Shown here piece after piece: positions 1-64,000 of a DNA stretch of 64,000 nt (the stretch's first letter is position 1; every line of letters starts with the position of its first letter). Under the pieces are notes generated by a model. The model did no database searches. It had not been told where the DNA came from and worked only from the letters and a program-made list of their open reading frames with translations. Position numbers and translations under genes: made by a program. The stretch is from NCBI GenBank assembly GCA_002189035.1, contig NEEC01000008.1, forward strand, positions 1,550,001 to 1,614,000, in the 5' to 3' direction. This DNA comes from Utricularia gibba (lineage: Eukaryota; Streptophyta; Magnoliopsida; Lamiales; Lentibulariaceae).

Positions 1-865
1 TGTGTTGACGGAATCGTAGGCGGATGCGGGATGCCGTTATCGCGGCCGTCGATAGCGACGGATGGTATGCTGCCGGTATACGGCGGCGAGGTGTGTGAGA
101 CGACTGTGTATCCACTGCCGGCGGTTAATTCAGGGAGTGCTGCGGTAGCGCTCCCATCGAGGAAGAGGTGTCGAGAAAGTGCGATTCCGGGGAACTTGTC
201 GTTTCTGGGCGATGATCGTGATCTCTCGCTTCTTCTTCAACTGCAGCAGATGGAGATGAATCGGCTAATTGCTCATCATGTGAGTTTTTCTTGCTATTTT
301 TCGTAGAATTTATCTCGGTACGTTCCAACCAAAATTCGAGTTGAGAATCATATTGAACGCAGACGGAGAAATTGAGGGGGAAATTGACATGCGGCGGAGG
401 GATTGCTCACGGCGGATCGCCGATGCGGTGGAAGAAAGTCTAATGAAGAAACTGAGAGTCAGAGATGCAGAAATTGAGAAAATGGGGAAATTGAACTGGG
501 CTTTGGAAGAAAGAGTGAAATCCCTCGCACTCGAGAACCAAATTTGGAAAGAGTTAGCCTCGACGACCGAAGCAACGGCGAACGCCCTCCGCTGTACCCT
601 CCAGCAGGTTCTCGAACAAGTCCAAGAAGACAAGCCCAGCAATCAAAACAACGACGCAGAGTCGAGTTGCGGCAGCAGCTCCGCCGTGCACCCATCCACG
701 GATCGACGCCTCTGTACAAGCTGCCGGAACGAAGAACCCTCCGCACTCCTCCTCCCCTGCCGCCACCTCTCACTCTGCACCGTGTGCGCCGCGTCGCGCG
801 ACACGTGTCCCGTTTGTAACGCCGTTAAAACCGGCAGCATTTGTGTGAATCTCGCCGGCGTCTAG
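1..865 (+). CDS. BOI-related RING E3 ubiquitin ligase (SBP family), 5' partial
   Basis: C-terminal part of a plant S-ribonuclease-binding-protein/BOI-related (BRG) RING E3 ligase, a family linked to stress, cell-death and gibberellin responses. Exon 1 is 1-279, open to the window edge, with its first visible ATG at 31. Exon 2 is 341-865 (donor CAT|GTGAGT, acceptor TTCGAG|). Together they give about 267 residues, against roughly 300-340 in the family, so the start probably lies left of the window. Seen in order: a Gln/Leu-rich helix (LLLQLQQMEMNRLIAHH), a coiled coil with the family signature GKLNWALEERVKSL and ENQIW, the EATANALR block, and a C-terminal C3HC4 RING (CTSC, CRH, CTVC, CPVC) ending SICVNLAGV. 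The acceptor at 339-340 has a weak pyrimidine tract, so the first residues of exon 2 are uncertain. Family assignment is strong; target and pathway are not visible. Confidence 0.88.
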
Positions 866-3800
866 TCGCCGGAAGTAAAAACCGCAGCGCTACAATTTCC
901 ACAGTTGAACAGACACAAATTTTAGATGAATTCCCTCCCAATGGTAGACGTCGTCGATACCTTTTCCCGTTGGAAACGCCCCTGTCTCGGAGGTGGCGCA
1001 CGTTAGCAAGCAGTCGATGTGGGGGTGGGCCCCGGTTGCAGGTAGTCAGCTGAAAGCGAAACATGCGTGCAGCGTGATCTCCGACACGTGGGACTCCCGT
1101 AAAATGTCTGCCCACACTGTACCTCGTGTGAGGCATAATTGTCCAAACGCCACCCACCTACGTAACACACACACAGATTATCTCTACCTCACCTTTATTT
1201 ATTTCATATTCTATTATTATTATTATTATTTTTAAACTAAAAAGAAATTGTAATGTACTCACAAAAATATCTGTCCTTATTTTCCGTGCCCCAACATCCT
1301 CATTTTTGTCATCAAATCAATTCAAAAGGCATCTCACCATAATTCAATTAGGAAAAGAATCATCACGATTCCCTAAAACGGCGTCGTTTTGGGGGAATCA
1401 TATATCCTTGTGTTTTGGCGCTTCTAATTACGCAATTAGGGTTTGTTGACCAAGAAAAAGGGGGAATGTAATCCCTTCCTTTCGAACTGATGCGGAGATG
1501 AGAATCCGGAACCATAATTGCAATGGCAAGTGCTGTCTCGCTTTCGTGTGGCGATGGGATCGAGACCACTCAATTTTTTCTCATTTTCTTACCCAAGATT
1601 CACGTCGATCGATTCCCTCAACCCGATCTCGTGTGCGGGTGAGTAAATATCCATATCCTTCCTTCGTCTCTTACACGCTGAAAAGCAGCAGCGCCGGGTT
1701 GTCGCGACGCGAGCTTGGCCTGGACTGGGGTGGTGTATGAATGAAGGAGGACAGACACGTGTTCCCCCCGGACGGAAGACGAAGTTAATGAGAATCACGA
1801 TACGGAAAGACGGTGGGCCCAGCGGCGACCACAATGGGAAACGAAACGAAAGGGCGTGCTATTGTCCGAACGAAGCTGTGGGTCCCACTAGATGATGACA
1901 TTCTGCCTCTTTTGGAGGGACGGGGAGGGGGCCATTTTCCCATTTCACCCCCCAGGCACGTGACTTGGTAATAAAATTATGCATCATTTACAGCTTCTTA
2001 GTTTGGGTGATAAAGAGAGGAGGAGGAGGAGGATGAGAGATGAAGCAGAGCGAATTAGGAAGGAGCATGCTGTGGTTGCTGTTGAAGCGCGGGGATCAGA
2101 ATCCAAAGAGTACCAGGAATGGACCTGCCGGTGGCCGTCCTCCAGCTCGGAGTCAGTCTCTGGGTCCCCCGCCCCCTCGCTTTATAATATTATATAATGT
2201 GAAGAGAAGATGGTGCTATTTTGCATAAAAATCTAAGTATATGAATAGATTATAAGGCAATGATTTTGGAAACATTATTCTATATTGGTTACGGATAGGA
2301 GAAGGTATGTGTTTAAATAGGTGAATTTTTCTAATTTGATATGAAACTTTTTTTAATAAAGAAAAATATGATACTGAATATTCAAAATAGATAATATTAT
2401 TTAAGAGTAGTATTCATCTAAAACATTATCATAGTAAAATGGACTTGCAGGGTTGGAGCCGATTCATTATTTCAACCACAACTAAATGTTGATTGATTAT
2501 TATAGGATTGGTAAACTCCATGGATGTGAGATAATTAACTTTCATAGAGTCTACGAGCAAGTTTCCTCACTCTCCAACAAGTTGTACATTTTCATTACCA
2601 CTTCATTACACTCTAATTGAAATTTAAGATTCGATGGGTCAGGTGAGTACATGTGAAATCCAAATATATAAAAAATATGGATCACATTAAAAAATTAGAT
2701 GTAAATAATTAATTGTGATCTGTAATTTTTTATATATTTGAATATTTCATTTTAATTTTTCGATATAGTATTATGTATTTTAATATTCTCATCAAACAAA
2801 TACTCCAATTAGAGATGCCTTATTTCATATGTTCTAATTGTTGGGGAATAGGAGAGATGGGGATGGATACATGGTGATGAGGTTGAAGAAAAGAATGGTC
2901 CAAAGTGAGACAACTACTAACAGAGTTGGCACCATATCTTTTCTTTGTTGTGATGAATCGATTTGGTTTGGAAAAGAAGATAAGGGAGATCTTTATTCCG
3001 TCTCACTCCACTCCAACCCACTACTCCCTTTCCATGATTTCCAACACAGTGTGGTGATGTTGCCATCCTTCACCAAAAGCAAAGAATCTGCTTTTGCTAC
3101 AATGTCAGGCTCTGAAGCATATTGAACACATAGTACAGGGTTTCTTTTGTTTTCTTGCAAGACACACACCCCACGTCCACAGACGTGACGACACACTTCC
3201 TTGTAGTAGCATCATTCTGTGTCCTTCCGGATGTTGAATGCAAAGAGATAGCGTGAGGAGACATCAAATTGTATTTGACTTCGCTGCATGATGGATGAGT
3301 TTTTTTTGGAGTTGTGTCCGCACTTTCTTAGAAGGTAAGGGAGCTGGACTTTTGTGTGTGTGTGTGGAGGACATCTTCGTCTCCATCCATCTGTAGCGAA
3401 AGGATATCATCATCATCATGATTAGTATTAGGTGCCAATGGGTCCCTGCGTTGAGAAGACAAATGTGGCATAAATGAGGGGCCATTCAGAATGGGGTCAA
3501 ATGAAGACAGGAAGGGCGCAGGCGCAGGCAGAGGAATAGGGTTCTTGAAGCGACACATTACAAGAACATTTTATTATTCATCAGTCATCTTCCCTGCCAA
3601 CCCCCTTGTGATGGATGGATGGATGGAGGGAGGGAGGGAGGGAGGGATGGATGCTCTGTAGGTGGCCATGGATCTGGACCACCAAACCTGATGCTGAATT
3701 AATAAAAAGAAGGAAAGGAAGATAAGGTGGAGTGTGGGGTTGAAGATTCTGTGTTGTGCACCTGCCATGTGTTACACAAGTCCATTGCAAATCTTGTCTG

Positions 3801-5788
3801 CTCTCTTCTTATCTTTGAAAGCAGCCCCAGATTCACAACTCCATCACTCAACCAGGAAATTCAGATGGGGGAGGGGCCACCATGCAGGAAGAAAGAAGCC
3901 CTCATTCAAATCAAAGACATGGCAAAGGAACAAAAGAAATGCAAAGTTATTGACTTTTGACCTCTTACCACCATTATCATCAGCATCATCACCCACCCAA
4001 TGAAATCAAGACCACCTACCTCCATTATTGATTTCCATGAGAAACATGGGTGTTTGCAGGTTACAGTTGTGGTGCGAATGCTGATATTATTTCATGGTCA
4101 AATAACACATGCCGGACGTATTTTCAATCTTGAATCATCAAACATCCTCACTAACGCTAAAAGATCTTTTTTTTTTTTTTTGTGGTACAAAGAGCTCTCC
4201 CATGAGAAGAAGATCAGAATCAAAGGTACTCCAAAACGAATAAAGTCCAACATGCGCTGAATGGTAAAAAAAAAAAAAGTAAAAATTGCTTTCTGCACCA
4301 TAAACATACAGTGTATGATTGCAAATAGTACACGAGGGGGAGAAATAATATGAGAGGTGAAAAGCTTTTTAACCAAAGTGGGTGGATAAGAAGGGAAGGG
4401 TTAAATGCCAGAATATTAAGTACTGGGGCCAAGGAGGGGAATAAATGGTAGTGGATGGAGGGAGTTCTATTGGCCCAGAGTCAAATAAGATTTCAGTCAG
4501 AACTAACTGGTAAAACTCTGATTCATAAGATTTATATTCACTGCAGTAATAATGACAAAACTTGTAATAATACAAAAGCAGGTCTCCTCCTCCTCCGGAC
4601 TCTGCTGCATGCCTTCTTTGAGATGCTAAACTCATGGAGAGAAAAAATCCATTACCGTAATGGCTTTTCTAGAAACCCCAGCAAAGCTTCTCTATTTTTT
4701 GGTTAAAATAATATCTCTTACATTTGCTGAGATGAAAATGCAGAAGCTTCTAGAGGGTTACCGGCCTCTGTGTTCAATTCAGAAAGCCTGTCAGGTTTCA
4801 TTGTCACAGGGAGGCCTAAGCCTAGAGATGGGCATCGAAGCATGTTTCTTTGTTATTGGTAGAGCAGAAGCCCAAATTCGACTTGCATGAAAGCTTGGCG
4901 TAGCGGGCCGAGGATGTGTTCTTTAGACATCAGCGGCCAAAACCTAAAAGCGAATGGGCGTACCAGAAGCCCACCAAGCGGGCATTCAAAGACTTCGAGA
5001 ACAAAAACAAAAACCTGAAGCATCTCATGTGTTTTCACCAACCAACGCACCCAGCACAAGCCAAGCATCAACGCTACATGCACAACCTTCAGAGGCATCA
5101 AGTGTTCAAAATGTGTGGCTATGGGATTTAAGGACGGACGGATCACAGAAGGGGTTCAAGGAGAAAGGAAGAGGTAGATCAACAACACTCAAGTTCACAT
5201 TGCTAAAGCAGTGATGAATCAATCTACCGACCAAGAGAAAAAACTACCCATTGGAAGATGACTTACAGTACAACCAGTGAAAAATCAACTGACCAGAACC
5301 AACGTTATAAGTTGACTACTAACAGGACAGCACAACCAGTGGAAAATCCAAAGCGATCGAAAGAATGCCATAAACTTAACATCTCGACGTTGATCGACAA
5401 AAACCGAGCAAACAAAATGACTGGACTGATGGGATCCTATCAGGAAAAACAAGCGCCTACAAATCATCACGTAGAATAGGAACACCCAACAATATAACAT
5501 CAGTACACAGATAAATACAAACAAATTGCAACACAATTGTTTCCAAAAAAAATACTGAGCAGGGAGAATGCGGTAATCATATAGGCTTTTCAAGCTGCAT
5601 TAGGCCAACTATTGGAAGAATTATGAACAAAGAAAGAGATTCCAGACAAATAAGATTGAAATTGAAATTGGTTCAACGATGACAATTTGTTCCACATCCA
5701 ACGATGGGAAATAAACACTCCATAAACGATCACAAATCCTCAATAAGCAAGATAGGTAAACAGGAAGATCCATATTACGAAGCGGGTC
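866..5788. other. Intergenic region without a recognised gene
   Basis: About 4.9 kb without a protein I recognise; the ORFs are short and lack family motifs. Visible here are three CACGTG G-box cores (1085-1090, 1756-1761, 1957-1962) and the near-palindrome AAAACGGCGTCGTTTT at 1375-1390. A 39-codon ORF starting at ATG 1523 runs into a good donor (GCGG|GTGAGT, about 1640) and could be the first exon of an unseen gene or noncoding RNA. Simple repeats include an ATT run near 1212-1230 and a GAGGAG run near 2015-2035. From about 2200 to 2800 the DNA is AT-rich. Confidence 0.6.
3610..3653. repeat. Compound GATG/GAGG microsatellite
   Basis: Tandem tetranucleotides: about four GATG units pass directly into about five GAGG units and then back to GATG. 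This is a compound microsatellite in noncoding DNA. No gene context is visible. Confidence 0.85.
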
Positions 5789-6196
5789 TCAAAACCTGAG
5801 CTTGGAGAAGAACCAACGATTCTTTCCGGTTTTGAACCTTTCTTCAAACCTGGACTTTATCTCCTTGCACGTAGTCTTCTTCTTGTCATGCCCAACGAGC
5901 GAATCGACCGTCACGACATCTTTGAGATCCACATCAAGGGTGTAACGCGTGGGCATGATGTGGTTGTAGTTGACCAGCTTGATGAACGCCTTAACGCGAG
6001 ACTTCTTCGCCTGTTTTTTCGCTGAATCCTTGCGAATCACCTTGCTCGGGTACTTTCCGATCCCGGCGACGAGGCAATGGCCGTAGGGGCGGTCGCGGGT
6101 CCCATCGTCGAAATTCTTCACAATCACCGCCTTGTGCCCGGCGAAGCGGCCCTGGAGAAGAATCACCGCCTTGTTTGGCTTCAGAAACTTCACCAT
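5789..6196 (-). CDS. RPL27: 60S ribosomal protein L27 (eL27)
   Basis: Intronless CDS of 135 residues, the normal length for plant eL27, a component of the large cytosolic ribosomal subunit. The start is the ATG at 6196 ([16 protein letters not shown]). The frame stays open upstream to 6232, but the family begins exactly at MVKFL. Diagnostic stretches are [17 protein letters not shown], the basic block [33 protein letters not shown] and the C-terminus [19 protein letters not shown]. The N-terminus carries the KOW-type fold. No frameshift or internal stop is present. Its promoter lies immediately upstream (right) and is annotated separately. An alternative 5'-UTR acceptor (TTGCAG|AGGAAATGG) sits just before the ATG, so a leader intron cannot be excluded. 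Confidence 0.97.
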
Positions 6197-6257
6197 TTCC
6201 TCTGCAAGACGAGCCACACACGATCCCTTCAAAGCTAGGTCTCAGAACATATCAGCA

Positions 6258-6371
6258 TTTATATAGTAGACATGCGAAACCCTAGGCTCTTCCGTAATGG
6301 GCCAAACCAATTCACATCGAGCTGCAAATCTTAGACCATGGGCCACAGTTACTTCTTTCTTATTCGGCCCA
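6258..6371 (-). promoter_or_regulatory. RPL27 promoter: TATA box, telo-box, three site II elements
   Basis: Reading towards RPL27 on the minus strand there is a TATATAAA at 6265-6258, about 60 bp upstream of the ATG. A telo-box (AAACCCTAG as written on the plus strand) lies at 6277-6285. Site II motifs TGGGCC/GGCCCA lie at 6298-6303, 6339-6344 and 6366-6371. Telo-box plus TCP-bound site II is the established plant ribosomal-protein promoter architecture. TATA spacing predicts transcription starting near 6230 and a leader of about 35 nt. Confidence 0.85.
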
Positions 6372-6695
6372 CCTCAATTTTATCGGGCTGGTCCATTTAA
6401 TATCCAGAGGAGCATGTGTGTGTTGGACTATCTAATTGGGGAAAAAAATTTAAATTTTAGGTTTACTTATCAAATATGCCCGGACTAGAAAACCGGGTCG
6501 GGTAAACCCATGTCAACAATGTCAAGCATAAACCAATCAATGGGATGAAAGTTTTTTACATTCCAAAGGGACTTCTTGAGTAAAAAGCCATATAACTTTT
6601 TGTTGTTAGTATCTTTTATATTAGGGATTTGAAGGGTAACCCAAATTGGGATGCAACAGAACTTCCTGCAATTCGTCCCACGAAATAGATTTCAG

Positions 6696-6923
6696 CTATT
6701 GCAGTTTTATGTATTTGGATTTTACTAATCGACCTGTAAAAGAATTTTCCCCAAATTCAAAACTTTGGATTTCAGCAGTTGATGACTCTTTAACACTATC
6801 TTGACGTACAGCAGTTGGTGCCAGCTTATCAGCTGCAATCTGAAGCTGATCAGAACTTTGACAATGCCTGTTTGGAGTCTTGGAACTTTCAGAGCTTTGT
6901 CCTGTGTAGATGAATGCTGCCAT
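6696..6923 (-). CDS. Unrecognised 75-residue ORF, possible small gene
   Basis: ATG at 6923 opens a 75-codon ORF (MAAFIYTGQSSESSKTPN...) rich in Ser, Gln and Lys, without a membrane segment or a motif I know. It lies upstream of RPL27 on the same strand. The DNA to its right (about 7100-7330) looks like a 5' leader with pyrimidine tracts, and there is a GGCCCA site II motif at 7366-7371, so a minus-strand transcript starting near 7330 with a leader intron is plausible. It could equally be a chance ORF. No function is proposed. Confidence 0.35.
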   Translation of the reverse strand: MAAFIYTGQSSESSKTPNRHCQSSDQLQIAADKLAPTAVRQDSVKESSTAEIQSFEFGENSFTGRLVKSKYIKLQ

Positions 6924-6926
6924 CAA

Positions 6927-8319
6927 CTACCAAAACCGGTGTAGCCAACTCGTAAGAGCAAGACCAAATCACTGGGCATCAACCCTTCTCTCAAGAAAAT
7001 ACCACAGACCAACAACCAATGCCAACAGAAAAAGAAAAAGACCATTAATGTCATCAGGAGGACAAAATATACCAGTCTCCAGAATCCAAGACCCATCAAC
7101 GAAAATCAACCGAAACCCACGAACACCCCAGCCCTTAATTCGAATTCAACACCGCGTAACAAAATTTTACAACCCAAGCAAACAAAAACAAACCACGAAA
7201 AGAAAAAAAGAAGAATCAATCGCTCAAGGATTCCAAAGCACGACCGAGTTCCCTTCACCCGCCTTTTTCCCCGCCAAAGCGAAACGACTGACAGTTGACA
7301 GTCAAAAAGGGCTAAGGCCATTTGAATAAGAGGCCAGCCCATACCTCGTGAATTGATTGTTTGTAGGCCCATTACTACAGATAACTGCCACAAACATTTA
7401 TGCATATCCCTTGTCGGGCCCCACTTTGCTGTATTTTTAAACTGCTTTTACTGTTATTTTTACTGAATTTACCTTCTTAATTAAATTTTCAAATTATGTC
7501 CATCATCAAGATGCGCATAAATAATAAAACACAAAAATAATAACTGCGGTAAACAAATGCAGCTCCTTTCCCATCTTCCAATAAAAATTTTCATTTTATA
7601 ATTATATTTCCCAAAAAACAGCCATAAATTTTTAATAGTCCCTTGCAATTATATTATAATAATGTTGCATATTTCTCCCATAAGGAGAAATTATTTTGAA
7701 GTAACATCTAAAATTAATAATATCACGAAAATAAGTGAAAATAAGAAGCGCTATTAATGTCACATTTGATACCACTCAAAATATATTTTTTACTATATAT
7801 GTAAACTGTTACCACAAATTTAAATTGCTAACATTATAATTATTTTAGAGACTTAGACTATTAACGAAAAATCCCAATCATATTACTATTAAGAAGTAAG
7901 GGATTATGCTCTAGAAATAGAAAAATTGTTCATTTTTTATCTAATGAGACATAAGTATAAATGATTCTAAAATGGTTTTTTTACTTAATATGAAAGATTT
8001 CTGTTTAAAAAAATATAAATTAAAAAATGTAACTTATATTATATTTGAAATATCTATTAAAAAACGATTTTAAAACCAGTGTCATGAACCTTGATTGCTT
8101 GAATCATCCATAAAACTGTTCATTTGTTGTTAGTGAAAGAAAATGAAATATAATCCAATTTTTGTTTTATTGTCAAATATTTGTGATTTATGTTTTAAAA
8201 AATAAGCTGTTTTCTAAGGACTCCATGTGTGCAATTGGTATAATAGGAGTTATTAGAGTTACAACCGAAAATCAAAAGATTGACAACTAATTTTCATAAT
8301 CATAAATAAAGAAATGTAA
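6927..8319. other. Intergenic, AT-rich
   Basis: 7100-7380 may be the leader or promoter of the small minus-strand ORF. From about 7430 rightwards the DNA is strongly AT-rich without a supported gene. Confidence 0.6.
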
Positions 8320-8540
8320 AGCAGTGTTTTGAAAAATTTTTAAGATCTGTTTTTATTTTTTAAAAATAATTTTGAAAATTAGAAATAAAAAGTAAAATTA
8401 ATCAATTCCTTATTTTTTTCAAAAATAATTTTTATAGTTATAATTTTAAAAATATTTTTGATAGAGTTAATTTTACAATTAAAATTATTTTTATTTTTGA
8501 AAAATAGAAATAAATTTTAAAAATTTTCTAAAACACTACT
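8320..8540. mobile_element. 221-bp MITE-like inverted-repeat element
   Basis: The ends are terminal inverted repeats: AGCAGTGTTTT on the left against the reverse complement AGTAGTGTTTT on the right. About 21 of the outer 24 positions match, and similarity continues inward, so the element could fold into a long hairpin. Both sides are flanked by TAA (8317-8319 and 8541-8543), consistent with a 3-bp target-site duplication as made by PIF/Harbinger-type transposases. No coding capacity. TAA is easily matched by chance in AT-rich DNA, so the superfamily is tentative; the inverted repeat itself is plain. Confidence 0.7.
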
Positions 8541-9301
8541 TAAGTTTGATAATGTAACATATTTATTTTTTACAGGACCTATCAAAAGTTATTCATTTTA
8601 AATATCAACAGGATATTAACCGATACCGTTTATGATAATAATAGACGATATCCCATATATCATTATGGAAAGATGACGTTAGTAATTAGATGCGTCCAAT
8701 TTTTGATGTTCCAAAAAAAGGCGGTAATAAATAAAACGTGGGAGTTTGAATAAAGAAAAAAGGTGGTTGGGTAGTTAAGATAATTAAAAATTGATAAAGA
8801 GGGCGAGGGTGGGCGTGTACGGGCCCTGTACCCAACTGTAGCATTCATAAGCGGCAGCAGGGGAGGTGGGGAGGCCAGGCCGGGCCGGGCCGCGGATAAG
8901 GATCGCTCCCAATTAATAGTCATACCAAACAGTTTTTAATTACCTAAATATAATATGAATATTAATGATCCCCCCCGCCGAATTATTTAATACAATTACG
9001 CCTTGAAAACACGTCCGCTCATTTTGCCGTACCTTTGACTGATGTTGACGTGGCGGCTGGTTACTGGTTGAGGTTGAGAGCTGTCACCTGTGAAACCACC
9101 AGCGACTGGGCAACCATTCACTGTTCACCGCGAACTTCCATGGCTTATTTACGGTTCGACCGCGAGTAATGTTGATCAATGGGGGATTTTCGTTCCGCTC
9201 CGGGTATTTAAGGGTTGCGGAGGCTGGGTTTTGTGGGCTGTTATTGGCTGAGTTCTGTGGGTTGTTGGATAGTCCCGGAAGAGTTTTTATGAACTGCGAC
9301 C
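8541..9301. other. Intergenic; presumed promoter of the 9302 gene
   Basis: AT-rich up to about 8800, then more GC-rich (GGGCCGGGCCGCGG near 8880) towards the next gene. No coding feature supported. Confidence 0.5.
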
Positions 9302-10506
9302 ATGGCGTCTGCGTGCGTGAACAGAATGGGAGTGCCGCCGGAGAGTTTTCTCGATTATGGCTCTGGGAAGTTCCAGCAGTGCGGTTGGTTGAGCCCCAGG
9401 ATGTCGTTCGGTCGGGAGGGTGGGGGTATGGAGCAGGGGAGTACTAACAAGCCTTCTTGGAAGAATCTGGTGGCGCCGGAGAATGAGGGCGCGTTGAGTG
9501 AGCAGAAACCAGATCCGGAAGTTTCAGGGGATGAGTTGGTGGATTTTGAGTTCCGTCTTGAAGATCCCATCAAAATGCTCCCTGCCGATGAACTCTTTTC
9601 CAACGGGAGGCTTCTTCCGTTGCATCTCGCGGCATTCAGGAATTCCGTTATGGCTGCTCCGGAGACGTCGTCATCGTTTGAAAATAGGTCGCCGGTGACC
9701 AAATGTTGCCCCTCAACGGATCCTTACTTGTTCTCCCCAAGGCACCAAGATGTGCTAGTCATTGGAAAGAGATTCTCGGCCTCAGAAAGCTGTATAAAAA
9801 CTCCAATCTCAAGCCGGTGGGGGATGAGAAAATAACGGCGGCCGCGGCTGCTTTGTCTTCTCACAAAACCGGAGCTAGGTGCCTAAAGCAGTTTCTCAAC
9901 CGGAGCTCCAAATCCTCACTTAACACGCCTACTGATTCATCCTTAAATCTTCCATTGCTGAAGGACTCTGACCAGGAATCTCTGACTATTTCCGCTCGCC
10001 TCTCCCTTTCCCTCTCCTCCAGCCATGACCACGATGAACTCCACTTTCACCGTTTCTCCGTAGATTCAGAAAAACCATGCGCCATCTCCCGAAAACCCCA
10101 CCAAACTACTCGCAATGCCACCAAAGTTCGAGTAGCAAAGACAGCAGTCCCTTCAAATCGGAACACAATGCTAAGAAATCCCGAATCCGCAGTGGCAATT
10201 CACAGTGTAGTTGTTGATAGCCCTCGAATGAATTCTTCAGGGAAGATAGTGTTCCACGGTTTGGAGCGAAGCTCGAGCAGCCCCAGCAGTTTCAATGGCG
10301 GACCAAGGTACAAACACCGCGGAATGGAGAGGTCCTATTCTGCTAATGTTCGAGTCACCCCTGTTCTAAACGTCCCCGTTTGCTCCTCCCTAAGAGGTTC
10401 CTCGAAATCTGGGGCCTTTGGCCTTCCCCTCTTCCAGAAGAAGGAAACTGGAAGCGGCACTGCTGGTAGAAACCGAGTTTCCATTCACATCAAGAACCGT
10501 AGTTGA
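9302..10506 (+). CDS. Conserved plant-specific protein of unknown function, frame broken once
   Basis: Intronless, about 401 residues if the frame were continuous. The start is ATG 9302 (MASACVNRMGVPPESFLDYG). The frame from 9302 carries FEFRLEDPIKMLPADELFSNGRLLPL and TDPYLFSP. The conserved continuation PKAPRCASHWKEILGLRKLY, DSSLNLPLLKDSDQE, VDSPRMNSSGKIVFHGLERSSSSPSSFNGG and MERSYSANVRVTPVLNVPVC lies in the next frame, ending at 10506. The switch is at the C-run 9735-9738. I recognise the motif order as a conserved, Ser-rich, intronless plant family without established biochemistry; the DELF..G.L.PL motif and the C-terminal block are its hallmarks. No transmembrane segment is visible. It is either a pseudogene with one lesion or, more likely, a normal gene with a consensus error. 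Confidence 0.75.
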
Positions 10507-11491
10507 ATTGAATAACCATTGGATTTTGACTGGTACTGCATCGTTTTCTACGTATTGTTGTTCAGGTTCTTGTTGCTTAGAAACAGATTCGTGGGGTTTA
10601 GTTAGATTTTCATTGAAGATCATCAAATTTTCTTTCCATGTAATTCAAGGAGGATAAAAACTGATGATGATCTTCAGTCTTCAGGCCTCTCTGCATCCTG
10701 TTTTAACTCTTTGTCCAACCTCTGCTGCTGGTTATCTTCAGTCACCTAACAAAGATACAATAAACAAATCCTGACCCTTAAAGATCAGGCCATTGGTGGG
10801 TCCTGGGATCAACCTCCCCATTTTCAAAGTAAACCTTGAAGAAAAAAAAAATCAACAACACGGCAAAAGGGAGGTTGTATGAACAGTTGATTTGCAAGAA
10901 AAAAAGAGTCTTTATAACAAAGGCTAAGCCTTTTTTGCCTCATATGTCTGTACGGTTTACATTTCAGCTTGAAATGCCTGTAGAATAAGCTGTGGGGCGA
11001 CTGGGAATCTCTGCTTTTGTGGTTGTAGTACTTAGAAAAGAAGAAACGTTGACGGTTGGTTCTGTGCTGTTCCTTTCTGTACAGAAAATGCCAACTCTGT
11101 CTGTGCCCTTGGCGATGCTTCGCCTTCTGTCGCTCGGAGCCACCGTCCTGTTGCTGTTCAGCAGCAACCTCAAACGCTTCTGTTCACTTTATGGCTCATC
11201 CATCTGCTGGTTTCTGTGTTTCTCCGTTCTCCGTCAAGAAAAGAAACGGAACAGCGTAACACAGGCATGAAGAATTAGTAGTGGACAACTCAAATCTCAA
11301 TCTCAGCCGTTGGTTTGCGCAGTATCATCCGACGGTTGGGACTGATTCAGGATATTTGTCTCGATTGTCCAGACGCTTCACGAGATTCCTCCGTTCCCCA
11401 CTTGGCCGTAACGTACCACGTGCGAAAAAGAGTTTATTGGAGAAAGTTGGGCCGGTGGTTATGATAAAGCCCGATTTGTTCAATATCGCGG
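10507..11491. other. Intergenic between the 9302 gene and METTL25
   Basis: Holds the 3' UTR of the upstream gene and the promoter/leader of the METTL25 homologue. ORFs here are short and carry no family signal. Confidence 0.5.
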
Positions 11492-14400
11492 ATGGGCCAA
11501 TTTCAGCCCGATCGGCGGTTTGAAGCGACCGTTGGCGACGTGCGAGGGAGTGTCTATGGAGGCCGGCGGAAGTACTCATGTAAAACGGCGAGTGAAACGC
11601 TTGAATGGATTGATGCGATCGTGAGGTTTCTCAAGTCTTACAGATTCTTCTTGGATGCTCACGTTGTTAATTTCTTCAAGGTAATTTGTCGCCGTTTCTG
11701 TTTAGAGTAGAGTACGTAGTTGAAGATCGTGGAAATTCGGTTTCATTTTACAGGATAGACTGTGGGAGGAGGTTGATGAAGAATGGATGGATTGTTTGCG
11801 GAGAGAGCCAATGGAGTCACTACTGCAAATTCCATCTGGAGTTGTTCAGGTGCTGTTTGTCTCAATGGCTAACGTTTGATTTGTTGTCGAGGAAGATGCA
11901 ATGTGTTATTCAAAACGGTTCCTGTATTTTTTATGCCAGGATCATTGGCCAGCTTCGCTTAAGAGATATGCCCACACGTTGGAATCGCTGTCATTTTCCA
12001 GATTCCAAGTTGATTTAGAGAAGGCATTTCTCACTTTAGCTACGGCGTAGATGATTTTAATCTTTCACCTTATTTTTTCAATGCTTCCTTCCTACTTTAT
12101 TTTCATGGGGATATTCAGCGTGCTGTCTTGAGATTATTTCTTCAGTGTGATAGAAAAGGGATAACTCGTAGTCGGAGAAGGACTGATGTTTTTAATTTTG
12201 TATCTTTTCTTGCTCATTACAGGTTTTTCAAGGCCTTAGGATAGAGAGCCTGAACAATGTCATATCCCAGGGAATGAATAGGAAGAAAAGACATGAAGTA
12301 TACATTTACTTCTACTTTTCCCTTTGTTTTTTGGTTACTATTCGTATCATTTAAAGCTATATTTTTATGAATGTACTTCTATATGTACCGATACATGAGT
12401 AAGGGGACTGCTTCTGAGTTCTTAGGTAGATGTATTCTTTTGTCATTACTTGCGTCTAAAAGTTCGCAGAGGTTTTTAGTTGATTTTGGAATCCATAAAA
12501 AACCAGACGGAAGAATCCTACTCAATTTTACATGTTTCTTGTAGTATGACATCCAATATTTTTAAGTAATAAATCATCAATATTTATATTATTTTAATTT
12601 GTCTCGATGTTTTTTTGAGCAGGTGGAATCCCTTGCTGGTGTAATTTCTTCCATTGCCCAGGAAGTTGGAGCCAAGACTATTGTGGATGTTGGCTCAGGT
12701 CAGGTGTGACTCCCTTAGTTTTTCACTGCCATCGATTGGAATCCATTTCTTTTCTGACAATTTAGATTTTTGTTGGTCTTATTGCAGGGCTATTTGGCAC
12801 AAGTCCTTTCATTTGAACATGATCTTTCTGTTGTGGCAATTGATGCTTCTTTTCATCATGGAACCATTACTACGTCACGTGCCCAGCGGATACTAAAGCA
12901 CTATGTTTCTAGGAAAAGAAAATTGGGGTACAATTATTAGGACCTTTCATTTAGTTCCCGAGATGCTGTTATCTTGTTGCACTTGCGGCTTTTCATGAGT
13001 GCCCTTTTCCACTAAATTTGTAAGGGTATTATAGTGATCTCCTTGCTGTAATTATATGTTTATGCAGAGCTGTAGTATTTGAGTCAAAGATTCTTTTGTA
13101 CTGGTTAGATTAATAGTGTACTCATTATCTATTACACTCATGTGCGATATGCGCTCACTCAACAGATTAGGGAACAAGTGTTTCAGCACTCCAAGAACTG
13201 TCACCTGCCAAGTGCTGTCAACGAACAGTTTGAAGGATGTATTAAACAACAGACTGCCAACTGATGGTTCTAATAAGTCAGTAATTCTGAGAGAAGACTG
13301 TGATATAGGATCTCCTCAAGAATTTGGATCTCCAATGAAAACCGGTGAAAAGCCCTTTTTGGTTCTCGCTGGGCTTCATGCATGTGGTGATCTTTCGGTA
13401 ACCATGCTCAGGTGAAAATCTTCTTGCAATATACCAATTGCATATTCGCTTGGTGTTTTCAGTACTTTGTTACTTGTTATCCCACCTTGTTTCTAATAGA
13501 GGACCTGATCAGCATTTCTATGTTTTTTTTGTTCACATGCCTCTGTATAGTTGGTCCCCTTGATAAGCTTTTGAGTTCCATTGAACTATGCTTCCTTTTT
13601 TATTCTTCTGAGTTTGGCGGTTGATGTTAATTCTTACATGTAGGACATTTGTCGAGTGTGAAAAAGTCAAAGCAGTAGTTAGCATTGGTTGTTGCTATAA
13701 CTTGTTATCTGAGGAGGGAGGCCCTAATGATGTTGAGAAACAATGTGGTTTTCCAGTGAGCACAGGTGCTATACCCATCTGTTCTAAGTTAGGTAAAAAT
13801 GCCCGAGATCTTGCTTGTCAGGTATTTTCTATGTTCCGCTGATGGTTTTTGGATTCTCTCTTTCCTTAGAGGCGCCAAAACCTGCATGTTTTGGCATCTT
13901 GTTACAATGCAGATGTGTGAGGGAAAACTGTGTGATCTTTATCTAGTTGATATAGACCTTTTAGGTTATCTCATGGTGATGCATGCAGTTGTAGTTCCTC
14001 CTCGCTGGTCCCTGGTGCACTTCTTTATCTCAAATTACAGATTGAAATTTGTTTACTTTGTCAGAGTGCAGAAAGATGGAGAATCTTGGGAGAAGCAGTG
14101 GGCCATTGCAATTTTCAACTTCACGCATTTCGTGCTGCATTTCAAATGGTTAGCTCTATCCATTATATTTTATTTACTCTCAGAAGAACTAACTGGTAAT
14201 ATCTCCAACTGAAGGTTCTCCTAAGGCATTACCCGGAAATCATTCAAAACATGCCTGCAATAGGGCGTCAAGGGAAGGCCTTGCGTCGCCATCATCAACA
14301 AAGCATGCTGGAGTGTAGCAGGCGTAATGCCGAATCTTCATTTATTGATTCAGAAGGTCAGAAGACTTGCTGCTTCTTACCTTTAATTATGCTGCTTTTT

Positions 14401-14964
14401 TCATGCCGAGACAAAAAGTTGAATCGAATACGAAAAATTGATTTAGAATAAGCAGCAAATGAACAAGATGAGTTTCAGTTCGATAACTATGAGTTTTCAT
14501 GCCATTCCATTGGTATCTCCTTGCAGGTTCTGTAGGTGATGCAAATCCCCTGACTAGCGAACCTCCGAATCTGTCTAAATCTGTTGATACATATTCCACT
14601 TTTGCTGACTTCTGCAAGTCAGGGCTCGCGAAGCTTAACCTCCATGAATCACATGTTGACTACTCTGGGATTTGGAAAGAAGCAGAAGAATATTCCGTAA
14701 GCGTTTTGTCGGTGTTTTGACTGTTGGTAAGCAGCATTGTATGTATTCTTCCAACATTGATTTGAGTTTTGTCTGCAGGATCTGATAGGACCTTACTGGA
14801 CACTTCGCGCTGCTCTCGGCCCTGTACTAGAAACACTTTTGCTGCTGGACAGATTACTGTTTCTCCAGGAGCAAGGGGCTGCTATCACGCACGCGGAATT
14901 GGTACCTTTATTTGATCCTGCATTATCCCCACGAAACATAGCTTTAATTGCTAAAAAGCAATGA
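11492..14964 (+). CDS. METTL25: Methyltransferase-like protein 25 (METTL25) homologue
   Basis: Predicted SAM-dependent methyltransferase of the METTL25/RRNAD1-like family, about 556 residues. Exons: 11492-11680, 11754-11849, 11940-12023, 12223-12297, 12623-12703, 12788-12927, 13166-13411, 13644-13821, 14065-14148, 14215-14356, 14527-14696, 14779-14964; phases agree throughout. SAM-binding motif I is KTIVDVGSGQGYLAQVLSFE, with VVAIDAS as the acidic strand 2 region. Further conserved blocks are FLVLAGLHACGDLSVTMLR, AVVSIGCCYNLLSEE (a CCYN motif typical of the family), the HAFRAAFQ region and a C-terminal LRAALGPVLETLLLLDR. Intron 3 has no usable GT donor: the fit is AAG|GC...AG. The N-terminus is uncertain: ATG 11492 is in frame, but an ATG at 11556 in another frame looks like the natural start. 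Substrate in plants is unknown to me. It lies tail-to-tail with PEX5. Confidence 0.88.
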
Positions 14965-15399
14965 CCTGTTCATTATTACGTTGTTTTTGCATTCTTTTGC
15001 ATTTCCATTAATCGAAGATTGCCCTGTTGTCACATTCATGATAGTGAATACTATTTTGCAACCACTTGAATACAATATATGAAAGACTACACGATGATGG
15101 TTGTCTCAAAAGCATGCACTGCAGAATTTTTTAAATCCCTTTCGACAATAAATGAGTCTTGTAAAGTCAAAAATCCTCTGAACAAATGCAGAATCATGAC
15201 CTGGCTCAGTGTACCTCCGGTTTATTTTTTTTCAAACTTACAGGAAGTGTCATGTGTCATGGTCTGCTTTCTTGTGTAGACGTGCAGCTTCATGCCCCAG
15301 GCTAATTCAGACATGAGGATATGAACTGCCCATTCGGTGCAGGATTCAAGGCTTCCCATTTTGGTCTAGGGACCTAAAATCGACTGGTGTCCCTGATCC
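14965..15399. other. Convergent intergenic space, METTL25/PEX5
   Basis: 435 bp between the two stop codons must hold both 3' UTRs. No other feature is seen; a short ORF at 15079-15279 has no family signal. Confidence 0.6.
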
Positions 15400-18300
15400 T
15401 CACAGAGGGAACTCTTTCTGTAGAATATCCACATTCCTCGCGTCGCACGCTTCGATCATATCGTTCCGTGATGCACAGCTAGGAGGATAAAGTGTTGCAT
15501 ATTAAGCACATGGATGATGATAGATGATGATGATGATCTTACCTCAGGGAGATTCTTAGATATTGCCAGGCGTTATCTGCCTTCGGATTCATTGCCAGTG
15601 CACGAACATAGTAACGAATCGAATCCTCGTACATGCCCTGACCATAAGGGCAACGCATCAGGAGCACAAACTAGAGAATTATGTAAGAAAGCAATAAAAG
15701 GGAGGCGAGTGACTTCTAGAGATCAAGAATCCAAAGGTCCAATCCATATATACATGTAATGTGTGTGTGGGATCATGTACTTGTTAGGATCTCCATATCA
15801 TCCAACTCTTGTTCATGATTTTTTACCTGATTGGCGTAGCTGATGCCCATGTTTGCCCATGCTCTCACGTAGTTGGGCTTCAAGTCTAAAGCCTAAAAAA
15901 CCAAGATGAATAAAAACATTGAACAGTCTCAGATTTCATCGGGCATTCATATAATTGTTTTGGAGGAGGGCAAGTTCATTTCTTCAACCTGTTGATACGC
16001 AAATATTGCATCGGCACTCTGCACGCTATTAGCTTGGGTTGCACCGAGCTTGTTCCAGAGAGAGTAGTCTTGGGGTTTCAGTTTCAAGGCTGTTTGGAAA
16101 GCGCCAATTGCTTTGTCATACTCCCTGGAGAGACTGTACAGCACCCCAAGCACTACATGCACGTCAGCATCACCCGGAGACAATTTAGCCGCATCCTTGA
16201 ACAAACCAGCCACCTATGCCAGTATAGAAACAGTCCCGTATGATTTTTTTTTTTTTTACTTAGTAAACAGCAGCTCATCATCAATATCAATGCACGGCAA
16301 AACGAATCACATACACATGAATTCAGCCCTGCAGTTGGAAAGGGACTTACATCAGCATGATAGAGATTCTCAGGCTGCTGAGGAGGGGGAATAGACCCAT
16401 ACTTGGGATGATGGCACAGCCAACTGTATAGGTACTTAAGTGCAGCTGCTTGTTCCGATTCTATGAAATTTAAGCGAAACTGGGTATCATTTCCCATTGA
16501 AAGGATATTGTTGTCATACGTATCGTGAAATGGGCCTTGACTAACCATTTGTGTAACTCACTCCAAGAGCAAGAAGAACTTCCAAGTTAGTCGGATCGGC
16601 TTCATGGGCCTTCATCATGGCAGCAATTGCCTGAGAAAGAAAAATCACCTGATAAGTTAAATACATTATACAACCATTGAAGTTGAAGTTTACAATAATT
16701 CAGGGTAATGGAGTCCAGCATAATGTTACTACGAATAATGTTATCACCTGATAAGTTACTACGAATAATGTTACTAGAATGCAATACAGAAATGTAATTC
16801 TAGTCAGTGAAAAAACTTCCAGGATTAGAGATATAGAACGTGTTTCAACCTGTTGATCATCATCGTTCTCAGCATGCGCTATACCAAGTAACCTCCACCC
16901 CTCAGCATTGTCAGGGTTCTTGAGAACCTCAGCTTCAAGAGCAAGAACTGCTTCACTTAATAGTCCTTTGCGGAAAAGTTCTTGCCCTTCCATCAAAGGA
17001 TTTGGATGTCCAACGTATGGATTTAAATCAGAGAAAACATATACACCCCTTGATGCTTCCGAATTCCTCTTCATTGCAGCCATCTCATGTAAGTACCTGA
17101 AGACCAGGATTCAAAGACTTAAACATGCATCAAGTGGAACACGAATGAATGGTTAAAGAAACAAATTGTTTCATTACAGGTTTCCTGCCACATGATCATG
17201 ATTATTATACACAAACTAGACAGTGCAGACTATTGTTTACGTAATTGCTATTTGTCAATTCCCATGCTCATTCAATAATGAAATGACATGTTTTCTCCTA
17301 CCGCCATTCCTGGTTAAGAAAAATAAACTCTTAACTCTCTTGTGCCTTGTACGTGACACACACACTGAACCTGGACGTGGAAACTAATACTACATAATCA
17401 CAACTAGTCATGTGGTCCGTTTCTAGGTTATTTGTGAACTTACTCGTCATATCCATTTGCCCAATTCTCCGTGGAGGAATCACCCAAAGTTCCATTAGCA
17501 ATCTGATGCTGAAATTCTTCAGACCAATCATCGACATTTAAGTTGGAAAATTCCTTAACCCAGTCATCCTCTAACTGGCCATGCCCTCCGTGCTCAGTGG
17601 CAAATTCACTGGCCCAATCCTGGGGCCTATGATGGAGCTGAAAGTAGTACTGTCTTAGAGAAAGAGCACTTGAAAACATGAATTCGTTTTAGCTTAATCT
17701 AATAGGAAAAAATATGCTGTTAGTTAAAAATAAAATACATGGATAAGAATTTTTGGCTATGAACGATGAACTGAAGGAAAAATTAACTTGTTGTATATTT
17801 TGTTACCAAATGCGAACTCGCTTGCTCTGAAGCAAATTGATCAGCCCATGAATGACCACCACTATAATGCTTCTCATACTCATCTGCCCAGTTCCCAGGT
17901 CCAGACACTGCACCTTGCTTAAGCTGATTATCCTCAACAGTGATTTCACCCCGGCTCATCTTTGATACAAACTGTAGGAACTTTGAATTCTATTTGCAAA
18001 GACAGATATATAAGCGTGTTTTCAAAAGAATGAACTAATGAATAAAATATGCTAATTGATTACATATGTTCTTCCCAGACAAGAACAGACCAAATGAAGA
18101 GCTTTATGTGGTGGAAGGATAATATGCACTGGCTATATGACTCGGAAATATATATTCAAGGATAATTATCAATGAAGAAATTATGGAATTGAAGCTTACC
18201 TGAAACTTGGGATCACTATTTTGAGCTAATGTCTGAGCTAGGACACGAGAGTGCTCTACCACATTTGGCTGGGCTAAATTTGAAATTCCCATTCTTTGAA

Positions 18301-20370
18301 CTGAGGAAAGTTGGGATTGTTCCTAAAAGTTTCCGTAAGGAAGAAATTTCCAATACATCATTGTCATGAACTCAGTCATAAGGTAGTTCCCTCTATCTAG
18401 GAAAAATTGGTGTAACATTCAACAAGAAAATATTTACTACAAAATAATTTCCTTACATGCTCAAATTCAGATGCCCATCCGTTTGTACCATGCTGAAGTT
18501 CAAATGACTGGACCCAATTATTTGGATCCTCATGAGGTCTTCTGTGTTGCGTGAACTCAGAAACCCAACTATTTGCTCCGTTAGGTCCTCGAGCCAAACC
18601 TTGGGACTCTTTCCAATATTCCTCTAACTCTGGAAATCTTCCAGGAATCGAACCTCTACCCTGAATGTTGTTGTCGATATCCAAGGAGGACAATAGCGCA
18701 TTGACCTGAAATTACAAAAGGACAACATTACCTGCACTGCACAAAGGAATGGCAAGCAGATAAATAAACAAGCCATCAAAGCTAGAGGAATAGGCTAAAG
18801 AGAAAAAAAAAGACAACAAATAGCAATACCAAGACTGAAGTGAGATTTTTATGTACTAGTTACTGGCATATGCAATGATGGGTAATCATGTATGGGTTAC
18901 ATATGCAGGCGTATAAGCAGAACCTGTGAATGAATAAATTCTTCGCTTTTATCTGCAAATACATGGCGAGCCATGATGCTGCTGCGATCACGTATGCACT
19001 TCTTGTCACTGTCAGACAACCCTAAAGCTGGTAGTGAAGTAGGCCGAAATGGCATACCGCTATGGGTGCTATGAAGAAATGACTGCAAAAAATCTGATAA
19101 CACCCTTTGTGGTGGCCCTGCGTGATATTATGATATTAGACTATCATGAAATAGTAAAAAACGCTTTTGAGAGAAATGAGATGTCAATTCGCCAAGTTAA
19201 ACACATTGAGCAATTAGATGCCCACAAGGTTCGAGGGTAGTTTATCAAACTACTTGGCACATAATATTAACGTTAGTTTTGATGTTTAAGGAAAGGGAAG
19301 GTAGAAATGCTGATCAATAGAGCACAACGACAATTCAGACGAGATGGGAAGTCAATGGCTTTGAGATCATGAATTACCATCAAAACCTTGTTGAAGGCGA
19401 TGCTGAGAAAAGTTGTCAAGACCATCCGTGATATGATATGGTGGAAATTGAGACGTCTGAATCTCATTCCAAGCATCCGAAAACCCAGTTTGATCCACAG
19501 AGTGGAAGCCTTTGAGAAATGCAGAACCCTAACAGAAAAAGAAGTCCAGCATCAGCATGGAAATTTACAAAGTAACAAATATCACCAAACAATAAATGCC
19601 TACCTGGGCATTTGGAAGTTGTGTTTGTTCATGTTCTAAGCCAGGGAGGGCTGCAAAAGGCTCTTGCTCACCCACAAATAAGTTTCCATCGGTTCTTGTA
19701 GTTGTCGCTGTTGGTATCTCTCGAAGCCTTTCCTGGTTGAAAAAAGACAAAGCTTCAGTCACATATAAACGAGAGAAAAATCATAATAAAACTTTCTACA
19801 GCTGCTTTACAATATCCAGCAATATGACACATCGAGAGAAAGAACATAATGAGAACTTATGCATAGGCATATCCCAAATTGCTGATATGGATGTCTCACC
19901 CTAACATTATAAATGTCAGTTTGCCGGTAACAATTTCGGGCTATATGATCTCTCAGGGAGGATGAATAGTCCCCAGAGGAAAAACTTAGTCTCCATACAT
20001 AACCCCTCAAATGCCATTTTACAAAATCATTTCTTCACAATTCACAAAAAGATGTGGGCTCATGGAACACAGCAACAGCGAAACCCAAAAACTATTACCA
20101 CCATGTCCGCAAGAATTAGATAAGTAAACCGAAAAATCAAAGACATCCATAACTCATCTTGCACACAGGCTGAATCCCCAAGTCCCAAAACGGCGAAAAA
20201 AAAAAATCAAAAAACAAAAACAACAAGCCACCCGGAACTCATGGCACAACCTGTGTCTTGGAGGAGGAACCAATAAGAGAGTTTACGAAGGCACCCAGGG
20301 GATTCGATGATGATGAGGTACCCGGAACCGCGCAGGCGGCACCCCCCGTTACCAGGTCTCGCATCGCCAT
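15400..20370 (-). CDS. PEX5: PEX5, peroxisomal targeting signal 1 receptor
   Basis: Cytosolic shuttling receptor that binds C-terminal PTS1 tripeptides and docks at the peroxisome membrane. Fifteen exons, 746 residues: 20251-20370, 19604-19732, 19387-19528, 18924-19117, 18705-18457, 18322-18200, 17989-17807, 17637-17444, 17096-16850, 16630-16546, 16460-16351, 16213-15989, 15892-15827, 15637-15543, 15478-15400; all phases join. The N-terminus (MAMRDLVTGGAACAVPG) contains the conserved Cys used for export ubiquitination. The middle holds nine WxxxF/Y pentapeptides for PEX14/PEX13 (WVSEF, WVQSF, WASEF, WADEY, WADQF, WASEF, WVKEF, WSEEF, WANGY). TPR repeats begin near NPYVGHPNPLMEGQELFRKG and include AEGWRLLGIAHAENDDDQQ, LWNKLGATQANS and RAWANMGISYANQ. 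The end, LQKEFPL, matches plant PEX5. Arabidopsis PEX5 is 728 residues, so this is full length. Confidence 0.97.
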
Positions 20371-22980
20371 CTTCAATCGAACAAGCACCACTCACAGCCC
20401 TTCTCCTCCAGTTCTTCCACAACCTTACGAATTCACGATCATCTCTTTCCAAAAGGAAGTCGCATCACACTTCTTGAGAATTGTGTAGGATATGATTTTT
20501 GATGGCCGCCATCTGTAATTTTCCGGAGTTCCTTCCTGCCTTCGACCATGTCACCAATCCCTAAAAGGATAAATTATTTGAAAGAATAATTAAATAATTT
20601 CCTTTTATAGGATAATTTTTAATCACTAAAAAAATGGATTTTAAAAACTAATAAATAAATCCATATCTTTTTTTAAAAAATAAACATTACAAATCAAGAA
20701 GATTACATCTACCTAACCCAATAGCCATGCCTCATAATTCTTTCTTTCTTTTCAAATTCCAAAGCATTTAGCCTATTATTAACGACTCATATGAAGAATA
20801 AATGACAATTAATGACTAGAAAAATAAAAAAAATTAAAGTCTAATTTGGTAGAGTATATAATCTTAGTTTTTTTTTAAGATAAGAGGTATGTTCTGTAAT
20901 TGGAAGTTATGATTTATATTATATAGAATAAAATAAGTTGTAAGAATGATTTTGTGAGATAGTATAAATTATATGTTATAAATTTTAATATATTAAATTA
21001 TTATACAAATTAATATTATGATATGAATATATTTTTAGATTAGATACAAATTGAAAAAATAGTTATTATTTAATTAATCTCTCATTTAATCATTATAAAA
21101 GACTTAAAAATAAATAATTTATCAATTTAATTACAAAATCTGAATTTCTGATTTTTATTAAAAATGGTTAAAAATTAAAATTTTAAAAAATGAAAGAAAA
21201 TCAATTTAAAAATTATATACACATAACACATCCAAGATAGCTTGATTAATTGTTTGATAGATAATTGTACATAAAGCATGGTACAAGTGGAGACCATTAA
21301 ACGCAAGTTTAGTTGGTGTGGAAACTTGGGGATTTATTTATAAAATAATAATAATAAATTACATTGGATAGAAAATGATGACGTGGAATAAGAAAAAAAA
21401 ATTAAAAAATGAAATACCTGAAATAATAAAGCGGTTGTGTGTGGAGCATGCTTCGTCACGCGGCCTTTCCTATGGCTTGCCTGCCTGTATTTATAACCCT
21501 TTGACCGACATATGTTTTAACCCATGGGAAATGGGCCACCGCTGATTATAATTTATTATAAATTCAAAATTATTTTTTGATAAATACTTCCAATAAAATA
21601 GAAGCTAGAGTTTGCAGCTTATTATTTTATAATAAAAAAATATTTGAAAAAATGTACCGAATAATCAATTCCATACCGCAAGTGAAGGGGGGCGGATCGA
21701 GGCCACACAGTGAAAGGGGAGATGCATACGGGTGTGGGGTGCCCATCTGGCTGCAGCCACTGCAGGCTTCAAAGAAACCGTACTTTCCACTGTTCACAGC
21801 TATCCCTTCACTTCCTCTTCGTATTTTCATCTTGGTTTCAGTAATGTGGAAGAGGGATCGGTGCCCAGGCCACCATCATCGTCCCAAGAGTGTTTTTTTA
21901 ATCATTTAATGCAGGGAAAGGCGGGGGCCGTTGGATCTGAGATGCATCATCGTCATCTTGGAGAGATATATATAGCAAATGACAGAAGGGAAGGACCCAT
22001 GCTTTTGTCTGGTAGCGTGGATGGGTGGAGCGTCGCGTCGTCAGTGCAGTTTTTTGCTTGTGGCGTTGAAAGTCCGATGGGGAGGGAAGGGGTAAAACCG
22101 ACCTTTGGGAAGCACCATGATGAGTCATGACGACGACGATAGGCCAGTGGGAAACCAATGAATGCTTAAATATATTTTAAAGAAAAAGTAGAAAACAATC
22201 CACCACCGTAACAGTAGTACTCTACTCACCTTTTTGTGTGTCTCCCTTTTTTTGCTTCCTCTCTCTGGTTTCAAAGTTTCAAGTTTGATTCCGAGGCCGA
22301 GTGGAGTTAGATCAAATCGCCTCCTGGTTAGATTGAGTGGTGGAGAAGACAAGTTTTTCATGCCCACATTTTATTTGGTTTCTTACTTCTTCCGAGTACG
22401 TCCCCCTTGTGAGCCTATTGGAGCGTTTGAGTCGTGGGTCTGCTTTACTTCTGGCTTCTGGGTTATTTAGTGAGCTGGTTTCTTGATATCTGTGGGGATG
22501 GAGATGGCTACCTTTCTGTGTAAAGTGTGCTTCTTTTTTGTCAAATCCGTGAAGTGAAGAAACTTGCTGTTTGACAATGGGTTTCTTTCTTTCTATTTTC
22601 ATCTTACGCTACTGTTCATCCAGCCTGACCTGAGATTTGTTTTCTTTTTGAAAAATGAATCTCTTTTCACCATCTTTTGATCCTTGTTTTGAATGCTTGT
22701 AGTTGAAAGTTCGCAATCTCTCCACGGTTCCTTTGATGCTCTTCGTATTCTTGTTTGTTAGCCCACATAAAATAACGTTCTGGGGAGGGTGCTTTCCCAG
22801 CTTTACTACTGTCTCTGCTTCATCTCCTTCAATTAACCCACTGGGATGACATAAAATAACGTTGTTTGAGGGGTAAAATTTCATTCTTTGTTCTAACATA
22901 CTTTTTCTTCTTCTTTTCCCTCCAGGACCTCGGAGGAAGAAATTGTGTTAGATCGTGAAGGACCCAGATTCAATCCGCAG
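20371..22980. other. Divergent intergenic region, PEX5 / zinc-finger gene
   Basis: 20371-20560 is the likely PEX5 promoter and leader. 20570-21420 is very AT-rich without genes. 22200-22980 has pyrimidine-rich leader-like sequence that may be a 5' UTR (with introns) of the downstream plus-strand gene. ORFs here carry no recognised motif. Confidence 0.5.
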
Positions 22981-25549
22981 ATGATGCCCACTGAAAACCC
23001 TTTACCGGATCCCTGAGGTCTCAACAGGTTTCTTAGCTCTAGCAGGAGATAAGGGAGAGATTGATTAACTTTCTTGATCATATGGCTACTTGGGTCCAAC
23101 TTCTTCTTCATCTGGAGCGACCTTCGGATGAAACCCAATTTCACCGTCATGATGATGCTGCGCCTAACTTTACCTTCTTAGATATAAGAGCCTATTGACT
23201 ACGTACGGATTCTGGGCCTCTTCATCATTTATATAGCCTTCCTGCGAAATGCTTGTCTTTTTTTTATTCACTTCTTGATGCAGTGAAAAGTACAGCAGTT
23301 TGCTTTCCTTCTGCAGGGAATCGATCAACTTTTTCTCAGTCAAAGCTCGAAGCTTGTTCCTGGATCATCGAGTCTGTTGCCGCTGTTTCCGTCAGTTGAT
23401 TCGCTGAGAAAGCTTCATGGGTCGACGGGAAATCGCTTCGTTTTAATCCCAATTGAGGCTGGGGAAGTTAGGAAACTCCCATCGAGTAAACTTCACCTCT
23501 TGCGTGAAATCAGAATCAATGGCTTCATTGCAAGTATGCCCGGTTTGCCAGGAGTTTTCTTCATCTTCGAATACGACGTTGAACGCTCACATTGATCAAT
23601 GTCTTTCCGTTGAACCAACAACTAAATGTCAAGCAAGTTCAAAACCAGCTAAGCTTCTGACAAAACCAAGAATGAGAATGATGGTTGATATATACAAAGC
23701 ATCCGCCCCGTCTACACCGGAGGATCTTGATGAGAGAAATGGAACAAAGCGGAGGTCGAGCTTGAGATCAATTGTTGACGATTTAGATGATTTTTCTGGG
23801 AAAAATATCAAGGTGCATTCCTCAGTTTATTACAAGGATGCTACTAGTGACAGGAGTGGTGTCTACCTCGATTCCAATGCCGAGAAGCTTCGAACTCTGT
23901 CACGAGTTAGTAATGCGCCATGGAGTACCACATCCAGCGATAGTTCTGATGAAAGTAGTCTCTTGTTAGGGAGGAAACGGAACTATCTAGTGCAGAAACT
24001 CAGAGTTTTTGGTTCCCCTTGTGGCTCTGAGGCACAGGTCAAGTTTGGAAACTTGTTTTTGTGCAGCAACATCAAGCTTCTTTTTCTCTAATTCAATCTT
24101 TCTCTTTTTTACTTGGCAGCTGATAACTTATTTACCTATTGGTTACAGGATGATCTTGTGCAGAATGAACTGATGCAATCTGATGTACTTGGATTTATCA
24201 CGAAGAGGGTCTGTTCGAAGCGAACGGTACGAGGGAAGTTGTCGATCCGAGGCCATGAAACCACAGGCATTAGAGAAGGGGTGGACAGCATGAAAGCTAA
24301 GACTATTTTCCCACACTCTGGTGATCCAAAGAACAACCAACCTGCGGTAGAGGATCATCTTTCTCCTCACTGTAAGCGTGACACTACAAGGCTTTCCAGA
24401 AATCTTTGCTCTTCTAGAGTTACAGAGACGGGCCATAAAGATGTTTCAGTTGACAAAGATGTGTCATCAGTTACCATGCCTAATGTCAAGGTCAGGAAAC
24501 TCCGAGTGAGGAGATGGGTTCCTCTGAACAATAAAGAAAGCATTGTCACTGTGAAGGAATCACACTGTGCTGCAAACCATGATAAGATTTGCAGTCCTGG
24601 GGTTGATGCATCTGGCTTTCTTGGAGAAGTTGGAACAACGTATCAGTTTGCTTGTGAATCTATCAATAAAGCAGCAGCTGAAGAAGCCTCCTCATTCTCC
24701 AGAAAAGCAGTGCATCCTTCTTACATTGTTGAGGAGTACCTGGGACTTCACCCTGAAACCGAGGATTACCTTGAGCCTCACAAGAATTCTTACACAGATG
24801 TGGCTTCAATTATCATACCAGGGCCACCAGGCTGCGACTTGCCTAGTCCTGGCCTTGAGGGCTCCGATGAACTTCAAGCACATTCATCATTAACCACCTA
24901 CAGAATGCAGTCAGATGATGAGCATGAAGGATTGGACATGGATTTCTCGGATTCTGCTAAATCTGCACTACTGTCTCCTGCAGCTGATGGCGACGACTTG
25001 AAGAGCATGCCTACATATCAACCTACAAATCAAGCCGTCTTTCCAAGCACTCTGATTACACCTGCTGAAGTGGTAGCTAGTGCAGGGCAAGAGGCATGTT
25101 TTTATGAGCCGAATTACTTGCAAATCGACCCCAAGCATTGGTATCAGAGTTCAAAACCTCAAGGGAGGAAACAGTCCAAAATATGTGATGATTCAAGTAT
25201 TGAATATTACAGTCTCAGCTCAATATCAAGATCACCTCAGGAGCAGCAGCCTCTTCCAACCTCAAGTGGTTTTGAGTCTCCTCGTTCATCCCCTCCGAAT
25301 CCAATTCTAAGACTGATGGGAAAGAACCTGATGGTTCTGAACAAAGAAGATCAAAGAAACCCTGCCCCGATGTTCAGCCCCATACCCGGATGGCCATCCA
25401 TCATTAAGAAAGTGGAAGCCAATCTACCAAACCAAATGCATCATACACATTGCCACTCTTCTGATGGCTTCTCCATTCCCTTGATAGATGGCCTTGCATC
25501 AGCTATGAATCACTGCAAGTACGTAAATGGAGGCGGTTCCATCCACTGA
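22981..25549 (+). CDS. UBZ/C2H2-like zinc-finger plant nuclear protein (HAPLESS 8-like)
   Basis: Secure coding parts are 23519-24037 and 24149-25549 (639 residues from ATG 23519; phase-0 junction GSEAQ|DDLVQ). Near the N-terminus a CPVC...NTTLNAHIDQCL zinc finger (C2HC, UBZ-like) is followed by a basic MVDIY block. Later come KRVCSKRT, IPGPPGCDLPSP, SSLTTYRMQSDDEH and NPILRLMGKNLMVLNKED, in the same order as a large uncharacterised plant family that I associate, with moderate certainty, with HAPLESS 8. The family normally starts further upstream. Here ATG 22981 (MMPTENPLPDP) looks like that start, and an exon from 23317 (after TTCTGCAG) looks like its continuation. Both fall out of frame with the finger exon, so the N-terminus is either frameshifted or decayed. 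Confidence 0.72.
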
Positions 25550-26375
25550 TCCATTCCGACCACGCGGTTTTCTCAACAAAGTGAAGAAGCTATGGCAACG
25601 AATGCTGCACTGAAAACACCAACCTGGTGCTCTGGCAATGGGGTTTGTGCAAAACCTCATTTTTGCCTAGATCTGTAACAAAACCTCATTGTTGTCTACA
25701 CGGCGTCTCCTCAATTCCCAGATGGAAACAGCGGTGTGATCACAGTCCTAAAATCCTGGCTCTTGTCCAAACAGACTCTCAGATCATGGCTCTTGTGTTG
25801 ATGATTTGTGCAACAAAATTCACTTCAGACAGTCCAAATGGTCCTTACCAATCGGGAGTTGTATGTTGGGGGGTCAATGTCTAATTTGGATATAGATTAT
25901 GGGTATTTTAGCTATTTTCTTTATAATAATAGCTCGGAAATACGTATTAAAACATTATTTTTTGAAAATAAAAAAATCGGTTTCATTATCGTTGTAACGT
26001 GCATTAATAAAATTTGTTTTCTACAAAATAAAAAATAGTATATTAATTTGCCGATAATTTTTTTGCTGTTTAAGTCGGCATTCGGTATGGGAGTGGGGCC
26101 CACCACAGAACGGAACACGTGCGAGGCCCGCATTTCGGTATGGAAAGAGTTCGTTTATCATTATATTAATATTAATATAAAACCGATTTGGTGGCATTAT
26201 TGTTATTAACTTCAATTCGGGACCCAAACTGTTATTCACGTCTTTTGTAGTTCTGTTTTGTGTTGTTTATCTAATCCCGTCTGGGATTCTTTGCACTGGT
26301 CTTCGTCTAGGAAGTCCGTCGGAGGTATTGTTGCTGTGGAGTTGAGTCAAGTGCGTGGAGGATTTACAGCTGGAG
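25550..26375. other. Intergenic; promoter of the BES1/BZR1-type gene
   Basis: AT-rich at 25900-26050, then a GC-richer leader directly before ATG 26376. No other gene supported. Confidence 0.55.
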
Positions 26376-28110
26376 ATGACGTCGGGGACAAGGCTGCCAT
26401 CGTGGAAGGAGCGTGAGAACAATAAACGGAGAGAGCGCCGTCGCCGCGCGATCGCTGCGAAGATCTTCGCAGGACTGCGGATGTACGGGAACTACAAGCT
26501 TCCGAAGCATTGCGACAACAATGAGGTTTTGAAAGCGCTCTGCAACGAAGCGGGATGGATCGTCGAGGAAGACGGCACCACGTATCGGAAGGTACGGATT
26601 AGTCGATTCCGTAAACTGTAGCGCCTATGATAGCTTGGTCGAGTTTTTGTTACAGATCTTTCTTTTTTTTTTTGGAAAATCCATCGGATATGAGTACGAG
26701 TTCGATTATCGTGGTGAGTTGAGCTTGCGTGAAAACATTATTTTCGTTGTGGGTGCCTGCTAAATTGCGCCGGAATCGTTTAGATCGTTGGTCGGCTGTC
26801 GTGTGAATGGTGGCCCGGTGGGTAAGCATTGAGAGGTGAAGAGCACACAAGGCGCATGATAGACTCCTGCTGCTTGTTCATTGGGAGATTTTTGTGTTTT
26901 CTTAATCCAATTATTTTACTATAATTAGATAAAGATAGGCAATCTTACGCAAAATTAGCATAGGACAGCTCATGCTGATTGCTTTATTTATATATTTAAG
27001 GCATTCTCACCTGTCACGATGCCACGCGCAATGTGAGAGTTTTGTAGTGCTGAAATAATTGATCTTGGCTGCTGGGTATTTACTGCACGTCGTGTGATCG
27101 ATGATTTTGTGTTTCTAATTTTGAAGAGTTCCCCAAAATTCTAACACTTTTTTCTGTGTAATTCTGTAATCTGACTGGTGGGTAAAGGTGAGGTAAACAG
27201 TGAGTAGAGAACTATGTTTTTGTATGAGATCGTTTCAGTTGCTGTTTTGATGTTCCTTTTGAATCCATTTTCATTTGCCTCTTTCAAATGTTGTAACGTG
27301 ATCAGCTATGGTGCTTTGTTTGTGAGATTGGAGGCTTGTTTGGATTACGCTTTTAAACCTTTTAATGTGTTGCAGGGATGCAAGCCAATGGAAAATACAG
27401 ATTTCAGCGGTGGTTTGGCTGTTGTGAGTCCTGGCTCGTCGTACAGGCTAAGCTCCAAAACATCTTTCAATCCAAGTTCTGCATCATCCTCCTTTGCTAG
27501 TCCTGTTTCATCTCAATACACGACCAATGTAAATTCCTCTGCTGATCCGAATTCTTTAATCCCCTGGTTAAAGAACCTGTCATCAGGCTCTCTGCCTGTC
27601 TCATCTAAGCATCCACATCATCCTTACATTCCAGGAGGTTCTATAAGTGCTCCTGTAACACCCCCATTGAGCCCACCTTCTGCCGGTACACCTCCACTGC
27701 ATGCGAATTGGGATGACCCTACATCTGGTTCTGGCTGGTGCAGTCAACGGTTCCCATTTTTCCCATCTTCTACTCCCCAAAGTCCTGGACTCCAAACCCC
27801 TCAAGATGGGCCTTCTTCTCCTATGTTCAGTCTTGTATCTGCAAACCCGTTTGGTCTACGGGATGCATTGTCAAATGGGGGATCCCGCATGTGGACTCCC
27901 GGACAAAGTGGAACTTGCTCCCCAGCAGTTCCTCCTGGTGCTGACCAAACAAGCGATGTTCCAATGATGGAAGCAGTTGCCCCTGAGTTCGCATTTGGAA
28001 GCAATGCAAAGGGACTAGTGAAACCATGGGAAGGTGAAAGAATACACGATGATGAGTGTGCTCCTGATGACCTCGAGCTTACTCTCGGCAATCCGAGCAC
28101 CAGGTACTAG
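26376..28110 (+). CDS. BEH: BES1/BZR1 homologue (BEH-type) transcription factor
   Basis: Brassinosteroid-signalling transcription factor, 316 residues in two exons, 26376-26591 and 27376-28110 (TYRK|GCKP, phase 0), the usual arrangement for this family. Exon 1 is the atypical bHLH DNA-binding domain ([40 protein letters not shown]). Exon 2 has the Ser/Thr-Pro-rich region targeted by GSK3/BIN2-type kinases ([17 protein letters not shown]), [37 protein letters not shown] and [19 protein letters not shown]. It ends with an LxLxL EAR motif, [12 protein letters not shown]. The start is the ATG before [15 protein letters not shown]; an in-frame upstream codon run is not conserved. Sequence style is nearest BEH3/BEH4 rather than BZR1/BES1 themselves. 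The intron of about 0.8 kb is open in part and makes a misleading longer ORF. Confidence 0.95.
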
Positions 28111-28692
28111 TTCTCTATGTTTCCTGCATTTTCTGGTTCACCATTCGAATGACTGCAAGCATATAGACTAACCTATCCTCGTGAATCTCAGGTGAATAGA
28201 TCAATATTGCATCTCCAAAGACGATGAGTTCAGCCTTTGGGCACTCTTGGTGCTGCATACATCAACCCAACCTTCGGAGACCATGTTGCGATTTCATCTG
28301 CGTGAATCAGAGGGGGTAACCACCATTTTCTGCTTTGCTTTGGCCCCTATCTGTGATGTTTCCTCATTACAAGAAATGAAAGATGAAGAAAACCATAGGT
28401 AGACGGGACCCTTTCTTGAAGATTGCCTTGTATTGTGATGCTGTTCTGCATATTCTTTTATTTATTCCCCTTTCCGAGTGCTGTCTTGTCTTCTTCCCAG
28501 ACTGTGATATCATTTGCTTTTTCTCCTGCAGTCGCTGCTCTATTAGTAAGTGATCATGTTTTTATGCCATTACTGATTGACTGCTACAAGGAATCCGACA
28601 TGTTTGATATTACAAGCCTCTTTCAACCGGCGGGGAAACAAAGCCACATTACATAGCATAATCATTCATGTACATATACCGGCGGGCGGCTT
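28111..28692. other. Convergent intergenic space, BEH/GDSL
   Basis: Holds the 3' UTRs of both genes. Nothing else seen. Confidence 0.55.
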
Positions 28693-30255
28693 CTATAGCC
28701 CGGCGAGCGTACGGATATCGAAAGGATGGCTATCCGATGGCTTCTCCGCCCTGTAAGATCTTCTCCCGATGACCACATTCGCCGCCTCCGTGGGATGAAA
28801 CGCATCCCAGAAGATGTACTCGTCCCGATTCTCGCAAGCGTTCTGCAGAGGCAAGCAGGTTATCTGCCCGTTGTTCCTCCCGACTCCACAGCACCCCGCA
28901 TTCGTCACACGAAACCCTAAGGAAAACAATCAGCACCCAAATCAGATCCTCACCTCTTTCCTTCCTACATCGGAATTACGCTCGCGCAGCTCAGCCAGAG
29001 ACGACTACCGTAGGCGGAGGGCTTGTCGATCAGGTCCTGGAAGATGCCGTACGCGTCGATATAGATAAACTTGGCGTCCTGCGTGTTGCCGTTGAGCTCA
29101 TCCACCAGCGCTCGGAGCTTGCCGTTGTACAGCCGGTTGGCGCTGTTGATCCTCTCCACACAGGTTTTCCCGTCGGCGCTGTTCTGGGCCAGCGCGTTTG
29201 GGCTGCACCCGATCTGCCCTATCCCGATGAGGACGAACTTCCTGGCCCCATAGTTGTACAAGCTCTGCGCCGTACAACAACCCAACTCTGCGTCATTTAC
29301 CCAGCCGGGGAAGAATCTTGGGAGTTAAAAGGTAAAAAAGCCTGCGGTCCATCTTTGGCCTTCTTTTCAAAAGAGAAGGAATCTTCAAGCCCTTTTGCCC
29401 CCACAATTTTAATTGTACTTTTATTTACATTTCTTTATAATTAATTAAATAGTACGAAAAATTATAGGTAAAAAAAATTAGGTATCGTACCTTGATTTGC
29501 TCTGTATACTCTCGAATGAGGAGGTCGGTGAACTGCTCTGGCGAGTACTGCGCGCTGGAGGAATAGTAGAGAGGCATAAAGTAGTTGTTGAGGTAATCGT
29601 TGCTGCCGACTCCGACGGAGAAGATGCATTGGCGGAGGTGGTCGGCGGCGGAGGCTTCGTCCCCGAGAATGTTCACCACTTGTTCCACCGCGCTCTTGTA
29701 GTTGTTCACTTGCCCCGCGAAGTCGATTCTCGCTCCCTGCATTTCGAAAACACAAAGGGCTCTAAATTCAACGCCCCCCGGAAATGTATTGCAAGTTCAC
29801 CCTAAAAGTTCTCGGAAACCTATACCAGCTGCATGCCGGTTTCCGATCTGATTCCGGCCGCCGCCGAGGCGAAGTTAACGCCTCTCAGCACGTCCTGCCC
29901 GCTAGCGGAGGCGTACGGTGGAATGACGTCGTCGAAGCCCAGCAGCTCAGCTGCATTTTGATTCAAAACCTTGAGATTCACAGAGATTGCAAAATGAAAC
30001 AGTATGATCTCGTAGCAAGCAATGGTTACCGATGACGTCAACGGAGGTTTTCCCGTTGGAGAATCGGCCGGTCGGCCCCCCTGGATAATCGATCCCGTAA
30101 GGCAGGTAGTTAGCTCTAGCCAACGACTGAATGTCATTGTTGTTGCCATTGTCAACCAAAGAATCCCCGAAGATGAAGTAGCAAGGGACTTGCGGCTCCG
30201 CCATGGCAACCGCCGCCGCCACCACCATAAAAACCACCGCAGCTCCGACCCCCAT
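28693..30255 (-). CDS. GDSL esterase/lipase, secreted
   Basis: SGNH hydrolase, 358 residues, in five exons: 30255-30030, 29950-29826, 29736-29491, 29264-29009, 28916-28693, all in phase. A hydrophobic N-terminus ([20 protein letters not shown]) predicts secretion, probably apoplastic. Block I is [14 protein letters not shown] with the nucleophilic Ser. The block II Gly lies in [12 protein letters not shown]. Block III is [13 protein letters not shown] (oxyanion-hole Asn). Block V is [11 protein letters not shown], giving the catalytic Asp and His. The conserved [18 protein letters not shown] and NAGCCGVG regions are also present. Length and intron number match the plant GDSL family. Substrate cannot be read from the sequence. 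The first codon choice is supported by the signal peptide. Confidence 0.95.
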
Positions 30256-33200
30256 GATGCCGATATACTTTCAATGTATCCCCACTGCAAAGACTACAGA
30301 GAAGCAAATGCTTTCTCGTGAAGGCATTGAAGGGAAGGCGCGACACATGTATATAACCATCAAAGACGTGGGGGGTGATCGGATTGACTTTCTGTGCAGT
30401 GCATCCCTGGAAGAGTGACGAGTTGGTTGGCCTGCATTCATTTCACGCGGTGGCATATTTTGTGACTTCCATTTCTTTTCTAGGATAAATTCTACCGTGG
30501 GAAAGCAAACATATCCCCCTCATTCACTGCGGACTCACAGTTCATTTCCTTACGTACCAGGAAAGACACCCTCCCCCTTCGCAGACATTCAGTTCGCCAT
30601 TAATGGAGGGCTTCTCCAAGCCCAGCCGAAGTGATCAGACCGACCATCTGGGCATGAAAAGACTGTTTCCATGTGGGATTACGCAGAACCAGAACAGGAA
30701 AGTGTTGGTGCGAGTATCATTGCATACGTATTTTCTGGTCTGAATTGCGGCTTTTGTGTGGTGTCCCAGTGCAGTCATCAAAACACATGGAGATGGTAAG
30801 AACTTGTGGCTGCGACTCAAAAGGTAGGAGGCAGCTGCGAGTCATTAAATGAGGAGCAATGAATTCATCGGGAATGGGTCAAAATCAGTACTTCCGTTGT
30901 TTTCTTTCTTGAACCCAACTGGCTAATGGAAAATGTCACTGTGGAGTTGAAATATCAGGGAGGCATTCTAACCATGGTTAAAACGCCTAACCACATGAGG
31001 AAGCAAGTAGTTTGATGAAAAATGTTGGCCGTTGCACATGGACTTGTCTGGGACGGCACACCTGCAAATAATGCACTCTCCAAACCATCCATATCTTATA
31101 TGATTCTCATTCCAGAGTTCTTATTCTTATTTTGTTGAATTCCCCTTTTTGTAGCCTCCTCTTCACCCTTTCAAACACAACTACCAAATAATTAATATAG
31201 AAATGGTATTATTGTATGGTAGTTAGAAAAAATGGATATGCTATGATTATGTATGTAAGAAAAACAATCATTTTAAGTATTCCTTTTTTACATTAATGTA
31301 TGGTAGATCAATGTAGGTTGTCTTTTTGTAGTAAAGACAGATTTTATATCAATTTTTTATTTTGTAAAGATAAAATAGTTAAAATATAATTATAAAAATT
31401 GAAGGATATTTATTCTATATTTTTTTTACATATTTAATCGACTAGATATCTACTTATATAAATTAGGTCATTAAATACTTTCTTATATTTATTGATATCT
31501 CATAAATTACATATTTTTTAGTAGTTTGGATAATTAATATTCAACTTGTTTGAAATGTTTATTATTATTTTGATTGCAAATAGTTTAGAATACAACATAT
31601 GAGATGAATTTATAATTATTTATTGTATTTATTATGTAAAAACATGTGACGATTTTCAAATATCATGTTGATTCTATTAGTATCATCGCGCATACTTTCA
31701 AATAATTTCAAAAAAAGCGTAATTTTTTGCATTCGACCAAAGTATGGTAACGCCATTTAAAATCGGCTATCGAGCACACCATAAGCTTTAAGTATCAAGG
31801 AAATGAAATCTTGTTTGTTTCATGTAATCCAATGCCCAATTTTAAAATAATTTATACATAAAATCACATGGTGTTCAATGTTCATGCAGGTTCCCACTTC
31901 CCATATACACTATGGCATGGCGTGATGGGCCGGATGGATATTGGGCCGGCCCAATATTAAACAGAAATGCTGCATGAAGATAGATGGTTAGTTGCGAGGT
32001 GGCAGACAGGTCCTAGTAGTTGACTGTGGGTCAAAGATACCGAGCGTGTGTCTCACGGCCCAAAGGTGTTCGATTTGCTCTTTTTTACCTTTTGATTTCA
32101 GAAAAAGGCAGCACGTGTACATGAGGTCGTAACGTGGACTACGTGGCGCATGCTTATTTGTCCCCATCCCGGCCAGGGGATAGAGCGCATGAGTACGGGT
32201 TTTGATACTCTACGCCGGGCTTCACGTGCTCCTTCTATTGTTAGTTGTACCTTCGTCCAAGGTACAAGTTCCACTGCTTGAAAGCCGACAGATGAATCCG
32301 ATCGGGTGATTGAGATTCCCGAGTATAAAACCGCCAACAACGGGATCCAGAGTCCTTTTACGGAGGGAGCCCCTGTTGTTGATTGGACTTCCTCATCAGG
32401 TATTCCTCGAGGTGCTTTCTTGGGGGAGATCGTGTGTATGTGTCGGTGGATTCTGGGTTTTTGGTTAGTTGTGGATTCGGCTCTAAGTTTGGATGCGACT
32501 CTACTCGTCCTTCGTTTAATGATTGGATCAGTGATCAAGTCTTGATGTTCCGCTCAGTATCTTGGGTTTTCGGGTTTAGGGATGTTAGCGGTTAACCTTC
32601 GCCTAGTTTTCCTAATTTCTTCATAGGATACGGTTTGTTTTTAGTTTTCTTTTGACTTGAGTTGACTTGTTTTTCAGATTAGTTCAGATTTTTCCTTTTC
32701 GCCTTCAAATTGGAATTGGCGGATTGAATTGTTCCTGAAGGGACTCATCAGTTCGGCACGCCCGGATTTCTTAAGGAATTTTAGGTATTTTTGTAAAAAA
32801 AGTTCTCGTAATTTGGGGGTTTTCTTTGGTGCTCATGTATTTTGAGATGGATTTATTATCCCCGGTGATTGATGCATTAGGACTTTAGGCCTCAAGGCGT
32901 AACTGGGTTTTGTGTTCTCTTACTTCGAGGAACTGCAGCCACCGTTTCACGTGGCGCACTTTGTTGTTGGATCTATAATATGCATTTTTTTTATATGAAG
33001 ATAGGAAATTTAGTTTCCCTTCAGTGCCCTTTGGGTCCTCTTTTGTGCGACAAAACGTTGTAGAAGTTACTTTTTCCTCCATGTATCTTGTGTGAAGTGT
33101 GCTGCCCTTACCTTATATCATGTTCATACATGATAGCGAGATAGGAAACTTTTTTTTTCAATAAAAGATGGAAAGATTTTTAACATATCCTGCGACTGAG

Positions 33201-33417
33201 TTGATGTTGTCCTATGTATGTCTTTTGCACTTGTGTGACGCCATCTATGTATATTTCGAATGATTTATTTTGTGTTTCTTCTGAGCGACGACCTTCTGTT
33301 TGTATTTTCATTGCTTTGATTAACATTACTGGTTTCATTCTTGTTTGGCAGTTTGAAATTTTCATGTGCTTCCTCTCTCACTGATGATCGTGATAAAGCA
33401 TTGGCTCTTTGGATCAA
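30256..33417. other. Divergent intergenic region, GDSL / SSP4
   Basis: About 3.2 kb without a supported coding gene. 31100-31900 is AT-rich. 31925-32062 carries a site II cluster (separate entry). 32270-32640 is a GC-richer, leader-like stretch that could be the first noncoding exon of the phosphatase gene, with 32640-33360 as a leader intron. Confidence 0.5.
31925..32062. promoter_or_regulatory. Site II cluster with a 20-bp perfect palindrome
   Basis: TGGGCC lies at 31925-31930. Two head-to-head copies are fused in the palindrome ATATTGGGCCGGCCCAATAT at 31938-31957, and GGCCCA lies at 32057-32062. Site II elements are bound by TCP factors in promoters of growth and housekeeping genes. The cluster probably belongs to the plus-strand phosphatase gene, which would start transcription near 32.1-32.3 kb; this placement is inferred. 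Confidence 0.55.
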
Positions 33418-35687
33418 ATGCCCTCAGTAAAAATGGGAAGAAATTCAACTTCTGGCTGCACAAAGGAAAAACGTGGCCTCCAAGTATGTCAAAAATCAAT
33501 TTTGATATCCAAGAATGTTCCACATAATGCCAGGGTATATCAAATGGTGGAAGAAATTTTCAATAGTAACCCCTGTAATAAGGATGGTATGCTCTGCTTA
33601 ACCTTAGATCAGATTCCTCAAAGTGTGTTTTTCTTCCACCCTCAGCTCATCTTCATCTTCAGGTAAAGCAAATTCTGTACACTTGGAGGAAAGTTGGAGC
33701 ATAACTGACCATGATGTAGTATCTCGTGAGGAAGTTTCCTTAGAGCAACTCTATACTTTGACAGACACCGTAGCTGACAATTTGGTATGCCATTACAAGT
33801 GCCCTCTGTGATCTCCTTACCATTCGTGACCAGTCTTTTTTTGTTTGATTATTTTTCCATGTGAAGCCAATCATGTTGTTATGACTTGTTTTTGTTATTT
33901 GTAGCTTTTAATACATTGAGGGAGTTTTTTCTCACAAAAGAAATTTGTCTGTGTTCTCTTATTTGGTACTTCTATCATAATTTGCAGGAACCTGCATCTT
34001 CTACGTGCTCATCAGACATTGGGACAATTTTTTCTCCTGTTCTGGAATCAGTTGATTTCTTGCGGAATGCAGGTACGCACTATCTGATTTTCTTCTAATT
34101 TATCTGGTAAATATATATTCAAACCATCTGAATTGCAAATTGAATTGGTTTTTAGTCTATTTGTTCTTTTTCTTTTAATCTCCATTGCTTATCGTCTTGC
34201 AAGAAAAGCGCATGTAATCACTATTCCCATGCTTTTATTTGAAGGATTGTGCGTCTGGATCCTCCAAATGATTTTCCATTAAGCTATGCTCCTCTTGATA
34301 CAGGAAATGATGTGATGTATGCGGCAGAGTCGGAAACAGAGGAAAGTCAAGATAGTGCCCGAAGTTCCTGTGAAATGCAAGCATTCAGTGTATCAGATTT
34401 CTGTATCTCTGACGTAACATTTTCTGGGCCACTTTCACTATCCGATCATCACACGGATGCTGCATTCCAATCTGACTATGATTGTGAAGAGTCTAGCTTA
34501 ATTTGTGCCTTGAAGCAGGATTACATGGTATTGCCATTTCTGGAAGACGTGTTAGATCCTGAAAGTGATTCTGCTGCCAGACAATCGGGAGCAACCTTTA
34601 TAGATGCTGAGAACTCCAGCTTATTCCTGGAAAATCAAATAGGACCATACAATCAGGATTCGAATGTAAATGTTTACCACAACCTTGATCATGATTTGTT
34701 TGATACACAAATGTATATAAAGATGCAGCCTGACCAGCATGATTTGACAAGCACCATGTTGCCCAATCCTGCGCTGAATGAAAAGCTGGATGTCAAAAGG
34801 ATAACTTTAGTACTTGATTTAGATGGTAAGCATCTTGTGCTTGTATTCCTGTCCACTGTGTTTACTGTCTTTTCCTTGATCACTATCTATACATTGATTT
34901 TAGCTTCTTTAGACTGCCGTCAAGCAGTTTTCGATGCTAGCAGTATGTGCTGTCCCATCGCTGTGTTTTTTTAGAAGTTTGGCCTTGTCATTGATGTGTG
35001 ATGGTTTACAGTATTTTCAAGACACTTGTAATTTTGATACGTTCTTGACTGTATGACTAGCATCTCTTTACCGGTGTTTTTCGTGTTGATGTCTGCAGAA
35101 ACTCTTGTGCACTCTACCTTGGACACTGGTACTGATGCTGACTTCAAGTTTACAGTGTTCTTCAACGAGAAGGAACATGTGGTTTATGTGAAACAACGAC
35201 CACATCTCCAAACCTTTCTCAAAAGAGTGTCTGAGATGTTCGAAATTGTGGTGTTCACGGCTAGTCAGAGCATCTACGCTAAACAAATTCTTGATGCATT
35301 GGATCCAGATGGCATGATTATCTCAAGACGTGCTTATCGAGACTCGTGTATCTTTTCTGAAGGCACCTACATGAAAGACCTGACCATATTCGGTGTGGAC
35401 TTGGCCAAAGTTGCCATAGTTGATAATTCTCCACAGGTATCTTTCTTTCTTACTAGAAACAACAAGGCCTCAGGGTTCCGTTTTCCTCTGTCACTCAGTT
35501 CCACGCATTATTCTTTTGATTTCAGGTTTTCAGACTGCAAGTCAACAATGGCATTCCTATTAAGAGCTGGTTCGACGACCCATCGGACTGCGCCCTGATT
35601 TCACTGCTGCCTTTCTTGGAGTCCTTGGTCAATGCCGATGATGTACGGCCCCTCATTGCCAAGAAATTTGGTAACAATGAGCAATAA
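33418..35687 (+). CDS. SSP4: SCP1-like small CTD phosphatase (SSP4-type)
   Basis: HAD-family Ser phosphatase of the FCP1/SCP1 class, whose plant members act on the RNA polymerase II C-terminal domain in the nucleus. 465 residues, close to Arabidopsis SSP4. Exons: 33418-33586, 33663-33784, 33988-34072, 34304-34825, 35099-35436, 35526-35687; phases agree. The long acidic N-terminal extension (SSTCSSDIGTIFSPVLES, CISDVTFSGPLSL, YMVLPFLEDVLDPESD) is typical of the SSP4 subgroup. The catalytic NIF domain starts at ITLVLDLDETLVHSTL (DxDxT; the first Asp is the phospho-acceptor). It continues with VYVKQRPHLQTFLKRVSEMF, EIVVFTASQSIYAKQ, KVAIVDNSPQVF and SWFDDPSDCALISLLPFLE. Intron 4 cuts the catalytic motif between DLD and ETL. 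ATG 33418 fits the family start. Confidence 0.92.
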
Positions 35688-36725
35688 GCCTGCTCCTTGT
35701 ACCCTCTAGTCAACACTCTCCATTCCTCCTCCTCCGCTTTATGTGCTTGCAAATTCTTCTTGATATGCTTCTTCTTCTTCTACTCCCTCCTCCCTCCCTG
35801 ATGAGTCAACCCAACACCCTCCTATTGTCTCATTCTCGAGAGTATTCCCATTTTAGGCTATTAACAGGTGCTTGTCCCCACGAGGTAAATTTTGTTTGCT
35901 TTATAACGTTATAGTTTTACCAGGACCCTCTCTGTGTGTCTGTACATAAGTTGGTGATCGATGTATGGAGAAGAACCATTGATTTGATAAATTCCATATT
36001 AGTTTTAAATACTCCTTATTTTCATGGGCCTGGACTTTTTCTGGGCCTAGCGTCAGACCCGTCTGCCCAGGCCTGTGCTCACCCAACATTAGTCCTTTCA
36101 AGGCAACGTATAGTAAGCCCAATCATGTTATAACTCATGTTCTTTTTATACAATATCATTGGTTTCAAATATTTAATTTTTATGATTTTATGTTTTATTT
36201 TTTTGAATAAAATTTTGTTATGATTCCTCTATTTAAATTTGTTTTTTTATGCATTCTTAACTAATGTGATATATTGTCAACAATTACTTGATATTACGCA
36301 ATCTGGGCTTATGTCATTCCATCAGCAAATTTCAGATATAAATTTTGTAGAATTTTAAAAGAAGCTGCTGTTCCTTGGATTATGAGGATTAAGAATGTGT
36401 TTTTCCTAAATGTATTTATTTATTTCATTATGGAGTTTAAAATGATGTAAAAAGGGATGACCAGTTCTCCAAATATAGCCTAGTGGGTCGTCTCGCTTTC
36501 GCCCCATGAAAAAAAAAGAGGGAGGCGAAGATCCAAGTAGGCCGGCCACCCTCGTGATCGTGAAGTGTGGATTCCGAAGAACGAGGGAGAAGCGGAGCTT
36601 TTCTTTATAACCGCTGTAAACCTCTTGGCTTTTTTTCGCGTATTTCGAAGAAAATGTATCCATTCTAGTCTACACTCCCAGCAGTGTTTGGTACCTCCCG
36701 CCCTACGTGACACGCACAATCCTCT
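35688..36725. other. Intergenic, SSP4 to GIP1-like
   Basis: 3' UTR of SSP4, then AT-rich DNA (36130-36430) and the presumed promoter of the GIP1-like gene. A (CTT)n/CCTCC-rich pyrimidine tract lies at about 35755-35800. Confidence 0.5.
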
Positions 36726-38200
36726 ATGGGTGCTGCAAGGGGTAGCGCTTCCGGAGATACCGAAGGCGCGCAGTTCATTCCCTCAATGGCGCGGGAGATA
36801 GTGCGGAGTTTGAAGGAGATAGTGAACTGCCCCGATACAGAGATCTATGCCGTTCTTAAAGATTGCAATTTGGACCCCGACGAGGCGGTTCATCGCCCCC
36901 TATCCCAAGGTTATTGCTTTCCTAGAAAAAAAATGCGAAGGGGCTGGTTAAGCATCCTCTTTAATCAATTCCTTACTAGATATATTATGATCATGACCGG
37001 AGATATTTCTCTAGTGGCGTGTATTTTCATAATGTTCTGGGGATTCCTGTGGCCGATCCTCTACTAGGATAGTGGACGAGTGGACATATGCCGAGAGTTT
37101 TTGACTCTTTGTATTACTGATCCGTTATTCAATTCTCCTAGATCCTTTCCACGAGGTGAAGAGTAAAGAGGTATATATCGTGTAGTAGTTTAGCTTCACA
37201 GAATGCCCTCAAAATTATTTATCCTGTTAAGTGATATTTGAAGCTCTCGTATTAATTAGTGAAGTCTGGGGGACTATACTGTTTTACTTGGGCGATCTGA
37301 ACTTTAAGCAACTGCCTAGTAAGCACTTCGTGATGCAGGTTAGAGATAATACGGAATCCAAGCCTCTTTCTTTTTCCCGAACGTCATTAAACAAGAAGGA
37401 AAACGGATCATCTCATGCAAGTCATTTGTCCTCAGTGTATGGTGTACGGCATGGCAGAACCTGTGGACCGGTTGGTTCGAGGTGTGCCCTTTTTAGTATG
37501 TTAAAATTTCATTAGTATTTTAGAAATCAATGAATAAAGCAACCCTGGTACATTGCCTTCGAAAGAGGAACTGGTCTGTAATAAAGAGTTCCTCTCACTT
37601 GATTTCACAATGGGTTGATGAAATGGTGGTTATCCTCAGTACAAGAACGCTGTTTCTTCCAGTACTTTGCACCAATCTGCTGCGGGTTCCCCTGGATATG
37701 GTGGCTTCGAAACAGCACACCACTTCCTTTTCCAATGAACCCAACTTCTGCGCCTTCAAATTTGAACATGGATGAAGCTGTACTCTCGCTGCTGCAGGTA
37801 TGGTGCTCTTTTTTAGGGAGTTCTGCAAACATAACAATTACAAACATTCTTTCCTTGTCATATTCAGGATGAGAACCAGGAGTTCTGGCTCCATAGGCAT
37901 AATTCAAGAACAATGCCAACAGCTCCATCACATCCATATTACAATTACCAGGCAGATCAACAACCCTGGGGAATCAGGCAAACCCAGCGGCAGCCAACCC
38001 AGATCTATGGGGGTATAGGGCTAGGTTACCCCAATCACTACATCTCTCAAGCGGCTTTGTCACCTGAGCAACTCTATCAGAATGCAAGAGACATGGCTCT
38101 TGGTGACACAGAAATCAAAAGAGTTTGGCTGAGGAATGAGGACAGACGAGTGTTAGAAGATCAATGGGTTTATTTGACACAGATCACAGATGTGTTTTGA
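36726..38200 (+). CDS. Short GIP1-like (DUF1296) gene, frameshifted or pseudogene
   Basis: Resembles GBF-interacting protein 1-like plant proteins, which carry an N-terminal UBA-like DUF1296 domain. Exons: 36726-36909, 37142-37170, 37339-37481, 37663-37797, 37868-38200. Exon 1 has the domain (MAREIVRSLKEIVNCPDTEIYAVLKDCNLDPDEAVHRPLSQ). The 29-nt exon 2 adds DPFHEVKSKE, and exon 3 gives RDNTESKPLSFSRTS. Exon 4 begins STLHQSAAGSPGYGGFE, then the frame must shift once near 37705-37715 to reach STPLPFPMNPTSAPSNLNMDEAVLSLLQ. Exon 5 is QPWGIRQTQRQP and ending LSPEQLYQNARDMALGD plus about 25 extra residues. Total is about 274 residues against roughly 800 in full-size family members as I recall them, so the middle is absent, yet all splice phases fit. 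Confidence 0.68.
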
Positions 38201-38338
38201 CACATTTGTTCCAAAATCGTGGCCAATCCCAAACCACTTGGCAATGTCTGATTGGCCCAAGGAAACACGCTGTCACACTCTCTCTGGCATGAAGAAATCC
38301 AAATACGATCGTTTATGGCTTTCATTTTGAATCGGCAG

Positions 38339-38402
38339 CCAATGAGGGTGGAGATATAGATCTTCCAAGGATAAGGTTGCTGGTTCTGAAGTCTCTATAA
38401 AG
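38339..38402 (+). promoter_or_regulatory. LHCB1 promoter elements
   Basis: CCAAT lies at 38339-38343, GATA cores at 38353-38356 and in the I-box-like GATAAG at 38370-38375, and a TATA box (CTATAAA) at 38395-38401, about 80 bp before the ATG. CCAAT-GATA-TATA is the known layout of light- and clock-regulated CAB promoters. Confidence 0.7.
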
Positions 38403-38482
38403 ACCTCTATGGTCAGTCTCCTATCCTCACTCACCCACTGCAGCAGCAGCCAGTAGCATCTTCTCTTCACAACTATTCTGCA

Positions 38483-39274
38483 ATGGCGGCCGCATCAACA
38501 ATGGCTCTATCCTCCCCCTCCTTCGCCGGCCAGGCAGTTAAGTTGTCCCCGGAGTTCAGCGCCCCGGGAAGGATCTCGATGAGGAAGGCTGCCACCAAGT
38601 CTGCTCCTTCCGGCAGCCCCTGGTACGGGCCAGACCGTGTTAAGTACTTGGGTCCCTTCTCCGGGGAAGCCCCAAGCTACCTCAACGGAGAATTCCCCGG
38701 TGACTACGGATGGGACACCGCTGGACTGTCCGCCGACCCCGAGACGTTCGCCAAAAACCGTGAATTGGAAGTGATCCACGCCAGATGGGCCATGCTTGGT
38801 GCTCTCGGAATCGTCTTTCCCGAGCTCTTGGCAAAGAACGGTGTTAAATTCGGCGAGGCTGTCTGGTTCAAGGCCGGTTCACAGATCTTCAGCGAGGGTG
38901 GCCTCGACTACTTGGGTAACCCAAGCTTGATCCACGCTCAGAGCATCTTGGCCATCTGGGCTACACAAGTTATTCTCATGGGTGCTGTGGAGGGGTACCG
39001 TGTTGCCGGAGGGCCACTTGGGGAAGTCGTTGACCCGCTCTACCCTGGAGGCAGCTTCGACCCATTGGGTCTGGCTGATGATCCGGAAGCATTCGCTGAA
39101 CTGAAGGTGAAGGAGATCAAGAACGGCAGACTTGCAATGTTCTCCGTGTTCGGTTTCTTCGTCCAGGCCATTGTCACCGGAAAAGGCCCATTGGAGAACC
39201 TCTCCGACCACCTTGCTGACCCCGTAAACAACAATGCCTGGGCCTACGCCACCAACTTCGTCCCTGGGAAATGA
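38483..39274 (+). CDS. LHCB1: LHCII chlorophyll a/b-binding protein, type 1
   Basis: Thylakoid antenna protein of photosystem II, 263 residues, intronless as is typical for LHCB1. The plastid transit peptide is about residues 1-35 ([20 protein letters not shown]). The mature part has [15 protein letters not shown] (the trimerisation motif region), then helix B with [16 protein letters not shown] (chlorophyll-ligating Glu/His and Arg), helix C and [25 protein letters not shown] for helix A. It ends with [18 protein letters not shown]. The ARWAMLG and GRLAM repeats are the generic LHC motif. Codon use is GC-richer than the neighbours, as expected for a highly expressed gene. Within the family LHCB1 fits better than LHCB2 or LHCB3, judged from the N-terminus. 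Confidence 0.96.
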
Positions 39275-40408
39275 ATGAACTTCTGATTGACTCAGAACAG
39301 TCTTCATTTTTTGTATGCGCGACTCATGATTGAATTCAGGGGAATGTACATTGCCTCTCAAACGTATCAACACAAACTCAAACTCGAACCCCCACCTTTC
39401 CCTCAAAACTTCATCAGAATGCAGCAATTCATCAACAATCTTATCAATCTCCCAGGATTTCCCATCAACCCAGAAACAAAAAAAACCTTCCATATGCTCG
39501 ATCTTCAGAAACCATATCTTTAAATCTAAAGGAGGAGCTCAGTAAGCTTGGAGCATTATTCAAAATACAATACTAGAATATGGAGGTTGCTCTACCTAAC
39601 CAATTTCAACACATATTGAGGGCTATGATGACATGTACATCATGACTCATATGAAAGCTTCAACCAAACTTACCAGCACCAGCATCAACCTGCAACTACA
39701 ACTGCATCTGAAAAAATGTACTAGTCAGGATTATAGAGACCAAATTGGAGCAAAACATCAAATCCATGAATCCCTGAAATGTAATATTCAGATGGGTAAA
39801 GAATTTCGAGCCATTCTCTTTGGATTCCGTATCTGGGGATCAAAAGCTGCTGCTGATAAAGAATCTCTTTGTGATGAATCCATTAGCTGTTGGTTGTCGG
39901 TGGATGGAATATATTCACTTAGAATCCAGCTGTCCATTTGATAATCAATTTAATCAGGGTTCCCGTTTTTGAGTATGTTTTTAACCGTTGGAAGCTTCTA
40001 GAATTGGAAATAACAACCAAGCAATCACATGCGAGGCGAAGACATTAGGTTTGAAATGAGTGTGCTTCATGCTTTACAGTTTTAAAGAGAGATTCCAGGA
40101 GCCGTTGGCGTATTTTTGCAATTACGAAAATATTATAATAATTTCGATAATATAAAGACCTAATTTGGAATATGGGGAGAAAAGTCACGCCGAGTAGCGC
40201 GTCCGCGAACGCACGCAAAAGTGTGCGCTGTTTGACTGGGCCCCACGAGAGAAGAAGTTTCATCAAGTGTATTACCCGTTATACCCCTGATTGAGCCCCT
40301 TATATTCCCCGGAAACTGCACAGTTCAGTCCTCGCTTGTGCGTCCAGACGGCATAACCAAATTCTCTGATACGCTCCCTGGGGCTGGGACGAACCAGTAG
40401 GAAAAGCT
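39275..40408. other. Intergenic, LHCB1 to small membrane protein
   Basis: LHCB1 3' UTR and then unassigned DNA. An open frame at 39633-39941 shows no family signal. GC-richer leader-like sequence begins near 40190. Confidence 0.5.
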
Positions 40409-40666
40409 ATGGAGAGTGTGGCTAAGAGATCGAGTACCTTCAGTTTTCTCTTGCATATGCTGAACAGAAAGGGAATCAGCAGCACCGGCGGTGGAGGAGG
40501 AGCGCAGCGATGGAGGCTCAGCAGATCCCTGGCGCTGCGGTGGAAGTGGAGGTTCAATTTCCACTCGTTCGATGGCTTGATTTTTAAGATCGTATCGGTT
40601 CTCGAAGCCGTCGTTCTCGTATCCGGTCTCTGCTTCTTCTTCCTCTGCTGCGGATGCCGATTGTGA
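40409..40666 (+). CDS. Small single-pass membrane protein, Cys-rich C-terminus
   Basis: An 85-residue intronless ORF from ATG 40409. The N-terminal half is basic (RWRLSRSLALRWKWRFNFHSF). A C-terminal hydrophobic segment (IVSVLEAVVLVSGLCFFF) is followed by the tail LCCGCRL. The pattern of a basic amphipathic stretch, FDxLIFKIV, then EAVVLVSxLCFFxLCCGC matches a small uncharacterised plant family that I recognise by its C-terminus but cannot name. Topology and the possible lipidation of the CCxC tail are inferences. Confidence 0.7.
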   Translation: MESVAKRSSTFSFLLHMLNRKGISSTGGGGGAQRWRLSRSLALRWKWRFNFHSFDGLIFKIVSVLEAVVLVSGLCFFFLCCGCRL

Positions 40667-41421
40667 ATCATCGATCCTCGCATGAAAAATCACGCAATTC
40701 CGTCCTCTACGATATCCGCTGCTTACGTCTTCGATTTGCTTTTTTTATTTACGAAATGCGGTTTCTGAATGTCATCTATTGCTCTTGCGTTGTATGATTT
40801 TTTTGAATGGAATCAAGATATTTGTTGTTCAGCTGATTCTAGGGACACCGAGCCGTCTCTCTCTTCAGCAACTGCTCCCGTCATGATTTTTGTGAGTTGC
40901 TTCCTAGAACTGCAGTACGGGACTAGTGGCAGGGAACTCTGGATATTATGATTATATTATTAAACTCTTCATTCATGGACGTTTGGCATAATTATTTAAA
41001 TAGCCGTTACGATTCCGTCCCGTTGAGATTATGCTCGACTGCGGAAGCCTAACGTCGTCCGATAAGCCGTTAGGAAAGCAAATTCTCGATCCAGAAGTGT
41101 GGTAGGAGTCATCTGAAACATGTAATTTTCATAAATTTAAGATGTATTTAAAATACATTCTATTTTTAAAAAACATTTCAAAAATATTTTTATTATCAAA
41201 TAAAAACGATTCATATCTTAAAAAGATCATTAATTTTAAATCAATTTATTATGTTTTAAAAATTATAAATTTTTATCATCACATACAAGGGAATAAGTGT
41301 AGGTAGCCGAAGAGAGATCGATCTCAATGGCGGCAAGTTGCACATCACTAGTAGAGCAGCTAGTTTTGGATCCTGCCAGGCTCAACCACAGCGGTGGGTG
41401 TGGTGGAATAGGAAGGAAGGA
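40667..41421. other. Intergenic, AT-rich
   Basis: 3' flanks of the small membrane protein (+) and KAS I (-). 41110-41280 is strongly AT-rich; no gene or clear repeat. Confidence 0.55.
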
Positions 41422-43532
41422 TCATGGCTGGAATGCAGAAAACACAACCACAGAGTTGTGGCCGCCGAATCCGAACGAGTTTGAAATAGCTGGATGATAA
41501 CATTTGCGATGAACATCAGAACAACATCATGTATAGTTATGATTATGGCAAACCTCAACTCAAACAAGAGAAGCAGAGATGTATTGGGCGCCTTACCAAC
41601 GTTAATTTCATGTTGCTGTTTTTGATTCGCGACGACGTCGAAATCGACGGAAGGCTCTGGATTCTGCAGTGCAAAGTGAATGATGTTCAAGTTCAGATAT
41701 GGATGGAAAACAGGGCTTACATGTTTGCTGGATCTAGCAAGCTCATGTAGTAGTAGTATACTTACAAACTGGTTGATCGTGGATGAAGCCAGCCGGTAGT
41801 GATTGCTTTTATTGTTGCAATAGCTTCTAGACCACCAGCTGCACCCAGGCAATGGCCTATCATTGACTGGAACCACATGAGAAAAGTTAGTTGCTTTTTA
41901 TGAAAACATGGTTGACGATCGACAGCAGAAGGGTTACCTTGGTTGCATTGATTTTTATCCCTGAGGTGTCCTTGAACACCTTCTTAATCGCATTTATCTC
42001 AGCCAAATCTCCCACCAGAGTAGAAGTTGCATGGGCATTAATGTAGTTTACCTGAAGATAAAAAGGAGTCAAGAACTATAGGGATGCATCAGCTACAATG
42101 ATCTAAGAAGAATCGATGCGAACCTCTTCAGAGGAAACACCAGCATCTTCAAGGGCACTCTGGATGCATGAAGATACACCAAGTCCATCGGCTCTGGGGT
42201 CAGTCATGTGGTATGCATCACAGTTAACTGAGCCTCCCAAATATTCTGCAATTATAGGTGCACCACGCTTCATGGCATGCTCTAGACTTTCCATAACCTG
42301 TACAAATAAAAAAAAAGACACATTACATGGCATGTTCCAGACTTTCCCAGATAGAAGTTGGAGCAGAAAACCATACAAACCAGTATTCCGGCACCTTCAC
42401 CCATAACAAAGCCATCTCGATCTTTGTCCCAAGGTCTGGATGCTGTTTTAGGGTCATCATTTCTCTGGGACAGTGCTCTGCATGCAACAAAACCTCCCAA
42501 TCCAATAGGGATGATGGCAGCTTCAGACCCACCAGCGATCATTATATCAGCTTCACCTCGCCGAATGTGATTTGCAGCAGCATAAAAGCAGTAGTTGGAT
42601 GTTGCACAAGCAGTTGAAATGGAATAATTTGGTCCCATTAATCCAAGATCAATAGCAAGCAAAGCAGACCCCATATTTGTTATGGCGTAAGGTATGAAAA
42701 AAGGAGTAATTTTCCTGTGACCCTTCTCCACTAGAGCATGAACAGCATCAGAAAACACAGTAAGACCTCCCATTCCTGTACCAACTAGAACCCCAGCTCG
42801 AACCTTATCAATCTGAAAAACTCAAAAGAAAAATCCCAATTCATTGCTACACGAGCAAATAAAGCTCATAATTCTCTTAAGGAGATGGTAAAGGAATTCA
42901 AAGACCAAAAACCTAGAAAATACATCACGGTCACTGCATGAAACAATAAATGTCGAATTGAAACAAGTCATCAAGCATCTCAAGATTGCAACAGAAACCC
43001 AGTGTTTAATAAAGAGATGACTGAAAAATGAGGGAAAACTGAAAGGAGCAGTGATACGGGCTCTTACACTTTCAAGCTTTTCTTGTCCAAGATCGGCATC
43101 TTCAAGCGCCTTTTTACCAGCAACAATGCTGTACCTCAAACAATCATCCAACCTCCGATCGTTCTTCCCATCAATATAACCCCCCGATTCAAACCCACGA
43201 ATTTGGCCGGCAAATCGTGTTGGAAACTTGGACGCATCGAACCGGTCTATCAAGGTGATGCCACTCTCACCAGAGAGCAGCTTCTCGTAGTAAGCGTCCA
43301 CATCATTACCAAACACCGATACCAAGCCCATCCCCGTAATGACTACGCGCTTCTTAGGGTCCGTCTCCCGCTTCGGCGCCGAAACAGTCTGCACAGAGGC
43401 AGAGATTTTGGAAGGGAGCCTTTTAACCGGAAGTCCGGCATTTTTGCCAAAAAAGCTCCCCGTGAGCGACGGTCTGCGAAGGCACTCCATGGGGGACAGG
43501 CGGAGGGAGCCGTATTGCAGCACGGCGTCCAT
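41422..43532 (-). CDS. KASI: Plastid 3-oxoacyl-ACP synthase I (KAS I), frame broken once
   Basis: Condensing enzyme that elongates C4 to C16 acyl-ACP in plastid fatty-acid synthesis. Exons: 43532-43068, 42812-42381, 42297-42124, 42051-41938, 41866-41766, 41663-41597, 41489-41422. Length is 473 residues if the frame were continuous, the usual KAS I size. The transit peptide is about residues 1-50. The core begins DPKKRVVITGMGLVSVFGNDV. The catalytic triad is visible: Cys in STACATSNYCFY, His in INAHATST and His in SMIGHCLGAAGG; FGFGGHNS closes the fold. Exon 5 is 101 nt where 102 are needed. A base is missing near 41780, so WLHP is followed by the wrong frame, although exons 6 and 7 (NPEPSVDFDVVA, AISNSFGFGGHNS) keep the proper phases. 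The start is ATG 43532 (MDAVLQYGSL), since the upstream open frame has no ATG. Confidence 0.92.
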
Positions 43533-45724
43533 GGCGTCGGAGTTGTCGATGTAGTGGGTGAGGTCCCTTCTCCCGTCCAAGAAATTTGCGGGTCTGGCTG
43601 GCGTTAAAACCCAAGCATTTTTTCCCCTTAGCCATATAATATTACATATTTAGGTCTAAATTCTTTTCGGGTTCGGCCTCCCAACTTCCGAATAGAATCT
43701 GGTGACGGCGGCGGCAGGGGCAGCAGAAGCAGCTTGAATTACACTAATGCAACGCAGTGGGTAAAACTGTGATTACCTCCGGCGTCATTCTCGTTCTTCC
43801 ACCGCCTTCCTGAGAATCGGGTCCAACGGTGACACCCGTGATTCGCGCTTACACCGCCAAGCCCAACCTCTGAAAACTGAACCATCCAATCTGGTCTCTG
43901 GAGGTTATCTTCTCTGAACAAAGATCATCTTTCCGGCGAGCCAGCCCAAGTATGCGGCCCAGGGCAAGGCATAGGGTCCAGAGGCGAGCTGGGATAAGAA
44001 CCAGCATTAGATTAGATAGAATGCCAATTGCCAATGCATGAACACACAGCCCTCTAGTTCCGTCATCAGCCCCACGACTTCCCTATCCCTGCAACTTGGT
44101 TGACATCCACATAAAACTGAAAAGTGCCTTTGCATGATCAGTCACACTGCGCTGAAACTGAAATTGATGGACATGAATGAATGCTGGTGAGCCAACTCAA
44201 TTATATGCCCAACTTGAACCACAAATGGACATCTAAGCTCGTCCCTATTCTGCAATAAACAGCACGTGCTCTTGTTATATAAAAAAAAAAAGATCCATGA
44301 AAGGAGCATGATGATGATGAAGAGAGTGAATAGTGTCGTAAATCCAACAAAACAAATGAGAAACTATCAAACCACAGACACATAATACATTGTCTTAGGA
44401 TTTAATAGGTTCTTCGACATCATTATTTGACCTCATACAATTAATTGAATATATATTATTAATCCTAATTGTTTTGAATATATATGGTCTTTGAAATCGT
44501 GAGGTTGAACTGCATACACATAAATGAGGGATCTTTTATTAAACTACTCACTGTACCAGTTTTTTTCATATATTAAGACAATTTTTTTCAACATAAGATA
44601 AAACTTTTATCACATAGTTAAATTATGGTAGGTATTTTTCAAATTAACTCCATAAAAATGTGAGGCTTGCGGTGTCAATTTTACACATTACTTGCAGGCG
44701 TAATATTTTAGATTTCCAACACAATCTAATTAAATTAGACTATGCACACATGCGGGTTTTTACTCATTTTCAAAACTATCAAAACTAATATTTTGGTATC
44801 TCATATAAATAGTTGAAGATAACCATCGCTACCTCTTCTGCAATGCAATAATTTCCAACAAATAGCAGCACCAGCATCAAAGAAGTAGATAAACGAGCCC
44901 ATGAGGATACCTACTGTAGCGTCAACTGAAATAAACCACATCATTCGTTATTCCTTTTGTTGGAGTAAAATGGAGATGATGAATGGGCATCGTCATCGCC
45001 AGAGATTGAGATCAGATCCGGCGGGCCTCGTAACTTGATCCCGATTGCGTGCGCTCACGCCACCCACCACACGCACAGTTTCCTTTTTAACCACACAAAA
45101 TGCGCCACATTCCCAACTCACCTCTGTTTACACATTTGATCATCACAAACATTCTGCATTTTTATTGATTTCCGAAAATGCTGACATGGTTTTCCGAAAA
45201 TAATGACATGCATTTTCAGAAATCACTTTTATTCTGTGTAATATAATGCGTAAATAATTTTGAGGAAACTCAATTTCATCATAGAAACTCAAAAATAGAA
45301 CTCACGTCATCATTTTTGGAAACGAGTAAAGATGCTATTATTGTTACCATTGTTTCAAAATCATGCATAATTAATCATGTTAAAATCAAATAAATACACT
45401 CTACCCTATTTACAATTATGATAAAATTGGTGTCACACTCGAGTAGTCTTATTTATTTATATGCACACTTTTAAAAAATTTTGAATCCATTCGCTGATTT
45501 TTGATGCTATCAATTTTAATTAGTTCAGGTGGTTGAAATAAGATAGGTATTTGTAGGCCACTCACTAAAAACCAATTAAATAATTGTTGTGAATATGCGT
45601 GATCTTCGGCAATCGTCATCCCAAAATGTTATTCCAATTTCCCCTTTTTTTATAAATTTGTCCTCTGCTCAAAATGCTGTCTGTGTTTCTCTTCTTCCTC
45701 CGCTGCTGAAGGATTTGCGCAGTG
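43533..45724. other. Divergent intergenic region, KAS I / GA 2-oxidase
   Basis: About 2.2 kb holding both promoters. 44400-44800 and 45180-45600 are AT-rich. No further coding feature supported. Confidence 0.55.
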
Positions 45725-46829
<1,105 letters not shown>

Positions 46830-48702
46830 TTAGGGTTCACACTAATAATCCTGATTAGTACGCTAATTATAGACCACGAATGCAATGTTGCGCGGCTAAA
46901 AATAGTACTGTGTTAAACCGACTTCCATTTCGAGCTGGAACAAGGAAGTAACACAATTATGACAATTATTATTATTCTAATAATATTTCTAATTATATAA
47001 TTATTTATTAAAATATGATTAACTATTTAAGGACAAATAATTAAAATAATTATTCATTAAATTATCATATCAAACTCATATTTAAAATTTTTGGGTTAAT
47101 AAATTAAATATATTATTATATTAAAAAAGAAAAAAAAGAAGAATTGACGGAAGACGGTTGGCAATGTCTTTAAGATATGAATTCATACTAAAAAAAAATT
47201 TTAAAAAATATATAATTTTTCATTTTATGATAAATTTAAATTCTGTTAAAATTAATTTTGAAGTGATTTTCACAAACGTAGCTTTATTATAAACTGACTT
47301 CTAATTAAATTGGCAAAAAAGAAAAATCCCTCTCTTTTGTAGTATTTTTATTTAAAAAAGAAATAATAAAAATGACGATTTTTTAATTAAATTATTTGAA
47401 ATAATGGAGATGTGAATTATTGATCCAATTTCCGGAGTTGCCAGTTGGGGATTTGATTGGGCTCTCCTTTCACTAGAAAAAGGTTGGAATTGAGGGCCTC
47501 AAAATGCCACCACATGCAATAAACAAATCAATGCCGAAATTATTGAGACCCTTTTAAGTCAAAACGATAAATCATTTTAATCAATTTTTATTATTTCCAG
47601 AATGAGAATTGAGAAGGATGCGTGCGCCTTAGCGACGACGTTTTGACGTCCGGAAGCGGGCCCCATTTTACGGAGCCGTGATATTTTTAGGTGGGGCCAA
47701 TTCATGGATATTATTTCTCTATTTGATTACAATTTGACAGAATAAATTAGTTATATTATTGGAAATTTATTTAAAATGTAATTTTGGAAATATTGTAATT
47801 GGAAATTTCCTTGGATTCCCGCCTCTTGGCGGTGGCGGCACTCCAGTTTCCTTAAGCTGTTTTATGGTGTTCGCTTTTAGTTGGGGATGCAGTCGTGTAT
47901 CAGCGCCTTTTTCGCGCCCTGTCTAACCCGATCGGAAGGTGCGGTGAGTCCCTTGGCATATCTGTGATTCTAATTCTAAGGTGTTGATGGAGGAGACGGA
48001 AATTGATGTTACTTGTCGGAGTAAGAGTTGCGCTACCGATAAGCGAGGGATTTTTCGATTCATATGCTTTCTGTCGATGCTTTTTCCCCCAATTTCGTTT
48101 AGGTTTTCCATTACAAGTATTTTGTTTCCCCCTTAGTTGTATGTTTGGGGTTCTATCACCTTTCGTTTTGTAGGCTGTTTTCTGTTCGTTTTTTCTTTAT
48201 CTGCTCGTGTTTTTTTTAATTGGGTGGAATCCGCCTTTTTCCCCCTTTAGTAATGATGGCAGGAGGGACCTAGTCAATGATGATTCGGATAAACACGCCT
48301 CATCAACAAAATCAGACGGATTGAAGAGCATCAGTGGACTCAATAATGAGGAGGGAGCTTCTCGTCGCACTGGAATGGGTTCTTTCTTGGTGTGCATCAC
48401 AGGTACCAGCATCTGTTCTAGTTCAAGTAATACTTTGCACCGCGTAATTGCTTTCACCGTTTTTAAACATCATGGTGCTAGTTCCCCGCCCACAGATCTA
48501 CGCCTGATGCCTATTGATCCAGGTGTTGTACAGCTGCCTACATCAAAAGTTGCCTGCAAAATAAGTTGAACTTGCACACAGCTTTCCATCCTCAGTAGAT
48601 GTAGGGTGGAAATCAAAAGGGGTGTTTGACTGCAAAAAAAGCTACTAGTGGAGGTGCCCCAAAGAACGAGAAACTGGGCATCCTGTAGTTGCTCCTCTGT
48701 GG
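46830..48702. other. Intergenic region with an unassigned ORF
   Basis: 46900-47600 is AT-rich. 47850-48180 is leader-like. A 19-codon ORF at 47887 (MQSCISAFFAPCLTRSEGA) ends at a strong donor GCG|GTGAGT. A second open stretch, about 48250-48569, follows a pyrimidine-rich acceptor (CCCCCTTTAG), but its phase does not match the first. This may be a small plus-strand gene or noncoding transcript; I recognise no family. Confidence 0.35.
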
Positions 48703-51700
48703 CTAAGAATGCAACAACTCCTGGTCTCGTAATGTTGATGGAGGGGGAGGCAGCACCTTCTTGGCGAAGGCGAATGCATTAGGTAGACCTGATACCATCG
48801 GCGTGGTAACAATTGGTGCATCCAACACTGAATCCGGTATTGCAACAAGGGTTTCCTCCAAAAATGAATCAACCGTCTGCAAGTTCAAAAACCAAGTCAT
48901 TCTAGGATTTGTAAGACTTGAGCACGAGAGGAGAAAGAGACAATTTAAAATCTGGAAAAAAAGCCTCCTATTGTGTTCAGAGACTGCATCGGATACATGT
49001 CCCTATATTTCAACAGCTTCAAAATTGAACCCATACATGGTGTAATAAATATTAAGCATCAACTTGCGTCCCTTCAAGCAGTTTGTTGAAGAGAACAGAA
49101 GGTCAAAGAAGCTTGAAAATAGTTAACAACAATATAGAAGGCAACGGTTTTGATTTGATACTATTCAAACACAGCTAATAGGAATTCGTCCTTGCCTAGA
49201 AGCAGTTTGAAAATGTGCATAAACTCTGCAGCAGAAATGTTTTGATGACTCACCGAGCATCTAAGGAAAGCAGCATCAGCTTTTCGTTTCCAAAGGCCAT
49301 TCCCAGGCTCCGAGTGGAAAAAACCAAGCAGAGGCTGGATGAGCACGTAGAAGTAGAGAAATGAGGATTATATGGCTATGCAATTCAAAACAGGTGCGTG
49401 TCATCTGTTCTTTGGATAAGGAAACCATACCTTCATCAATTCACGAACGTTTGGTTCACAGCCATACATTCCCACGACTGAATTAGCATATGCTTTGTAT
49501 TTTTCAAGGACCTACATGGAAGAAAGAGTACTTGGATTCAACCAACTAAGAAAATGCCCCAGCATGAGAAGGATAATATCGCATGTCACTAGAACAACCT
49601 GCCTGCGGGTCAGTGTGCTTGGTGGCGCTCCATATATTGCACTGTCAACGTGAGCTAAAAGATTCCATGAACTGAAAATGTCACAAATTTTCAGGAAATC
49701 TTAAACGGATCAAAGTACAGGTACCAGAGAACCACTTTTGAAAACCATGATAGGGAAGTGAAAATACAGGGCACACACTTGTTGTAAGCTGCACGCCCAA
49801 CCATGACTCCGTGAGCCCCCTCGTTTAAGGCTGAAACAACCTAGAAGTAAAAAGGTCAAAAAAGAATCAGCATATCTCGTGGATTTTCCTGGTAAATGAG
49901 GCAATATATGGTCATTTGGATAAATGATCTGGAAATTCAGAATAAAAGGGGTAGTGAAAACCAGAACCACCAAATGCTGTATTTACAAAAAGTCGCTAGG
50001 TGCAAACCCTCATTTATGCAAAATATGATCCCTGGACCTCTATCATGAATTTCACAACGTTGAATATCGAGCACTGTATAAAAACCACAATACACACCTC
50101 ATCAATCAAGTTTAATCCACCATTAAGTGTAAATTTTAAATGGGGAAATCACGAACAAGAGCATAGTAGTACTCATATCTGCAAAAGTAACAAAACCATA
50201 AAATTGTGATACCGAAATACAAGTTTATAGTGTCTAAGGACATAGATAAAGAACAAAAAAAGGTGCTGATGATAGTAATGCAAGAAAATTTGCATTGATA
50301 AATAATGAAGTGACCAAAATACTACAATGAATGTGTGTGTACTTTAAAGGCGGAATTGATCTATTTTGTCTGGGAGTGAGCCGTTTCAGTAATCCCTTTC
50401 GTGAGTGTATTATGAAATGCTTTGTTGGTGACCGAGATGACACTTTATATATAAAATCACCTACATGAAAAAGAAAATACATTGTGAATATTCTCTCTTG
50501 CGAATATTGGATTCCTCATAGTAAAAATACATACTAAAATCATGCTACATGCATAACCATCAAAACGAGCGAACAAACATATATGATTAACATGCGTTAG
50601 GCGTCAGATTTTATGAAGCTCTAAAGGTAGAAAGAAACTGCCAAAGAAAAATCATTTTCCATACGCGCATAGAAGATAATTTCCAGCATTTATTGGCATC
50701 ATGACACTCACACAGCTGATCATATGAATCATGGCTATCAACTCCAATTCGGCATTTGACGCTTACAGGAACATTTGAGTTTGCAGAAATTACAGACATG
50801 GCATCAGCAACAAACTTCCCTTGTTTAAAGCCAAAACAACCAAATAAGAGCTCTTTCTTAAGGGAGTGTACTATAAAACTAGTCAAGACCTATTTCAAAA
50901 CCTCAGGATCAAGCATAAGCTGGAGTCCAAAACACCCTTTTCCAGCAACCTTTGGACTTGGACATCCGCAACTGTTTAATTGAAGTGTCTTATAATATAA
51001 ATGAGAAAAGCTGCTACAGAATCAAAGGATGGATCAGAGTAAGAAAAAAACTTGAAATTGATCTCATCATATCCATAGGAGCTTGCAAGTTGAGTTGCTT
51101 TAGCAATGTTTTGCAAATCACTTCCACCAATCTGAAGAACTATGGGATGTTGATCTTGACCGAAAGCCAAAAACTTGTCCTAAAAAATGTGAAGAAAGCA
51201 ATCATAGTCAAGAAATATTGTCAGGAGTAAAGATACCGAATGGGGGTCAATGCTGTTCATGTCACCATAATGCAGAAACTGGAAAGATTTTAACATTGAT
51301 TCAAGCATGGGTGCAGCAGATAAATTCCTCAAAACACCAGAAAATCATCCTACATTCGTTCCTTTATGGGCGAGCATCAAGTATGCCAAGAACTTTCAAT
51401 TCAATCCATTGGCACAAAAGACCAGATCGCATTAACAGACATAAGGTTAAGAAACTCTCTGCAGTGGAATAGCAAAAAATTCCAAATGTATGATTCTAAC
51501 ATCCCTCGTGGATTTAATTTACCAAGCCAATGACTTCCCATTCCAAGTTTATCAGTCAAAAAATACCAACTCAGTATGTATACAAGAAATGATTCGAATA
51601 TACAATAATGAAAGTATGCGCAACAGAAACCAATACAAAAACATATATAAAAAAACCCACTCTCGAAACATACCAAATTGTCCTTCTGATGTACAATGGT

Positions 51701-51958
51701 TTCAGCAGCAAGCATTTCTGTATACAGCCAAACATGCCTTGATATCAAACGAGCCAAAGTCCTGAAGTGATTATTTGTGCATTCCATCATTGGAGCAATA
51801 CTGCATTTCAAACACAGAGAACAATGCATGTCAACAAATCAACTAGCATGCTTTTATGGGCGACCAAATGCTTAGAAATCAGAAGTGAGATCTACCTAAA
51901 CAATGGGGTGGATAGCGATTGGCAACCATCATAGAATGTTTATTGAGCTGGAAAATGC
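48703..51958 (-). CDS. DUS: tRNA-dihydrouridine synthase (DusA-like), two frame breaks
   Basis: FMN-dependent TIM-barrel enzyme reducing uridine to dihydrouridine in tRNA. Exons: 51958-51896, 51800-51674, 51179-51052, 50971-50902, 50814-50712, 50460-50343, 50178-50098, 49840-49779, 49671-49599, 49511-49431, 49334-49254, 48876-48703; about 380 residues. Motifs: LFSIAPMMECTNNHFRTLARLI, HPIVLQIGGSDLQNIAKAT, NCGCPSPKVAGKGCFG with the active-site Cys, VSVKCRIGVDSHDSYDQL, KHFIIHSRKGLL, EGAHGVMVGRAAYN and FFHSEPGNGLWKRKADAAF. Two exons are one base short: in 51958-51896 at the G-run 51905-51908 (plus strand), and in 50178-50098 at 50142-50145 (DFP then HLKFTLNGG). An in-frame ATG pair lies at 51932/51929, but coding could extend upstream. 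An ORF at 52545-52808 is a candidate first exon without a clear join. Mitochondrial, plastid or cytosolic location is not readable. Confidence 0.85.
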
Positions 51959-52900
51959 CTGCAATAATGGCAATTTTTGAGGCTTCAATAACTCAAGTGT
52001 CTACTACGACTTACAATGATTTTTCAGTACGAATCAAGGAACAGAAATTACAAAAACCAACTTTATTTCAGACAAAACTCCCCTCTAGACCGTGACAGCT
52101 TGCTCCCTTAAAAAGAAAACCATAAAAAAAATCCTTTTTTCTCGAGGAGAAAAACCACATGAAGAAAATATAAAGATCACCATCCCAAACCATCACAGAT
52201 CAGAAAAAAATTCATGAGATTCTTTAAGGTGTTTTATTCTCTTCTTGCTTTTTTTTCTTTTATAACGGCTCTAACAGCACATTGAGCTATGACTAGCGGA
52301 TTCCACGTTGTCTGAAAAGAAAAAAAAAAACGAAAGTTACAAGAAGCCGAAAAAAAAATTTGACAGAAACTTGCATTCATCGTATCGAGAAAGGAATTAC
52401 AAGGAGTAGCGGAGCGGTGAATCGACGATGACTAGTTAGGGCCGTCTGATTCGCGCCGCCTAGCGGGAATTCTGCCGGACGAAAGGAGAGACACGAAGTC
52501 TCTAGATATATACTTTCCAGTGATTAAAAAAAAAGCAATGAATTTTACAAATATTTAGAAGCAAAAAATATCGAATAATAATAATAAAAAAAGATAAAAC
52601 AAAAACAAAAAGAAGGAAGCATTTTGCTGAAACCGTTATTCATGAAGGATTGACTATTCACAGGTTTTCGGTTTTCATTGGGCTTTGGCCATGCAGGGGA
52701 ACTCCCGAAATAGGGAAACTGCAATCTCAACCTTCCCCGAATCGCCATTTGAGAAGGTGGAGGTTGTTCAATGACCTCCGGCGACATCTTTGTTGGAAGA
52801 TTTTTCATCAGTTTTAGATAACCGTGGGTTCTCGATCGTCTGAAGAATGTGAATTCGACTCAATTTCAGATAGTTTCAGAAGCATTGTTTTCGGGGGTAA
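51959..52900. other. Intergenic/leader region between DUS and EFR3
   Basis: Must contain the promoters or leaders of the divergent pair. The minus-strand ORF 52808-52545 (MKNLPTKMSPEVIEQPPP...) may be a DUS N-terminal exon. If so, the two start codons lie only 92 bp apart. Equally it may be chance overlap with the EFR3 leader. Confidence 0.4.
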
Positions 52901-55900
52901 ATGGGGGTGATTTGCAAGGGAATGATCCCATTCCATGACAGTCTCTGTATTTGCTGTCCTGCTTTGCTGCCTCGATCCCGCCACTCCGTCAAGCGATACA
53001 AGAAGCTGTTGGCTGATATATTTCCTAGAAACATGGTGTGTACCGTAGTCTGACATTTTCGTGGAAGCCATTTTCTATATTTACATATTGCCTTGCTTGA
53101 AATGAATACATTGCGTCTTTCTAGATACTATCGGGCATTTCAATATTTACTGCTTTCAGTAAAGGTTAATTAATGTGACTATCCGACTGCAAGTGTCTCT
53201 CATCACGCAATGTGAAGAAAAGTAGGAAGCGTTTAGTTAGGGATATTCACTCGTGCAATATCAAGAAAAATGCCTTTGTTACATGTAGTGTTTGTATCTT
53301 ATGCTAGTGTACTGCCAATTTCATTGAGTTTGTTTCTTTTTTCTTTCTTATTTTTTATAGGTGGAAGAATCTAGTGATCGAAAGATCAGCAAGTTGTGTG
53401 AATATGTTTCAAAAAATCCTCTACGGGTCCCTAAGGTTAGACCGGTCATACAAGACCCATGAACTTCTTTTTTGCGTAGTTATGATAAACTATTCACATT
53501 TAATGGTGCCTTTTCATTTGTCTCCAACTGGGTGTGTTCATATGGAAACATGCATATATGAATCATTTTTATTTCTTTGTTTACTGTTGAAGAAAGGAAA
53601 AAAAAAACTAGCTGAAAAAGGCCTCATTTTATTTTTCAAGTTTCCTTAAGCTTCTGAAACCCAAAAATGTTTATTAGCATTTAGAAAATGTTGGTCTCAG
53701 ATTTTTTCTATCACACCAATGCAGGGGCGTTGCTTTGACATGTACTGTTAAGGAAACTAGTATTGATTTTTCGCTTTGTACTGACCAGATTACAAGTATA
53801 CTTGAAGAAAAATGTTGTCGAGCTGTGAGGAATGAGAATCTTAAGTATGTAAGGGTTGTGATGTCTGTCTACCGGAAGCTGGTTTTGTCTTGCCCACAAC
53901 AAATGTAAGTTCTTCAACCCACCACTTATGCTCCTAGCTATTTTTTTTCATGTATCTAACTAAAATATTGATGTCAGGTCTTTGTTCTCTGCAAGCTTCC
54001 TGAACATGATAAATATTTTGCTTGATCAAACAAAGCATGATGAGATGAGAATTATTGGCTGCCACTCTCTTTTTGACTTCATAAATAATCAGGTTTTTTT
54101 TATACTTCAGTTTGTCACATACAGTGCCTTTTTCACTAAACTAACGTGATTCTTTCTCTCTAGAGAGATGGCACATATATGTTCAGCCTGGAAGGTTTGA
54201 TCCCAAAACTTTGTCTTCTAGCTCAAGAGGATGGTAACGATGAAAGGATGCTGCAATTACGTTGTGCGGGACTTAAAGCTCTGTCTTCTACAGTATGCTA
54301 CTGCACTTTGCTTTCTCTATAGCCATATTGAATTGCTACGGTTCATGAGTTTTTCTGCTGGCATTTTATGCCAATGTGAACTCATCAGCTGGTTTTAATC
54401 AGGTCATTAGTTGGTCCTGTTTCTTCATTCACTAGGAGTATGCTTTATGAATTTTTTGCTCTTGCACACAAAGACTCATGAATATGATACCTTCAAAGTC
54501 ATTAGAGCATTTTGGAATCTATTGTGGAAGAATTTTTGATAGCTTCAATTGACATTCTTATTTATTGAATAATTGCTGATCTTAACTTTCATTTCAAGTG
54601 TGTATTAATTAATGTACCTTTTTAATTCATAGATTTGGTTCATGGGAGAATTCTATCACATTTCAAGCGACTTGGAAAATGTGAGTTACACCTGAGTTTC
54701 TTATCAGCTTTAACTTGTTTGATAAATCAGGTATGGCGATGTTTTGAAGAGTATGGCATTTTGCTGCTTCAACATCTGCATGGTGCCTTACGGATATATT
54801 CATCAGTATGTTGTATGTTAAGTAGGCTGGTCATGCATGATTTCTAAAGACTTTAGCAAAGTCCATAAAGAATAGAATTTTTTTTTGTATGCTTTTTCAT
54901 GCTTCGTTTCTATGTATCGTTACTGAAAATTTATTTTATGTTGACACTATCTCATAGCTATTTTTCCCATGTCCTAGATTTAATATATTTTCTAATTTAC
55001 TCATGATTGTTCAAATACAAGGGTTCAGGTTGTCTCTGCTGTTCTGGGAAATTGTCTAGAACCCGAAGATGCTGATAAAAATGAATGCCAAGAAGAGATC
55101 AAAGCTGTAAACAATGATAATGCAGAAATTATGAAAAGAGCTATTTCATGGACACGGATTGTCAATGGGAGAGATTATTTAACAACGTAGTTCCTTTCCT
55201 TGCATTTATATCCTTGCATTGTATCTGCAGATGATTTAATACTTTATTAACCAAGATTGTCTGTTTTGGTCGGATCAACCAGAGTTGACGATGGAAGCAC
55301 CAAATTCTGGTCAAGAGTCTGCTTGCACAACATGGCAAAATTGGCCAAAGAGGCTACTGTTATTCGACGTGTTTTTGAATCTCTATTCTGCTACTTTGAT
55401 TGTGGCGATCTTTGGTCCCCTGCTAATGGGCTTGCTCTTCTTGTGTTACTTGATATGCAGTCAATGGTGGAAAACTCTGGTTGCTAATTTCTCTGTTTAT
55501 GTGTTGTGTAGGATTGCTATACTTTCGTAGAGTGATGCATTTGTTATCTGAATATGGTGTCATTTCTCTCTCCATGCAGGACATAATTCTCATCTCTTAC
55601 TGTCTACCCTAGTCAGGCATCTTGATCATAGGAATGTTCAAGAAAACCCCCATTTGCAGATAGACATTGTTCAAGTTGCTATTTCACTAGCTCGTGTAGC
55701 CAAGGCCCAACCTTCTGCAGCTATTATTGGTGCATTCTGCGATGTGATGAGACATTTGAGGAAAAGTATAAGCTGCTCTCTTGCTGATTCTAGACTTGGG
55801 GAGGAAGCAAGTCAACAAAATAGGAAATTTCAATCAACAATGGATGAGTGCCTTGTTCAACTATGCTATAAGGTTATAATTCTTTCTCAAGTTTAGAAAT

Positions 55901-58811
55901 TATTATACAATTTAAAAAATCGTTATGCTCTATCTGGTCATATGATGTTTGGGCAAAATGACTTAAAATATCCTTTGTGAAACAGATAGGGGATTCTAGA
56001 CCCATTCTGGATGCAATGACTTTGATGCTGGAGAACACATCTAATATACCTATTATGGCTAGAAATACTATTGCAACTGTCCAACGTGTCGCTCATGTTA
56101 TTGCTTTCTTACCAAATCCGTCATCTAAGAACAAGGTACAAATGCTGCTTTATATGCTGAATTACATTGATGTTGACAATAATATTGAATTATGTGTTGT
56201 ATCTCAGCCTTTTCCCGAAGCACTATTCCATCAAGTACTCTTCGCAATGGTTTCTTCAGAACATGAAACAAGGATTGAGGCCAATCGCCTTTTTTCTGTT
56301 GTGCTTGAGCCAACCTCTTTCTGCCATTCTGATTTAAACAGACAATGCTCAAACAATCATGCTGAATCAAAGTTGACTCTATCAAGTTCATCTTCTTCCA
56401 TTTCTTCTTCAGCTTTTATACCTGAGAGAGTAAGAAAAGAGAATGGTTGTAAATATGTAGATCAAATCTTCGAAACTTTACCTGATTCCAAAGAAAAGTC
56501 CAGAGACCTCACACGAATAACATCTGGATGTGATCGAAATCTCTCCATCAAAAGGGATTCTTTGGCCCGATTCCATGGAATATGGACAAAGAAGTGGTAG
56601 TTGGAACTTATTACATTACTTTTCTTTTTTATATAGCACTGTTTCTTCTCAGTGAAGTGGTTACACCCATGCTTACTTCTTTTTCAGAATGGATTGTACT
56701 TTAAATTGAAAAGTCGGCATATCAGCCTCTTGCTTTCGTCAATATGGGTGCAGGCAATGTTTCACTCAAACACTCCAGCGAACTATCAAGCAATTGCTCA
56801 TACATTCAGCTTGCTGATATTGCTTTCACGAGGCAAGGTACTTATTAGTATGGATGTTTATGAGCTTATTAAATGTTATATCCTGACGTATATCTTTGTT
56901 TGTATTTTTGGAACAACAACAAAAGATTAGTAGTATAAAATTATGAAAACAGAAGTCTACTGAAAATTGATGTCAGTACTGTATTGTGGGATTAAGGCAA
57001 TCATTATTTCCGTTGTCACAATAGCCTATGCATTGTAACACGAAGGTAATGTATATATTCTTAACTCTAACTTTTCTCTCAGAAGTCTAGGAATGATATT
57101 CTCATCCGCAGCTTTCAGCTTGCATTTTCTTTAAGGAGAATATCTCTTAAAGGAGGTCAGTGCAAATTAATAGAGTTAGGTTGTATATATTTCCGATTAG
57201 CTATGATTTTCTGAAAATATTGATATATTCTTAAATGGATGCTACTGGTGGTGCATGATTGTGCTCTAAAGAATTGCAGTAAGATAAATATAGGTTAACA
57301 GATCCCCTAGAATATCAGCTAGAAGGATGCAATGAGAGAATGGATCCAATATCTGCAATTTCTACTTGAAATCCTGTATTATGTTGTGAAATATCTGTCA
57401 AGGTTCATGAATCTTGTGCATTTTATAGGTTCTCATCAACCATCTCAATGTAGATCTTTGTTTGCCTTGGCGACCTTGATGATCTATTTGCTGTCAAAAG
57501 AATACAACATCCTTCCGCTTATCAATGCTGCAAGGGCTTCATTAAGAGATTTAGTGAGCATTACACCATACTCCTATTTTCATGAGCCCTTTGATTATGT
57601 CCATTAAATTTTTAGCTTCAAAGCTGCAAGATTTGTTCCTGGTTTTCATCAGCTGGTGATACCCAACAGGTTGATCCATTTCTTCATTTGGTAGATGACT
57701 GCAAGCTGCTTGCCATAGATCAGATAGTAACTTCAGATGGGGCAGTTAGAGCTTATGGGTCAACAGAAGATGATGAAGATGCATTAAGCTCACTTTCAGC
57801 GATAAAACTTTGTGATGATCAATCTGCAGAATCCTTTTCTCCCATTATTGTGGACTCTATGGGCAACCTATCAGATGTAGTCCTTTGTCTAACTTGGCCA
57901 TTTAAAAATCTTGTCTCCCCCTTAATATGATGCAGTGGTGTTTGAAATATGCATTCTATGTGAAGGTTGAGTCATGCAATACAAAGGAACAACTTCTTAG
58001 AGATTTTCTCCCTGATGATGTTTGTCCTCTAGGAGCTGCCTTGGTTAAAGAAGCTCCTGATAATGGTCATGAAGACAATGAAGAGGCGGTAATGAACTTT
58101 TCCATTTCCTAAATTATCTTCCATATCGAAACATACATCATGCATATATGAAATGTAGCACATTGCAGATTCATCATTCCATTGTTACCACAAGTGGTGA
58201 CCTTATCCACTCATTTTCACATCAAATGGATTCCTCACAACCCACGCTCGAAAGCCCTTCTCTAGTGAGTGTGCATCAATTTTTGGACATGGTAAGAGTT
58301 CATGCAAGCAAATCTTCTTCTCGTAAAAACATTCTCCCAAGCATTCTTTCATCACTCATTCACATGTAAATCTTTTCCTTGCTGAGTGTAAATCAGGTGT
58401 CTGAAACAGAAAAAGAAGTGGTAGAGTTGATGCCCTCCACCAATTCCAGCATCCCCTACAAGGATAGGGCAAACCACTGTGAGACCCTTCAGATTGGAAA
58501 ACAGCAGCTTGTATCCAATCTCCTGGCTTTGGGTTCCAATCCTGGGAAGACCCCAACACATGACAGGCCCTCCTGCTCAAGTCCTCAGGCAGTAAATTGT
58601 TTACTTGGTGCTTTCCATTTTGATCGCCCCTGTTGCTTACATACTTGACGCTTGAAAGCATGTTGCCAAAAAACAAGTCTTATTGCTAATGCAGGCTTCA
58701 CTGGACAATCATGCACCCGTACAATGCACTGGTGAACTTGTGGGCCAACGGGACTTCCATTTTCCAACCGCAAGTCCGTACGACAACTTCTTGAAAGCTG
58801 CTGGAGGATAA
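52901..58811 (+). CDS. EFR3: Plant EFR3 homologue (SEMI-ROLLED LEAF2-type)
   Basis: ARM/HEAT-repeat scaffold related to yeast Efr3, which anchors PI4-kinase at the plasma membrane. About 980 residues in 19 exons: 52901-53035, 53361-53435, 53789-53904, 53978-54092, 54164-54292, 54633-54680, 55029-55186, 55283-55479, 55580-55872, 55986-56135, 56208-~56595, 56688-56837, 57083-57155, 57429-57553, 57670-57876, 57936-58088, 58169-58291, 58397-58591, 58695-58811. The Cys-rich start (LCICCPALLPRSRHSVKRYKKLLADIFP) is the family's membrane-anchoring end. Also seen: KISKLCEYVSKNPLRVPK, MRIIGCHSLFDFINNQ, FWSRVCLHNMAKLAKEATVIRRV, FLPDDVCPLGAALVKEAP and the C-terminus ASPYDNFLKAAGG. The join from exon 11 to exon 12 is unresolved: donor GTG|GTAGTT gives the wrong phase. 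All other junctions fit. Confidence 0.9.
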
Positions 58812-59174
58812 GGATGATCTCAAACAACATATGGCGTATGTATCAGAGATGTATATGAGTTGTTATTCTCACTGTCTTCCTCGCCCTCAACGGCTAATAT
58901 CACAAGTCCCAATAATTAAAATGCATAAATACTTCATCCTTAAATTAGAAACTCATCCTGGTTTATAGGTCTTAATTGGGTTCCTTTTTTAGAATTGAAT
59001 GGGCGGGTTGAACCGGTTAAATCGGACGAATCCGTTTTCTGAACACGAGGGTCCTTCAAGGCATTGGGTAATCAGGGAAGCTTTTCGATACGAGTGTGAA
59101 GATTCTAAAAGGGATTCATTGGAAGGGCTCTTCTTTCCGGAAGAACACGGAACCCTAGGATAGATTCAACAAGG
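58812..59174. other. Intergenic, EFR3 to the 132-aa gene
   Basis: 363 bp containing the EFR3 3' UTR and the promoter/leader of the next gene. Nothing else seen. Confidence 0.55.
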
Positions 59175-59984
59175 ATGGACAGAAAAGTTTTGTTGGGGAA
59201 AAACGACATCGACGATGTCCGCTGGCTTTGCTCTCTGTCTGAGGCTGAGCTTGTAAGTGCTCTCTATTTCCTCCTTTTTGTTCTCAATTGAACGCAAAAA
59301 ATGTGAATGGCGTTAGGAAGTGTGTGTTGTCGAACAGGATTTGTTGATGGTATTGAGGAGCATCGTCGATATGCGTTCAAAGCAGATTGGCCACGAGGCA
59401 TTAGCGAAGTATTTCGACTTGAGAATGATCCGCACTTTTGGTAAGCGTTTTTACTCAAAAGATGTCTTCTTGCAAATATTCAACAAAAATTCATGATTTT
59501 AAGATAATCATATGTAAACTGAAGTTTCCCAGAGCTCAAGTGTGTACTAATCTGATGTAAGTTCCAGGGTCCCTTTTCATGGAGCATTTGAAAGGGGAGC
59601 TACAATCGGTGCCTGGGGCTTCGACTATCGACTGTAACTTGTCAAAGCAACAACTTTGTGATACTTTTGCCAGCATGAAAGAGGAGGAGTTGTATTCTTA
59701 CATATGTAGCGATGACAGGAAGAGAATAAGGGAAATGTGAGTGACATTTATCAAACTATGCTGTTTTTGTTGGAACTGTTTCAGCATGTTATGTTGCTGT
59801 TAATTCTTTATGGAAACCTACAGCCCTGCTCTCTCTTTAGTCTCCCCGTTAGATGCTTAAACCATCAGTTGGAATGAGTATTCTTGCGGTAGCTTTTGTT
59901 TACTTTTCCTAACCAATCTCCTGCTTCTGTTGCAGGTTTTTTGATGACATGCCCCAACCCAAGAAGCCCAGATTGGAAGAATGA
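59175..59984 (+). CDS. Unrecognised 132-residue protein, four exons
   Basis: Exons 59175-59252, 59338-59440, 59568-59736 and 59936-59984 join in phase with good GT-AG sites, which argues for a real gene. The protein starts MDRKVLLGKNDIDDVRWLCSLSEAEL, has a helical middle (LLMVLRSIVDMRSKQIGHEALAKYFDLRMIRTFG, then LFMEHLKGELQSV), an acidic stretch MKEEELYSYI and a basic end QPKKPRLEE that resembles a short nuclear localisation signal. No transmembrane segment or enzymatic motif. I have a weak sense of a conserved plant family of this size ending in PKxPRL but cannot name it; no function is proposed. Confidence 0.65.
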
Positions 59985-60517
59985 AGTTCTCAGCACCGTC
60001 TCTGACGCCATTGGATTCCTGAAAGATAAACCTTGACTTAGAATGTATGTATCCATTTCTGATGCCAAGTATGAGATAAAACAAACATGGATTGGCGCCG
60101 ATAATGTTGAGCAATATCTAACTGCAGGTGTGTTCCTTGGCCTGTGGATTTTTGGCATTTTATTGATGGCACAAACTGCTCTAATTTAGGGGTACACAGA
60201 AATGCCACTCTAATGGTATGAAAAAAAAATTAAATGTTCATTCCAAAATTGTAAGTGATACATGAAATATATTTCTTCTTGTTATATATTGGCAATGCAA
60301 AGTATCAAATATGAATTTCTGAAAAATGATAAAGAATATAGAAATAGAGGCATGTAAAGAATTTTCAACAATTTAAAAAAATGAAATCTTAATATGTTCA
60401 CAAGAAAAAATGAATGCCATTGGTATATGAAAATTTTAATGGCTAATTTGTGAAATATGATTATAACCAAAATAATGTCTGAAATCAATTATCAAATCCG
60501 TTAATGAATATAGTTTT

Positions 60518-60573
60518 ATATCATTTATAATTTTTTACAATAATTATATCATTTATAATTTTTTACAATAATT
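60518..60573. repeat. 28-bp tandem duplication
   Basis: Two exact, adjacent copies of a 28-bp AT-rich unit beginning ATATCATTTATAATTTTTTA, at 60518-60545 and 60546-60573, followed by a degraded partial third unit. Confidence 0.9.
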
Positions 60574-60624
60574 AAATCATTTTAATTTTTTATTCATTTG
60601 TCAGATGACCGCAGAGGCAGGGCA

Positions 60625-60645
60625 GGCCCATTATATGTTGGCCCA
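60625..60645 (+). promoter_or_regulatory. Paired site II motifs upstream of the GON4-like gene
   Basis: GGCCCA lies at 60625-60630 and 60640-60645, about 375 bp before the ATG. A site II pair of this kind is a common growth/housekeeping promoter signature. Function inferred from position. Confidence 0.5.
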
Positions 60646-61020
60646 TATCCAATAACTTCCCCACCTTTACAAGTCAGAGAAGAGGCAGCCCAGTAGCTTC
60701 TCCTTGTTGAAAGGCAGGAAACTGGCGTATCGCGAGGAACTCAGAACATATGGCGGGTGAAGCTATATGCCAGAGACGGAGCACCCTCGCAGTCCGCTGC
60801 CAAGGAATTGCCGGCTTGTTGCTTGCATTGAATTGTTCTGCCGTGCGGTTGATTCTCCTATTCTAACGATGAGCAGCGCCGCCCCATAAGGTTGCTTATT
60901 TCTGTCGCAGTTCTAATTACAAGCATCCCTGGGAAAATTCTTTATCTTCGCCGATACGGGTAATGATAATTCCCACATTGTGTTAGGCATTCGAAAATCA
61001 CTTATTTCCCTATCCTCAAA

Positions 61021-64000
61021 ATGTATACGGCTTTATCTTCCGAATCTCTTGAATCGGCTGCCCAAGAAGTTCTTCCGGGATCTTCCAATTCAAATGGAAA
61101 ATCAGCGCATTGCCTTTTGCCGTGCGATCACGAGGTGAGGGAAGATAATCCAGTTGAGGAGACCAGGGGAAATTCTTACGTTCATGATGAAGACGACGAG
61201 GAGGAAGATGCGGATTTCAACCCTTTTGTTAAAAGTGATTCTGCTGAGGCTTCTTCGAGTTTGAGTTCTGAAGTTGAAGACTTGGACATCAATGAGAATG
61301 GTAATAATAGGGAAAAGTGTGAGGAGGCCCATGGTGAGATTTTTGAAGAAAAACATGTATTGGGTGAGGGAGAATGCAGTAGTAGTATTTGCAGGAACAT
61401 CAGCTTGGCTGAGGAAAATATCATGCAATCCATTTCTCCATCCGAGGACTATTGTGGAATTCAAAATGAAAAAACTTTTACTGCAACTGCAGAGGATGGG
61501 CCGTTAATGATTCCTCAGTCAGAAATGTTTTCCCTTTCTGACAACTGTATTGATACAGTGCATCAAACAGATTCAAGTTGTGCTGCAGATGATGGGAAGG
61601 CCGCAGCGGATGTGGACGGTGATGGTGCAATCTGTATGCGGACTAGAGCTCGTTATTCTCTTGCAAAGTTCACTCTTGATGAGCTGGAGACGTTTCTTCA
61701 GGAAACAGATGATGAAGAGGATCTCCAAAGGGTTGATGATGAAGAGGAATATAAAAAGTTCCTTGCAGCTGTTTTGCGAGGTGATGAATTTCAGAATGAG
61801 CAAGAGAATGGAAATGGTGATGATGAGGATGAAGAAAATGATGCTGATTTTGAACTTGAACTAGAAGAAGCATTGGAAAGTGAGCCTGAGGATGTTGAAC
61901 GGCGGCGTATGACTAGGCTAAATAAACGACAAAAAACTTCGCGTGAGAACAACAAGAAGCTTTCTCAGCATGCTGGTCGCCAGTTGCGCCCGCTGATTCC
62001 ATTATCATTAGCTTCATATCCTTTTTCTGAGGGGAGCCAACTTACTCCTAACATTCCTCAGCCATTTGCACCACCTGGAAATAATAGCTTGTGTGGTTTT
62101 ACACCTCTTCAAATAGGCCAGCTGCATTGTCTGATTCATGAGCATGTACAACTACTTATTCAGATTTTCACCATTTGTGTTTTTGAGCCTGTTAAAAGCC
62201 ACATTGCTGCAGAGGTTAAGGAATTAATTTCAGAGATGCTACGAATCAGAGATCAAGCCACAGCCTGGAAAAAAGTACCATATCCAAGCTTTTGCTTTTT
62301 TCCTCCATATGTGCATCCATCAGTGGCAGATGAGGATCCGAGGATGTTGCAACCAAATTGCAGCTACAGAAATCTGATCCAGGATGCACCATCAGCAAGT
62401 AATAAGGATGTGCCTTCTTATTTCAGTTCTTTGTCGAATGAGAAGTGTGTGTCTTTGCCTGGCAACCAGGCTGGCTTTTCTAGAAATCCTGATTCCACAT
62501 CATGGACTCCTTATATCTGTGGGCCAGTGCTATCTGTGTTAGATGTAGCCCCACTGAGATTAGTTGAGAGCTATGTCGATGATGTTACATCTGGTATGCA
62601 ATATCAAAAGCATGATATCTTTAGTGCAGTTCATTTCCATATTCTTCTGGTCCTTTCACGTTCTCACATGCTTCTGTGATTTCTTTGCAGTGGTGAGAGC
62701 ATATGAAAGATGCCAAATCGAACTTGGTTTTGAGAATCAGAGCCAATCAGAGCCTTTGTTTCCATATCCTAGCAATATAGGTTATGCTGAATCCGATAGT
62801 CAGGGAGAAATTGAAAACAGTTCTCTTGAATCCAATGAGGTTCGTTCTTCTTTGTCTGGTAGTGATGTTCCAAAGAAGACAATGGCTGCATCCCTGCTTA
62901 AGAAAGCCAAAAGCCAACCAGTTTCTCTCGTACCAAAAGATATCGCAAAATTAGCTCAGAGGTTTGGGCCACTGTTTAATCCCGCTCTTTATCCCCACAA
63001 GCCCCCTCCTGCACCTCTTGCCAATCGGGTGCTTTTTACTGATGCAGAGGATGAGTGAGTACATGCTTTACTACTCTTTTTTTGTGCATTGCCTTATTTT
63101 AAGCAAATCATGCAATCTTCTTAACAATCATATGTAAGGGAGGACATAGTCTTTCAATTATGTGGAGTTGTTGATAGTATGATATCCACAGGTCCAGCAT
63201 TGTGATTTCATTGGTGAGAGTTCTTTTTTTTTTCTATCAGATTACTGGCATTGGGGTTAATGGAATTTAATACTGACTGGAAGGCTATACAGCAGAGATT
63301 TCTTCCTTGCAAATCTACGCATCAGGTGAATAAATTGTGATGGTTTCATTGTACCTTGCTTATGCTAATACGATGTATTGCCTGAAACAGATTTTTGTGA
63401 GGCAAAAGAATCGTGCATCCTCGAAAGCACCAGAAAATCCTATAAAGGTACCTAATTTACCCTTTTTTTTCATCTAATTTTTGAACCTGAGATCAAGATT
63501 GATCATAATGTAGGTGGTGCGGAGGATGAAAAACTCTCCCTTGACGTCCGAGGAGATTGCTCGTATTGAAGCAGTAAGTGTTTGAAAAAGTTTAATTTCA
63601 GACATCACATACCATTCACTTCCTACTCAATGCTTGATCATATTGGTTTAGGGTCTGAAAAAATTTAAGCTCGATTGGATGTCAATTTGGAGGTTTCTCG
63701 TTCCATATAGAGATCCATCAATTCTTCCTCGACAGTGGAGAATTGCTTCAGGTACACAAAAGTCCTATAAATCGGATGCAAATAAGAAAGCAAAGCGCCT
63801 TTTGTATGAATTAAGGAGAAAGGCTACCAAAACTTCTCCACTATCATCAGATTCACCACTGGAAAACAAGGTATCAACTTATCTTTAATTTAATTTTAGA
63901 GGGTTTATCCAGGAACAGATTAACGAATATCTTTAATTGTAGGTTTATGCCACTGATAGTGGTACTGGAGAAGCTAGCTGCTGGAGTAAGCATGCTGACA
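61021..64000 (+). CDS. GON4-like nuclear protein, 3' partial
   Basis: Large plant GON-4-like protein, likely a nuclear chromatin or transcription regulator. Exons: 61021-62593, 62691-63054, 63241-63325, 63391-63447, 63514-63573, 63652-63870, 63943 to the window edge; all phases join. An acidic N-terminus (DEDDEEEDADFNPF, later DDEDEENDADFELELEEALE) leads to the conserved FTLDELETFLQETDDEEDLQ and YKKFLAAVL. Next come FTPLQIGQLHCLIHEHVQLLIQ, the KTMAASLLKK / LVPKDIAKLAQRF block and PLFNPALYPHKPPPAPLANRVLFTDAEDE. Then LLALGLMEFNTDWKAIQQRFLP and FLVPYRDPSILPRQWRIASGTQKSYKSD follow, a motif set shared with animal GON4L and plant homologues. Those homologues have a C-terminal Myb/SANT domain, which here would lie beyond the window. 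The first exon of 1.57 kb is unusually long relative to the rest. Confidence 0.85.

What the first reader, a model, noticed from the sequence alone, without database searches (positions are those of the whole stretch)
9302..51958. Same-direction one-base losses in at least six conserved exons across the window
Apparent -1 shifts occur in the 9302 protein, the GIP1-like gene, KAS I, the GA 2-oxidase and two DUS exons. Four are C/G runs of 4-5 bases. No +1 shift was found. In the multi-exon genes the flanking intron phases require exactly one more base. Several of these genes are probably essential or are single pathway steps, so parallel pseudogenisation is unlikely. Systematic homopolymer under-calling in a long-read consensus is the simplest explanation.
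Basis: partly seen in the sequence, partly recalled or inferred. Interest (0 to 1): 0.75.

Follow-up and report, generated by a model that had tools for sequence, protein, structure and literature searches.

The report
Assembly drops bases in C/G runs
The "broken" plant genes in this window are mostly intact genes with one base missing from the assembled sequence in short runs of C or G; the same error recurs across the whole assembly, even in tRNA genes, so it warns about sequence quality and is not a biological discovery.

Summary
Four of the six reported one-base losses are confirmed against intact copies or homologues: 9735-9738, 41781-41782 (KAS I), 46323-46327 (GA 2-oxidase) and 50142-50145 (DUS). 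The GIP1-like gene is a true decayed duplicate that lost about 2.1 kb of exons, so it is no evidence for miscalling. The 51905 site needs one more base (or two fewer), but cannot be placed because its exon is not conserved.

The under-calling interpretation holds beyond the window. In the homeologous block on contig C3 and in GRAS, KCS and LHCB families, 27 frame breaks were read (including the four in the window). All are -1, all lie in or beside C/G runs, and none is +1. Three of six near-identical tandem LHCB genes are "broken", each in a C run. Four of 27 tRNA-Ala/Asp genes also lack one base at a C run, which translational recoding cannot explain. Selection is equally strong before and after the breaks.

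The GA 2-oxidase break is shared by both homeologues, but a miscall at a C6 run is still far likelier than conserved frameshifting. Verdict: known artefact class, low biological interest. Reads were not available; one read-mapping test would close the case.

The parts
9302..10506 (+). Single-exon gene of unknown family with one -1 break at the C run 9735-9738; open on both sides in different frames
   Evidence: Alignment to the intact C3 homeologue; dN/dS 0.285 before and 0.318 after the break; no Pfam match
9735..9738 (+). CCCC, one base short of frame (most likely C5)
   Evidence: C3 has CCCCTAAA in frame
36723..38113 (+). Remnant of a GIP1-like gene: genuine pseudogene that lost about 2.1 kb of exons; its -1 at 37705-37715 is not evidence of miscalling
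   Evidence: C3 35748-37983 (about 2.2 kb) faces 37493-37635 (about 140 bp) in the window; further indels
41600..43532 (-). 3-oxoacyl-ACP synthase I (KAS I) gene, intact but for one -1 break
   Evidence: Pfam ketoacyl-synt 2.2e-37 and 1.3e-13, PDB KAS II matches to 2.6e-48, dN/dS 0.09 before and 0.02 after the break
41781..41782 (-). CC on the coding strand where C3 has CCC (CATCC-ACG versus CATCCCAC)
45725..46828 (+). Gibberellin 2-oxidase gene, three exons, one -1 break in exon 2 shared with its C3 homeologue
   Evidence: Pfam DIOX_N and 2OG-FeII_Oxy; rice GA2ox3 6ku3 1.9e-19 for the frame after the break; dN/dS 0.168/0.175
46323..46327 (+). C5 run (NHYP|PW site), one base short of frame in both homeologues (expected C6)
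48780..51930 (-). tRNA-dihydrouridine synthase (DUS) gene, multi-exon; recognisable exons open apart from the break at 50142-50145
   Evidence: Pfam Dus 5.1e-07 and 2.2e-04; exon-by-exon comparison with C414:3.29 Mb
50142..50145 (-). CCCC on the coding strand, one base short of frame; paralogue reads DFPDLQF in frame
51905..51908 (-). Proposed sixth site in the first DUS exon: phase mismatch, position not established
   Evidence: First exon not conserved with the paralogue
38483..39274 (+). Intact LHCB gene, template for ten paralogues of which four have a one-base C-run loss
40409..40663 (+). Small open gene intact here while the C3 homeologue lacks one base at a G4 run, so the error also hits the other subgenome

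Best explanation
The breaks are consensus base-calling errors: single bases deleted in, or at the edge of, short C or G runs. They occur throughout this assembly (about 3% of runs of four in the LHCB genes, apparently more in longer runs). KAS I, GA 2-oxidase, DUS and the 9302 gene are therefore very likely intact in the plant. Shown: direction, base context, presence in coding and tRNA genes, presence in near-identical tandem copies, equal purifying selection on both sides. Inferred: that accurate reads would restore the bases, and that a long-read platform with too little polishing produced them.
For: Twenty-seven protein-coding breaks read at base level are all -1 and all in or beside C/G runs: 4 in the window and 3 in C3 homeologues, 16 in GRAS/KCS, 4 in LHCB. 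In 20 intact GRAS/KCS domains A/T runs of 3 or more outnumber C/G runs 594 to 395. Two apparent +1 cases proved to be a double -1 (L047) and an intron (L048). Three of six tandem LHCB genes on C3 each lack one C in a C4-C5 run that their neighbours keep. Two of 17 tRNA-Ala and 2 of 10 tRNA-Asp genes lack one base, three inside a C run of the T arm and one just before a CCC run, with no insertions. dN/dS is low and alike before and after the breaks. Contig C316 repeats 4 kb of C412 with 1 mismatch but 11 losses; two are at C runs (C4 to C3, C5 to C4) and fit the shorter open frame of its GRAS gene. Published nanopore error profile: C and G homopolymers are sequenced worse than A and T, and deletions predominate with length (PMC8486125).
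Against: No reads or transcripts could be examined. The GA 2-oxidase break is shared by two copies 81% alike, which a single ancestral deletion would explain more simply if taken alone. A C6 run elsewhere in the same exon (near 46460) is called in frame in both copies, so under-calling is not universal. The plastid rbcL and mitochondrial cox1 genes showed no break. In tRNA-Asp L098 and perhaps DUS 50142 the lost base is next to the run, not in it. The C316/C412 comparison could be two real haplotypes, since another part of C316 is clearly diverged.
Confidence: 0.94

Rival explanations
1. Real one-base deletions: the genes are young pseudogenes, lost after the genome duplication that produced the C3 block.
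For: Real decay exists in both subgenomes: the GIP1-like gene here lost about 2.1 kb of exons and the C3 CTD-phosphatase copy has a 4-bp deletion.
Against: Genuine decay gives mixed lesions, as in GIP1. The other genes have one lesion each, always -1, always at C/G, with unchanged purifying selection downstream and intact other exons. It would have to hit half of a tandem LHCB array and otherwise near-perfect tRNAs in the same way.
Confidence: 0.04
2. Programmed -1 ribosomal frameshifting at C/G runs rescues the genes; the shared GA 2-oxidase site is its best example (a P-site CCC could re-pair one base back and read Y-P-P-W).
For: The GA 2-oxidase break is at the same place in both homeologues and the downstream frame is conserved.
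Against: By reading the frames, no canonical X XXY YYZ heptamer lies at 9735, 41781 or 46323. Sites include GG to G and CCC to CC. tRNA genes, which are not translated, show the same loss. Intact sister genes carry the longer run. A different GA2ox paralogue needs no shift.
Confidence: 0.01
3. Insertional mRNA editing (added C or G) restores the frames.
For: None beyond the pattern of single missing C/G.
Against: No such nuclear system is known in plants (own knowledge); it does not explain why near-identical neighbours carry the base in DNA.
Confidence: 0.003

Closest known systems
Homopolymer deletion errors of long-read consensus (nanopore profile in PMC8486125; effect on predicted proteins: Watson and Warr 2019, cited in PMC7501810)
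   Same: One-base losses, deletion-biased, worse for C and G than A and T, rising with run length, frameshifting predicted proteins
   Different: Some losses here are in runs as short as 2-3 and some sit at the run edge; the platform used for this assembly is unknown
Fractionation after whole-genome duplication
   Same: Duplicated collinear blocks with some copies decayed (GIP1-like here, CTD phosphatase on C3)
   Different: The four confirmed breaks are single, same-direction, C/G-only lesions in genes under purifying selection
Programmed -1 ribosomal frameshifting
   Same: A -1 offset with conserved sequence on both sides
   Different: No slippery heptamer at the sites read; same losses in non-translated genes

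Membership tests
Consensus homopolymer under-calling | Errors in one direction (loss) | tested here: met
   27 of 27 coding breaks and 4 of 4 tRNA length changes are losses
Consensus homopolymer under-calling | Concentrated at homopolymers of particular bases | tested here: met
   All at or beside C/G runs; A/T runs commoner in intact GRAS/KCS domains (594 versus 395 runs of 3 or more) but never hit
Consensus homopolymer under-calling | Rate rises with run length | tested here: inconclusive
   LHCB set: 3 of 94 runs of 4 and 1 of 8 runs of 5 lost; small numbers
Consensus homopolymer under-calling | Independent of coding status | tested here: met
   tRNA-Ala and tRNA-Asp genes affected
Consensus homopolymer under-calling | Absent from accurate reads | not testable with these tools
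   No reads or transcripts held
Pseudogene | Relaxed selection after inactivation | tested here: not met
   dN/dS after the break 0.02, 0.175, 0.32, like before the break; GIP1-like gene excepted
Pseudogene | Several lesions of mixed kinds | tested here: not met
   Single lesion in KAS I, GA2ox, the 9302 gene; met only by the GIP1-like gene
Programmed -1 frameshifting | Canonical slippery heptamer in the zero frame | tested here: not met
   Codons read at 9735, 41781 and 46323 do not fit X XXY YYZ (sequence)
Programmed -1 frameshifting | Confined to translated sequence | tested here: not met
   tRNA genes show the same loss
Programmed -1 frameshifting | Stimulatory RNA structure downstream | not tested
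   Not folded; other tests already fail

The most novel reading that the evidence does not exclude
The GA 2-oxidase break, identical in two homeologues 81% alike with conserved sequence on both sides, is a real conserved -1 recoding site on a C run that regulates gibberellin breakdown, against a background of ordinary miscalls elsewhere.
Probability: 0.015. Interest if true: 0.85.

Novelty: not a real feature. Interest (0 to 1): 0.12.

Why it matters
Gene models, pseudogene counts, duplicate-loss estimates and tRNA annotation drawn from this assembly will be wrong in a predictable way: intact genes split or dropped where a C/G run falls in an exon, the more so the longer the run. Half of one tandem LHCB array looks dead for this reason alone. 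Polishing with accurate reads, or frameshift-tolerant annotation, should come before biological claims.

Tried and rejected
Parallel pseudogenisation: rejected for four genes by dN/dS and single lesions, accepted for the GIP1-like gene. A +1 class: apparent +1/-2 offsets in the GRAS and KCS tables were real introns (L048, L062), a double -1 (L047) or decayed copies (L057, L059, L063); L050, which looked like -1, is also an intron. Genome-wide run-length spectrum: C/G runs of 7 or more are somewhat fewer than a Markov model predicts (2 runs of 7 and 3 of 12 or more, against about 8), but the model is fitted on the same data, so it says little. UDPGT and kinesin scans were not informative because matches are short or broken by introns. 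The larger C316/C412 comparison was spoiled by repeats and divergence. Pfam gave no name for the 9302 gene.

Full report
WHAT WAS CHECKED. The window is G000:C414:1550001-1614000 of a 100.1 Mb plant assembly in 516 contigs. Searching it against its own genome found a collinear duplicate block on contig C3 at roughly 3.46-3.52 Mb, matching the window from about 9 to 48 kb in order, with 66-91% DNA identity per segment. It served as a reference from the same plant.

THE SIX SITES. At 9735-9738 the window reads TCTCCCC-AAG where the C3 copy reads TCTCCCCTAAA in frame. In KAS I at 41781-41782 the coding strand reads CATCC-ACG where C3 has CATCCCAC; it is the only frame break seen in the coding exons. 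In the GA 2-oxidase at 46323-46327 the C run is one base short of frame, and the C3 homeologue is short at the same place; the more distant paralogue L020 is in frame there. In DUS at 50142-50145 the paralogue at C414:3.29 Mb reads RDFPDLQFT in one frame while the window changes frame after RDFP. The GIP1-like gene also has a -1, but about 2.1 kb of its exons is gone: it is a real pseudogene. The 51905 site lies in a first exon that is not conserved with the paralogue, so a loss there cannot be placed.

SELECTION. Between window and C3 copies dN/dS is 0.090 before and 0.021 after the break in KAS I, 0.168 and 0.175 in the GA 2-oxidase, and 0.285 and 0.318 in the 9302 gene. The sequence after each break has been kept as protein. 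The post-break frame of the GA 2-oxidase matches rice GA2ox3 (6ku3, 1.9e-19).

THE REST OF THE ASSEMBLY. GRAS and KCS domains are mostly uninterrupted by introns, so frame changes stand out in a six-frame profile search. I fetched 20 break regions of either sign. Sixteen one-base losses were read by eye from the translations (L044, L045, L046, two in L047, L049, two in L051, L052, L053, L054, L055, L056, L058, L060, L061), all at C or G runs; the rest were introns or decayed copies. In L046, L056 and L058 the exact lost base is uncertain, and where the missing codon position is a wobble base the lost base need not equal the run base. The C3 block adds three: GA 2-oxidase, a small gene and the GIP1 homologue. 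With the four in the window that makes 23. Eleven LHCB genes give four more, for 27: L005 AGCCCCTGG to AGCCCTGG, L009 TGTCCCCGG to TGTCCCGG, L010 GCCCCCAG to GCCCCAG, L013 TTCCCCGG to TTCCCGG. L005, L009 and L010 are three of the six tandem genes on C3. All 27 are losses; with equal odds of gain and loss that has a chance of about 7e-9 (my arithmetic). In 20 intact GRAS/KCS domains there are 395 C/G and 594 A/T runs of three or more, so sixteen of sixteen at C/G has a chance near 4e-7 (my arithmetic; itself printed the figure for fifteen). In the LHCB genes C/G runs are themselves commoner (342 against 113), so that set carries little weight for base preference, only for direction. About 3 of 94 true runs of four and 1 of 8 of five were lost there.

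NON-CODING GENES. A tRNA-Ala query found 17 genes; two are one base short, each in the C run of the T arm. A tRNA-Asp query found 10 close copies; two are one base short, one in the same C run and one just before a CCC run. No copy examined has an extra base. tRNAs are not translated, so ribosomal frameshifting cannot be the cause, and these copies are otherwise perfect or nearly so.

A NEAR-REPLICATE. Contig C316 (38 kb) repeats 4 kb of C412 around one GRAS gene with a single mismatch but eleven gaps, all losses in C316. Two are C4 to C3 and C5 to C4, consistent with the shorter open frame of that copy. Elsewhere the two contigs differ more, so they may be haplotypes; I treat this as supporting only.

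ALTERNATIVES. Pseudogenisation fits the GIP1-like gene but not the others. Programmed frameshifting fails on the missing heptamers and on the tRNAs. The shared GA 2-oxidase break is the one fact that a miscall does not explain at once. It falls on a long C run (C6 expected); in the two DELLA-like genes L044 and L045, and in L052 and L055, the same Pro-Pro codons are likewise short in two paralogues, so recurrence at conserved C-rich codons is a general feature of this error. A second C6 run in the same GA 2-oxidase exon is called in frame in both copies, so the error is probabilistic. Organellar genes tested (plastid rbcL on C516, mitochondrial cox1 on C515) were unbroken, which would fit a coverage-dependent error but rests on two genes.

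KNOWN CONTEXT. A nanopore error study reports that C and G homopolymers are sequenced significantly worse than A and T, and that deletions predominate as runs lengthen (PMC8486125). A plant-genomics review notes that such residual errors affect protein prediction, citing Watson and Warr 2019 (PMC7501810). The platform behind this assembly is not known to me.

VERDICT. This is a known class of artefact, useful as a quality warning.

Noticed in passing
G000:C3:3490272-3502554 versus window 38483-39274: One LHCB gene in the window faces a tandem array of six on the homeologous block, a copy-number difference between subgenomes.
   Followed up: partly
window 36723-38113: GIP1-like gene is a genuine decayed homeologue lacking about 2.1 kb of exons; the C3 copy keeps them but itself shows a one-base loss at a G4 run.
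   Followed up: yes
G000:C3 about 3479900 versus window 35080-35690: The C3 copy of a CTD-phosphatase-like gene has a 4-bp deletion; the window copy is open, so loss went the other way.
   Followed up: partly
G000:C515:183547-185854: Apparent mitochondrial contig; cox1 is split by about 965 bp, the size of the mobile group I intron known in some flowering plants (own knowledge).
   Followed up: no
G000:C316 and C412:853000-857000: Small contig repeating part of C412 with 1 mismatch but 11 losses in 4 kb, more diverged elsewhere: a possible uncollapsed haplotype.
   Followed up: partly
window 5792-6241: Ribosomal protein eL27 (Ribosomal_L27e) open frame, 91% identical at DNA level to its C3 homologue.
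   Followed up: no
G000:C413:4947230-4997561: Cluster of at least seven KCS (FAE1-type) genes, some fragmentary.
   Followed up: no
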